Below are positions 1-64,000 of a DNA stretch of 64,000 bases, piece after piece (the first letter of the stretch is position 1; the number at the start of each line of letters is the position of its first letter). Both the position numbers and the translations under genes were made by a program. The DNA lies in contig JACONQ010000014.1 of NCBI GenBank assembly GCA_014281115.1, positions 1,178,001 to 1,242,000 of the forward strand, given 5' to 3'. Under the pieces are notes generated by a model. The model did not search any database, was not told the origin of the DNA, and saw only the letters and a list, made by a program, of their open reading frames with translations. This stretch comes from Laburnicola sp. R22_1 (taxonomy: Eukaryota > Ascomycota > Dothideomycetes > Pleosporales > Didymosphaeriaceae).

Positions 1-2185
1 GACTCCTGCCTAAGCGCTCTACTAAGCCATTCTGCTCTTTAGTGTGTGGAGCTCTAATCTGTAGCTTAATACCTTCTTCCTAATAGTAGTCTCTAGCAGA
101 GTTGTCTGCCAGGCTATATTCTCGCTTATTATTAGCAATAAGCAAGGTAATAGTTGTATTAAATTCTCATTTAATTGTTTAATCTAGACATCTAATAATA
201 GATAGTAGCGTAGGCTTGTCTCGTCTAGGTATCGTGTAGACGAAATAGAACTTTAAGAATAGGTTAAACCTATAGAAGACATATTAATCACCGTTATAGG
301 CTCTTATATTAAGCTTAATTAGGTTAATAGTAATAGTTTTAAAGGCTTAGGTTGCCCCTATCTTATAGCCTATTTAACGCGAGATAATCTAATATGCTTT
401 GCTTTATAGGCATTCTTCGTAGTTAACTATTTAAGGAGCAGTTCTAGTAGCTAGCTATATGCCTATTATGTGACTTAATAGTTAGTCGATTGCATTATTA
501 CTTAGATATCTTATAAGGACATAGAGCTAGAACTTGCTTAGCGATCTTAATTTAGGCAGTAGGGCTAAGTACTATGGCTAATGTTAATGGGTAGCGAATG
601 TTTAAAGCTAAGTAGATTGGGTAGATAGAGAATTAGTTCGATAGACTACTAGCTAGTGACTACCTAGCCTAGTAAGGCTAGCGATGTCTTTAACTTATAA
701 CCCTAATAAGTTAGACTAATATAGAGTGTTTCTACCTAAGTCAAAATGGATATTTAATAATAATAGTTGGGCTAGAGAGACTAGGCTTATAAAGAAGCTT
801 AGTATTAAGGCAACGCGCTTAAGCTTTGTCTTTCTCTATTCTTAAGGCGTTAATAGGAGTATCTCAACTTCTCCCTATGCCTAAATAGCCATCTCTGTGC
901 CTCCTGCAAGGACAACATTGTCTAGCGATGTAGGAGCCTTCTATTAGAACTTAGGAGGATTGTTGCAGATGTGAATATTAGTGGCTGGATCTAGCGTCTA
1001 TAAGTAAAGAAGTGGAAAGTGTTATAGCGTTGGCCTATTATTAAATGCCAATAAGTAGACAGCGTAGGCTTTATAGGAAAGGTTGGCTATAGGTGCATTA
1101 CCTGCGTTAATTTCTATTAAATTAGGTTCTAACCTATAGCTCCCTTAAACCCTACGCTTCTTATAGCGCTAATTCTTTTCCCAAATCTTGTTTAGTATGC
1201 CTTTCGTATCCTTGGCTTCGTATTCAACTATCTTCTTAGCTTTTTTAGGGTTTTTAACGAATCCTCCTCTGCGCTGTGAGGTGTTAATGTACGGACACTA
1301 TCCCCAATAGTGTAGATCTCTACAGAGACATAGCTTTAATAGCTTTAATAGCTTGTTCTAATAAGGTCTCTTTTTATTGTTTTGTCTATATAGAAACTTC
1401 TCTTAATTTAATATAGCTGCAAATGCTTCGCCTTAGATAGTTAATTTTGTTGCGGTCGTACAATAGTAGCGCAGGTATCCTGCTAGTAGTTTAGGTAGTG
1501 TTAGCTAGATAGAGTTGCTATCTAAGGTAGTTAAGATAGTTTCCGCGTTAAATACTATAATAGCGATAGTAGCAGCGTAGCCAGGGTCGATCTGCCTAAT
1601 AGCTTAAATAAGGTCCTTGTGAGGTTAGTAGCTATACATCTCTAGTAGCTTAAGTTATTTAGCCCTATTATAGGCAGCAAGAAAGGTGCTACACTACTCC
1701 TCTAGATTCTCTCTATAAGCATATAGTACTTTGGCAGTGTTATAGTCTTTCTAGACCTAATATTCTTAATTAGCTATTATAGGGCTGTAGAGCTCCTATA
1801 GCATCTTAAGCTAATTGTGGAGGGACTTTTAGTCCTTAATTTAATAGACTAGGTCCTAAGTAATAGTGTTAGCTACGTGCGCTTTAATTTGGCTAATCTT
1901 ATCTTTAGTTTGTTTATATTCCTTAAGCTCCCTATAGTAGAGACTTATTTCCTAATTATACTGCGCTTAAGCTTTAGTAGTAGGTTCTGTCGCTAGCGAT
2001 CCGTCTTCGTTAACTATTTGAAGCTGGGCAGGTTGCTAAGGCTTACTAAGCGTTAATAGGGGTGATAGATCTGGATTAATATATCCCCATACGTCTCTAG
2101 CCTCTACGAGCCTTTTAATAGTATAAATCTATAGTTCCTAGTTGTGTGGACTATAAAGGATAATCGAAGAGCTGGCCTTTAACAT
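1..2185 (-). mobile_element. Degenerate Ty1/copia retrotransposon, gag to integrase, cut by left window edge
   Basis: Read on the minus strand, a gag-like product begins at an ATG at 2185 and shows the copia capsid pattern of W-rich helices ending in VWGYINPDL, followed by long relic frames with many stops. At the extreme left edge (about 1-60, minus strand) the relic reads APHTKEQNGLVERL, which matches the end of the copia integrase core including the third catalytic acidic residue (the E of NGLVE). Gag, protease and most of integrase are therefore covered, and reverse transcriptase lies outside the window. Dense TAA/TAG codons where Trp or Gln would be expected fit RIP. The copia leader is not beside the gag start: a LINE abuts it at 2196. 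The leader appears to lie at 38074-38273 (see the inversion finding). Family assignment is good; the detailed domain borders are not resolved. Confidence 0.75.
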
Positions 2186-4259
2186 GGCAAGATAGTAGTA
2201 GTAGTAGTATTAATTAACGTCCAGGAACCTAGGTTCTAGCCTCCTATGGGGCATGGGGACGCGCCAAGTAGCCATTTGGGGCCAGCTAGATAGTAAAGGC
2301 GATTTATGCTATAAGCTATTGCCGTCTCTTGTAGCGGCTTATAAGAGTCCGCCCCCCTCTATATAGAGGCTAAATCCGTGTCTTTATGCCTATAGGCTAA
2401 GATATTAGGGTGTAGCTATTATACATATAACAATCTAAAGCAGGGGTAGCTTTGGCTGCCCTAAAGCTATATTAAAAAGTGCTAAGACCTTAGCGTAAAA
2501 CTAGTATAGGAAAGGTAAGGATTGTGTAGACAGTAAGGAGAGGTAAGGAGAGTAGGAGAGCATAGGGAAGGTTGCCTCGTGTGGCAAGATGTTAGAATAA
2601 GAGGCACCCCTACTAGGAGCTTAGATAGAGTCGACGCCAGAGGAGCTATCCTAGATTATTATTGCGCCCGCCAGCATCTATAGCTTAGTAGGCAGTCTAT
2701 AGAACCAACATTTATTTATTAGTGTTAGTGGGGTTGGCAAGCTCTAGCAAGAGTTAAAAATCTTTAGGCTTAAAGGTCTTTAAGTATTTAACGCCCTCCT
2801 GTATAGTGCTAGAAGGAAAAGGAAGTTGTTTTAGCTAGTAGCGGAACTTCTAGACCGCTTATAGGCAGTGGACTATGTGGTCTAGCGTAAGGTCTGCCCT
2901 ATAGAAGTATCCCATAACTATGTTATTGTGTTTAAACTTCTTATAGTACTAAGCATAGTGTCTATAGCAGGTGCGTATAGACAGTAGCTTTATAAGTGTT
3001 AGTTATTAGAGGGTAAGCTTCTTTAGCTATTTTATAGGGCGATACTTAAGGTCCTACTATATATACCACCTAGACAGATTTAGTATGTGCTTGCGCTACT
3101 AGTCTATCTCTACACTCCTAGTAAGGGCGCGAATATCTAACTTAAGGCCTAAGACTGTGGGTTTAGTTGCCATACTATATGGAGGTTTAGGGGTTCTTAC
3201 CGCGTTGTCTACTAGCTAGTCTGCCTATTCGTTTCCCTCTATATTACAGTGTCCTAGGGACCACTAGACAATAATATCTAGGTTCTTAATTGTCTCTTAG
3301 CACCTAACAAACGCCCACTATAAGAAGGGGAATAGGTTGCCTCTAATATACTATATAATAGAGGTGCTATCTATGTATATATATATACGTCTAAGCTAGT
3401 AGGCTAGCATATAGAGTGTGTGTAAGAGTCCTCGCCACGTGCCTATAGCTTTAGCATTAAAGACGTGGGACCTAAGGTTAAGGGAGCTATTGCCCTATAG
3501 AGTGAGAGTCTGCCCTTTATATATAGCGTAGCTATATATAATATACTTAACGCCGTTAAGCTATTATTTAGAGCTATTAGAAAAGACAGTAATAGCAGTT
3601 AGTGGGAAAAGGGCCTACTACTCCTTAAAGCGGCGGGCGGCTTTCTTCTTATTTACATAGCCTGTAGGGTTGTTGCGGCTCCTAGGGGAGTAGTAGGGGG
3701 CGCGGAATTCAGGTTGGGGTACTAGGTTAAAGACCTATACTAGTTGTTATACCTTTGTGCGGGCTCTCTATAGAAGGCCTATGCCTTAGCCTCTTCTAAC
3801 TATAGAAAGGTGAGTTCTAGCAGTTAGCGGGTGCTTTTTATTAATTATTAGCAGGTGTGCTACAAAGTAGAACTTGCAGGTTTCTAGGGCTACTACTACT
3901 ACGGGGAGTCTAGCGTCCCTAAAGATAGTGGTGGTAGGTGTAGTTTAGTAGGCCGAAATAATAGCTCTATATACCTACCTAAGGACCTTGTTAAGTGTTT
4001 CTATATGCCAACCTAGTTAGGTGCTTACTTTGGCGCCTTTTGACTAGCGTATAATTCTAGAGGGTTTGGTTCTTCCTCTATACTAGGCCTCCGCTCTATA
4101 TAGAAGTTAGGGGAGGATATAGGAGATTACCGCTTTGCGTAAAGATCCTAGTAGGGGGCTGTGTTTAATTTAAGCGAGGCTACAGATATAGTGGGCAACA
4201 ACCCTTGTCTTTACGGCGCGTATGGCCATATAAGTCTTAAAGGTAAGCTTTTTATTAAA

Positions 4260-4529
4260 CTATACGCCTAGCCAGCGCAGTGCAGGTACCTTACTTATGG
4301 GGAGAATTAGGTAAATAGTAAGGTAATTGTTAACAGCGCAGGGCGGCGCGTAGTCCCTATTCTGTCTTATAAGGTGGATTATTTTAAGCTTGTCTAGTAA
4401 GAAAGCAATCTTATAGTCCGCGCCATATAAGTTAATCTTGCAGACTTGTTTAGTAAGTATTTTAATATTAAGGTTAAGGCTATAGAAGGCGCTATAGAGG
4501 CATATATTGTTAGTATAGCTAAAGCGCAT
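4260..4529 (-). pseudogene. Reverse transcriptase palm fragment of the LINE with lost catalytic aspartates
   Basis: This 89-residue open stretch contains FSYTNNICLYS near its start. LINE reverse transcriptases carry a catalytic Y-A-D-D box in this context (FxYADDxxLYS). Here the box reads Y-T-N-N at about 4506-4517, so both catalytic aspartates have become asparagine. G-to-A changes explain all three replacements. Just upstream on the same strand (about 4550-4610) lies the preceding motif of the fingers/palm (G.L.SPIIYILY). The enzyme cannot be active. The fragment is open only by chance and is not a separate gene. Confidence 0.7.
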
Positions 4530-7500
4530 AGTTGTGTTCTAGAGTAGTAGCTCTGCAAGGTATAATATATAGATAATGGGAGAGAATAGCAAGCCCTATA
4601 AGGTGCCGCAGGCCACTAGGTAACGGCTAGAATAGTGTTGGCTGTAGCGGACAAGAATGTGTCGGTTTATAAGGATATTGCGTGTAAGAACTAAGACCTT
4701 CTAGTGCTAGTCTTAGTCTTTTATATAGTATAGTAGCTAGTTAACTAGCAGCGCGTTAAAAGCTCCTAGTATATCCATAGTTACCATAGTAACGTGTTTG
4801 CCCTCGCTAAAAGCGAGTTCGGCTTTATGGGTAAAGGCTGTAATTAGGTCCATGGCCGACCTTTTTAGGAGGGCCTTCCCGTGCTAGGGGCTTAGGACGC
4901 CGTGCAGCACAGCTAAGTAGGCTATGCGCCGAGCAATTACCCTTTTAAAACCTTTACTAAGGCAGAATAGTATAGCAAGTAGTCTTATAGACTCTAGGAT
5001 TGTGTAGTCTTTCTTACTAAGTTTCTTAATAAAAACAATCTCCTTGTCTGTCTAGGCGGCCAGGTAGTAGTTAAGTAATAGTAGGTCGCGATAGATATCG
5101 CAAACGTACTGTCTAATGTGGTTCTAGCATACTGTAAGCAGCTGGACTATTATGCCATCAGCGCCTAGTAAGGTGCTAGAGACCTTAATCACGCAGCGCT
5201 TTGTCTCTTTAATCGATAGGTACGTGTCCTATGGGATAGTAGGGTGTTCTTATAGGGTGGGCGGTTCTGGTAGATTGTCCTTCGCTATAAATCTGCAGAG
5301 AAGTGCTTATTATAGCATCTTAGTCTTATCTTTGTCTTTAGTTGCCTCTGCGCCTCTAAACACTATTAGTGCCTATGTTTTAGTAGGTTCTAGCTTGTGC
5401 CAATTAATAATACAGAAAAGTTCCTAGTTGCCTTAACCGTTATCTATAGTGTGTTGCTAGTACTCCTTCTTTACCTTACAAACTATTGCTAGGAAAGTAC
5501 GTGTCTTATTAGAGAGGCCCTAGCTAGTGTAGCTATTAAGCGAGTAGAGGTGTGCTTAATAGGCTGTCTTGCAATTGTCTATCTACTAGGGCGCTAAGTG
5601 GCCTATCCCTCTCTTCTTTCTACCTGCTATCTTTAGGGCGTTAGTAAGGACTTCTTCTAAGGCAGCAACGCGCCTATTAACGTGCTCGCAGGTCTGTGGC
5701 CTATCTAAGTAGGGGGCGTCTTTTATTCCGTTAGCAATAGTGTTAACAAATAGCGGTAGCTTCTTTGTAAGAACCCTATATTAAAACTAGTTAAGGGGCT
5801 TCTATTCTCTGCTAGGGATTATAGTAACTAATATATTATAGTCTAAGCTATAGTTTATATCTATTTGTACTGCGGTAGTTATAAAGGGGATATTATAAAA
5901 AGAGAGGTCTATAACATGCCTGGCCCTATAGGTGGGGATTCTAGGTTCGCCTATATAATCCATGCCGCTGTCTATAGCCTATTAGGCCAGCTTAGCTTCG
6001 CCCTATATAGTTATAACACTAGGCTCGAACATATTATATTTAGTGTTAAGATTACCTTCTGCCAGGCACCTATTTAGTAGGGTAAGGCAGATAATATAGT
6101 TAAGTACTAGCGTAGTCTATGGCGCCTAGTAAACGTTAAGTATAGAGATTCTATTTACTTTAATCTACTACAGGTCCCTATTATATAGCGGGGTATAGGG
6201 CGTAATCTTTAGTCTATTGCCCTTACAGGTGAAGATAAGGACCTAGGAGCGTTCTGCCTCCTAGGTCTTCTAGCTATCCCAGCCGTCCACTAGTGGATAA
6301 AGGTTATAGCTAGGGTAGTTCGAAGTCTATATACTAGGCCAGGTAGCTGGCTCTTATATATAAATAATATTAATACCCTCTATAAAAGCGATATTAAGGG
6401 CGGCTGTGTGTGCTAGGCCACTTCTGCTAATATTAGTCTAGTATACTTTTATATTAGGGTCTCTACAAGGGGTGTATCTGCGGCGGTTATTCCTTATTAA
6501 TTAGAGGAGTTGTCTATAGTCATATCCTTTTATAAGGAGGACTATATATAGTCTATATATCTTGCGCTTTATGCTAAGAGTGTAACAAAATTAAGGCTGC
6601 CACTTATAGGCGCGATAAGTCTAACTAGTTAGCTTAAGGCGCGAGCTACTTGTTGTGCCACAAGATTAGGGTAGGGGCTTAAGCGCTGTCCTCTTAGTAG
6701 GTAGGGGCTAGGAACTTATTCCTAGCTCTCTTAGTCTATAGGCTCTTCTTAAGGGGCTTATTAGATAGTGTCTTTAGTAGGAGCAGTGTCCTCTTTATTA
6801 GGTTAAGCGTTGCCCTTAGTAGAAGGGGCGCCTTCTCTGTTAGTGGCGTTGTCTTGTCTTTATATAGTAGGCGCGGGTTGGGGTTATAGGTTGTGTAGCT
6901 AGTTGTAGGCCTTTTGTCTAGTGCGGTAGAGGGTGGCTAGCTTATAGCGGGTAGGTCTTATAATCCTGCCGCTTACTCGCCTGGGCTTTACTAGGCAGGT
7001 TAGATTATTAGTAGTGTATAGACCGCGGCAATTAGGGCACTATAGCTTATAAGCGCAGTTATTACCTATAGGGCCTTTGTGCTCGCTCTATTTTATACTA
7101 TAGTTGCAGTAGTAGGGCGTGTAGGTGCAACGCGCTGCGTTGTAGTATTCCTGGCAACTAGGGTTGTGTTGCTTAATTACGCGTTTCTTAACAATTTCGC
7201 GGGATAAGTCGCTAACACTAAAGAGTTAGAAAGGTGTTACTGGCTTCTTAAAGGACACTATATAGGTAGTGTGCCCATATTAGTTTGGGCTATGCCTAGA
7301 GGGCTAGTAGTTTACTAGGCGAGTTAAGGTCTGTGTAAAAGCCTCTTCTGCGATTATTTCTAGGGTGTATAGGACTTCTTATCCTAACAGCGAGTAGTAG
7401 CTGCTAGGCACCCTAGGGATAGCGTAGTTGGTCTAGTGTGTGGGCAACTCTACGCTATTGCCATTAATAGAGTGGATTATTAGTTCCTTCTTTTCTTATT

Positions 7501-8286
7501 CTATAAGTTGTTGTTGTATAGCCTTAGAGGCTGGCGTAATAGCCCAGCCTATTTAGGTCCTTGTAGCTATAGGAATGTCGCTAATATTAAGTCCTATAGC
7601 GTCGCAGATTGCTTTTTGCACAGCGAAGGCAGAGGTCTGTCTAAGCCTATTAGCTAGATTTAAGATAGTGAGCAAGATCTATAGGTCTGCTGCTTATCTA
7701 GGGGGCTGCTGTCGCTTAACAGCAGCTATGGCCCTTCTGCTGTTAGTTGTTGTGTGCCCGCTATCCCCGTAATAGAAGGCAGATGCTACGCTTACCCATG
7801 TCTTCTAAGGCTGGGCGGCAAGGACGCTGTCACTATCTATAGTGTAGGCTGTGGTTGTCAAGTTGTAGCTTGTCCTTACCAGATTGGGGCGAAGGCTTGG
7901 CGCAGTAGTAGAGTTTTTTAGCGCCTGTATAACGCGGTTGCGGAGGGCGATAGCAGCCGCTAGCTCCTCTAGGCGCTTAAATTTGGCGAGGCAGTGGTCA
8001 ACAGCATTAGCTATTGCCATTACTATCTTTTCCTAGGTCTCTGCCGCCTTGCGGGTGGCTGTAAGGTAGGAGTTAAGGACACTAGCTACAGTTTCTGTGT
8101 TAGCAGGGCGGACAGGCACGCCTCCACTAAAGGAGAGGCGTCTAGAAGGGCGAATATTAGACTGTTAGCGCTTCCTTATAGCGTGCTGGAGGTTATTCTG
8201 TTACGCAGACTTAAGGTCTAGTGGGCGGGTCGCTGTAGAGGTCCCCAGAGGGGGCCTCTAAGGCGTCTCCATTGCTATCATCAAAC

Positions 8287-8304
8287 CACCGCACGCGTGC
8301 GGTG
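8287..8304. repeat. 18-bp perfect palindrome in LINE 5' leader
   Basis: The sequence CACCGCACGCGTGCGGTG is its own reverse complement. It lies about 100 bp inside the LINE 5' end and just upstream of the probable ORF1 start. It is GC-rich and un-mutated in a heavily RIP-affected element. It could be a transcription-factor site in the internal promoter of the LINE or an RNA hairpin in its leader. No other copy of the 5' end is present in the window for comparison. Confidence 0.6.
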
Positions 8305-8406
8305 CCTGAAGATGGCTAGGAGTGGTATTTAGATGAAACTGAGATAATGAGATAGAAAACTAGGCAGTTTTGACCACTTTCTCAAAATTTCAAAAGTTGA
8401 TGATGT

Positions 8407-8422
8407 GAATTTGATTGTCGAG
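8407..8422 (-). repeat. Target-site duplication of LINE A (5' copy)
   Basis: The minus strand reads CTCGACAATCAAATTC here and then changes abruptly to LINE sequence at 8406. The identical 16 bases occur on the plus strand at 40264-40279, directly after the (TAC)n tail of the other LINE. The repeat lies within codons for LDNQI of gene A and is the point where that gene is interrupted. Confidence 0.85.
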
Positions 8423-9223
8423 ATCTCCTGGTGCGCAGATAATGCCTTTCGGTAGCGTTTCGATGTTTTTCTTCCATAGAAGATGCTGTAACATCTGCCT
8501 GACGGGATTCTCTGGTTCAAACATAATAATAAATGCGATTGGTGTGTCGGGTATGCGCGCTCTCTCGTGAGCCTGTAATAGTAGTTGTGCCAAAGTATCG
8601 CAGTTTACCTTCAAGAGCTGAGAGCGATGAGCGAATAGCGTAGGTGACTCGAGAAACTTTATGTCTTCTTCATTTAGATGCGTGGTGTCGATGTGTACCG
8701 TCAATTTAGCATTTGCAGGCAGTTTGTGGGAGTTAAAGGCCCGGTTTGTCAGATGGTCGATAATCTTCCTAGCAAACAAGAAGCGGCGATAAGCAGTGTG
8801 ACGGTATCTTTGTTGGTGAAGAGAGGGAAACCCAAGTAGGAAAAAGAAACCGACAACTCCTTTGTGTTCAAACAGATTTTCGAGTTTCATGTCCCGTGTA
8901 GTTCCGATATCTCTCATCTCCTCTAGCGAATTCTCTCGGTCTTCATATTCCTTCCATATCTTTTCGGCATCGGCTGTCGAGATGGGCTCATTAAAATACT
9001 CTCTGTTGAACTGCTCCTCTTCATGCATGCTCTGAGACCAACCATTCCGGGTGTAATCCCATTTGAATAGAGTGTCGTCGTCTTGGCCTGGATTCCGCTC
9101 CTGGTCGCTGTGGAAACCGATATGTTCATTCATTGAAACATCTTCAAGATCAGCTTTCTGTAGAAGTGGGTTTCCTCCATTCCGCTTATAAAGCTCCTCA
9201 GAGTCGAATAGGTTCGGTGCCAT
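8407..9223 (-). pseudogene. Gene A, 5' half: unknown family, interrupted by LINE
   Basis: The frame starts at ATG 9223 (MAPNLFDSEEL) and is open to the LINE junction, giving 272 residues; a few extra codons of LINE sequence follow before a stop at 8390. There is no signal peptide and no transmembrane segment. The N-terminal third is acidic and the centre contains an FLLGFPSLH motif followed by an alpha/beta-like region ending in a hydrophobic strand (IAFIIMFEP) and CAPGDLDNQ. A paralogue at 42491-43904 has the same order: MVFGLPSLH, then VFIILWPMNP, then CSPGEVDN. The remaining part of this gene, starting LDNQIPEEH, is at 40266-40482. I do not recognise a described domain; function is unknown. 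It seems undamaged up to the insertion, so it was probably a working gene when the LINE landed. Confidence 0.75.
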
Positions 9224-10751
9224 GTCTGCCCGGTGCAAGGAAAATCGAGAAGATTGCAAAGAATGCTCGTTCGCTTGTTGTATGCAGGTTATGCAGAAAA
9301 TATTTGAATGATATTAGTGAGGTATTGTGCATGAAAGTGACGGTAATGTCTGTTGAAGAATACTAACCAAGGTCCAATTTATACTCTGGATCGGTCCATC
9401 TTGCCACGCAGGTAGAGCCGAAGTGTGACGCTGCATCCTAGGCTGTTCGATCGCTATATCGTGACTCACCAGAATATGTTGACTCTTACTCGATGGACAC
9501 ATGCCCTCAGCCATTATCGAAAAGCCCATGCTTACCAGAGCTCGATTTAATTTGACTGTGCATATCGTATACAAGCAAAACTGCCAGGCTACCTGTAAAC
9601 CTAAGAGCCTGCACATATGTATACTTAGGTACGAACCAGAGAAAGGGCAGTTTATATGACTACAGTTCTCCAACTTCAGATACTTTACGACTTGAGTTCC
9701 AGTCATACCCTAGGGGCGAATGACTTTTCCTTCAAGTAACATAAGCTAACCGGTCGCCCGTGTTTCATCATGCACTGACTCCCGTCTGCATAAAACTGTC
9801 GGCTTCAAGTAACACAGACCGCGCAGTCGGTCGTGTCCAACCACGCACTGACTCCCATCTGTACAAACTACCACTAACGCCTGCAGAGATACAGACCAAG
9901 CGCGATCCACTGCGAGAGATGCGCACGACGATCTATCGAAATACAAATCACCTTCAGGACAGGCGCATACTGAGCATGGCCCTAAGGTAGCATCACCAGC
10001 TGGTGAGAGACCCGTACAGGAACTGGCCGCCACCAAGTTCCAAACTCATCAATGTCATATAGCAGCCCCATGGTCCCTGGCGAGGACGTCCGCCGTCAGC
10101 TTCATGCGCGCAACTGCAGACCCCCACTCAATATCCTAGCGCTATTTTGGACACCACAAACCTCGTCATGCCCTGCCCGCGCTCCCAACCGGCAAGGACA
10201 CCCCTTGCACGCATGTGCTGCTGACATACCCACACTCCACACGCCAGACCCCTGAACCTATCCCACTTCCTCCGCCCTCCCCACCCATAAACTGAGGCCA
10301 GCCCAAGCCTTCGACGCAGCACAACCCCCAACCCTCAAAATCCACGATTAGACCAACCCCAGCTTCCCTTCAAAAATCCCTGCAAAGCCTCACTTATCCC
10401 ACAACAGCCATTGCCGCCCCCACAGGACCCAGATTCTTCTCCCGCATAGTATGCTTGGCAATTACCGCTCTATTACTGCCGTCGTAGACACCAATAGCGT
10501 CATACAAACCGCTCCCACGCTTCGATGGTGCGTTGCAGTCCTCGTATGACACCACGACTAGTAGACGACCTCAAGCCATCAGAAACGGAATCTTTGAATG
10601 GCAGCGCGACTGCAAGTCGACGGCACAGTCCCTCACTCCAGACATACATCACATCCCACAAAGTCACCAAAACACCATACCAGAAAACCCACACGCAAAA
10701 ATTTCATATTTCCCAAAGACTATCTCCTTCCACCCCCACCTACCCACCAAC
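9224..10751. other. Intergenic stretch, no convincing gene
   Basis: Only short overlapping open frames are present, with no consistent coding character. It contains a two-copy tandem duplication (9731-9876) and ends in the C-rich 3' flank of sec5. The part nearest 9224 should hold the promoter of gene A. Confidence 0.5.
9731..9876. repeat. Two-copy tandem duplication, period about 73 bp
   Basis: TTCAAGTAAC begins both units (9731 and 9804), and GCACTGACTCCC followed by TCTG recurs at the same distance in each. The units have diverged by substitutions, several of them transitions. No function is apparent. Confidence 0.6.
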
Positions 10752-13700
10752 CTACCTCCCCCCACCACCCCCCCTCTTCTCCCTCCTAAAACACGCAAAC
10801 TCCACCCTAGTCCCCTCCCTCAACCCCTTCAGCACGCCCCTCAAACTCCCCAACTCCCCCTGCAACCTCACCCTCGCCTCATTATCCGTCTTCGCATCCA
10901 ACACCTGATAAATATCCGTCTGCACCTGGCTCGCCCTCTCCGTCGTATAGCTCGCCAGCGTCTGCGCCATAAACTCGACATCCAGCGTCGCCTGCATGAG
11001 CGCGGGGAGCCCCACGGCAGGCAGCCGGGGCGACTGGAACGTCTCGATGAGCGCGTTGGTCGTGGATTCGAAGAGGGCGCGGAGGATGCGGGGTGTCAGC
11101 GGGGGCGAGGTGGTCGAGACTTCGGTGTGGACGAGCACGAGGTCGAGGAGGATGGTGAAGACGTAGGGCGAGGGTTGCCGGTCTGCGACGGATTTGCCGG
11201 GCGGGGAGGCGGGCGCCCAGGTGGGCGAGAAGATGCCCATTTCGATGTTGCCTGCTATGCGCGCGGCGTGGGGCTGGTTGTAGGATTTGAAGAGTTGGGC
11301 GTCGAGTTGGGAGAGCACGTCGCGGATTTTGTTGGTTTCTTCGGTGAGGGAGACGGAGAAGAGGGTTTCGAAAGAGGTGATGAGTTGGGGGGTGATTTCC
11401 GTTTGGAAGGCCGACATGTTGGAGAGGGTGAGGAGGATGCGGATGGGCTGGGTTGCGGTCAGTATATGGATGCATTAGTTGGGATGAAAGGGAAAGGACT
11501 TACCCGTTTGTTCGCATCCACCTTCCCCCACCCTCCGTTGGCGTTCTCTTCGTCATCGACAGTCAAATCATCGCTCTTAATCTCAAAGTCCGTCCCAAGT
11601 GCAGCTCTCCCCTTCTCTGCACACTCGACCATTCCGCTCAACGTTCTGTACAGACTCATCACGAACTGGCTCCTAACCATCTGCAGTATCTTACTACTTG
11701 GCGGAACGAGAACATCTACAGCCGTCTTACTCGACGCCTCGATATACATAATCTTTTGCAAGTTATTCAGCAAGAAGCTTTGCACTGCCAGAAAGCGCGA
11801 AGGCATCATAGTGATGTCTTTGCGATCGCCGTCTCTCGTCCAGTCTTCCAGCACTTTCAGGCTCTCCGCATCAGTATTCCATGCTGCACACACAGCTTGC
11901 ACGCATCGCTCGCGCACACTCCCGACGAGTACGCGAAGTGCTTCGTCAAGACGCACAGTCGATCCAGTCTCCTTGAGAGGCAAAGAAGCGAGCTCGTTGG
12001 CTGCCGTGCCAATCAAAGTCAGGGCTTTACCTAAATAATGCGAACCGGAGAGCGCATTCGAATGGGGTGGCCAGAATGCATACTTCTCCCATGCATCACC
12101 CTTCTTGGGCGAAGGTGGCGGAGCACTGTTCGGATCAAATCGAAACTTTGAGCCCATTGTCGGACTCAGTGCCGCGCTCAAAGGTGTCCTTGGTGTGCTC
12201 GGTGAGCTCGTCGGAAGCGGCGAGTAGAGGGTAGAAATATCCTCTATAGGTGGGTCGGTGAAGAATGAGAAGAGATGTTCCCGGATGATATTGATCAACT
12301 CTGTCATGCCCTTCTCAAGTTCAACAACGTTGTCCGGCGAAAGTTTGTGATGCACCGACGACTGATTGTTGAAACCCATGGGCAGTGATTTTTGCGCCTT
12401 TCCCTCGGTAAATGAGCGCGCAATGTCCCAGTATTCCACTAGTTCACCAAGCAAGCCTCCGTTCGCGGCTAGCAGCGCTGTCATCGATGTATGCACATGC
12501 TCCCAGAAGTCGACTATCTTGGGCGTGTCCAATTTCGCAGGCTCTGGGGTGATCTTATTGTTGGTCGGAATCGCCTTCAGATGCTTCGACAGTACCTTCA
12601 GACCCGGCTTAGGCTGATTCCCCAGAGTACGCCTCAAAAACTCAATCACGACTCTTGACCGGTCACATGATTCTATGATCTGCCGTCTAAGGTAGTCGTA
12701 TCGCGAAAGCAGCCACACCCAGATCGGATTATCCTCCACACCCAACTCCAGCATGACCGAAATGAGCTCCATGTACTGCTCTTTCATCTGGTCGGTGCCC
12801 GTTTCGTGCCTCGAAAAGTGCGTAGCCGTAAGTCTCTTCCACGCATCACGCTTGAAAGCCACCACCTGATGCTCCACATCGGCCCACATGCGTGCTGTGA
12901 CAATGATCTGATGGATTTGCCCGTCCGTCAATGGCGTTTTCGAATAATCAGCCTGCTCAACAATATACCGCGCATCTTCCGCAAACTTCCGCGCTCGCGT
13001 GTACTCTTCCACAATCGTCTCGTGGTCCTTTCTTCGAATCGCATCCTGCATGGCAGAGCCCACTTCGAACAAGCCGCGGTTCTTCTCCACAGAGGCAAGG
13101 ATATGCTTCAGCGTGTCCTCTTTGTCCTTGCCTCCCAACGCCGGGCCCCACACTTCCTCCGCCTTGACGGCCACCTCGGTAAGAGGCACTTTGATCCCGT
13201 GTACACCGTATTCACTCTCTTTAACCAGCGCGTTCTTCTTCTTTTCTCCGTTCGCCTGCGCAACCACAGCGGGACTAAGGGTCGCACTCGCGCCCCTCGG
13301 CCGCGCCGAAAAGCTGCTCCGACTAGCCCCCCGTGAATGTCCCGGCCGCCGCCCCGGACTCGGCGGCGCCTCCGGAGCGTCCTTCCCATCCGCGCGCATC
13401 TCGCTATACACACGGTCGATAGTCGCTTTCGCGCCGACGAAGCGTTCGAAGTTAGCTTCGACGAGGACTTTGAGCGAGGCCGATTTCTTCTCGATGCTGC
13501 GCGAGAGAAAATCAAGGCCAGACAGCAACGAATCGGTCGACGCGGAGCTATGCACCTGCGAGAGGAACAGCGAGGGCGAGAAGGTCGTCGAGCTGAGGAG
13601 GAAGCGGTTCCCTGGCCACATTATCAGTACGACGGCAAAGGGCGCAACACAAGCCAGCGCATACTCAGCTTGACGTCGTCTTCGACGGGGAGGCCTCTCT

Positions 13701-14007
13701 GCCGCAGCACCTGCACGACGCTCGGATACGTGCCCAATGGGTCGTTTTCATCCTTCTGCACCAGATTCTCGACCCCGTCCTTTGTCTTCTCTACGCCCTC
13801 CCGCTTCCGCGCGAAGCTGCCGCTCGTTTCCAGCACGCTGAACCGGCTCTTGCTCTGGCGCACGGGCGGCAGCGTCGGCGGGCGCCGTGTCGCGGCGGGC
13901 GCATCGTCTTCCGAGTCGGAGCTGTTGTCTTTCTCTGCCGGCCATTTTTCGGGGAAGAGGCTGGGGATGTTGTATTTGTTGAGGAGCTGCGTTTCGATCG
14001 ACTCCAT
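10752..14007 (-). CDS. SEC5: Exocyst complex component Sec5
   Basis: Sec5 is a subunit of the exocyst, the octameric complex that tethers secretory vesicles to the plasma membrane at sites of growth such as the hyphal tip. Three exons give 1048 residues: 14007-13665, 13611-11504 and 11447-10752. The introns are 53 and 56 bp with GTATGC..CAG and GTAAGT..CAG borders and CTGAT/CTAAT-like branch sites. Joining restores a continuous frame (DDVKL|RNRFLLSS and ANKR|PIRILLTL). The N-terminal segment DPLGTYPSVVQVLRQRGLP and the following FSPSLFLSQVH..STDSLLSGLDFLSRSIE block are characteristic of fungal Sec5, and the length fits the family. The start at 14007 (MESIETQLLNKY) follows an upstream in-frame region that is poorly coding. 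The protein ends in a basic/glycine run. It appears intact and is a core gene inside the presumed inverted segment. Confidence 0.93.
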
Positions 14008-14458
14008 TATTGGGGCGTGGAAAGCGTGTGTGCGAGCAGAAGCGCGCGTTGGGCGAGTCCATACACGGTCGACGTTGCGTTTGGGCCGTAGGGCTGAGAC
14101 ACGCTGCGTCGGCCAATCAGGTGCATTCATTACTTGGCATGGATGCCCTCGATGCTGACTACACATGGAGCAGTCGGGTGTCAGGAAACCAATATCTCGG
14201 CGAAACTAAACACCAGATTCACACTCACGGCTGCCTTCTTGCTTCCCGCAACGGGCATGCTCTCATTCGTAGCGAGCAGGAAGGCTCAAAAGCACCACTA
14301 ATACAAGCGTACAGCTCTCTTGGCACCTTCACATTTCCCTAGTGAAAAGTTTCCGCACTGCCTATGAACCCAGCACATGCAGTATAAACGCAGACTGTAC
14401 TATTCTAATAGTAAGAGCTCAAACAGAGCACGACAACGGTAAGAATAGACCGTTCAAG
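14008..14458. other. Intergenic region upstream of sec5
   Basis: No supported gene. This 450-bp gap separates the sec5 start from the stop of the next minus-strand gene and should contain the sec5 promoter. No clear element was recognised. Confidence 0.5.
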
Positions 14459-15616
14459 TTAAGGAACGAACAAAGCCGGATCGTCATCCAGCCTGTCAGG
14501 CACGTCCGGCACGTCTGACGTAGCTAGCATACCTGGTATATCTGGCTCATCCGGCATAGCGGGCTCATCTAGCATGCGCGGTCCATCCGGCCCACCTGAC
14601 ACATCCGGCCCATCTAGCAACTCCATAGTCCACCACTTCTCAAGCAGGTTCGGCGGTAAAGTGCGGTGCCTCACGAACCGAATCGCGACCAGCAATTCCT
14701 CCGGCGTCGGCTTCTCAGGGATAATCACGTCCCGCCCATCTACACTCTCCGGCCCCGGATCAAAGAGCACTCTCCAATCCGTCTCACGCTGCAACCTCGC
14801 AACTCGCTGTATAAGCCGTTTGACTTTCGCATCATCTTGATGCCCAAGCGCAACAGAGACACGTGTGCACACCTCGTCGATACGGTCTTTGCCCTTGAGC
14901 CACGGATTCGACTGCCCTATGATCTTGTCAAGTATTTCGCTCTGGATGTGAAGGCTGAGGTCGGTGAAACGGAGCTATGCAGCGTCAGTCAGTGCCACTC
15001 TCTACTCGATGACATGCCTTACCCCTTTTCCTTCGCCGTATCGGAAGGGAAACCGGCGCTGGACCTCCTGTAACCAGGATTTTCCTTCCTTAGGAAAGTC
15101 GCCCGGGTCTCTGAAGCAACACCAAACCTGGAGCATTTGTAGCTTCAGTGATTCCAGTTTGGCTTCGTCGTTGGCGTCTATGAGTTTGATACACATTCCC
15201 AAATAGTCTGGGCTGTCATTCTTGATGATGGGTTTGGGGCCGGAGTTCAGCAAACCGGATGCCACGGGCGTGCCTTTGGATGGGTTTTAGTATCAGTTGC
15301 ATGGTATTCAGCGCATCAAGCGCGTTAACCACACTCTGTTGTGACCTCGTCATTCGTATAGATTGGCACTTACCTGCAGAGGACTCCGTCTTGACAACAG
15401 AGTTATGGCTACCAGCCGTCGTTGCTGAATCCTTCTTCGGCTTTTTGCCTGACGATTTACCAGCTGTCTTCTTCTTTCGTCTCGCCGGACGAGCAGTGGA
15501 TCCCTTCGGATGCACGTCTCGGGTAGAATCGACGCCGTGTCCCCCCTTAACAACGACCGCAGACCCCTCGTTGCCCTCACCAGACTCCGGCCGGTAAGAT
15601 GAATCCGACAAGTCCC
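14459..15616 (-). CDS. Unrecognised protein with basic N-terminal part and Asp/Pro-rich tail
   Basis: Three exons are supported: about 15616-15374, 15273-15023 and 14973-14459. Introns of 100 and 49 bp have GTAAGT..AAG and GTAAGG..TAG borders, and both joins keep the frame (ESSAG|TPVASG and GEGKG|LRFTDL). The N-terminal part is rich in Lys/Arg/Ser (RRKKKTAGKSSGKKPKK), suggesting a nuclear protein. The middle has helices with charged residues (YLGMCIKLIDANDEAKLESL). The C-terminal tail consists of imperfect DxPDxPG-like repeats rich in Asp, Pro and Met. The first exon is not resolved: the frame runs into a stop just upstream of 15611 without an ATG, so at least one further exon or a frame error lies upstream. 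No domain or function is recognised. Confidence 0.6.
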
Positions 15617-16272
15617 TTCAGACGAACTCATAACATCCTCATTACCAGAGACCATTATCGCGTAGACTAGTGAATGTCCCTGTAACTCTGTCCAAGACAA
15701 AGCAATACTAAGCCATCAGTTAAAGTACAAGCATGACGTACACATAAAGCGCACGTATCTCAGGGTAGCTCACCACCACGAAAGACTGTAAAATATAGAA
15801 AAGTTCTGCCCAGGCACCGTAATGCGTCGCAACGGGAAGATGAGGATAGCCGTGCGTAAAGGATTGAGAGGATCTGGACAGCGACGGAGGCTACCTGCAA
15901 CAATCAAGGTTCGAGCTAGCCATGATGGAAGCGACGACTTAACGACTGAGAGCAAGTACACTCGCAGGCTAGAGAAGAAAGGGAAAGAGTAACGAAAGAA
16001 CAAAAAGCTGTGGACCAGGTAAACAGGAGCGAGAATACCATCCTTACAAGGTATGGAAAGAGCATCCGTACTCGGTTGCCACGCTTCAGGGGACAGAACA
16101 GTTTTTCTTGTAACTACCAAAGAACATCACGCATCTGGCAGTAGAAGCCGCACCTATGCGATGAAAATCGATTCATGAAACGGAGTATGCCAGTAAAAAC
16201 AAATCAAGGGGTATCATGATGAATGAAATGTCGCTCAACGCCGAATCTCAAAGTTGCCAGCACAAGAGCCAT
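15617..16272. other. Intergenic region with possible first exon of the preceding gene
   Basis: Minus-strand frames here (for example 15770-16120) have weak coding character. The missing first exon of the 14459-15616 gene should lie here. Nothing else was recognised. Confidence 0.4.
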
Positions 16273-17322
16273 TCATGAGTCCATGAAGGGTGTGACATCC
16301 CTCCCAGAGAAGCGAAGCGCATCTGAGGGGTCCACCCCATCGCTCATATCCATGTCGTCATCCATATCCTCGACTGATCGTTTGGGCTTGAACGCAGTGT
16401 GCTGAGGCGCGGCCAGGTACTTTTCGACTCGCTGTAGATCGTTGCTGAGGGCTGCCGATTGCAGTAACTCGGACCTTGAGCCCGCGACTGAGCGCCTGGC
16501 GAGGAGGATATCCCAGTGTGCCCGCAGAATATTCTTGATACCGTCGTCGAAGTTGACGCAGAAACGCTGTGCTTGGCACACCTGCATGCTCTTGATGTGG
16601 TCGAAGGCGTCCAGGGTCTCCATCAGATAGGCTGCCACAACAGCTGCAGACTTCTCGTTGCCAGACTCGCAAAAGACGAGGACCTTGCCGAGCTGCGGAT
16701 TTCCGGCGGCTTGCGTGTATCTTCTGATGTTGGCGACGTGCCGGTTGATCATGCGCGTAGCGTCGGAAAACTGGCCGACCAAGGTGGAGTAGTTGGCAGC
16801 TTCAACGGAAGCCACCTCATGGCAGGTCTCATTCGCGATCTGCATTGCGCCACGCATGCTGTTGTTCCGCGATCGAATGGCCAGTACCATGGTAATACCC
16901 GTGCTCTGCAGCCAGTCTCGGTCCTTGGCCGCTGTGAGCGGGCCGAGGTACAGCCACGGTAGGATCAGCTGCGCCGATCTCCTCCGTTCGTACGACCAGT
17001 ATAGCAGTGTGTTCTTCTGCACGATGCTATCCAGATTGAACTCCTGCAGGAAGCTCGTATCGAGTTCCTCCGGCTGGGTACTGTCGCCGGCGACGTGCAG
17101 CTCGGGCTGCTCGGTGATGAGCGTCGGCGGCGGCACGACGATGCGCGGAGGCGTTGGGAGCCGATACGTGTACTCGTGGTGCGGCTTGTGCGTGCGCGAG
17201 CTGTCGGACATGGCCGAGTCTTCGTGCGCTGAAGCCATCAGCGCGGAGACAGTGTCACGAGGCGGCTGTCGGATGTTCGAGGGGGAGACAAGAAGAGGAG
17301 TGCACGCGTGCTCGACGTGCAT
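16273..17322 (-). CDS. Dual-specificity-phosphatase-like protein with altered active site (STYX-like)
   Basis: A single exon gives up to 349 residues; Met29 (17238) or Met38 are alternative starts. After a Pro-rich N-terminal region, residues 115-260 follow the dual-specificity phosphatase fold, with the entry motif ILPWLYLGPLTAAKD and the GITMVLAI strand. The place of the HCx5R signature is VLVFCESGNEKSA (residues 214-226). The nucleophile cysteine (218) is kept, but the preceding His is Phe and the phosphate-binding Arg is Lys (224). In known phosphatases the Arg is required, so weak or no catalysis and a role as a phosphoprotein-binding pseudophosphatase is plausible; this is inference. 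The C-terminal tail is acidic (DMDDDMDMSDG), possibly nuclear. No damage is visible. Confidence 0.7.
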   Translation of the reverse strand: MHVEHACTPLLVSPSNIRQPPRDTVSALMASAHEDSAMSDSSRTHKPHHEYTYRLPTPPRIVVPPPTLITEQPELHVAGDSTQPEELDTSFLQEFNLDSIVQKNTLLYWSYERRRSAQLILPWLYLGPLTAAKDRDWLQSTGITMVLAIRSRNNSMRGAMQIANETCHEVASVEAANYSTLVGQFSDATRMINRHVANIRRYTQAAGNPQLGKVLVFCESGNEKSAAVVAAYLMETLDAFDHIKSMQVCQAQRFCVNFDDGIKNILRAHWDILLARRSVAGSRSELLQSAALSNDLQRVEKYLAAPQHTAFKPKRSVEDMDDDMDMSDGVDPSDALRFSGRDVTPFMDS

Positions 17323-17783
17323 GAACGCGCTGGGAGATCTGGTATTGTGGTTGCCGGGTCTTTGAGTGATATTCGCGGGTGCGGGGTGTTGGGCCAGGGA
17401 AATGCCGCAGCCTAATTACGTGAGTCTACAGGTAAGCGAAACAATTCACTTCACAAACAGTCAACGTGAGCGGAAATTGTGCTGTGCGGCATGCGTGGCG
17501 TAGAATGGTAGAGTGTAGGTAACAAGAGTGACCAAGAGCGGGACTGTGGGGGGTTCGCGTGAAGCGCGCCTAGCTAGGAAGGCACCAAGGCTACGAGCGC
17601 GTCAGACGAACACCACGATTCAGCCAACGCGCTCAAGGCAAACAAAATGATCGAGTGTACAAGAATATAGTAGTCACGTAAATCAGAACTTGAAATTGGG
17701 GTATAATGCTCCACGTCCACAGGTATCCAACTTCCACCTCACAACCATCACCCAACCCACGCTCAACTAAGTGATCCCCATGA
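17323..17783. other. Intergenic gap
   Basis: About 460 bp between the phosphatase-like start and the stop of the phospholipase gene; both are on the minus strand. No gene or clear element was seen. Confidence 0.5.
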
Positions 17784-20316
17784 TCATTCTCGCCAACCCT
17801 CCCTAAGCTTCCATCGACTCCGCCTCTCCTTCTCTTCTTCCTCCCTCTCCTCCCGCATCTTCTTCTTCCGCTCGTACACCGCGCGAACCGTCTTCTTCGT
17901 CCGCTCTGCGCCCTCTTGGAAGTTCGTTCTTGCTAGATCCACCACGGAATCAATCTGCTCAGGCGTGTACACGAAGTTCCACGTGCTCATAAAGTCTGAT
18001 GTCTTCGGGTCGATGCCAGGGACCTTGGCGTTACTCAAAAACGGAAAATAGATGACAGCGATGCCAGCGTCGGCTCTCGTGAGCTCCCAGTCGTCTTCGT
18101 CTTCGACGAGCTTCGACTTTGGTGCCTCGCCTTCCCTGGTGCGCTCTTCGGTGGAACCGACCCACACGTTGCAGAAACCGAGATCCTTGCTCTTGCCGCC
18201 CTTTTTCGTAGCCTTGTCCTGTTCTTTCGCCTGCTCCATCTTCTCCTTTGCCTGCGCTTCTGTTTGTGCCTGTGCCCTGTCGAGATCTTGCTCAAGCTGT
18301 TCAGCACTCTCCTCCACCGGAGGCCATCCTGCTCCAACAGGCCACCCCCTGATGCCGCGTTGTTTGGCGTATCCTTCCGTGACCTTCAACCAGTTGTCTG
18401 TTCGCACGTCCGAACTCGCGTCAAACGCTATCATGATGTCGACATCTCTGCCAGGTCGTAACAGTGGGTAAATTGGCAGATTGTTGCTCATCCCGGCGTC
18501 CATGAGTTGGAAATTCGTGGCTTCGTGAAGGCTTTCAGGGCAGGATGGAGGGAGAAGCTCTCGCATCCCCAATGCGTAGTTCGGAATAGCTGCTGGATCG
18601 ATAGGATGTACTTTGACAAGTGCCTTGTCCCGCTCCGATATCATTGCGTCCAAGCCCGTGAAGCCTGCAACGCTGCTTACGGCAGGCCGGATTTCTTGCC
18701 AATAGTGCGACAACGTCGCACAAAACGCGCTTCCCCAAATGCCCATGAGGAGGGGTATACGCACTTCAGGCAGAGCAAGTCCATTGTCTCGCCACACAGT
18801 GCGTCCGTTCTTGAAGGTGCGACCGATGGCCCAGGTCGGAATGCCTGCTTCCAGTTCTTCACACCAGAATTCGTAAGGTGTAAATCTAATGTTGTCAGCT
18901 GTGGCCAATTGGAGTTGCGCAGACTGAAACGTACTCAAACCACTGAAACCAAGCTTCCTTTCTCGCTTTCGCCTCAGCGGTAATCGGGTCCTTGGTGTCC
19001 GCCTGCTCAGCGAGGGGTATTTCGTGTCGGACTGCAGTGTATATTGGTAGCGGATGCGAACCATCATCTGTGTACCGACTCTGATTGGACACTTTGAAGT
19101 CGGCTTCGTCCACCGAGAGCTCCCCCTTGGGTACAAGCAGCCTCGCAGCTAGCAATGCGCCGTAGACATCGACAATGCCAAAATCGGCATTAGGTATCCC
19201 CTTTGCTTTCTCGACCAGTCCGCTAAGCAAATACTTGTTCGTCGGTGCGCTCGCAAGAAGTTCGAGTGCGTCCGGGGGATATGCAATGTGAACGCCTAGT
19301 CGGTTCTTGAGATGGCGAATCAGCCGCGAGTAACTTCGTTGCGTGACATTGGAGTAATACAACGTCTGAAGCCAACAGCTTCCACTCACGCCCGCGGTGT
19401 ACGTGACACAGTCGAAGAGGCCCTGTTCTTGTGCCGACATATACGAGGATGCTCCCGCGACAAGCGCTCGGAGCCCGCCACCAGACCCGCACATGGCAAT
19501 GATGGGGACATCAGCAGGATGTATTTTGGCTTCGGGGATATCCAAATAGCGCGCCAGAGCTCTCTTTGTGAATTTCCCTCGCTTCTCGAGAAACATTTTC
19601 TCCTCTGGACACAAGTCATTCGAAACGCGAACAGACGCATCCCATATGATTTCTGGATGAATTTCCGGATTGTTCGCCTCATACCAAATCTCTTCGGCCA
19701 AGGAGCCCGGTGCCATGGAGAGCTCATTTTGCAGCTTCCTCACGAAGCCTGGAAGCATCTTCGCCCAGTCTGGGACGACGTAGTCCACAATCGTATCTCC
19801 TAGCGAGCTGACCGACTTTGGTGCTTCCGAGAGCTTTCTTGTAATGGCTTGCCATGCCGACACGTTGTGTTCTTCGACCTTGCTGCCCTCGCCATCGTTT
19901 TGTTTTACAACACGTGTCTGTGGTGGAGGGTCCTGGTCTCCGCTGTTGGCTTCGCTGGATTCTGCACTGTCGGTATTGTTCTGGGCCTCGTTTGCGTTCG
20001 TTGAAGCTCGCCGCTGCTGGTCGTCGTGAGCCAGCAGAGACCATGAAGTGCTAGGCGCATCGAGAAGTGTTGGACGTAGCAACGTGCATGGCGACGAGGG
20101 CGAGATGACGAAGCCGACGGCTACGGTGGACAGCAACGCTGGCGGGCCGTATCGCAAGCCTATACTTCTAGCAGTGGCTCTCGTAGGCAATATGCGCCGC
20201 GTGTGCAAGCTGTGCCATGTTAGCGGGCTTGACCGCCATGCGTGGCACGAAGCTCACCTGCGACGAGCTCCCAACCACAGCTGCCCCAGCTCCCGCTGCT
20301 TGCTTAGACGGACCAT
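17784..20316 (-). CDS. cPLA2-type (patatin-like) phospholipase
   Basis: Three exons (20316-20258, 20209-18935, 18885-17784) give 811 residues. Introns are 48 bp (GTGAGC..CAG, branch GCTAACA) and 49 bp (GTACGT..TAG), and the second join forms WFEFTPYEF, typical of this family. The catalytic elements are the oxyanion loop CGSGGG (about residues 260-265), the nucleophile motif GVSGS (Ser about 295) and the second-dyad aspartate in MDAGMSNNLP (about 574). The enzyme class hydrolyses acyl esters of phospholipids or lysophospholipids. The first 50 residues are Arg-rich without acidic residues and are followed by a hydrophobic stretch (ALLSTVAVGFV), so mitochondrial import with membrane anchoring is possible. 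A charged coiled-coil-like insert (QAQTEAQAKEKMEQAKEQ) precedes the last block and the C-terminus is strongly charged. Exon 1 is the least certain, since the main frame has no nearby ATG of its own. Confidence 0.85.
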
Positions 20317-20700
20317 AATAATTTGAGTAACGGTAAAGAGCGACTGAAGTGAATGTGCGAAGGATCCTACGCGCGGCCGGGATGGCCTTGTAAGGGTTCC
20401 AGCATGCGTAAATATGATGAGCCCATAACTTTCCCATGGCGATTCCGGTTTTTGTTGGGCGCTCGATCGGCCCAGATCGCGTCTGCCAAGCTCGCAAGGG
20501 ACGTGCAATTGACCATCATTCCGAGCGGTGCTGTTTTTGGGATTCACGTCGCTGCAAGTGCTTGCTTATGTAGGTCTTCTCTTTTAATGTACAACAGCCA
20601 GGCACCCCCAGCATCGAGAAATGCTTCTTTCCCTGGGCGATCTGCGGACGTCATTCTGCCAGAGCCGAAGATAACACTCAGGCCCCAGTCGCACTAGGAG
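20317..20700. other. Phospholipase upstream region
   Basis: No supported gene. It lies between the phospholipase start and the abrupt drop in GC at about 20700, and should hold its promoter. Confidence 0.4.
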
Positions 20701-20721
20701 CTAAACGCGCGTTAGCGCACG

Positions 20722-20742
20722 CTAGCAAGGACCCCTTGCTAG
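20722..20742. repeat. Hairpin at the GC/AT boundary
   Basis: CTAGCAAGG-ACC-CCTTGCTAG forms a 9-bp perfect stem with a 3-nt loop exactly where the gene island turns into the RIP block. It may be a transposon terminus. Confidence 0.5.
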
Positions 20743-20959
20743 TAGCAATAGGGGTTCTAAACTAAGGATAATAGTACTATATATTATAAGAAGTAAATAG
20801 AATATACTAGAAAAAATAAATAAGTATTATAAAGGGTAGTATAGTATAAAAAGAGTAATAATAGTAAAGAGTGTAGAATAGTATATAGTAAATAATAGAA
20901 AAACCTATATAAGAAAATATAGTAAGACTAGTACACTATACTTATAAGTAAATATATAT

Positions 20960-21063
20960 GTGGCGTTAAATTAACTACCTAGGAGTAGCACGACAAAGGC
21001 TTTTATCTTAAATAATATAACAAAAAAGCAGAGCCTTCTACTTAGTAATTAAAAAGAGCGTGA
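20960..21063 (+). mobile_element. SINE-like element, copy 1
   Basis: It begins GTGGCGTTAAATTAACTACC, continues through CACGACAAAGGCTTTTATC and ends near AAAAAGAGCGTGA. It is bounded by a perfect 14-bp direct repeat, AAGTAAATATATAT, at 20946-20959 and 21064-21077, which is a target-site duplication. It is homologous to copies at 24962, 28293 and 47247 but lacks the GTGATCAC-A(n) tail of the last. Internal changes are mainly transitions. Confidence 0.75.
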
Positions 21064-21185
21064 AAGTAAATATATATAAACATACATAATATATAGTAAT
21101 AGGCTAGTAATATATAAAGTGAAGTATTATACTAGACTATTATTATTATAATAGTATAATACTAGGATTACTATACTAACTTTAT

Positions 21186-21335
21186 AGCTTACTTAGTAAG
21201 CTTATAACGCGCTAACTCTTTTTATTAACACTACCTTAAAACGCTTTTCTATGTATATAATAGTAGGAGGAATATCTGCTATGGTTATAATATTTTTATT
21301 AGAAACCCCTTAGTTATAAAAAAACTATATATATT
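21186..21335. repeat. Left arm of an inverted repeat in the RIP block
   Basis: The sequence from CTTACTTAGTAAGC through ACGCGCTAACTC, AAAACGCTTTTC and TAGTAGGAGGAATATC to AGAAACCCCTTAG is found in reverse complement at 29685-29722 plus 29937-30045. The right arm is interrupted by a separate insertion. The arms may be terminal inverted repeats of one element of about 8.8 kb or facing ends of two elements. Confidence 0.6.
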
Positions 21336-24300
21336 TTATTACTACTACTATATACTAGGTACTAGGTTATAGTGCCTTCTATTTTACTTCTCTCTATATA
21401 TAGTATAGACTTAACCTTGGTTAGAATCTCTACACAACGAAGATCTTTAATACGCCTACTACTATAGTAGTATAACTAGGCCTAAGCCCTTTACTAAGTA
21501 TCGCACACTAGTAGGCTTTTAGGCAAGATTATATAGTTCTTATATATAATAGTGCTATAGTACTACGTGCAATTATCGCATAGGATAGAGCTAAGATAAT
21601 AGGGTAAATAATACTAGACATTATCTATTAATACTAATATTAAAAAGACTCTTCTTTAAATAAATATATATTATATCTCTTCTCTTTCTATAGAAATAAT
21701 AGATAAAAAAATGCGTATTTTTAAGTAATATATGCGTGTAAAAAGAATTAAATAATTATATTATATAAAAGAATAAATAAATAATAAAGAAATAGTCCTA
21801 TATAAAGGCTAGGAAGAGCTTGTGTAGGCAGGCTCAAGGCAATCTACTAATACTTTAATAGTAATTATTAAGATATTGCTAGAGATTAAGAACTCTAGAG
21901 CCTAGTTTAGAGCCTTCTTTATATAGGCATTAGTAGAGTTGTCCTTCCTATTAATTTATTTAATTTTAAAGATTTTATAGTGCTTATATAATTTGTAAAG
22001 TAGTATAATATTAATTATAAAGCGCTTCTTATTTATAGTTTCTAGTTATATAAGGCAGTTATAAAGAGACTTTAAATCTATATAGATAATTATAGAAATT
22101 AGCAGTAGACTAAGCGTGCGTATAATCTTCTAGAAAGTTATACTAATAGTAATAGTATTATTAAAGCCTCTTACTATACTATACAGCTTGCTAGCAAAAA
22201 CGCTTCTTATTATTTTCTTATACTTAATTAAATTCTAGTATATAATATTTGCTAGAATATTAAAGTTATTACTATTACCTATATAATACTTATTACCTAG
22301 AGCAATTAGAAATCCTAGCTATAAGCTTAGATTCTTATTATTAGCAAATAAACTATTAGTAAAGATAAACAGCTTTATATAATAGAGATCTAATAGTATA
22401 AAAGTAAAACTATACTTACTATTATTAATCTACTATTAAATTAATATATTTAATACCTTAATATCTTTATATAAGAGTAATATAGTCTAAGCAGTAATAG
22501 ACAAATTAAATATAGCTTCTAGTTAGTATATAGATACAATATAGGCGCCTTTTGTACACTACTCTATATACATCTAAATAGTATTCTTATCTTTAGAATT
22601 AATTATACAAAGGCACTTTACTTAACCATTTTATATAAGGACTATAGTGTTATATATAAGCTAAATTCTTCTATTATTAAACTTAATAGGTTAGTCCTTA
22701 GTAAGAACAGTCTTATTCTTTATATAGAAGGCTACTTTCTTTAGCTCTTCTTTTTCTCTTTATACAAAGTTCTTATTAATAATACTAAAAGTATTATCTA
22801 TTTAAAGGCTAGTAATTCTAAAAGTATATTCTTTTTTATTAGTAATAAGTAGATATAGATTATATAACAAAGTTTTTATACTAAGTTTCTCTTTATAGTA
22901 GTTATAGTAGGTCTTAAACTAGTAAAGACCTAATTTAGCTACACCTTAGAGTAGTTATATAATATAAAAGATTATATCTTATAGAAAGTTTATATGTAGT
23001 TTCTTAGATAGTTTAGTATAGAGTATATAGTTTAGTTTATTAGTAGACTAAATATAGGCCTAGATAATATCTTGCAATTTAAAATATATTCTATATATTA
23101 CCTAAAGACTTACTTCTAATATAAAAAGTAGGCGCTAGCTTATCCTTTAAATAGTAGGTAATTAGGTAAGATTTTTATTTTTATTTATATTAGAGTGGCT
23201 AGTAAACACAAGATAGAATTTCTTATATAGTTAAGTAGTCTTGCCCTTAACTTCTTATATAAGGCAGAGATTAAAGATTCTACCCTTATACTTAGATAGG
23301 TTAAAAAAAAGAATCTTAAATATACTATTAGTAATTAGAGTATCTATCTTTATATAATCTAACTCTTTAAAAGATACTTTAGATGTTATAATTATACCTA
23401 TTATATAAAACTTTAAAGATAGTTCCTAATTACTTATCTTCTTCTAAAAAAGGAATATAGTATCCTTCTTTAGGCAGCCTCTCTTCCTCTTTTTAGAGGA
23501 TTCCTTTATATAGGGGCAATATTATCTACTTTATATAATAATAAAAAAGTATAATCTTTTTATAATAGTATAGCTTAACTTATATATAGCAAAACTTTAC
23601 TAGACTATTTCCTAAATTAAGAATTATATTTCTATTCTTAATACTCTTAATCTTATATAGGCCTATCTATCCACCTTTCTCTCTCTAGACTATAACCTTA
23701 AATTTAAGTAAGAGCTTAAGAACTTTATACACTACTAATAGACTATTATAGGTATTTAGCACATAATTAATATTAGTCTTATCTCTTTTCTTCTATAATA
23801 TCTTTATTACCTTTTTTATATAAATAAAGTTATATTTCGTAACTATACTATCGTAAAAAAATCTAGCTACAACCTTTTTTTCTGTGTACTAGCTCTGTGA
23901 GATACTATGTAAATATACGTAACTAAGTTAATAACACGCGCATCTTTGACTCTTCGTCTTCTAGCGCGAGCCAGAGCGTTATTACCTTTTATACAGTATT
24001 TGTACGTATAATAATATTAGATAATAAAAAAGAATCTATTATTATTAACGTTTTTATTACTTCTAAAATTTTCTGTAGAGTAAATATAGCCATAGGCAAA
24101 TCGTATAGGTGGATAAGAGACACTTTCCCCTAGTAAAAAAAGTCCTTTTAAAGGAAGTTAAGGGAAAACTAATACTAGTGGCCTATTATCTGTCTAAAGC
24201 GTAAATTAAAATTTTCCATAAAGTTTTTCCTAAATTAGAAGATAGTAATTTGTCTTAATTAACTTTCTTATCCTATAAGTTTAAATCTTAATAACTTATT

Positions 24301-24495
24301 AAGACTAGTAACTAGTTAAAGATTTCTTAATTATTAGAGGTGCTTGCTAATAGCTTTCCTGTTCTATAAGTTTAATCTAGTAACTTAGTTAAGACTAGCT
24401 TAAATAGTTAGAAATTTCTTAATTATTAGAGATACTAGCTTATTTAGGCTACTTTTCTTCTTATTTACAAAGATTGGTTTTTTGGTGTTTAAAAA

Positions 24496-24595
24496 CTAGA
24501 GGAGGAGAGGGCAAGATTCGAACTCGCTAAGGAGTCTAAGTTTTCGCTTATTTCTAGACTAAAATCCTCGCTTATGGTCTCCCACCACAGCGTAG
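24496..24595 (-). other. tRNA-like stretch, probably within a transposon end
   Basis: The minus strand contains GCGAGTTCGAATCTTGC, a perfect T-arm and B-box pattern (5-bp stem, TTCGAAT loop), followed by CCTCTCC as in a 3' acceptor strand. Upstream, however, a matching 5' acceptor (GGAGAGG) and a standard anticodon arm are not found; there is instead a long stem AGTCTA..TAGACT with a large loop. A polypurine tract (AGAGGGG) lies a little farther upstream at about 24660. I read it as a tRNA-derived or tRNA-like piece of an LTR element, not a working tRNA gene. Confidence 0.35.
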
Positions 24596-24961
24596 ATTCA
24601 CCATCCAGACTTCTGCTGTACTTAGACGACCTTACGCTCGTATCCATCACAATACGCCCCTCTAAAAGAATCTATATTAATTTTAGAATATGCGCTAAAG
24701 ACTAGTAGTATAGGTATAAGGCTATCTAGGCCTATAGTATTATTAATAGCTTTAATAGCTATCTAAAGAATATTCTCTTTATCTATATAATCTTCTAGTT
24801 TAACCTTAAGAATATTAAAGACTCTATAAAGAGGTGCGTGCAAACACTTAACCTTCTCTATTACCTAATATACTTCTATAGGCATTTATCTATAGGTTAC
24901 ACTAATAATCTTTGCGCAGTTTCTAAACTTATCTAATATAAAGTTTATACCTAGGTTATAT

Positions 24962-25072
24962 TTTACGCTCTTTTTTAATTACTAAGCAGGGGGCTCTGCT
25001 TTTTTTATTATATTATTTAAGATAAAAGCCTTTGTTGTTCTACCCCTAGGTAATTAATTTAACAATACATAT
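24962..25072 (-). mobile_element. SINE-like element, copy 2
   Basis: It is the reverse-complement orientation of the family. Flanking direct repeats CTAGGTTATAT are at 24951-24961 and 25073-25083; they extend to 14 bp if one C/T transition is allowed. The core GCAGGGGGCTCTGC and CTACCCCTAGGTA are conserved with the copy at 47247. Confidence 0.75.
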
Positions 25073-28000
25073 CTAGGTTATATATAATATAGTTAGGTAG
25101 ACCTTAGTAGATATTAATCTAGTATTTATAAAGGCTTCCTACGCATCTTATATAAATATTAATTTTAAGAAGATTACAGCTTAAAATAATATATCTATAT
25201 CTATAATATATAGTGCGTCTCTAGTTCTAATATATATAATATTAATAATAATCTTATAGTTAAAGTAGGTATTATCCTTAATAGTAAACTTAAAGTAACG
25301 CGGGGCTTATTTATATAATTAATAGTAGTAGTAAAACTTCTGAATTTTATTTAGTATAGTAGCATTTACTGTATAGCTAGTATTAGTAAGCATTTTCTAA
25401 AGTCTTTTTATATAGAGATGTCTAAATTATTAATAAAGATAATAGAGTTCTTATTTAGTAAAGAAAGACACAGTTTCTTCCTTACTAATATTAAAGAAAG
25501 GGTGTCCCTATTTGCGTATAATAGATATAGTTATACTATCCTTTTATATAATAATATCTAAAACATTATTAAAGTAGGCACCTAGCTTATTAGCATCTGC
25601 TAGTAATAGTAGAAATATTATTAAAGTATCTAGAATATAGTAGACAACTATTCCTATTAGATTTATAATTTATATAGTTCCTAAAGATCTTTATAAATTC
25701 TAATCTCTAAAGCTAATATTAGTGTTACTAGGTATCTAATTAATCTTTATATAGGGATTTTCTTATACATATATCTCTAGTTATACTTTACTAATAGTAA
25801 AAATTCTTACTATACCTATATCCTATAGTTTACCTTAGTATATTATATAGTATAAATCTTTAAGAATAAACTATTTTATAAACTTCTTTAGCTTTATTTT
25901 ATAAATATATTCGCTAGTTATATAGTAAAGATAGGTAGTAGTAGTTAGATAGGACACTTAATTATTGCTATTCTTATTATTTTTACTCTACTCCTCTTCT
26001 TTATATAAAGTAGATTCCTTATTATTATACCCTTCTATATCCTAAATATAGAACTAAATAGTTTTATATAAAGGCGTTTTATTATTATACTCTTTATAAA
26101 AGGTAATATAATATCTTATTATATAGGTACACTTATTACGCAAATAGTTAAAAGACTAATAACCTTTCTTATAGCACATAAAATACTTCATTAGTTTTAT
26201 ATAAATATTATTTAATTAGGATCTAAATTATAATAATAATAGTATAAATTATCTATAAAATCCTTATCTATAAGGGCCTAGAAATCTCCCTCTTTATATA
26301 GAAAAATTATATTTACAATTAGTATAGTATATATTAGCCTCTTATAAGTACTAATTAGATTAGTAATTAATTACAACTTAGATTAACGCACAGAGATTAG
26401 CAAATAGAGTTTTATAGGTAGGCTTAAAGGTAAATATAGCCTACTCTAGCTCTAGGTGTCTATAGTATACTTATATAACTATAGTATAGAGAGAAATTTC
26501 CCTAGTAAAGTTTACACCTAATACTCTCTATATAAGAGTAAGCCTATTAATTATTACCTCTAGGACTTTATATAAACTCTTATTAGGGTTCTTATACTAG
26601 TATTATATAAAAGTTATTATAGTCTAGTTTATTTAATACTAATTATAGTTAATAGTAGTATTAAAATAACTATTAAGTACTTTATATAAGCACTTCTACA
26701 ATTGTCTAAAATAAATAGTATAAAGGTAATACTATGCCGCACAGCTAGGAAGAATATCTAGAAAAATATCTAAATATTAATCCTTAGCAATATCTAGGCG
26801 TTTATATAAAGTTATAAAAATTCTAGTTTTATTTACTAAAATATTATATAAAGCTCTAGTATAGTTATTATCCTTATTCTATGCCTTTTAAAATTAGATT
26901 ATCTTATTAGCTAGAATTCTCTAAAAAAGTAGGTTATACTTAGACGAAAGTTTATATAAATTAGATTATAGTATAGGCTTAGTCTATATAGATTAGTATA
27001 GTGCCTATAATTTATATTTAACTAGTAGTAGTTCTATTCTATATAGCGTTTAATAATTGCAAGTAGGTAGGCAGAATAGTAGTTAGGTACTATATACAAA
27101 AAGTAGTAGTTTATTTAGTTATTTATACAAATAAGATTGTCCTTAGTACTTATATAAAAGTTCTTTTAAAATATCTATAAAGACCTATAGCTATATAAGT
27201 GCCTATAGTAGTAGCAGCTTACTTTATTTAGGTTTGTATAATAGCCTAACTAGCTTAGGTATTTTTAAGATTAGCCTTAGTATTTATATATAAAAAGTTA
27301 AGCAAGCTAGCAAAGGTAGTAATATATAAGTAATAGCTATATTACCTTAGACTACTTTATATAGTTTGCTAGCACTTATAGTTCTAGTATTCATTCTTAG
27401 TATAATACCCTTTTTCTTAGAACTATAATAAGTTCTCTTCTAAACACACAATTTAACTTTAAAAATAGTATTCTTTTTATTCTTTAAAGTCTTCCTAAAA
27501 TAATTCTAAGAAAGCTATCCCTTTTAATATAATACATAATAATTAGCAATAGTATATACTATACATAATTATATTTCTAATAATGAGGAATTATCTACTA
27601 GATTAATCTTATCCTTCTAGTATTTAGATCTTATTCTCTTGCGCAGTGTTGCCTCTAATATTGCTATTCCTTTAATACACTTATTATATAGTTTAGTATA
27701 TTTAGGCATATTAGTATTATCTTATAAGGTAGAAGTAGTAAAGGTAGAGGCTTTGTGCAAAGTAATAGTAGAGGTAGTTATTATATAACTAGTTTATTTA
27801 ATAGGTTAGTTATATAAAAAGTTACGCTTTATTAGAGTTTATTATTATCTAACTATATATTTATATAGTTACTAGTAATATGCTTAGTGCACTATCTCCT
27901 TTTAAATCTTCTATAGTAGTAATATCTACTTACTAACTTAATAAAAGAGTTAATCTACTATTCTTATAAATCAGAATAGGTTTTATACGTCTTATACAAT

Positions 28001-28292
28001 TACTTTCTTTATTTTATATAGTAGTAATAGTTACTTACTAACTCTATAAAGGTTTAATCTACTATTCTCTTACGTATAAAACATAAGGTGTAATAAAATA
28101 AATTATATAGCTAATAATAACTTATATAATCTATCTTTACTCTTACTAATGTATAATTAAAGGTTAATTAACTACTAATTAGTATTAAATAGACTCTATA
28201 GCTAGCTATATAGATATTAATATCTAATACTCTATATTAGTAAGTATAAAGAGTGTATAGAATAATTATACAAGGAAAGAAAATAATATAAT

Positions 28293-28418
28293 GTGGCGTT
28301 AATTAATCTACCTAGGGGTAGGACAACAAAGGCTTTTATCTTAAATAATATAATTTAAAAAGCAGAGCCCCCTACTTAGTAATTAAAAAGAGTGTAAAAA
28401 AGGTAATTATAAAAAAAG
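28293..28418 (+). mobile_element. SINE-like element, copy 3
   Basis: It begins GTGGCGTTAATTAATCTACC and ends with GGTAATTATAAAAAAA, the mutated equivalent of the GTGATCAC-A(n) tail. No convincing target-site duplication was seen, perhaps because of RIP. Confidence 0.65.
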
Positions 28419-29684
28419 CACGTTTAAACTACTAAGCGAGCTTAGTAGTCTTAGCGCGCATAGCTTCTATATACAAAATTAATTTATAAAAAGGCTATAG
28501 TTAAAACTTTAGGGGAGTGATAAAACTGCGACGCAGTAACGCTATAAGCTATTCTTCCTCTACTATTCTAACAAATCTGCTATTTAGATTATTATAAATA
28601 ATATAAGTTAATATATTAATAGGTATATACTACTATGCTTATAAGTAAAATAAGGGTAATATATACTAGATATACTATTACTCTATTGCTATATTAAGGT
28701 TATCTTTAATAAAGTTCCTACTATCTCTCTAAGCCCTACTATCTATCTAGGTATTAATATTAGCCCTAAAGAAGTACTTACTATCGCTAAGTATATGCCG
28801 CAGTTTCGCGCCGCTGCTACTAAGGTAATAACACTAGAGTTCTGTTCTATTTATAAGATAATTATTTATAGAAGTCTAGTATACCTATTTAGAAGGCAAT
28901 CTTTATATACTAGCTAGATTAGTAGCTTATCTAGTTCTTAAAGGCTAGTAAGCCTATACTTCTACTTTAGTAGAAGTAATTACTCCTTATTAGTAATAGA
29001 ATCCTCTAGTTAGGGATATAAAAGAATAATAAGGTGTTTATTAATAAGCTATAAAGTAGTAAAAGTATTGCATAAATTTATAAGATTCTTTTAGCTATTA
29101 TTACTATTATTACTATTAAGTTAGCTTATCTAAGTAAGTACACTACGTAAGCAGCGTGCAAGTGTAGATAACTAATAATAGTAGAAGTAATAAGCTAAAT
29201 ATACTGTGTATAGCGTAAGTAAATCTTATATAGGTTAGAAGCTTATAAGGTATAGATAGAGTACGAGTAAGTTTAAACTATTATTATATTGCTAGATATT
29301 TAAGGTTAGTTTTTAATTAGAATTAAGTGCTATATATAGTAGTATATAATAACCTTCTATTTTAACCTACTTTAATCTTAAACTAAAAAAATAGGTTAAA
29401 AAGATATTTGGCAAGCCGACTATAATATAATAAAACTAACTTAGTATTAATTACTTATCTCTAAAAGGGGTGTAGATAAAAAGGAGAAAATCTTATAGCG
29501 TATAGGCTGCGGCGCATAGGCATTATATAATCTCTATATAATACTATTATGCGATAATATTAAAACCTTAACCCTCTTAGGTACTCTTGCCTATATAGTG
29601 TATAGACAACTATACTATATAGTCTAGTATAATACTATTTTTAATACAGTCTATATATTTTTTAATAGTAATATAGTTTTTTTT

Positions 29685-30045
29685 ACGACTAAGGAGTTTC
29701 TAATAAAAAATTTATAATAATAGTTGTAAGGGATCACTCAAGGCATCAAAGGTTAAAATTAAGAAGTTAATTTTACTAAGATATCGAGGTGGCGTATAAA
29801 GACTGTTAACAGCTGCCTTATATACCCACACGTAGCCGAGGCGCTAATGCCTAATCGGGTAAGGTTCCGGGGCTCGGCGGAACCTTCCGCCGGGCGCGCC
29901 GCATCTCAGGAATCCCTAAAAAATTTATAATAATAGTAGATATTCCTCCTACTATTATATATATAGAAAAGCGTTTTAAGATATTAATAAAAAGAGGTTA
30001 GCGCGTTATAAACAAGCTAAGTAAGTTTAGTAGACTTAGCGCGCC
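29685..30045. repeat. Right arm of the inverted repeat, split by an insertion
   Basis: The pieces 29685-29722 and 29937-30045 together match the reverse complement of 21186-21335. The left arm has no insertion at the corresponding place, which defines the intervening piece as inserted DNA. Confidence 0.6.
29724..29918. mobile_element. GC-rich insertion with hairpin and about 20-bp flanking repeat
   Basis: It starts TGTAAGGGATCACTCAAGG and ends CTCAGGAATCCCT; AGGGAT and ATCCCT form short inverted ends. It is flanked by direct repeats of about 20 bp (AAAAAATTTATAATAATAGT, near 29705-29723 and 29919-29937). The centre contains a TATA-like stretch (GCGTATAAAG) and the hairpin AAGGTTCC..GGAACCTT in a GC-rich context. 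It is far less mutated than its surroundings, so it is younger or escaped RIP because of its size. It could be a solo LTR or a short non-autonomous element; the class is undecided. Confidence 0.55.
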
Positions 30046-31284
30046 TACTTTAACTAAAAAAAATCTATATATAAAACTATAGATAAGGCTATATTACTAT
30101 ACTATAGTTTAGCGTAGGGAGAAAAGAGGTATAAGACAGCGCTAGCGTTATAACTAGTACAATACTATAACTATTATCTTCTCTACTATTATTCCTAAAG
30201 ATTGCTAGCAATAGCTATAATAATAAGTTTATACTACTTATAAAATATATGCTAGATAGAAGCTTACACACTATAGGTATACTAACGCTCTATTTCTATA
30301 TTAAAGTTAGCTTTAAGAAGACTTCTACTACTTTATTTTCTACTATCTTCCTAGGCCCTAGTGCTAATACTAATACTAATACTAACGCCGCCTAAAAGTA
30401 CGCTCTAAAGATCTATCCGCTTACTAATATTACTAGGTCTATACTAAAATACTATTCTATTTAAGGTATTATTAATAGAAAGCAAAAGGTATATCTTATC
30501 CTATATAAAATAGTTCTAGTATACTAGTAAGGCTGGTAATAAATTAGTAACTATAGGTGTAGTAATAATAGATGTATAAAGTTTCTACTATAGTTCCTTA
30601 TATTGCTACTAGTTAGGAAGACAGCAATAATTTTAAAGAAGGATAAAATTAAGAAAAAGAGAAGAAAAAGTGTTTATTAATAAGTTACTAAGAAAGAAAA
30701 GCGTTATATAAGTATATATTAGATTCTTATAATTATTATAGCGTTAAATAGTAAGCGTGTTATATAAGTGTGCTGTATAAGTAGCGCGCGAATATAGCAC
30801 AATTACTAATAATAGTAATAATAAAATAAGTTAGTATACTATATACGCTTTAAGTAAATTTAATAGATATTAGAGCGCTTATAAATATTAGACAAGTGGG
30901 TAGTTTATAAACTGTCCTTATAAACTATTATTATATTAGTGGAGAAGACTAGTAGTTAATAGTAATATACTATTTAGTCTAGTATACTACTATTAAAATA
31001 TATATAGAATTTATTAAGTATAGTATAATACTAGACTAGATAGTATAATACTATAAAGATAAGTATATATAATTTATTAAAAATAGTACTATACTAGACT
31101 ATATTAATTTTAATAGTAAAAAAGAAGGTATATATAGTAAGCGTATAGAAAAGAAAATACAATAATAGAAAATAATAGAGTTAATAAATTACTTATTATT
31201 CCTATCTAGGTGCGAATAGAAAGCAGAAGATTCTGCAGCGTATAGACCGCAGCGCACAGACATTACGTGACGCGCACGTGATGC

Positions 31285-31824
31285 CTATTGTGCGATAACC
31301 TCAACACCACCACTGTGAGCCTTGCCCGTACGGTGTACGGACACTATGTGAATATAATCTAACCGACTAATTCCAAATAAACGCCGCTCCGCCAAGCTCC
31401 TTACACAATCCTCTACCACCTTCCTGCACCCGCAATACCCTCCAGCACAGGCACAAAAAAAGCGCCCCAAAAGCCCTCGCCACCCTCGTCCATGCCATAC
31501 TCTAAGATATTCCCATCCAATCTCGCTAGCTGAAATATGCCCTGCACCGTCTTCGTCGTCAGCAGCGGTCCGCTCGTTCAGCTTGACGATGCTACTACCC
31601 GCGAGCGACACGTTCTGCCCGGGTGCGATATCATCTTCACCCCCTTTGCGCCGCTTGGGAGGACTTGCACGGCGCATGTGTTGTAGATGGTCCGACTCGG
31701 AGTCGCTATCGCGCCGCCGTTTGGGACGTTGCTGGGGGGAAGCGGGCAGCTCGAGCTGCAGCCAGGCGCGGACACGGGCAAATTTATTGTCGGTTGTCGG
31801 TGAGGGAGGCAGGGAGGAAGACAT
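31285..31824 (-). CDS. Hypothetical basic protein, 3' end replaced by repeat DNA
   Basis: The likely start is ATG 31824 (MSSSLPPSPTTDN); an open frame continues upstream to 32025 without support. The product would be about 179 residues, with a bipartite-like basic segment (RPKRRRDSDSESD and PPKRRKGGEDD) suggesting nuclear location, then a Trp/Gly/Cys-rich part (WHGRGWRGLLGRFFCACAGG). The last codons, from about 31306 down, lie in sequence that also occurs inside the RIP block (29495-29570), so the natural 3' end has probably been lost or an intron joins a part now gone. No domain is recognised. Confidence 0.4.
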   Translation of the reverse strand: MSSSLPPSPTTDNKFARVRAWLQLELPASPQQRPKRRRDSDSESDHLQHMRRASPPKRRKGGEDDIAPGQNVSLAGSSIVKLNERTAADDEDGAGHISASEIGWEYLRVWHGRGWRGLLGRFFCACAGGYCGCRKVVEDCVRSLAERRLFGISRLDYIHIVSVHRTGKAHSGGVEVIAQ

Positions 31825-32281
31825 GTTGCGGGAGTCGGAGGCACGAGAGCGATGAGGTGGAGGGGCTGCATGCGCGGCACCAGCGGGGCGTCGTTGGTGT
31901 TGGTGCCAGGTGAGCTGCGGCTGCGGTTGGCGAGGCGACGCCAATGTTTCCACCCGAAGAGCCCGCGTCGGCTGCCCCTCGTTCAGTTCCACCCGCCTCA
32001 TGGCCGAAACCGCGAGCACCTGCATGCAACATTAGCTGCATGTGCTAAACGCGAATAGGATAGTAATCGCAAGTATGTATTCAGTCTGAGTTTTCTACGA
32101 CTATCGAAGACTCTCCCGCTGGACGCCAATGCAAGAATGGGTATCATTCCAAGGAATCTCTCTGCCAAAACGCCGCTCCTACCCGTGTACACACACGCAT
32201 TAACCCAGAATCCTCCATGCATTCTTCCCGCGCCCTACGATATACATACATGCTCAGCGCGCCGTAGAGCATTCGAAATAG

Positions 32282-32900
32282 CTACTCTTCAGTGTCGAGC
32301 AGATCGTCATCAAGCACCTCGAAGCCCATATTCTTGTAGAATCGCACCGCCTCTTCTTGCGTCATGGTGTGGCCGTTGTGCACTTTGTCCATGAACTTCT
32401 CTTCACTCTTCCAGGATCCATCTGGGCCGGAGCGCGCACGCTCTGCTTCCAAGTGCTTTCGCTTCAAGTGCTGGAGCGGCGATTCGTCTGAAGCGGGGCC
32501 GTGGCTGGACGGGGCAGGAGACGAAGAAACCGCTCGATCGCTGTCGTTCATGTCTAACGCTTTACGCTCAGCACCGGGCTTTGGGAAGTACTTGGCACGT
32601 TCGCTAGGAGTGAATCGACGTCCCGTACCATCATCCCCAACGAGTAGTCAGTGATCTTCAGGACCGTGGAGGAATTTTTCCATCTTTGGGAAGATGGCCC
32701 AAGCGAAACGTGCTAGCAGGAAGGCTGGGTGTATGGTCGGGATTTCTTGGAGCGGGATCCTATGCCACACACAGTGCACCTCGGGATCCGAATGGGTAGC
32801 ATGAACAGCGAATTGGAGCGTGTCAGCATTGTCCTTAGACGCGGGCGCACATCATTATGTCGTATGGGACCTGGACCGTCGTTTCGATCGTCCATCTCGG
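32282..32900 (-). pseudogene. Broken gene, unknown family
   Basis: Minus-strand coding character is clear in ADTLQFAVHATHSDPEVH, IHPAFLLARFAWAIFPKMEK, GRRFTPSERAKYFPKPG and the acidic end FYKNMGFEVLDDDLLDTEE. These stretches share one frame, but a TGA interrupts it just after the GPEDH stretch (about 32652) and a frame change separates them from an upstream stretch VPYDIMMCARV (about 32850-32880). ARFAWAIFP followed by an acidic tail recalls the C-terminal part of some fungal HNH-type proteins; that is a weak guess. The first 270 bases (32282-32551) remain open with their own ATG (MNDSDRAV), so a short product is possible. Confidence 0.45.
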
Positions 32901-33249
32901 TTGCCATGTTGGCGGCGTACAGCCGAGTGTGCAGGGGTGACGTTGGTGTGGTGGGGAGCGTGGGGTGCAGATCAGGGTTAGGGTGGGCGATGGTACACTA
33001 GCACCACGGACACTAGTAGCCGCTAGCGTCTTGCGTGCGCGTTATCGATAACGTGGGGCGTTGCGAGCACCAGCTGCCAACTCTAGTATTATTGCAGAGG
33101 GGAGACCCCTCATCTCTCGCGCCATCACCAAAACCGCCATGAGCCATGAGCGAAATCGATGTGCCGACTGGGAGAGACCCTAAGCCGACCCCGATGACTC
33201 TCCCTCCCTGCCCCTCTCTCTTTAGTGGACCGGGCGCCCCGTACGCTCC

Positions 33250-33840
33250 TTAGATAGTAAGGAAGGAGAAGAAAACAGCGAAGGAGGAGAAGAAAGCAGC
33301 GAAGGGGGAGAAGAAAGCAGCGAAGGAGGAGAAGAAAGCAGTAAAGGGGGAGAAGAAAGCAGTAAAGGGGGAGAAGAAAGCAGCGAAGGCGCGGGAGAAG
33401 GAGGAAAAGAAGAACAAATAGAGAGAAGAGGATAAGAAAGGCATGCTTCTTGGGGTTAGCGTAATGAGTAGCTTGGTGGGAGATGTCGGAGAGGCTTTGA
33501 GAAAGGACTTGAAGCGCTCAGGGGCTTCAATCTCATAGCTAGGGGAGCGGAGTATCCCTCCTGGACAAATCCAGACGCTAAGAAGGGTGTTTTTACAGTC
33601 GACCCTGTGGACGCACAACCTCCTAGATACTAAAGTGGATAATTAGGTGTAAAAGCTAGGGGCGTAGGGCGCGGGTGTGTATACGAGTACGCTGACACAT
33701 GCGGCGTGGCGACGTATGTGATGGGGCTAAGGGATCAAACGCATCTAAAGCCGGAGGCGGTGAGGTATTTTATTGGGGAGGCGAGGAAGGTGAAGAAGAA
33801 GGCTTTTGATGTGATCGAGGGGGTGGATGCTAGTGAGTGA
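33250..33840 (+). pseudogene. Lys-rich repeat protein remnant
   Basis: The plus strand reads a run of KEEKKAAKGEKKAAK repeats and then, after a TAG, EEDKKGMLLGVSVMSSLVGD and, farther on, VMGLRDQTHLKPEAVRYF and KKKAFDVIEG, with stops between. Coding character is real but no uninterrupted frame spans it. The family was not recognised. The minus-strand Phe-rich open frame over the same bases (33250-33618) is a shadow of the purine-rich repeat. Confidence 0.4.
33258..33393 (+). repeat. 21-bp coding minisatellite, about six to seven units
   Basis: Purine-rich units of GAAGGAGGAGAAGAAAGCAGC with G/A and C/T variants repeat in frame, each adding seven residues (KEEKKAA type). The units differ by few bases. 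Confidence 0.7.
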
Positions 33841-34004
33841 GTGATGTTTGTGAGTGTAGAGTGGATAAGTGCTGACTAAGAGTGATAGGTTATTATTTAA
33901 TGATTGGGCAGGCGGAGTAGTTGGCGGGGGAGGCGGTATGAGGGGAATGGGAGTTGGGACGGTAGAGTTGTTGTTGATCTAACGGATTTGCGCGGCGTAA
34001 CTAA

Positions 34005-34741
34005 TCAAGAGCACCTTACAAACCCCCCCGCCCCAACCATAGCGTTCATATACACCAGCTGAACTGCGCCGCCACTCAAACCCTTCGCCTCCCGTTTAGT
34101 CTTGCCCAAGCCAACCGGTTGCTTCTGTCCCAGGCAGCCTGATATCGGAGAGAACCCACGCGCGAGATTATCTTGAGTCTCCAACATTACATTGTGTATT
34201 TCCAAAGTTTAGCATATGTCGTCAGTCAGGGGTTTCCGGATTCAACGTACGCACAGGCAGGCGCTCTCCAGCCTCTCCGTTCTCTATAGTCGCTACTACA
34301 ATCGCGCTGCGCGAATGCCGCCCATTCCGAGATCGCATGTAACGACTGGCGTCCGCGCCAATTTCGCCGTCTCACTTCAAATTGCCCTTCTCCTACCTCC
34401 CGGCTCCCGCGACGTGCCCAAAGCTCACATCCCTCGAGATGACGAAAGCCCAGATCCCACCCTCGCCCGCCGGCAAGCAAGAAAGTCCAAGCACGAAAGT
34501 CCAGAGACAGACGAGGTCTTCCAACTGTTTACAAATGCAGTGTCGCAGAGGACCGACACCCCGGGATGGCTGCGCGTAGCCACCTTCATACATACACCAC
34601 CAACCTCGGTGCCTCCCGCTTCACACCCTGGGCAGCCTCGTTGGTTGACCCGTGCGACATCCGACACTGACATCGGCTTCTGAGGTCTTCGACCGGGCAG
34701 CGGCACACCTCGCTTGCGGCGATGAATCAGACGCCATTGAC
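34005..34741. other. No supported gene
   Basis: Overlapping open frames on both strands (for example 34216-34683 plus and 34425-34820 minus) exist, but neither has recognisable coding character. This is part of the decayed region. Confidence 0.35.
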
Positions 34742-34995
34742 TCATGCGCGCCCAACGATACGACGTGAAGTGGCGGGTCGGCCTCGCACGGGGCAGGTCG
34801 CGCGTATCGAGAGCAGACACGATGTTGAGACGACCATTGGGCGGATGAAGAGATGAGTAAGCAGCTGCTTTCTGGAGAAGAGGAGCGCGACGATCAGGAG
34901 CCAGAGGAAGATAGCGACCGGAAGGTTGATGACGACATATATGTGGGCAATGATTCCTTGACCACCCCCGCCGTGCTTGGATTCAGCAGAGAAAG
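34742..34995 (-). pseudogene. Membrane-protein gene remnant
   Basis: The minus strand is open for about 80 codons, ending in TGA at 34742-34744. It reads KHGGGGQGIIAHIYVVINLP, then VAIFLWLLIVALLFSRKQLL, a strong transmembrane helix with a basic flank, and then FIRPMVV. There is no ATG or clear splice partner upstream. It is probably an exon of a dead integral membrane protein gene. Confidence 0.35.
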
Positions 34996-34999
34996 CCGA

Positions 35000-37050
35000 G
35001 TGTCAGGTGTACCCTTCCCCAAGTTCCCCTTTGGGGGTTACCCCTAAACTTTACTGACATCCCCCCTAGACGACCCTAGACCGTAGAAACCGTAACACCC
35101 GCTCAGCGTAACCGATATTCCGGTCAGCAAGTACCTAGCATACGCGCTGGAAACCAGAAGGAGAGTGCAAGACGAGGCGGTGGACGGGGAAGTCGACGTA
35201 GCGCACGAAGTGGAAGCATAGGTTCTGGCCTTTCGAGCGCCAGCTCTTTCCCTCCTTGAATACTACGACACTTGGCCAGCGGTACATGCTCCTGATATGT
35301 ACCCCCAGCCAAATACGTCTTGCTGGCACATCAACCTTCCTGTACCTCTAGCCTGGATTTCCGAAGCCGTTTTGGAACGGGAATCGAAGATATGTCGGAA
35401 GTGCCCCAGCTCACCTTGTCTTCTTTTGTATTCGTCCCGAATTTCCTTGTTGTCTTTCTGTGGTGTTCCACGTTGACTTTCATGGCATTACTGTACCGCA
35501 GCTCCATGGCTAGGGCCACCCAGCCAGGGGAACTTCCTAGGGAGCGCCAGGGTCGTCACTCCTGAAGAGCCAAGAGCGTTAACACGGAGGAATACCAAGA
35601 CAGGGTTGTCACCTGCGGTGGGAGGTTGCGCATGATGGCAAGAAGATCTCGAAGAAGACCTGGTGCCTCGAACGCATGTCAGACAACAGACCGAGGTTTC
35701 AGAGGTTAGAAGTCTGGTGAGTGAAGCTCAACCACTTCCCGCCGTACACGTGCGCGAGTCGATAGGTCCCAGGCCCTAGTAGGGGGCAAGGGCAAGTTTG
35801 CTTTTCTTTTTTCGACGGAAACCTGCCGACTCCCCTCCTCCGCTCGGTTGTGGTGACGGTAGCCACTCTCACACTCGTTGTCCATACACGGTCAGCAAAT
35901 AGCGCTCGCGCTTCCGTGCAGGCGTTGACGGTTTGATGCTTGATCTCAAGACAACGTCTGCGGAGACAATCTTCGGAAGCGGCTCGAGCAGAGGGAAGTG
36001 GCAACAAGCGCTAGGGATATACGCCGTCGCTGTGCATGCGGTTATTCAGTGTTGGGGGGTCACCAGTAAACTACTAACAACCCCCTAGGCCAACCCCTCC
36101 AACCAATCCTGGTAAGTGAAGTGAAGTGGGAAGCTCCAACGCCCCTAGGCGCGATGCAGGTGAGACGCTAACTGTACCGTGCGAAGGCGGATCCCACTAG
36201 GTACAGCGGTCGACATCCGCAAGCCGATTTGTTCGATACTGCCAGATTGAGTGGTGGTGGATAGGCAGCGCGCACCTCCCACCACGTCCAACAGTGTCCG
36301 TAGATTCACTTGGCACGTCCGGCAATGTATCGGTATCGCGAAGACCTGGCGGGGCGTACCCAATGTTTGATTTTTTCTTTTTGGGCGAGAGATGGATGAG
36401 TCATGGTTTGAACCATGGTTCAAGTGCCAGAAGCCTCTGCGCGATTAGTCCGATGATAGCATGTGACCGCACCTGTGAAAGTGCCTGGCCGGATATCGCA
36501 GGGCAAAACGTTGGAAAGAGAGGATTTTGCGTTCCCCAGGATAGGTATGGCAGAGGCTGAATGAATGGCAAAATGAATTTGAAAGTTCGTCCTGCAGTTG
36601 TATATTCGAGATGCCTGAAGCCCCTTTATGGTTGGAAGTTACGTCCATGTAGCCGTACTTTTGCTATGTCGGAAGCCATGTCCCATGTGATTGAGAGTTA
36701 GCGTTCGCGCATGCGCAGCCTTTCCATTCACCTACGCGTCCACTGCAACATTGTCGCGCATCCACAAATCGAATCGCAACACCATCGAAGTTTCGTCCAC
36801 CAATCGCATCCAGTGGACCGCCTCCATTCGCAATTTTCCCGTTCCTTGGTTCAGAGCAGCTCTGCGCCATGGTTGATACTCTTTATCTATGCTTGCGTGC
36901 TACCTGACTAAGTGCGTTTTTAGAACCCAATCATAGATAAAAGTCCATGCCGTCGAAAAAGTCCACATCCGCTTCGCGTCCGCACCGCCCGAGTTTCGTT
37001 GCTACCCTCCACCGCCCGAGTTCTCCTTCACGTCCCCCTATTACGCCGCG
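35000..37050. other. Decayed or non-coding accessory region
   Basis: Several short frames look partly coding, chiefly minus 35135-35329 (GQNLCFHFVRYVDFPVHRLV), but none forms a gene model. The stretch 36650-37050 precedes the plus-strand gene at 37051 and may hold its promoter. Confidence 0.4.
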
Positions 37051-38073
37051 ATGGCAACTGACAACGTCCCACCACCCCTCTTCGTACCCGATACGCGCTT
37101 CGAGCCGTACAGAATAGGCACTGGAAGGCTATTAAGCCTACCTGTAGAATCCCGTGTCGTGGAGCAACCAGCAGGCTTGCTGAATGTTCGCGAGTTCCTT
37201 CGATCGATCAGAGATGTCGCCACTGCGTTGGCAGTAGAGAAATGCGAGGTTCCGCAGTTTGTTAGAAGATATCATAGTGGCGAAGACCAGAGCGCCGCAC
37301 CGATTACACTGATGGTTTTCGCGGATATTTCGGACAAACCGTCCACAACAAGGAGAACGCTGCTGAGGACCATAAACCGACACTGCTGGGAGGCCGGCCT
37401 GGTGGATATTGAAATCGAGATCATGGATTTCGACCATTATTGGCGAATGCGAGACGTGCCCCTAGGGCCAAACGACATAGAAGTTATCACGGAATGGCAC
37501 CACACGTCACAAAAGATTATGGAATACCTAGACGAAAACAGACGCAGGTGGACGACCATGGATCTGATCCGTAGGGGGACGAGTGCCTCCCCAGAAGAAT
37601 GCCCCGTTACCCTCATAATTGGCACTGCCGAATCCGAAGAGGGTTTCTGGTGGGAAAGTGGGATTCGCGAGTTAGAAAACATCACCGGCGTTAAAGTAGA
37701 AATCATGCACCGCAATACATGGGAGCTAAATTGTCCAGTGACGAAAGAGGCCTACAAAGACCCACCAGTCATGGGTGCATCTTTGGGCGAGGAAGATATT
37801 CGCGGCGGAGGAACCCTAGGTGGCTTCTTGAAGCTAAAGCGAAGAGGAGAGACCATGACGAAAATGTATGGGCTAACGAACCACCACGTCGCGGTTACAG
37901 GGGAAAGAGCAGACAGAAAAACAGCGCTGAATCTCTCTAACGAAAAGAAACACCACAAACCATGGATGGTATCCCCATCCGACGATGACCATCGTCAGTA
38001 TCTGAACGAAATGTGTAAGCAGCCTAGAGCTATGTCACATGACGACATTAGTCTCATAAGTCAGCTCGCCTAC
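37051..38073 (+). pseudogene. Protease-like (TNHHV motif) gene, 3' end lost to a transposon
   Basis: The frame opens at ATG 37051 (MATDNVPPPLFVPDTR) and stays strongly coding to about 38040-38073. The N-terminal 230 residues are a mixed alpha/beta region. The end carries GGGTLGGFLKLKR and YGLTNHHVAVTG, resembling the start of a trypsin-like domain in which the His of NHHV would be catalytic. In chymotrypsin-fold enzymes Asp and Ser follow later, and that portion is absent here. Beyond 38073 the frame continues to 38247 through low-complexity Tyr/Thr/Ile-rich sequence that I take for retrotransposon leader. The natural gene is therefore truncated. There is no signal peptide. The start is well placed after a C-rich leader. 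Confidence 0.65.
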
Positions 38074-38258
38074 TATATACGAGCCTCTGATCACTCCATG
38101 TACGATACACAGGCATATACACATCTAAACACAGATACTTCTACAATATACACTTTCTACACATACTACCCAATTGCTTACAGTTATAAGCCCGGCCTAA
38201 TCCGCACTTATATACATACATTAACTCCCTACCTACCTATCTATTAATCGAGCCTACT
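38074..38258 (+). mobile_element. Probable 5' leader or LTR end of the copia element
   Basis: A pyrimidine-rich, low-complexity stretch (TATACACATCTAAACACAG, CTACCTACCTATCTATTAAT) replaces the coding sequence of the 37051 gene. It ends in the 15-base sequence CTATCTTGCCATGTT (38259-38273), which contains the gag ATG of the copia element at the left edge of the window. It is thus best explained as that element's upstream part, displaced by the inversion. The LTR start could not be fixed. Confidence 0.45.
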
Positions 38259-38273
38259 CTATCTTGCCATGTT
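38259..38273 (+). repeat. Target-site duplication of LINE B (5' copy)
   Basis: CTATCTTGCCATGTT immediately precedes LINE sequence that starts CGCTCGGATCAAACACGG at 38274. The same 15 bases occur on the minus strand at 2195-2181, directly after the (TAC)n tail of the left LINE. Alignment of the two LINEs starts exactly at CGCT, so this is flanking DNA. Confidence 0.8.
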
Positions 38274-40265
38274 CGCTCGGATCAAACACGGCCCCCCACC
38301 GGGGTCTTTGCGCAAAGCGGTGATCTCCTGCGTCCTCCCCCGACTCCTGTACGGAGCGGAGGCCTGGTACGGAGGAAGAACCAAACCCTCTAGAATCATG
38401 CGCCAGTCAAAAGGCGCCGAAGTGAGCACCCGACTGGGTTGGCACATAGAAACACTCGACAAGGTCCTTAGGCAGGCATGCAGAGCCGTTGTTCCGGCCT
38501 ACTAGACCACACCCACCACCGCTATCTTTAGGGACGCTGGACTCCCCTTAGCAGTAGTAGCTCTAGAAACCTGCAAGTTCCGCTTCGCAGCACACCTGCT
38601 AACGATTAATAAAAAGCACCCGCTAACTGCCAGGACTCACCTTCCTACAGTTAGAAGAGGCCGAGGCGCAGGCCTCCCACAGAGAGCCCGCACGAAGGTA
38701 TAACAACTAGCACAGGTCTTCGACCCAGTACCCCGACCCGAATTCCGCGCCCCCCACTACTCCCCTGGGAGCCGCGACGACCCCACAGGCCATATAAATA
38801 AGAAGGAAGCCGCCCGCCGCTTTAAGGAGTGGTGGGCCCTTCTCCCACCAACTGCTATCACTGTCTTCTCTAACAGCTCTGAACAATGGCTTGACAGCGT
38901 TAAGCACGTCATATACAGCTACGCTATATACAAAGGACAGACTCTCACCCTACAGGGCAACAGCTCCCTCAACCCCAGGTCCCACGTCTTTAATACCAAA
39001 GCTGTAGGCGCGTAGCGAGGACTCTCACACACGCTCCGCACGCCAGCCTACCAGCTCAGACGCATATACATGTGCATAGATAGCACCTCTATTATATAGT
39101 ACATCAGAGGCAACCCGTCCCCCTCCTCGCAGTAGGCGTTCGTTAGGTGCCAAGAGACAATTAAGAACCTGGACATTACTATCCAGTGGTCCCTAGGACA
39201 CTGCAATATAGAGGGAAACAAACAGGCAGACTAGCTAGCAGACAACGTAGCAAGGACCCCTAAACCTCCACACAGCATAGCAACTAAACCTACAGCCTTA
39301 GGCCTTAAGTTAGACGTTCGCGCCCTTACTAGGAGCGCAGAAATAGACTGGTGGCGCAAGCACACACCAAATCTATCTAGGTGGTACATGCAGTAGGACC
39401 TTAAGTATCGCCCTACAAAACAGCTAAAGGAGCTCACCCTCTAATAACTAACGCTTGCAAAGCTACTATTTATGCGCACCCGCTATAGACACTACGCTTA
39501 GTACTATAAGAAGTTTAAATATAACAACGCAGTTATAGAATGCTCCTATAGGGCAGACCTTGCGCTAGACTATATAGTCTACTGCCCACGAGCGGTCTAG
39601 AAGTTCCGCTACTGGCCAAAACAACCCCCTCTCCCTTCTAGCACCATATAGGAGGGCGTTGAATACTTAAAGACCCTTAAGCCTAAAGATTTTCAACTCT
39701 TGCTAGAGCTTGCCAACCCTACTAACACTAACAAATAAATGTTAGTTCTATGGACTGCCTACTAAGCTACAGATGCTGGCGGGCGCGACAATAACCTGGG
39801 ATAGCTCCTCTGGCGTCGACTCTGTCTGAGCTCCCAGCAGGGGTGCCTCTTATCCTAATATCTTGCCACACGAGGCAACCTCCCCTACGCTCTCCTACTC
39901 TCCTTACCTCTCCTTACTATCTATACGATCCTTACCTTTCCTATACTAGTTTTACGCTAAGGTCTTGGCACTTTTTAATATAGCTTTGGGGCAGCCGAAG
40001 CTGCCCCTGCTTTGGATTGTTATATGTATAATAGCTACACCCCGACATCTCAGCCTATAGGCATGAAGACACGGATTCAGCCCCCGCACGGAGGGGGGCG
40101 GACTCTTACGAGCCGCTGCAAGAGACGGCAATAGCTTATAGCATGAATCGCCTTTACCATCTGGCTGGCCCCAGATGGCTACTCGGCGCGTCCCCATGCC
40201 CCATGGGAGGCTAGAACCTAGGTTCCTGGACGTTAATCAATACTACTACTACTACTACTACTACT
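38274..40265 (+). mobile_element. 5'-truncated Tad1-like LINE
   Basis: It covers the last 2 kb of the LINE: the thumb region of reverse transcriptase (GSLRKAVISCVLPRLLYGAE), RNase H around 39090-39260 (WSLGHCNIEGNKQAD), a Cys/His-containing end region and the 3' untranslated part, ending in about nine TAC units at 40239-40265. Mutation is lighter than in the copy at 2196-8406, especially in the first 250 bases, but stops (for example within QAD-LAD at about 39231) show it is inactive. The 5' junction is a typical truncation of target-primed reverse transcription. Confidence 0.85.
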
Positions 40266-40279
40266 CGACAATCAAATTC
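40264..40279 (+). repeat. Target-site duplication of LINE A (3' copy)
   Basis: CTCGACAATCAAATTC follows the (TAC)n tail and is identical to the minus strand of 8422-8407. The first two bases may also belong to the tail. Confidence 0.85.
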
Positions 40280-40482
40280 CAGAGGAACATCAAAACGTCA
40301 AGAAGTATTTCGCCGGTGATAGAACCAGTAACTTGGTAGACAAAATGCTCCGAGAGCAATACACAGGGCAGGATCTTGGACTTGACGATATCCAAGAAAA
40401 CGGGAAGAGTGTTTTCGGTCCCACGCGCTTGTATCTGCGCTCTGACTTCTACACCAGGGAGAGGTTACCTGAAAACACCTAG
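40266..40482 (+). pseudogene. Gene A, 3' half
   Basis: After the LINE tail the plus strand reads in frame DNQIPEEHQNVKKYFAGDRT and on to a TAG at 40480-40482. It corresponds to the paralogue's KKQLSKIYAGDRTSDRVDDF region and contains the same AGDRTS motif. It begins exactly where the 5' half at 8407-9223 stops and shares the 16-base duplication with it. Together they would encode about 344 residues. It has no start codon of its own. Confidence 0.8.
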
Positions 40483-40579
40483 AGAAAGCTCAGCTGTTAT
40501 TTATGGAAGTCTCACCTGACATAGAGTGCGGTGTGGTTGAGGGGCTTGGGGGAATATCGCCTCGTGGTGATAGTTAGAT

Positions 40580-41426
40580 AGGTCTTCGATGCAGACCTAT
40601 TAAGTACTTTGTTAAGTTTTACATAGTGTATAGTTTAAAGTTAATAATTATATTACTTATTTAGGGTTATCTCTACTTTAAGTCTTTAAGGTTCTAGATT
40701 TACCTATTATCCTACTACTTATTAATTTAGTTAATTATAGCTTTATTACTAATAGTAAGGCTATAGGGCTACCTTATAAGGATAGTGTTAAGGGTATTAT
40801 ATTACTTTTTAATATAGTCCTTATTCTTTCTCCCTTATATACCTTTTATTTTTATAAGAGATAGTGCTATAGTTTAGATAGGTATTTTTACTAGCTTAAT
40901 CCTCTAAGATCTAAAAGTATAGCTATAGTAGCTAAAGCTTTTTAAAAAGCTTATTATCTTTATTATCGCTAATAATTTTACTTCTTTACTTATAGTATTT
41001 CTATAATTTAAGAGGAAGCTTTCTAAGTTAGTTATAACTATTGCGCGTTTTTATATAAAAGCTAACTGCCTTAGTAGTGGTAATAATAGAAGGACCTATA
41101 TTAAGAATAGGATTAAGGTACTAAAGTATAGATCTTAGGTAGTATAAAGGGCTATTTATTGCCTATAGCAATTCTGCTATTTTTACTACCTTTTAGAGCT
41201 CTATAGTTAAATAGTAACTCTAAAGTTACTATCCTATAGTTTGCTATTATATAATTAGCCCTTTACTAATTATACGTGTTATACTTTAGCTCCCTACTAT
41301 AGTTAATTCTAATTATGCCCTTTTTTTATATACTTTAGCTATTAAACTTTAGTTATGCTTGCTATTAAGTCTTATAATCTATAAAAGGTTAGGTCGACTA
41401 TAAACAGATATGAATGAATAAAAAAA
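40580..41426 (+). mobile_element. AT-rich insertion with 12-bp duplication and A-rich end
   Basis: A perfect direct repeat TGATAGTTAGAT lies at 40568-40579 and 41427-41438. The enclosed 847 bp is highly AT-rich and RIP-like, starts AGGTCTTCGATGCAGACC (a small hairpin, GGTCT..AGACC) and ends TGAATGAATAAAAAA. The A-rich end with a long duplication suggests a LINE-type or LINE-mobilised element in plus orientation. No coding motif survives. Confidence 0.65.
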
Positions 41427-41438
41427 TGATAGTTAGAT

Positions 41439-42490
41439 GTTGGCCATCTGGGCGCTGCGACGGCATAACAGCGGCCCTTGACAGTCTTCCTTTCTTGTAT
41501 TGTTCCCATATATTTGTCTTTACTTAGATTGCTGTCAGTGTCTGTCTTTAGTGTTTCTGTTAGTTTTTGATACCTAGGTAGTTTAATGAAAGTGTTGTCC
41601 TTGTTTTAAGGTTCTTTCAATTTCTGGAGATGCACCAAAGTCCGAGTATCAGGACTCGAGAGTGTCTAGCTTAGCTTTGCATACCCAGGTGGCTGGTATT
41701 CTGAGAATCAACCGTTAATGACCATAGCTGGACACCCAGGGACGCTGTGGCCTCATGGAATTATCTTCTGGTAAGAGTCATAGTCTGAGATCACACTATA
41801 ATTGATCCGTGGTGGCGAGGATGGGGCGCTTGTGCGAACGAATAGTGACACAGATCTTATCATGAAATTATCCTCCAAAATTATTGAAAAGAGATGCGTG
41901 TGAGTCACAGCGCACAGGGCTGTGGTGACTGATGTGACGTGCAGTGCACCCGTGGACGTCACATTTAGCGATGTCAGCACCCCCGCAACAGGATTGTTAA
42001 CTACTGCACGGAAATTCAGTGCGTGCATCTATCACCTACAGGTCGCAGGAGAAGGCCTTGGAAAGGACCTGCTGGCAGCGATCGTAATTCTCTTCCCGGA
42101 TTGCTTGCGAATCTAGTGAGCAGTGATCCGAGCCAGCCTCGTGGGGTGCCCACTGTCTTGATCTCAGCCTGGTGCTTACACGTCTGTGTAACACCTACCT
42201 GAAACAGTCAATGCGCAAGGCACTGGCTAGCAGTCAAAACGAGCGGGTGAACCTATGAAACGGGCGGGAAAGATGTCAGGCTAGCGGCGGGAAGTACGGA
42301 CAGCTGATACCTATGGTCATGTGGAACAATGGCTAACACTCTCCCCTATTTACTTTGGATATGAGTATAAAAGAAGTAGAAACCGGTTGACATTACCCTC
42401 TCGCCCATACCTACTTCTTCTTTTTGAATAGGTCCCAATTTTAGATTGTACACCCGAAAAGTATCAAGTACGCTCTGGTTCAAACAAGAA
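41439..42490. other. Intergenic region upstream of the gene A paralogue
   Basis: No gene is supported. Normal base composition resumes after the AT-rich insertion. The part before 42491 should carry the paralogue's promoter (a TATGAGTATAAAAG stretch at about 42359). Confidence 0.45.
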
Positions 42491-43904
42491 ATGGCGAAGC
42501 AAGGCTTGTACCAATATTCAAACTTGGACAAACACTTAAAAGGAAGACCATTTCTCATTGGAGAACAGATCCCCGCCGACACCCGCCGTCCTCGCTGCCG
42601 CTATCACAGCACTCAAACTCTCACGGAGGAACTTGACAAGATGAACGAGGAAGCACGCGCCAAATTTTTGGAGAATTTCAATACCGAATCGATAATCAAA
42701 TCAAGGGACGACTTTGATATACCTCAGGATCAGACAATCTCAACCTCGGAAGTTTTAAGGAGGTGGCGCGAGTGTGCAAAGCTTTGGAAAAAAATTCGAA
42801 ATCGCGGAGTCCCGTCTTGTAGAGACAGTGGCAAATGAACTCGACGAGATCGGGACCTGGAAAAAAAGACCATGGGACTTCATGGTTTTTGGTCTACCTT
42901 CTCTCCACGCGAAGGCATTTCAAGATGAAGCTTATCGACAGCATCGTTTTGCGATCGAATTGATCGCAGAGCTCACGATGAGGTTCGAAAGGGATACTGC
43001 ATTCCACCCACACGAGCAACATACAGTCGCCTTGGATATCACACATATGGACTGCATTGACGAAGAAAACAATCCCAGATCCGGTATTCGAGATGATGAA
43101 ATTTTCACAGCCGCCTTGCAAAGGCGAACTAGGCACTTGGAGAGGGATATTCCTGGACAAAGCAAAGCTCTTTCCGCGATGAAAGTGCATAATGTGACCG
43201 TACCTTGGATGTTAAAACTTACTCCTAGGAACCATGAAAGCGTCTTCATCATTTTATGGCCAATGAATCCTATTATGCAGTTACTCCAGCATTTACTGCA
43301 ACCTCTCAAGGAAGAAGCACGCCCATACATCGTCATATGTTCTCCAGGTGAAGTCGACAACAAAATGCCGGGAGAACTCGACAACAAAATGCCGGGAGAA
43401 CTCGACAACGAAGTGCCACATGGGAAGAAGCAGTTGAGCAAAATCTACGCAGGGGACCGAACTTCAGATCGAGTGGATGACTTTCTCTCCAAAGAATATC
43501 AGCGCATCGACCTCACAACTGACAAAGCACTTGCTCGGCTGCCAGACGATTGTACTATAAAGATGAAAGATGATGCAAAGAAGATATTAGGGACTTTGTG
43601 TATATATTTCCGCAAAGATCTCTACCATGGGCTGGAAGGTTCGGCGGGCTCTGCTTCTACGACAGGCATAGTGGGACCGGGTCCGACTCCTGGATTATCG
43701 GAACCGGCGAGACAAATAAATCTACCTGTTCGCCATAAAGAAACCGAGTCACCGAGAAGCTGGGTCAAGCCAATGTCTGACAACGAGTGGCAGGCCTTGA
43801 CACCCATGCTCGAGGAAATCTTCGGTCCTGAAAATCAAGAGCGTTTGAGGGAAATCGAAGAGGGAATATATTCACACGAAGATATTGGCGATGATTCTAG
43901 CTAG
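42491..43904 (+). pseudogene. Gene A paralogue with a one-base frame break in an A7 run
   Basis: The coding stretch starts at ATG 42491 (MAKQGLYQYSNL), corresponding to the start of gene A. The first frame stays open to 42838 and the second from about 42770 to 43904. They overlap at TGGAAAAAAATTCG (42785-42798). Comparison with gene A (STADAEKIW.. to GFPSLH is 55 residues there and 56 here if the frame switches in the A run) places the break at the seven-A homopolymer. The rest reads MVFGLPSLH, VFIILWPMNP, CSPGEVDNK and YAGDRTS, then a longer C-terminal extension (PMSDNEWQALTPMLEEIFGP) absent from gene A. It is a real frameshift, a sequencing error or, less likely, a programmed slip. The family function is unknown. 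Confidence 0.7.
43351..43422 (+). repeat. 24-bp in-frame tandem repeat, three units
   Basis: Units of the type GGAGAACTCGACAACAAAATGCC encode PGELDNKM three times with small changes. Gene A has a single unit at this place, and that unit is the LINE target site. Confidence 0.75.
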
Positions 43905-44587
43905 GAGGGGGGGGGGGCGGCGTGAAAGGTATGGATGGTGGGAGCGACCTGTTTTCTTTCCTTGAGCTCTGTCTTTGCAGTCTATTTTACGATTTTTGCT
44001 TCTTGTTCTGCTAGGATATTAGATAGTTTAATCATTTAAATCGAGAATACACTTTTCTTAGTTGTGCTCCCTAAATAACACATGCTCAGGCTATTCGCCA
44101 TAAGAGAGTGGTATGTCATACAGTATTAAGTCAAAAGTCTCGGCACCCCTGTCCATCCCGCCCAAAAAGTAGTGTCCAGAATTTTGACGCAAAACTGTAG
44201 ACACCTGTGTAACTGTAACAGTTTACATAGTATCTTCGGAGCGATTTAGGATGGGCTGGTACCGAGCTATAGGTATACTGACAGCAGAGATTATATCGTG
44301 TAAAGATACTGAAGACTATTCCAGACACTTGCCAAATGAGGTAATGATGCGCGAATCCTTTAGATCGTTGCACCTTCTCAACTGAGCTAGACACAACATG
44401 CACTAATCAATAGTTCGGTTAGACCATATCCTCCATCGTCGGGAGAATGACGTAAGCGCGTTAAGTAACCCAATCTTGCGGTCTCAAGGGTTGGCGACCC
44501 ATTCGCATGTTCTCATGTCGCGCATCTTACAATTCAATATCAAGCCTTGCAGCTCCATAGGTAGCGGTTATTCGACAGTTGCACTCG
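43905..44587. other. Intergenic region with poly-G tract
   Basis: An 11-G run (43907-43917) follows the paralogue stop codon directly. The remainder holds no supported gene and leads into the UstYa-like gene. Confidence 0.5.
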
Positions 44588-45462
44588 ATGGGTGTCAGCA
44601 TGGAGGAACACTCCGAGCCGCTACTTCCGCAGGATCCGACGCGTAACGTTTCTTCAGATGTCGAACAACGCGCGGTGACCGAGAAGTCGTCTTCGTCTCC
44701 CAAGTGGTTTGAGAAGAAGACGTTTTTATATGCATCGGCATTGTGGTTTGCAGGGACGTTGCTTTTGTTCATGGCCGCACTCCTAATGCATATCCGACCA
44801 CGTGAACACCGAGCAGCTGGAACTATCTACTGTGAGTTTGCCAAACAAAACTGTTATCTGTCGCAATTAACAATATCATGTGCAGCACCTGTAGAGGATC
44901 GCGTGCGCTACCAGACAGTAGTCTTCGACCCTTCACTTGGAAAAAGTTCTATATACGCCGAAGGCCCTTCACCGGCTGTAGACAAGGCATGGGAAGACCT
45001 ATACGGTATCCAAAATGCCAAAAAATCCCTCTAACCCGCTAACCACCCCATCCAGACTTTGGCCTATCCTGGATCACCGCCGCAGAAGCAGCCCACCTTC
45101 CCAACGCAACATCCCGCCTCCCTTCCATGCCCTCGCGCTACGTCACAGGCCTCGACGTCTTCCACCAGCTCCGCTGCCTAAACTTGATTCGCAAAAAACT
45201 AAATCCCGAATATTACGCGAACGACACGCAAGTCCGCGTAGACCATTGTCTGGACCAGCTTCGACAGAGTCTGATGTGCAATGCGGACACGGCGACGATT
45301 CCTTGGTCGTGGAGTAAGAGCCAGGAGAGGACGATGCCGAGCACGAGGACGACGCATACTTGTAAGGATTTTGAGGCGATTCGGAGCTGGGCGAGGGGGA
45401 GGCAGGTGTTGGGAGAGTTTGATAAGTACACTTATTTGGAAGGGAGTCCGGTTAGTGACTAG
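44588..45462 (+). CDS. UstYa-like (DUF3328) membrane protein with altered first His motif
   Basis: Two exons (44588-45005 and 45056-45462) joined by a 50-bp intron (GTATCC..CAG) give 274 residues; Met5 (44600) is an alternative start. A single transmembrane helix (FLYASALWFAGTLLLFMAAL) lies near residue 55. UstYa-family proteins are oxidases or cyclases in fungal peptide natural-product pathways and use two HxxHC motifs. The second region is present as HCLDQLRQSLMC, while the first reads FHQLRCLN, with Arg in place of the second His. VFHQL, LPNATS and the WSWS end all fit the family. No precursor peptide or other cluster gene is adjacent, so a pathway cannot be named. The changed motif may mean reduced or different activity. 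Confidence 0.8.
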
Positions 45463-45809
45463 TTAAATGGGTTTAGACTCGGGGGACCAGGCAACTCTTT
45501 ATTTAGTTGAGTAAGGGACGGATGCTATACGTTATCGTCTACGGAAAGCTTCCTAAGACAATATCTCCTGTAGGAGTTTCGAGCGTGGGTGTTCCTTTCC
45601 GCGTCCGAATCAAAGCTCCAAGGGAACAGATCACAGAAGAGCAGAGTGTGAAGGTACAAAAATAGTTGTCTATAATGATTATCTACGCGAATGGAAAGTG
45701 CGTTGCCATAAGCTGGTACTTTAACCTTTACAGAGCCATGTCAAAAGCTTCCTGGTGAAGACCACCACTGCCCCTCAAGAGCTCTTCCATCCCGCTCTCT
45801 CAGACGTCC
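45463..45809. other. Gap between convergent genes
   Basis: It lies between the ends of the UstYa-like (plus) and ADP-ribosyltransferase-like (minus) genes. It contains only 3' flanking sequence. Confidence 0.5.
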
Positions 45810-47042
45810 CTAAGCGCCTTTGCCTTTCTTGGTCGACTTCGTCCCTGACCCAGTACCCGCCGAGCCAGAGCTACCGTCCGACCGCTTCATCTTCTTTCCA
45901 GCCTTCTTAGCCTTGCGCGCCTTAAGATACTCGCTGTAACGAGCGTTGTTCGACTTGTTAGGACCACAGACGCCCTTCTCCTCCTCTTTGCACTTGCCAG
46001 CCTTCTTCTGCGCAGCAGTACACGTTTCCTTGCACTTACCGGCCTTCTTCTGCGCGGCAGTGCATTTGGCGGCAGCCGTAGACTTGCATTTTCCCGCCTT
46101 CTTCATTGCAGTGGTGCATTTGGCGGCGGCTGGGGACTCCTTCTTCGTACCACTGGTCTTCTTCTTGCTGGCAGTCTTCTTGCGCTTGCTAGCGGCTGAG
46201 CGTCGCTTCTTGGAAGGGCGGGCCTTGCTTGCTCTGGCCCTGGCATCGAGACGAGCTACGAGCGGTTCATCGTCCTCAAGGTCCGCGGGCGACGCCCTGG
46301 CGAAAATCTCCTCGGCACGCTTCCACATGTTGCGTGGTCTGCATTCGGCGTAAAAAGCCCAAGGAGCCTTGCTCCACGCCGGATGATCAGCGGGAAAGCC
46401 AGCGAGAGGAAACTGGGCACCTGCGTGGTCCCTATCGGGAGTGTAAATATCGCGGTTGTAGTCTCGATTGCGGACATATGGATCCTCAAACGTGCCGCCC
46501 GCGCCATCTGATCGAAACGTAGACCAGCCTTGGATCTGTTCTCAGGGGATGTCGTCGATAGAAGCTAACTCCTTCTCGTTCGGATAAGGGTTGTACTGTT
46601 TCAGGGTTGCTTGAACATCGATGAGATTATCGTCGAGCGCAATCCTATAAACTGTGCCTGTGCCCTTTAAGTTGTCTAGGATCCAGCCTTGGGCGACGAG
46701 GGGATCGGATGTCGTGGAGATGGAGCCGTCATTGTTCATGCTGGTACCGTGGTCGTTCCTTTTGCAGTGCCTGAACAGGCTCATGTCTTTTTTGCCGAAG
46801 GGTATTCCGGCGCTCGAGCCCTTGCTCATGAAGCCATTGGCCTCCTTGATCCTGAAGTAGGGCCATCTGTCGGCCCGATATACATGCCTGATGTTGGAGG
46901 CACGATTTTCGAGGGAGTGTTCGTCCAGGGACGTGGTGACGTTTTCGGCAGTTGCATGTTCTCCATCGATGGGAGCAAGGGGAGCTGTAGTGCCAGTAGC
47001 AGCGAGGAGTCCAAGAAGGACCAAAGACTTTCGCCAAAACAT
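45810..47042 (-). pseudogene. Secreted ADP-ribosyltransferase-like (enterotoxin-A-type) gene with an in-frame stop
   Basis: The frame starts at ATG 47042 with a signal peptide (FWRKSLVLLGLLAATGTTA, cleavage near residue 20). The R-S-E features of this ADP-ribosyltransferase family are visible: VYRAD (Arg about 56), ISTTS (about 109-112) and an E-x-E pair (about 156-158). A TGA at codon 167 (46542-46544) interrupts the frame. The same frame then stays open to 45810, continuing with family-like sequence and a C-terminal tail of Lys- and Cys-rich repeats (KKAGKCK, three times). No intron borders explain the stop, so this is a nonsense mutation, a sequencing error or an unusual readthrough. Members of this family modify host or competitor targets; the target here is unknown. 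A SINE-like element sits about 200 bp upstream. Confidence 0.7.
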
Positions 47043-48074
47043 GCTGCTTGTTGTGGGTGTTCTGGATGAAACAAGTCAAAGGGGTGGGGTAAGAATCCCA
47101 GATTCTAAACGAGTGACTAAACGACAAAGGGCGAAATGAATGGACGAAGCATAAATGAATGTCGAAAGAAAGGAATGGAGGCGAAAGACCAATTGAGATG
47201 TTGTGTGTAACGAGTTGGGAAGAAAAACGTCCTTATATCCATCACTTTTTTTTTGTGATCACCTTTTTCACGCTCTTTTTGATTACTAAGCAGGGGGCTC
47301 TGCTTTTTTTGTCATGTTATTTGAGATGAAAGCCTTTGTCGTGCTACCCCTAGGTAGTTAATTTAACGCCACACATATCCATCACTATCCTGGTCCTTGC
47401 GTTGTGAAGTCTCCTAATCAGACTGTAAGAGGCTGAGTCGAGTTGCCTATAAACGGATGAAAGTGGGCACAGTTGCTTTGGGCTGCTCTCAAAATATCTT
47501 GATGCCCTACCTGTCTCCATGACCTCAAGGCCCGTTTGGGTAGTGAGTTATCCGGATTAGGTCGCCTAGCGGAATCAAGTATAGACTAAAAATGCCTAAA
47601 GGGTGCGCACCGGTGCGTGGAACGCTGGGGACCCGCACTTTTCCTGGGGTAGTTTGGCATCCCTGCGTGGCGTTAGCGAGGAGTCGTCATGATTGGCTGC
47701 TGCCATCAGATCTCGGAGGTGTCGGCACATCGTATATGGCCCCGCAATTGGCGCCCCGCTAGCCGTATTAGGATTCCCGAGGCCTCGCGCTACGGAGATG
47801 AACACGCCGCCATCACTGCAGTCTACCATCATGCTCAGGTACGCATCATTCTACCCATACTCTGCATCCGTGGTTTCTCGTGTTGCGCGAATCCGACTTT
47901 TCCAAACACAACGCCCTCGTGCAGCTCATCGACGTCGATTGTCAGGACGTATACGTATACAGTAGGTAGAGGTTAGTCCTTTCTACAGTAGTAGGCAACC
48001 ACCTAAATACCCCTGATTACAGCAGAGCAGGCGGTACGAAGCGCGACAGTGACCGACTTTCTGATAGGAACAAC
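47043..48074. other. Divergent intergenic region with SINE-like insertion
   Basis: It separates the minus-strand ADP-ribosyltransferase-like gene from the plus-strand gene at 48075 and contains both promoters. The SINE-like copy occupies 47247-47374. No gene is supported. Confidence 0.5.
47247..47374 (-). mobile_element. SINE-like element, best preserved copy
   Basis: On the minus strand it begins GTGTGGCGTTAAATTAACTA and ends GGTGATCACAAAAAAAA, a short A tail. It is flanked by a perfect 12-bp direct repeat, ATATCCATCACT, at 47235-47246 and 47375-47386. This copy keeps CpA-containing sites and looks un-mutated, so it is the best reference for the three RIP-affected copies. The core includes CTACC-TAGG-GGTAG, a small hairpin. 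No open frame is present. Confidence 0.8.
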
Positions 48075-48452
48075 ATGGTCGAAGTACACCCCATCGAGCA
48101 CCCAGCCACGGCACAATGGGACCTACCCCTCAAACACGCCGAATATACCAAGCTCTTAAAGGGTTTCCAGCCACAAGATATGGACGACAGGTGGCTAGTC
48201 ATTGCCGACACACCCAAGCCTGACGCTCAAGGCAACACTACTGTCCGCTTCTATAGGAGCTGGACAAGGGAAGAGCAGATTTCGCTTGATATCGTAGCGG
48301 GGGACCCCAATAAGACAGAGGCTGATGGTTGGGCCAAGGTCGTCAAGATCTCGTGGAACAAACAACCTGGGTTTCTGGGAACTGAGGAAGAGGCAAAGAA
48401 TTTTGCTGCCTCGTTGTACAAGGGGATTCTTCGTCGAATTGACAGTGCTTAG
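48075..48452 (+). CDS. Small conserved-looking hypothetical protein
   Basis: A single exon of 125 residues starts at ATG 48075 (MVEVHPIEHPATAQW). It is soluble, without signal peptide or membrane segment, with a compact alpha/beta-like pattern (DRWLVIADTP, TTVRFYRSW, WAKVVKISWN) and a C-terminal helix (EEEAKNFAASLYKGILRRI). Coding character is good. The family is not recognised. Confidence 0.6.
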   Translation: MVEVHPIEHPATAQWDLPLKHAEYTKLLKGFQPQDMDDRWLVIADTPKPDAQGNTTVRFYRSWTREEQISLDIVAGDPNKTEADGWAKVVKISWNKQPGFLGTEEEAKNFAASLYKGILRRIDSA

Positions 48453-49072
48453 CCTGTGTTCGGTTGGGCCCCGATGGCCTAACGAAACACACCGAGTACT
48501 CGCCAGTGCACCAGCCTTCTACTGCGAGTTAGCCCCGGATATGTAGGGCACAAACCGGCCTTACAAGAATGTACACGATTTCTGTCGAGAACATGTATAA
48601 CCCACCTTTGCCTTGAAACGCCTTTCGTACAACAGTGGGGGCTTGCTATTCTGATCCGAAGCTTTGTTTTTTGACGATATCTCTTTCTCTTTCCAATCGA
48701 TCGCTTACGATCGCCTACCTTGGTCCGGTCATGTAAAGTTGACGCACAGTAGGATGTGCTTGTGAGCATGTTCCGCGCGTGATGTGTAATGGCAGGAAAT
48801 TTGAAGGGCATGCGGGTGGTTGTGCTACCCAGCACGGCTCGTGCACGTCATGTAAATGTATGCATGGCTTACTATGAGATGAAATCAAGACCAACCTTGG
48901 AAGGCCTTCACTGGTGTGAATGTCGCTTTTTCTTTTCACCAAGCCGCCCAAGGGACGCGGGTGGTGGCCCGTGCGCGTGCCCAATCGGAGAAACGCTGCT
49001 CCGAGGCCAGCGGCCGCATTTAATTCTTGTGTACTCGACGGCGACGTGCATTCGCCCCGCCACATGCACACG
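48453..49072. other. Upstream region and leader of SPF1
   Basis: The SPF1 frame is open back to an ATG at 48920, but the residues before 49064 resemble no P5A ATPase start. The promoter is probably here. Confidence 0.45.
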
Positions 49073-52000
49073 ATGCCGCTCGTCGACAACCCACAGATCA
49101 AGCAGGCGAGCTTGCACAACCCGCTGCCCCTGCAGCTGCACACCTACATCTGGCCTTTCCTCATCATCTGGCCCGCCTTCCTCGCCTTCTACCTCTCGCC
49201 CGAGCGCTACGAGAAGCACATCCAGTCCTCCGAATGGACTTTCGTCTGGGTCGGCAGCATCACCACCATCCAGGCGCTGATATGGCTCACCACCCACTGG
49301 AACGTTAACCTCAAGAGCGCCTTTACCACGACAAAGGCGCGCGACGTGCGCACCGCCCAGCTCATCAAAGTCCTCCCTATCGTCAACGCCGGCGTCGCCG
49401 AAATCTGCCAACTCAAGCGCGACAATGCGGGCGGAAAGCCAAGTCTGTCCTTCCTGTTCCAGAAGCGCCGGTTCTTGTACGATGCGGACAAGGGCTCGTT
49501 TGCCCCGCTCTCCTACCCCCTCGACGCCGAACCGAAGCCGCAGCTCAAGACGTTCCAGGAGACCAAAGGGCTGACGGCAGCTTCCGAGATCGATCGACTC
49601 CAACAACATTACGGGGACAACAGCTTTGATATTCCAGTGCCGACGTTCACGGAGCTGTTCAGGGAGCATGCCGTCGCGCCGTTCTTTGTCTTCCAGGTGT
49701 TCTGCGTCGGCCTGTGGATGCTGGACGATTACTGGTACTACTCGCTGTTTACCCTGTTCATGCTGGTTGCATTTGAGTGCACTGTGGTTTGGCAGAGGCA
49801 GAGGACGCTGAACGAATTCCGCGGCATGAGCATCAAACCCTATGACTTGCTGGTATACAGGCAGAAGAAATGGCAAGAGATTCAGAGCGATAAGCTGCTG
49901 CCCGGCGATGTGGTCAGCGTCGGAAGGACCAAGGAAGACTCGGGTGTCGCCTGCGACATGATCCTCCTTGAGGGCTCGGCCATCGTCAACGAGGCTATGC
50001 TTTCTGGAGAGAGCACACCGGTGCTCAAAGAGTCGATCCAGCTACGACCCGGCGACGCAAGGATCGAACAAGAGGGTCTTGATAAAAACGCGTTCCTGTA
50101 TGGCGGAACGAAGGTCCTACAGGTGTCTCACGGCAACAACGCAGAAGACGATATGGGTACGGTTTCGAGGCTTTCATCTGGAGTCCCTCCGCCGCCGGAC
50201 AAGGGCGCTGTCGCTGTAGTCGTCAAGACCGGATTTGAGACCAGCCAAGGAAGTCTCGTCAGGACCATGATCTACTCTACCGAGCGCGTCTCTGCAAACA
50301 ACGTCGAGGCGTTGCTCTTCATTCTCTTCCTCTGCATTTTCGCTATTGCGGCTTCATGGTATGTCTGGGTAGAGGGCGTCAAGCAAGACCGCAAACGATC
50401 GAAGCTTATGCTTGACTGTGTCTTGATCATTACCAGCGTGGTCCCACCGGAGCTGCCCATGGAACTCTCGTTGGCTGTTAATACCAGTTTAGCTGCCCTC
50501 AGTAAATACGCCATTTTCTGTACCGAGCCATTCCGCATCCCGTACGCTGGACGAGTCGACGTTGCCTGCTTTGACAAGACAGGCACTTTGACCGGCGAGG
50601 ATCTTGTGGTCGACGGTATTGCTGGACTTACTCTGGGAAATCCTGGAGCCAAAGTTGGCCCTGATGGAGCTCATGTCAGCCTGAGCGCTGTTGCTGAAAT
50701 CGGAACAGAAAGCACTCTAGTTCTCGCCACTGCGCACGCCTTGGTGAAGTTGGACGAGGGCGACATCGTTGGCGAGCCGATGGAGAAGGCCACCCTTGCC
50801 TCTCTAGGCTGGAAACTGGGCGCCAAGGACACTTTGACGCCCAATTCCTTCTCCGCAAAATCCCATGCCGAGCTCGTACACATTCGGCGACGCTTCCAGT
50901 TCTCTTCCGCACTCAAGCGTCAGAGCTCCGTTGCGACAGTATTGGTAAACGACAGGAAGACGAAGCGCAAGGTTAAGAGCACATTCGTTGGTGTCAAAGG
51001 AGCTCCTGAGACAATCCGCAAGATGTTGGTCCACACACCGCCAAACTATGAGGAGACATTCAAGCACTTCACCAGGAACGGTGGCCGTGTGCTTGCGCTC
51101 GCGTACAAGTACCTCGCCGAAGACGCCGAGTGGGGTATGAATCGTATCAATGACCTCAAGCGAGAACAGGTGGAGTGCGATTTGCGCTTTGCTGGATTCT
51201 TGGTTCTTCAATGCCCGCTTAAGGATGATGCGGTTCAGGCTGTCCGCATGTTAAACGAGTCCAGCCATCGAGTGGTTATGATTACGGGTGACAATCCATT
51301 GACCGCTGTCCATGTCGCTCGTCAAGTAGAAATCGTGGATCGCGAATGTTTGATTCTCGACGCGCCGGAACACGATGACTCGGGCGAGAAGCTTGTCTGG
51401 CGCAGTGTCGACGATAAAATCAGCATCCCCGTCGACCCGACCAAGGCTCTGGACTCCGCTATCTTGCAAAGCAAAGATATTTGTGTTACTGGATATGGGC
51501 TCAGCAAGTTCCGGGATCAGCAGGCCTGGAAGCAGCTTCTTCGACACAGTTGGGTTTACGCTCGTGTATCGCCGAAGCAAAAGGAAGAAATTCTGCTTGG
51601 TCTAAAAGAGATGGGTTACACCACTCTCATGTGCGGTGATGGAACCAACGATGTTGGTGCTCTCAAGCAAGCGCATATCGGTGTCGCCCTGCTTAATGGT
51701 ACGCGTGACGATCTTGAGAAGATTGGCGAGCACTTCCGAAACACCAAGATGAAGGAGGTGTACCAGAAGCAGGTCCAGTTGATGCAACGATTCAATCAGC
51801 CCGCTCCGCCGGTTCCTCTTATGATTGCACACCTGTATCCCCCTGGGCCCGGTAACCCGCACTACGACAAGGCCATGGAAGCACAGGCTAGGAGAAAAGG
51901 TCTCGCACCACCGGTTCCAAACGGCGCGGTAACTACTGCAACTAACGGCGCTGTCGAAAAACAGCAGACGCCCGCACAGCAAAGTGCAGCCAATCTCGCT

Positions 52001-53000
52001 AGTACTTTCACGGAGAAGATGATGGAATCTGAGCTCTCCGAACTCGACAGTGAACCGCCCACGATCAAGCTCGGAGATGCTTCAGTTGCTGCACCTTTCA
52101 CATCGAAACTCGCTAATGTCGTTGCTATTCCTAACATCATCCGTCAAGGACGTTGCACACTTGTTGCCACTGTCCAAATGTACAAGATCTTGGCATTGAA
52201 CTGCTTGATATCTGCTTACAGTTTGTCTGTGCTGTATCTGGACGGTATTAAGTTTGGTGACGGACAAGTTACCATTTCGGGTATGATGATGAGCGTCTGC
52301 TTCTTGTCTATTTCGCGCGCGAAGGTAAGTGGATCTACTTGTTGATCACCTAATATGACCGCTAATTCGGATGCAGCCTGTCGAAGCCCTTTCCAAAGAA
52401 CGACCTCAACACAACATCTTCAACTTCTACATTGTTGGATCCGTCCTCGGCCAGTTCGCCATCCACATCGTCACCCTGATCTATGTGTCACAATATGTCC
52501 AACGTACTGAAGCCAAGGAGAAATCCCCTGACCTCGAGAAAGAGTTTGAGCCCTCCCTGCTCAACTCTGCGATCTATCTCCTCCAGCTGATCCAGCAAAT
52601 CTCCACCTTTTCCATCAACTACCAAGGCCGGCCCTTCCGTGAGTCTATCCGCGAGAACCGCGGTATGTACTGGGGTCTTGTCCTCGTAGCCGGTGTGGCA
52701 TTTAGCTGCGCGACGGAATTCATTCCCGAAATCAACGAGAAGTTGAAGCTTGTGCCTTTCACAAGCGACTTCAAGATCATGATTACGAGTGTCATGTTGG
52801 TGGATTATGTGGGGTGCTGGATCATCGAACAAGGATTGAAATGGGCGTTCAGCGACAATAAGGCAAAGGATATTGCCATTAGGAGGCCGGATCAGGTTAA
52901 GAGGGAGGAGGAGAGAAAGAGGGTGGAGCAGATAGCGGAACAGGAGAGGAAGAATGCGGAGATGGAGGAAAGGGCTAGGGCGGCGGGGTTGGTAAGGTAA
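49073..53000 (+). CDS. SPF1: P5A-type ATPase Spf1 (ER transmembrane-helix dislocase)
   Basis: Spf1 is an ER membrane P-type ATPase that removes misinserted tail-anchored helices and affects ER ion and sterol balance. Two exons (49073-52324 and 52377-53000) flank a 52-bp intron (GTAAGT..CAG) and give 1291 residues. The start MPLVDNPQIKQASLHNPLPL fits the family; 49064 and 48920 are in-frame alternatives. Motifs in order are the dephosphorylation loop LSGEST (about 310), the P5A signature PPELPMELSL (about 458) in M4, the phosphorylation site DKTGTLT (Asp about 501), ITGDNP, and the hinge GDGTND (about 855). The last exon supplies the final membrane helices and a charged tail (KREEERKRVEQIAEQERKN). 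The gene appears intact and is probably essential or near-essential housekeeping. Confidence 0.95.
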
Positions 53001-53927
53001 CGGGCTCAAGAAATTTGGGTACGACTCCGGCGTGAGGAAGTAGATGGTGTTTTGGGTTTGTGCATAGCGCTAGGGTGAGTTCTGTATTCAAGGTAGATCG
53101 GGTATCAAAATCGTGTCCTACTATGTTGTGAGCTAATAGGGGGGGAGCTCTTCTATTTACAGACGCACCTGGGTGATGTGTGTGATGTAAAAGCGGTCAA
53201 GCTAGTTTGGTGATGAGTACCAACAACAGTCTCTGTGGATGTTTTGACAGCAGACTTGTGTGGGGTCATCTCGACTCTGTTCGCTCGATCTGCAGTATTT
53301 AAGACCTCTTTCGGTGTGCGGTCTTCTTTTCTTCACAACTCACCGCATTTGCACGGCAGACTAAAAACGGTTTTCCAATCGCTACATGTTTTTGTTGGAG
53401 CGAGAACCAAAAAAAGCAGAACTCCCCCCATGTCTCATTGGCTGAGCGCGCATAAAAATTCCCATTCAGAATACATGTGTTGTAGTGCCGTACACCCTGT
53501 AGGCATCCACACAATGTCCGGCCAAGGCGCGCGATGGAAACAACGCCTCCAGGAGAAACAAAGCCGTTAGATACCTACAGATGCTAGCGGCTTGCTCCCC
53601 AAGGATACGCACCCTATACGCCCTCGTGGCGGATTTTGTATGCTTGTCGGAACGGGACTAAAAGAAAACCCTCCTCTCTTGAATGCGCTCCTCCGCTGTG
53701 GTCCTCCTCCTTATCAAAAGTTTTATCCTCAAGGGTTATGTCCGCGCGCTTTAAAATTGAAACGAAAAATGGACGATGGGCTTCTCGGCTGGCTCTTCTT
53801 TTCCACCAAAAGCGATGGGAGAACATGAAATGTTGGCGTGGAAGTAGGCGATTGTTGCAACTAACACAATTTTATTAGTAAAAGGGGCTAAATTTTTTTT
53901 AAGGCGATATAACATATTCTATCAGTA
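53001..53927. other. Intergenic, no supported gene
   Basis: Overlapping frames (53235-53570 plus, 53614-53826 minus, 53592-53878 plus) show no recognisable product. It leads into the transposon cluster. Confidence 0.4.
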
Positions 53928-56109
53928 GCCCGGACAGATTAGTCCGCCGGACAGTTTTTGCCAAGACCACAACACTTCACTATGAATTATAATGTCTCAA
54001 CAACACGGCGCGTTATTATCTAATTAAGAAGGCAGAATTGAGCTTGCCCTTCACATCTATTAGAATAAGCAAATTTTAAGCCTGCAACGCGCTACTGCAG
54101 CATATAATATCCTAAAGTCTACACTAAGCAATTAAATTAACAGAATTACCGCCTAAGCAGATACACAATTAGGCATGGCAAAGCTCACCGCAACTAAAGA
54201 GCAGACGCTTATACAGTATATCCTTAACCTAGATTCGCGAGGATTTGCACCCTAGCTAGGTGAGGTGGAAGATATGGCTAACAAACTACTAGCTGCGCGG
54301 CATAGAGACTCTGTAGGACAATACTAGGCTTAGCGCTTTGTAAAGCGCGTACCTAAGCTTAAAATAGCTTTTAATTAAGCGAAGGACTAATAGAGGATAT
54401 AATAGAAAGACCTAGAGGTTATAAACGCATAGTTTTAGCTAGTAGAGGACATAAAAGCTAAGTATAGAGTGTAGGATAAAGACATCTATAACTTTAATAA
54501 AACAGGCTTCTAGATAGGAGTTATTAGCTTAATGAAGATTGTAACTAGTTTAGAAAGATATTCTTCACCTATGCTTATTTAGCTAGGCAACCGCAAGTAG
54601 GTTATAGTAATTTAGAGTATTTGCGCTGCTAGGTATGCTGCTCTGCTCTTTATTATCTATAAAGGGCAAGTCTATATCTTAGCGTGGTATAAGGAGACTA
54701 GTATGCCTCGCGATTGGAAGCTCTTAGTCTCTAAGACTAGCTAGACCAACAGCGAGCTTAGAGTTACGTGGTTAAAGCACTTTAACGCGTATACAAGGCC
54801 GCGCATAGTAGGGTTATAGAGGTTACTTATTCTAGACAGCCATAAGAGCCACCACTCCTAGGATTTTAAGGATTATTGCCTAGAATAGAAGATCCTAACA
54901 CTCTATATGCCAGCGCACTTATCTTATATCCTCCAGCCGCTTAATATAGTCTGTTTCGCGCCACTAAAGCTGAAGTACTCCTAGCGCGTGCGGGACTTGG
55001 CGCGCTAACGCGTCTTTTATATTAATAAAGAGGGCTTTCTACTAGCCTTTTGCAACGCGTTTTTTAATATGTTTATACTAGAAAACTATAAGAAAGCCTT
55101 TAAGGCCTCTAGGCTTATTCCTTTAGATGCGTTAGTAGTAGTAGATTGCCTTAATGTGCGTATTCACACTTTACCTCAGGGTACCCTACCAGATACACTA
55201 TGGCAAGCCAGGACCCTAAGCAATACCCTTAAGTTTAGATCCTAGTCAAAGCTCGTACGCGACTCTTTTATTTGGTCTCTACCTAATGCTAAATTAAGCT
55301 ACTCACAGCTTATAAAAGGTGCTAAACTCATGCTCTACTATAGTGTACTTTAAAAGACCTATATTAAGGAACTTAAGAAGCAAATTAAGGTTCTAACAAA
55401 GCAAAAAACGCGTAAAAGAAAGCGCATTTAGAAAGGTGGGACGCTAGGCTTTACTTAGGGAGCAGATTTAGGAGTAGAAAGCCCTTCTATTAGGGTGAAG
55501 TTGTTGAAAAGGGCGCGAGGTAGTAGTAAGGGAGAGGCAGGTCCCTTAACACAACGCCGCTGTGGGAGGTGCGGAGAGCCTAGACACAACGCAAGGACCT
55601 ATTATATAGATAAAGAGATAGAGGAGGAGTTAGATATTACCCTCAGCGGCTTATTTTCAGATAGTGTTGATAATAAATTAGAGTGATTTTATTATAGGTT
55701 ACTATAAGGCCAAAAATAACAGGTTAACTTTATCTTGCAATAGTACGCACTTAGTGACTAAAAATTAGATAAAGTACTACTTAAGATATAGTATGCTTTA
55801 CTGCGAATCATAATAAGTATACTATATATTGCCTACGTATAGTATGGTAGATAATATATTGTATATTATAGGGAGTCTTATTGTAAGTTCGTACTGCCAA
55901 GAAAGACTCCTTAGCTTTGCGCGGCTGCTGCAGCCGCGCAAAGAGGCTGCACAATATAAAAAGTAGATTAAATAGTAACTTAGTATATTGTAAGTTATAG
56001 TAGGTTATTATAAGTCACTATGAAGTAACGTTGGTGGTGTTCTATAATGAGTTATGAGGGACCTCGAAGTTGCCAAGAAAAACTGTCCGGCGGACTAATC
56101 TGTCCGGGC
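53928..56109 (+). mobile_element. pogo/Fot1-type DNA transposon 1, heavily RIP-affected
   Basis: Terminal inverted repeats begin GCCCGGACAGATTAGTCCGC and continue into CGGACAGTTTTT; both ends are flanked by TA (53926-53927 and 56110-56111). The element is 2182 bp. The plus strand encodes a decayed transposase from MAKLTATKEQTLIQYIL (54176), with the DIYNFNKTGF catalytic region (about 54480) and a C-terminal knuckle CGRCGEPRHNART whose last Cys has become Tyr (about 55560-55600). Several Trp/Gln/Arg codons have become stops. It is inactive. Confidence 0.85.
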
Positions 56110-56111
56110 TA

Positions 56112-57910
56112 ACGTGTTCGATCACTCATCCGCGCACCCCACCAAAATCGCGACGCGTCTTCCTACAATTGCTCTTCAACAACGCAATAAAATAGGTAGT
56201 AAATAGATTTATTAAGTGCGCGCTATCTAGTAGTACACTAAGTCCTTATATAACCTTGTTCGTGGCACTTGCTGCAGGTTGGCGGTGCTCGAGGCCTACT
56301 TAGCTGCCCCGCCTGCTCTACCTGCTAGAGCACCCTTTCGGCCTCTGCAGCAAGTAATTGACCTTCCTCTACCCACATAGCTCCTCCACGGGCTATATAC
56401 TGTCGGCGCTGCTGCTCTTTACGCTACCGCCGCTAAATAGCCTGTTAGAGCTTCCTATTCTCCTCTGCAAGGATCGTTGCTGAATTCATCGCAAGTTGAC
56501 ACCCTTTAACAAGCTGGCGGATAGCCTAGGTAGTAGGGCTCTGCAAAGGCTGACTAAGGCGGTCCTGGATAAATCGAGCCTGCTGCTCTAGCTGAGCAGT
56601 AGTATGCGGCGTCTCTAACGTCCATGCGACCTTAGCGTTGGCCGCTGCCCCTGGCGGAGACGGCGTCCTAACCACTGTCAGCGACGACAAGACGCGTTCT
56701 GGACAGGCTGGGACTAGCCCTGTCGCCCGAAAGCCAGCCTAGATATTCTGCTCTGACAAGACTGTCTCTCTGATGCCTGGGTATATCTGTAAGAAGTCCT
56801 GCTTGTCAATGTGGAAGACGTGTTGTCGCGCAAGCTCGGACACTTGGTGGCCGTACGCAACCTTAAGAGGCGAGAAGCAGCTAACATCGAGCGGCTGGAG
56901 CAGGTGCGACGTATGAGAGGGCATACAGAGCGTAATAATCTTGTTCTCTGCGCAGTACTTATCGAACTCAGCCGTTGCGTGGCTGCCGTGGCCGTCAAGG
57001 ATGAGTAGTCGGTAGGCCCCTATCGTACGGGCTTCAGTATGTCGGTGGAAGTGCTTTACCCACTCGAAGCCTAGGTCGTCCGTAGTCCAGCCGTTGTCGC
57101 TAACAGCGATAGTCTAATTAGGTGGTAGGCCTTGATACCAGCTAGCTTGGTGGAGCTTCCCTTGTAGGATCACGAAGGGTGGGATAGACCAGCCAGACGC
57201 GTTGATACACTCAATTGTCGTTACCCACTCGCGATCACCTGGCTGTATAGTCGCCGCACGGCCGACTGTCTTAGAGCTTGTAACGACTTTTGACGTCGCA
57301 GCGATACCCATCAAGAAGCCAGTCTCGTCAAAGTTGTAGATATCTGTATCGAGGATGCCGTATGACTGGCGCGTCTCCTCTACGAGCTTGAACCACGCGC
57401 GGATCGCGACAGGGTCTTCAGATCTTGCGCGCTGTAAGTGGAACTTGCGATTCCACTTAGTCTGGAGCTCTGCCTGGCGCTTGACAAAGCGCGACACCCA
57501 CTTCTCGCCGACTGATTGTGGAGGTGGCTCTTGGCCCCGCGCGGCGAGCAGATTGTCTGCCATTCGTCGTACGTTGATAATATGGGGCGGAAATCCGCGT
57601 CGGTCGAGGTCTAGGATCCACTCTACTAGGGATTGCTCCTCAGTAGGGTGTAGCTTTCGTTTCTAAACGTTGGCGATAGCTTGAGGGCGAGCACCTCTGG
57701 TACGGTCGCGGATAGTCGTTTCAGGGACATTATATAGTCGCGCAGCCTGGCGGCGACTCTTAACCTGCTTATTCTGAATCGCCTGCATTGAGAGACTAAG
57801 TCTCCCTTCTTTTTGAGCCTGCTGGACGTGCTAGGGGAGCGGCATTGCGAGAGTTGTGAGAGGACGCGTCGCGATTTTGGTGGGGTGCGCGGATGAGTGA
57901 TCGAACACGT
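56112..57910 (-). mobile_element. pogo/Fot1-type DNA transposon 2
   Basis: Inverted ends of about 48 bp start ACGTGTTCGATCACTCATCC; TA flanks lie at 56110-56111 and 57911-57912. The 1.8-kb element encodes a transposase on the minus strand: an N-terminal helix-turn-helix (QNKQVKSRRQAARLYNVPE, about 57720-57780), then RFVKRQ, YNFDETGFLMG (first catalytic Asp) and LILDGHGSHAT (second), and CMPSHTSHLLQPLDV. The frame is broken only by a few TAG/TAA codons, such as TAG at about 57114 after GLPPN and one near 57664, each one transition away from Gln. It is much younger or less mutated than transposon 1. Confidence 0.85.
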
Positions 57911-57966
57911 TACTGATAACGTGTCCGTGCGCGTGATGCGCGGATTCGCGTGATGCGCCGCTTTTT

Positions 57967-60028
57967 TGTCAGATAAGCTAGCGCAGCCGGTTGTGAGACA
58001 CCCAGGGATATGAGACACCGCGCAGAAATCCTCCACCCCTCAAAAAAATCGCGATATCTCCACATCCACCCTACCAAAATGGCCAATCGTGAGGCAGCAA
58101 TTCAAGCAGCTATTACCGATCTCAATGCTGGCGTTTTTCCTAGTCAACGAGCTGCTGCAAAGGCACACAACATCCCCCTAGCCACGCTCTCGAGGCGCGT
58201 ACGCGGTTCACAAAACTGGCAAAACAGCCACGTATACCAGCAACAATTAACTCCACAACAAGAGGACTTCCTTGTACAATAGATACTTGAAGAGGACGCA
58301 CGCGGGTATCCTCCTTCTCACGCTCGTACACGAGAAATGGCGAATCGAATCCTAAGGATGAACGGCGAGCCCACATTAGTGGGTAAACACTGGATATCCC
58401 ACTTCATCAAACGCAACCTACGCGTCGCCTCTATTGTGGGTAGGAATATTAAGGCTGCGAGAGCTAAGGGAGCAACTTAGGAGGCAATACGCGAGTTTCT
58501 TAAGCTCTATAAGCAGCTCCGCGTTGAGCTGAACATACGCAATAAGGATACATGGAATATGGACAAGACTGGCAAGGCCCTAGGTGTATGTGCAAACACC
58601 AGAGTACTCGCAGACAGCCAGAAAACAAAGGCTTACTATCAGTCGCCAGAGAATCGCGAGTGGGCGTTGATAATCGAGTGCGTTTCGGCAATGGGCAAGA
58701 AGCTGAGGCCTGCAGTTATTTTCAAAGGCAAACACCTACAGAGCACCTAGTTTCCATTAATAATACCTGACTAGCTATACGCAACCTTAGAGAATGGCTA
58801 GACATCTAACGCAATTGGCGTTGAGTGGCTGCAACGCGTATTTCTGCTAGAAACTGCGCCCTCAGAGGATCGCTGGAGGATGCTAATTTTAGATGGCCAC
58901 AGCAGCCATATAGACCTAGACTTCCTGTGGATCTGCAAGCAGAATAAAGTCAGGCTTCTATTTCTCCCTGCTCACTTATCTTACGTTCTGTAGCCCCTAG
59001 ATCTCTCTGTTTTCTCAGTAGTAAAACAATTCTATCGCCAGCAGATCCAGGAGTTATCACACCTTGATGATGCTGCCCTAGTCAAAAAGGAACGCTTTAT
59101 TACTGCCTACCACGTTGCCAGAGAGGGTGCAATTACTAAGAGAGTTATTCGCGCTAGATAGGCTACTGCAGGCATCTGCCTATTAAACATTGAGCGAGTA
59201 ATTAACTTATCTCAAGTCGCTCGAAGGCCTGTTACGCCACCTCGCCAGAATTAAGCTCAACAACTAATTGAGAGCTATCTCTCTACCCCCCGCGGCCCTC
59301 GTGATCTGTTTATAGCTTAGCGAGCGCTTCACAAAGAGCAGAGTATAGGCTGGAAGGTTCACTAACTGTTTGAAAAAGCTGGCAAGGCAATTGCAGTTGC
59401 AAATACTCGCTTAGTAGCGCTAGAAGCAGAGAACAAACGATTGCAGAGCCAACTTGAGGCTCTTAAGCCTTAAGCACCACGAAAGAGGGTTCGTATGGAC
59501 CTAAATTAACGCTTTGCCAACGTAGATACGATTAAGATAGCAGTAGAGGCCTCTAAGCTTATAGAGCAACAAAACAATAGTCCTGACAAAGAAAAGGAGG
59601 CAGAAAAACTAGCAGCAGAAGTAGCAGCTAAAACTCTGCAATCTATGTGTAGTGAGTGGCAATTGTAATTACGCTGAATCAATTATCGCGATTTTTTGAA
59701 GGGTAGAGGATTTCTGCGCGGTGTCTCATATCCCTGGGTGTCTCACAACCGGCTGCGCTAGCTTACGTAAGTATCTTTGATGAGATCAGATGAAAGTGAT
59801 GGATTGATTGTCGAGTGATCTCTGTCGGAGAAGCTCAGCTATCGTACGCAATATCAATCTAGCGCTAAGACGCACTAGTAATAGTGCGGAGTAGTGTAAC
59901 AGTAGTACGCCAGTCTCCTTTGTGTATTTCACAGTGATCTCACAGTGAAATCACTGTAAGTTACACCAAGTGTCGTTATAAGGAGACCATGTGATCGGAC
60001 GCACGTGACTACTGGATTTCACAGTGTA
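57967..60028 (-). mobile_element. Inverted copia LTR interrupted by a pogo element, 3' portion missing
   Basis: The plus strand shows TGTCAGATA at 57967-57975 and then, after the transposon at 57981-59758, CTTACGTAAGTATC onward to 60028. This is the reverse complement of the LTR at 61346-61663. The outer end is lost: homology stops at TTTCACAGTG, leaving out the last 25 or so bases. It is a truncated LTR in opposite orientation to the downstream copia element and probably comes from another copy. Confidence 0.7.
57981..59758 (+). mobile_element. pogo-type DNA transposon 3, nested in the LTR
   Basis: Inverted ends of about 75 bp begin GCGCAGCCGGTTGTGAGACA, with TA flanks at 57979-57980 and 59759-59760; the size is 1778 bp. 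The plus-strand transposase starts MANREAAIQAAITDLN (58079) and shows the helix-turn-helix SQRAAAKAHNIPLATLSRRV, the first catalytic region NMDKTGKALGV, LILDGHSSHIDLDF and LFLPAHLSYVL-PLDL. Stops at CAA/CAG/TGG-derived positions (for example 58280) inactivate it. The C-terminus is a long coiled coil (ALEAENKRLQSQLEAL). Confidence 0.85.
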
Positions 60029-61345
60029 TGGGTGAGGCTAGGCATAAGGTTATTCCGGCCGAGGTCATGTAACCAAGGACCAACCATACAGCCATGCGGC
60101 AGTCTTACACACCCCCTTTAGATTGCCAACAGTGGTGATCTAAGAGATGCTAGGTCCTAAGTTAAAACAGGTATGCGTGGCGACAAGAGATAAAGTTAAA
60201 ATGGCGCGATAGGCAACAAACAACTCCCAACCTTAGTAAGGGGAAGAAAAAGGAGCTGTTAGCAGGTTCTTATGTAGGCTGCTTACTATAAAAGTTACCT
60301 TAAAACACCGTAACAATAGTGTAAGTGAGCTAAAAGGTGTTAGACCAGAGGGGCGCGTAGCCATGTGCCTTATTAACATAGTGTCAGACTAGAGGGGCGC
60401 GTGGCCATATGCCTTATTAATAGTGTGAAACATAGTGATTTTGTGGACTGTGAGTGCAAGGACAGGGTGAGATTTATTAGTTACCTAAACCGCCAGGACA
60501 GGGTAAGACTAATAGGTCACCTAAGCCGTCTGTGTGTGGGTTAGCGTCTAAGTGTCCTTAGCATATAGCTTGTAACAGTAGATTAGGTCTATTTTAATAT
60601 GAAATTACTATAAGAAAGTAGTCTGCCTAGGTACTAGCGTAAACAATTATAACTGTTCTATATAGCTAGGCCAGTAAGTAAGGGCGTACCTTATAGGAGA
60701 GTCTAGTCTTAAAATAAGAAAAGGTGGGTCCTAGTCTAGTGCTAAGGTCTGCCCATATTCGTTATTAATATAAGCTATCTTAATGACTCCAGTGTGATTG
60801 ACTTCAGCGTAAGTAGGCGGAACCACTCTATATAGCTGCGCCAGCACAAGGAGACAGAACTCCTTGCTAATACCTAGACTTGTGCCTTAGGTGTGTAGGT
60901 ACTAAGGGAACTAATCTGTAGAATAGGTAGCTAATCCACCTAGGTGTAGATAGTTATTAGCTATTATTAACTTCTTAATAGACAGTGCTCTGCGTTAGAC
61001 GTTAAGATTCTTCTTACTAGAGCTACAATACAATATGTGTAAGGTCTTATCACTATAAAACACAGGGAAAGTAGGGTGCTAGAACAGAGCAGTGCTTAGG
61101 GGCAATGTTAGACTAGAGGGGCGCGTGGCTATGTGCCTTATTAATATATAGAGATAGAGGAGCATTAGACTAGAGGAGCGCGTAGCTATAGGCCTTATCA
61201 ACACAGTAAAACACAGTGATTCTGGAGACTATAGGCGCAGGGATAGGGTAAGATTCATAGGTCACCTAAACTGCCAATATTCTGCTATAAGGTCGCAGAG
61301 GTGTAAGAGCTTAAAGACTCTACTTATTCACCTATAATCTACTTT
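60029..61345. repeat. Repeat-rich region between facing LTRs
   Basis: No gene is present. A motif of the type GACTAGAGGGGCGCGTGGCC followed by ATATGCCTTATTAA occurs at about 60341, 60386, 61107 and 61165. The larger context also recurs: the stretch CACAGTGAT..GGACTGTGAG..GGTCACCTAAACCGCC at about 60430-60530 resembles 61205-61280. It therefore contains two diverged direct repeats of roughly 200 bp about 760 bp apart, probably remnants of one transposon. Confidence 0.5.
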
Positions 61346-61663
61346 TGTCAGATATCAGGTCACTGGAAATCACTGTGATTTCACTGTGAAATCCAGTAGT
61401 CACGTGCGTCCGATCACATGGTCTCCTTATGACGACAGTTGGTGTAACTTAGAGTGATTTCACTGTGAGATCACTGTGAAATACACAAAGGAGACTGGCG
61501 TACTACTGTTACACTACTCCGCACTATTACTAGTGCGTCTTAGCGCTAGATAGATATTGCGTACGATAGCTGAGCTTCTCCGACAGAGATGACTCGACAA
61601 TCAATTCATCATCAAATCCATCACTTTCATCTCATCTCATCAAAGATACTTACGTATCTGACA
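61346..61663 (+). mobile_element. 5' LTR of copia element
   Basis: The 318-bp repeat has inverted ends TGTCAGATA..TATCTGACA, the usual TG..CA form. It contains several CACTGTGATTTCACTGTGA-type palindromic motifs near its start. A homologous copy in the opposite orientation is at 57967-60028. The gag start is 36 bp downstream. Confidence 0.8.
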
Positions 61664-61699
61664 ATTAAGAGTCTCACTGCCTTAATCAAACCAAAAATC

Positions 61700-62878
61700 A
61701 TGTCTCTATCAACACTCAGGGATCCCACAGTGATCCTAACCGATTACTCGAACTACACACTATGGCTGAGGCAAATCAATGCCCGAGCCCAGTCGTTGAA
61801 AGCATGGGATCTTATTGACCCATCCCTCAACAATGAACCGATGGCAGAACCGGTCATGCCAGTCGCACCGAATATTGGTGCCTATCAACCAGCTCCCGCT
61901 TTCGTCAACGGAAACACCAACAACGCCCGTCCATCGCTACCGTCGCACCTATCGCCGGCTGGCGAAAAGGCGTACAAAATCGATACCGATTTCTATAAGA
62001 ATCAACTCGAAATCTACAAGCTCCTAGATCGAAAGTACGAACAGGAGAAGGAGAACCTAGATAAGCTGGTTATTCTCATTCAAACCACCACCTCGGCACA
62101 TTTACAGTCCAATTGCTGCACCCCAGGTGAATCAATCAGACAATGGATCAAGAACCTCACGAAAACGGTTGGGGTTGACCAACACGATGAACAAAGAAGA
62201 GCAAGGATTAGGTACCAAGACGCTCTCAAACCAATGAGATCAGTCGGTTCATGGTACACCTGGCTCGCTGAGTACGATCATGCGGCTACAGAAGCTGAGT
62301 ACAATCGTGTGTCAGAGCTTCGGGAGCTAGACTCAGTCAAACAAGATTTCATGAAAGCGGTCACCAATGTCGCATCCCAATGGGTTACAACCTTCCTGCA
62401 ACACGGAAGTAAGGACGAGACCGTTAATAGAAAAGAGATGGTGAAACTCTTCCAAGAACAAATGGTAATGCAGCACCTGATCAAGGGTAAACAAAGGGGC
62501 GCCTTTGCTGTTGCAGGACCATCTCTCGCTGATGGTGGTGTAACCACCCAGGCCGCAGCTAGGGACGCCCAACCTGTGGATGAAGCAGCATCACCCAAGC
62601 GAGGCAGATCACGCGCCAATAAAGCTGGCCCTAAAGCCAAATCCAAGCAGTCCGTACGAGTCACTGACGATGAGCCAACGGCAGTTGGAGGCCAAGAGGG
62701 ATCAAACCCCAAGTGCCCTGCTTGTGAACAACGCCATAGTCTGAAAGACTGCTTTTACGCATTCCCCGACAAACGACCTGAATGGTTCAAACCAAAGCCT
62801 GCTATGGAGGCGGTTATGATATACAGGTTGGAGAATGACCCTGTGCTCATGGAGCGCATGAGATCCGTAAAGCGTTAA
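61700..62878 (+). CDS. Ty1/copia Gag
   Basis: The frame starts at ATG 61700 (MSLSTLRDPTVILTDYSNYT) and ends at TAA 62876-62878, giving 392 residues. It has the copia capsid pattern (YTLWLRQINARAQSLKAWDL at the N-terminus) and a zinc knuckle CPACEQRHSLKDC near residue 339 followed by PDKRPEWF, common in fungal copia Gags. The downstream pol is in the same frame, so the TAA may be a RIP-derived change from CAA. Apart from this it looks functional. Confidence 0.85.
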   Translation: MSLSTLRDPTVILTDYSNYTLWLRQINARAQSLKAWDLIDPSLNNEPMAEPVMPVAPNIGAYQPAPAFVNGNTNNARPSLPSHLSPAGEKAYKIDTDFYKNQLEIYKLLDRKYEQEKENLDKLVILIQTTTSAHLQSNCCTPGESIRQWIKNLTKTVGVDQHDEQRRARIRYQDALKPMRSVGSWYTWLAEYDHAATEAEYNRVSELRELDSVKQDFMKAVTNVASQWVTTFLQHGSKDETVNRKEMVKLFQEQMVMQHLIKGKQRGAFAVAGPSLADGGVTTQAAARDAQPVDEAASPKRGRSRANKAGPKAKSKQSVRVTDDEPTAVGGQEGSNPKCPACEQRHSLKDCFYAFPDKRPEWFKPKPAMEAVMIYRLENDPVLMERMRSVKR

Positions 62879-62956
62879 AAGTCACAGACACCAAAGATCA
62901 AACAATCAAAGACCCCTACTCCAACTCAAATTACTGAGATTACTGACGATGAATGA

Positions 62957-64000
62957 CTAGATGGCAGACAGATCACTATCCTCTCAGCGAGCTTCAATGC
63001 TATCGCAGCCTCCTACCACTCAGACCCGAACACATACCCACTACGTGACTCCGCGATCCTCGATTCTGGCACAACCTGCCACATCTTCAATAACATTGAT
63101 TGCTTCGTCTCATGGCGACCACCGTCGCCAGGAGACTTCGTATGGGCGGGATCATCACGAGCATGGATAAGGGGATATGGGAGTGTCCATCTTCACGTCA
63201 AGAGTAAGGAGGGAAATTGCTCAGTAAGGTTAGACAACGTCGCCTACTGTCCTGGTCTACTTTGCAACCTAGTGTCCTTCCGATTACTCCGAAGGCAAGG
63301 CCTCTGGTGGGACACCAAGTTAGACCCAACAACAATCAGGAGACGAGACAATACGATCCTGGCCGAACTCCAAGAAATCTACGATCAATGGGTACTGGAG
63401 TTCATACCAACATCAAAATTAACTTGTACCACGATCAATAGTACGTACGCTACACACAAATTTACCTCGCGCACCGCACGACGAGCGCAGAAGGTGAACG
63501 CCATCACATGGCACAAACGACTAGGCCACCCAGGCCCTCAGGCACTGGAGCACACAGTGAATCACAGTGAAGGGGTACGTATCAAAGGGTTGACCACGGT
63601 CCAATGCGACGCTTGCGGCAGATCAAAGCTCAGGCGACAAATCAGACGTCAGGCTAGACAAATCAACGATGGCCCAGGAGAGAGAGTCGCTATAGACTTT
63701 CACGACTTCGAAGACAAGAGCTCAACCGGCGAAAAGAGTATGATGCTCATCTCCGATCGTTTCTCAGGCATAGCTTGGGACTTCTACTTTAAAGACAATC
63801 GACCAGCACGAACAATTATCAAGCTGCTGAAGGAATTTGTACTATTTATGAAAGTACAGTTCAAGGTGACTATAAAAGTTATCGAATCCGACAATGAGAT
63901 TTTCTCAGTTAAACAAGACGTTCATAGGTGGTGTGTCAATGAAGGGGTTGTTATTGAGCCTTCAGCACCCGATACCCAAGCTCAAAATGGAGGGGCTGAA
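62957..64000 (+). CDS. Ty1/copia Pol: protease and integrase, partial at window edge
   Basis: It lies in the same frame as gag, after TGA 62954-62956, and is open for 348 codons to the edge. The aspartic protease motif ILDSGTTCHIF (about 63060) is followed by the pre-integrase motif WHKRLGHPG with C-x2-C (about 63510-63615), and the integrase core with AIDFHDF (first Asp), IESDNEIF (second) and QNGGAE (Glu) at the very end. Reverse transcriptase and RNase H lie beyond the window. No initiating ATG in this frame is evident, so it was made as a fusion with Gag or by readthrough. Confidence 0.85.

Follow-up and report, generated by a model that had tools for sequence, protein, structure and literature searches.

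Exchanged target-site duplications argue for a 30-kb inversion between two oppositely oriented LINEs in Laburnicola sp. R22_1

A segment of about 30 kb lying between two LINEs in the window (the whole stretch of DNA analyzed, 64,000 nucleotides) has almost certainly been inverted. The support comes from three levels of evidence and calls on no related genome: the empty sites of a copia family, the two ends of one copia element together with the gene it interrupts (gene C), and a paralog of another interrupted gene (gene A). Restoring the uninverted order yields unbroken sites for copia relative to its family copies, for gene C relative to its C4 paralog, and for gene A relative to its neighboring paralog. 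The cause was quite probably ectopic crossing-over between the inverted LINEs (retrotransposon recombination-mediated inversion), a mechanism of an already known type. The segment and the LINEs that bound it are:

8407..38273, no strand assigned: inverted segment, 29,867 bp, holding Sec5, a dual-specificity phosphatase-like gene, a PLA2_B phospholipase and the first part of gene C
2196..8406, minus strand: left LINE, 6,211 bp, (CTA)n tail, heavy RIP in the examined part (LINE position 2740 on)
38274..40263, plus strand: right LINE, 5'-truncated, (CTA)n tail, light RIP

The duplications flanking the two LINEs are exchanged, as the preliminary description had proposed, and exact matching places both of them where it had put them. 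The sequence CTCGACAATCAAATTC matches exactly at 8407-8422 (minus) and 40264-40279 (plus), and CTATCTTGCCATGTT at 2181-2195 (minus) and 38259-38273 (plus). If LINE A and LINE B denote the elements as originally inserted, the four copies are assigned as follows:

2181..2195, minus strand: 15-bp duplication of the LINE B target, today flanking the left LINE on its 3' side (exact match and copia empty sites)
8407..8422, minus strand: 16-bp duplication of the LINE A target, flanking the left LINE on its 5' side (exact match, genome search)
38259..38273, plus strand: 15-bp duplication of the LINE B target, flanking the right LINE on its 5' side (exact match and copia empty sites)
40264..40279, plus strand: 16-bp duplication of the LINE A target, today flanking the right LINE on its 3' side (exact match, genome search)

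The right LINE does run on the plus strand from 38274, but its end, previously set at 40265, has to be moved to 40263 since the 16-mer starts at 40264. Matches common elsewhere in the genome had been named in advance as evidence against the proposal, and this concern is removed for the 16-mer but borne out for the 15-mer. The 16-mer occurs at two places in the whole 63.9-Mb genome, both of them junctions of these LINEs, and the same sequence written backwards, searched against the whole genome as a control, had no exact match. The 15-mer belongs to a copia family for which each of two flank searches listed at least 40 places. Because so many copia copies carry it, the 15-mer is weak proof by itself, but it remains informative because the other copia copies display the unbroken site.

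The element family has the features of a LINE (non-LTR retrotransposon), with a reverse transcriptase domain (RVT_1, detected in family member L046), 5'-truncated copies, (CTA)n tails, target duplications of variable length (about 12-16 bp) and no LTRs in the copies for which both ends were read. Matching duplications of about 12-15 bases flank six of seven other insertions or arrays of the same LINE, a control set of those with both ends readable that does not extend to the C1 pair L059/L060 with its unread outer 5' end. Four of these six were detected by script, while L047 and the C22 array were read by eye, as filler bases at their 5' junctions had caused the script to overlook them. The seventh insertion, L057, has no matching duplications, so unmatched ends are not peculiar to the left and right LINEs. 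A swapped partner for L057 was considered and rejected, as the 15-mer flanking it on the 3' side finds no other exact match genome-wide.

LINE A split gene A, as previously suggested, and the two halves match consecutive stretches of a single neighboring ORF:

8407..9223, minus strand: gene A, first half, 272 codons without a stop (ORF reading, paralog match)
40264..40482, plus strand: gene A, second half, 72 codons and a stop, the first five codons inside the duplication (ORF reading, paralog match)
42774..43904, plus strand: unbroken tandem paralog of gene A that runs straight across the target of LINE A

This paralog sits just past the second half of gene A and in the orientation of that half, and its residues 36-198 are matched by residues 127-272 of the first half. 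A genome search with the gene A halves returned only the halves themselves and this ORF. For the first half, no homolog was found at E ≤ 0.001 among 241 candidates in the protein collection, and no Pfam domain at E ≤ 0.1.

The target of LINE B was the start codon of a copia element, and the unbroken sites in other copia copies support this part of the preliminary description. The element is now in two pieces:

1..2180, minus strand, continuing past the left edge of the window to the 3' LTR end at C6:1171694: part downstream of the start codon (alignment to copies; 3' LTR end and AAATG read in L073)
38009..38013, plus strand: AAATG, the 5-bp target duplication of copia, its partner immediately past the 3' LTR on C6
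38014..38182, plus strand: 5' LTR, TGTAAGC...GCTTACA
38183..38273, plus strand: leader to start-codon region (matches to family copies)

The element has the traits of a Ty1/copia LTR retrotransposon, namely LTRs bounded by TG...CA and a 5-bp target duplication, and a Pol_BBD domain was detected in one of two family members scanned. An alignment of 2,195 bases is complete in all 19 copies compared (90-92% identity), and the 15-bp target is unbroken in each of the 32 distinct other copies read. Among the matches listed, the two flanks adjoin with an overlap of exactly 15 bases in 31 of 39 left-flank copies, the remaining eight being without a counterpart among the right-flank matches listed. This pairing leaves out the window's own rows and the right-flank match C8:1078419-1079338, which starts at query base 81, short of the junction. 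The outer ends of the window's copia (TGTAAGC and GCTTACA), each adjoining AAATG, stand 44 kb apart.

Copia itself interrupts gene C, a second split gene absent from the earlier account, the two parts of which are likewise 44 kb apart today:

37051..38013, plus strand: the first 321 codons of gene C, up to the break made by the copia LTR (frame resumes in L073; C4 paralog unbroken)

The reading frame of gene C picks up again past the copia 3' LTR in L073, where the continuation is 91% identical to the C4 paralog over 283 bases, and in that paralog both parts adjoin without a gap. For the first part of gene C, no homolog was found at E ≤ 0.001 among 2,416 candidates in the protein collection and no Pfam domain at E ≤ 0.1.

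Combined, these observations suggest a history that begins with the documented insertion of copia into gene C. The 5'-truncated LINE B then entered at the copia start codon, and, earlier or later, a longer LINE A of the same family entered gene A about 30 kb away in the opposite orientation, both insertions being attested by duplications and empty sites. The 3' ends of the two LINEs then probably underwent a reciprocal crossover that inverted the intervening 29.9 kb, so that the 3' duplications changed places and one half of gene A travelled with the first part of gene C. Under crossing-over, the left LINE would consist of the 5' part of LINE A and the 3' end of LINE B, and the right LINE of the 5' part of LINE B and the 3' end of LINE A. 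The left LINE would have gained most of its RIP-type mutations after the inversion.

The proposed search for a switch of diagnostic variants within the common last 2 kb of the LINEs was run, and no switch was seen between the left and right LINE in this transversion-poor family. The two align without gaps in opposite orientations, with 1,725 of 1,981 bases identical (87%) and differences comprising 255 transitions and one transversion; the longest identical run is 39 bases, and no run reaches 50. Within the 87-95% LINE group, pairs of members are separated by 0-8 transversions across stretches of up to 1,992 bases, and no switch is visible because the family has almost no diagnostic variants. 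The mutations that do differ are mostly of RIP type, heavy and even in the left LINE (42-59% per window from LINE position 2740 to the end) and lighter along the right LINE, which lies below the left in all six shared windows, so that the RIP level does not flip in any of them. Neither the 80% group nor the partial copies L064-L068 entered these per-window levels. Discordant RIP-type sites number 222 left-derived and 30 right-derived, a count without the 80% group (L069-L072) and the window's own duplicates (L043, L063). At the best change point the left-derived share falls from 0.99 to 0.83, a shift equalled in 2 of 1000 permutations and better explained by tapering toward the ends of the right LINE than by a swap. 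The even, heavy RIP of the left LINE and the lighter RIP of the right imply that the inversion is probably older than most of the RIP.

The same pattern bears on how the inversion arose. Two LINE RNAs could have been reverse-transcribed near-simultaneously at sites A and B, with each new strand attached to the broken DNA end at the opposite site in one event, so that each LINE would be a plain copy of one RNA and not a chimera. Such a crossed double insertion predicts identical exchanged duplications, predicts the observed lack of a crossover switch, and has all RIP following the inversion, in agreement with the RIP pattern. It is nonetheless improbable, as it requires that two LINEs inserted simultaneously at sites 30 kb apart and swapped ends, a coincidence that is rare on general grounds; late RIP accounts equally well for the missing switch, and no sequence feature was found that prefers it to crossing-over. 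A 2024 bioRxiv preprint (Zumalave et al.) reportedly, to go by its title, concerns synchronous L1 retrotransposition and chromosomal crossover in tumours. The scar expected from such events would presumably resemble the present one, a likeness drawn from that title and general knowledge, and the setting there is human tumours. Slightly less probable still is the corresponding reading in which concurrent target-primed reverse transcriptions 30 kb apart swapped their upstream ends, making the inversion and both insertions a single event and a germline, non-mammalian counterpart of those proposed for tumours. The preliminary description had attributed an inversion of 8407-38273 to crossing-over between the LINEs; the inversion is upheld by the in-genome empty sites, the other end of copia and gene C, while crossing-over as its cause, in preference to a crossed double insertion, is what we infer, given that no crossover point is seen.

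Inverted repeat copies are a classic site of assembly errors, and an assembler that switched between the LINEs would leave the real chromosome uninverted. The LINEs are, however, just 87% identical with the short common run given above, and a misassembly would be expected to produce a RIP step inside each LINE, whereas the left LINE is even and the right lower throughout. The evenness along the left LINE thus speaks against an assembly artefact, which is very unlikely. Two independent breaks rejoined without LINE homology, with duplications arising by chance or by later insertion, scarcely deserve credence: no evidence in support was found, the breakpoints coincide exactly with the edges of the LINEs, the 16- and 15-base duplications are complete, the genome contains no further copy of the 16-mer, and the unbroken copia sites contradict this reading as well.

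Crossing-over between LINEs has close parallels elsewhere. PMC2603318 describes L1 and Alu retrotransposon recombination-mediated inversions between human and chimpanzee, in which, as here, two retrotransposons lie across the breakpoints, their duplications are mismatched and the ancestral order is inferred from the matching duplications. The present case differs from that account in that the LINEs are RIP-mutated with no chimerism visible, and in that the ancestral order comes from same-genome copies and paralogs and not from an outgroup. Similarly, the Galileo inversion 2z3 of Drosophila buzzatii, attributed to ectopic recombination in PMC2775673, shares oppositely oriented copies and exchanged target-site duplications, but there the element is a transposon with 7-bp duplications, its copies are reportedly chimeras, and the uninverted chromosomes have been sequenced too.

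A single genome thus suffices to read the ancestral order of this inversion, since its breaks lie in nested multi-copy repeats and beside genes with paralogs, and RIP-type mutation can seal the order of events, with the even level along the left LINE dating most mutation after the exchange. Sec5 and the phospholipase gene lie inside the inverted segment, as had been described, and the inversion parted the halves of two genes (A and C) that transposable elements had already broken. As the breaks lie inside the LINEs, the inversion itself cut no intact gene, and for the species it amounts to a real alteration of the gene order near Sec5 and the phospholipase gene.

The two LINEs of the window (2196-8406 on the minus strand and 38274-40263 on the plus strand) lie in opposite orientation and align without gaps over 1,981 bases, 1,725 of them alike. 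The preliminary description reported a 16-bp target duplication of LINE A, inserted in gene A, and a 15-bp duplication of LINE B, inserted at a copia start codon, with copies exchanged between the two elements. Both duplications match exactly at the positions described, except that the right-hand 16-mer copy starts at 40264, a two-base shift that places the right LINE end at 40263. In a whole-genome search, the 16-mer occurs at two places in 63.9 Mb, both of them these LINE junctions, and its backwards control at none; the concern that such short matches might be common applies to the 15-mer, which is part of the copia family and draws its weight from the copia copies described below, and not to the 16-mer. 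With the inversion reversed, each LINE has a matching duplication pair, and thus the present order is derived. Matching duplications are, as a rule, found in this LINE family: they occur in six of the seven other insertions or arrays with both ends readable, four located by script (L048, L049, L065, and L068) and two read by eye (L047 and a tandem array on contig C22, both with filler bases at the 5' junction). The one LINE lacking them, L057, is a copy on G000:C14 with its 3' end near 1196943. A genome-wide search for a second exact copy of its 3'-flank 15-mer found none, and L057 may therefore mark another rearrangement or deletion.

Elsewhere in this genome, copia copies have the site as it was before LINE B. 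Searches that used the left flank of the right LINE and the flank past the left LINE as queries returned at least 40 places each, the window's own included (scored: 40 out of 107 candidates and 40 out of 52). The right flank was listed beside 31 of 39 left-flank copies (window's own excluded), overlapping by exactly 15 bases in all 31, after extension by 1-3 bases where an alignment ended short of the query end; the remaining eight had no counterpart among the right-flank matches listed. One right-flank row falling short of the junction was left out of the pairing. The 38 loci from both searches correspond to 32 separate places. In every one of these 32 the sequence passes unbroken from (G/A)AGCCTACT into the 15 bases, which show C/T and G/A variants, and on to AAAGGC, a result that bears out the placement of LINE B in copia. 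In the window, the two copia sides face opposite ways, 36 kb apart.

A second split gene, gene C, had not been noticed previously. The copia 5' LTR (38014-38182) begins within an open frame starting at 37051. The element's other LTR start lies on contig C6 at 1171862, on the minus strand, ~3.1 kb beyond the expectation from other copies (LTR-start spacing ~5.47 kb), so that another insert probably occupies the left part of copia outside the window, between C6 1171862 and 1178001. In a 300-base stretch at this position, the LTR ends in GCTTACA, which inverts the TGTAAGC of the LTR start. Next comes AAATG, a pentamer also present just before the 5' LTR, at 38009-38013. Beyond AAATG the open frame resumes (HNNIGITLDSLNNPKRMRERLDILSSVEG...), and along 283 bases its DNA shares 91% identity with a paralog on contig C4. 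The first part of gene C (37051-38013) is 87% identical to this paralog over residues 1-320, the match ending at C4:2565277, and the continuation matches from its sixth base, starting at C4:2565268; by coordinates, the two parts therefore adjoin without a gap in the paralog. In the present order they lie 44 kb from each other and face opposite ways, and reversing the proposed inversion would restore them to either side of copia. The open frame of the paralog (G000:C4:2565277-2566242, 87% identical) spans 626 residues, and the paralog forms a small family with gene C, for which no Pfam domains and no homologs in the protein collection were found.

Gene A was proposed to be cut by LINE A, and both of its halves match a single paralog:
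42774-43904, just beyond the second half of gene A and in the same orientation: gene A paralog ORF
In the first half, residues 127-272 align with ORF residues 36-198, and this match extends to the final residue ahead of the LINE; in the second half, residues 1-63 align with ORF residues 210-284, beginning with the first residue past the LINE, in agreement with the proposed cut. Genome-wide, each half matches itself and this ORF only. The 11 paralog residues between the matches are part of a small internal repeat, PGEVDNKM-PGELDNKM-PGELDNEV, which lies at the exact place of LINE entry in gene A. Because the paralog is distant (28-32% identity in aligned parts), this evidence is weaker than that of the copia empty site.

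That the inversion is real is virtually certain, and crossing-over between the LINEs, most simply between their 3' ends, is quite likely to have made it. A crossover switch between the copies, suggested as a check, was sought by variants and by RIP-type sites and was not found. The two LINEs differ by 255 transitions and one transversion. In 225 of the transitions the left copy has T or A; by the base kept in the right copy, CA context accounts for 125 of these and CG context for 70, in keeping with RIP. This RIP-type pattern indicates that the genome is fungal. Transversions between members of the group of LINE copies at 87-95% identity number 0-8, and thus provide no useful subfamily markers. 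Among the C/T and G/A columns of the shared stretch that vary over 26 copies, the mutated state occurs in 53% (314/587) for the left LINE and 21% (122/587) for the right, and the left LINE keeps an even level (42-59% per window) from LINE position 2740 through its end. Discordant sites stand at 222 to 30, and the majority never switches along the shared stretch. A change point is detectable (2/1000 permutations), yet the shift is only from 0.99 to 0.83 and arises because the right LINE is free of mutated sites over 200 bases at either end; in several other copies with light mutation, such sites are likewise sparse near the 3' end.

An exchange after heavy RIP should leave a step in both LINEs. 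There is none, which places the inversion before most RIP or makes it simultaneous with the insertions. A crossed simultaneous double insertion should leave the same pattern as crossing-over between LINEs already in place, and synchronous L1 retrotransposition and chromosomal crossover have reportedly been described in tumours in a 2024 preprint. The even RIP level and a longest common run of 39 bases argue against an assembly error.

The last base of the 15-bp target bears on the order of events. Both window copies have T there, and the 32 copia places are evenly divided between C and T (16 each); next to an A, the base is a RIP target. At 38273 the T stands before the C of the LINE, and it therefore probably predates the arrival of LINE B. 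In the likely order, copia entered gene C first; next came some RIP, unless the source copy of copia already carried the T; LINE B then inserted in copia and LINE A in gene A, the inversion followed, and most RIP of the left LINE came last. RIP is light in several short LINE copies (38274-40263, L047-L049, L065, and L068) and light to heavy in copies extending further upstream; RIP in this genome may depend on LINE length.

Three other loci contain LINE copies close to further LINE sequence:
G000:C22:3101173-3105625 (L064, L066, L067): head-to-tail array of three copies of this LINE family, all 5'-truncated
G000:C1:4871902-4877345 (L059, L060): two LINE copies, head to tail
G000:C15:44879-46954 and beyond (L046): LINE copy with its final 107 bases duplicated within a few bases of its end
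Each copy in the C22 array has a (CTA)n tail and one 14-bp target duplication (TTGCGCGAGAGGTT) encloses all three, which may reflect a single insertion event with repeated copying or later amplification. In the C1 pair, the second, truncated copy likewise directly adjoins the first copy's (CTA)n tail. At L046, a fragment from a more distant copy of the LINE comes after the 107-base duplicate.

The same pattern appears in retrotransposon recombination-mediated inversions (PMC2603318) and in the Galileo inversion, which has exchanged duplications (PMC2775673). The inversion is a well-supported new case of an already known kind. A single genome suffices to demonstrate it, on three nested levels, with the RIP pattern as an aid to ordering the events.
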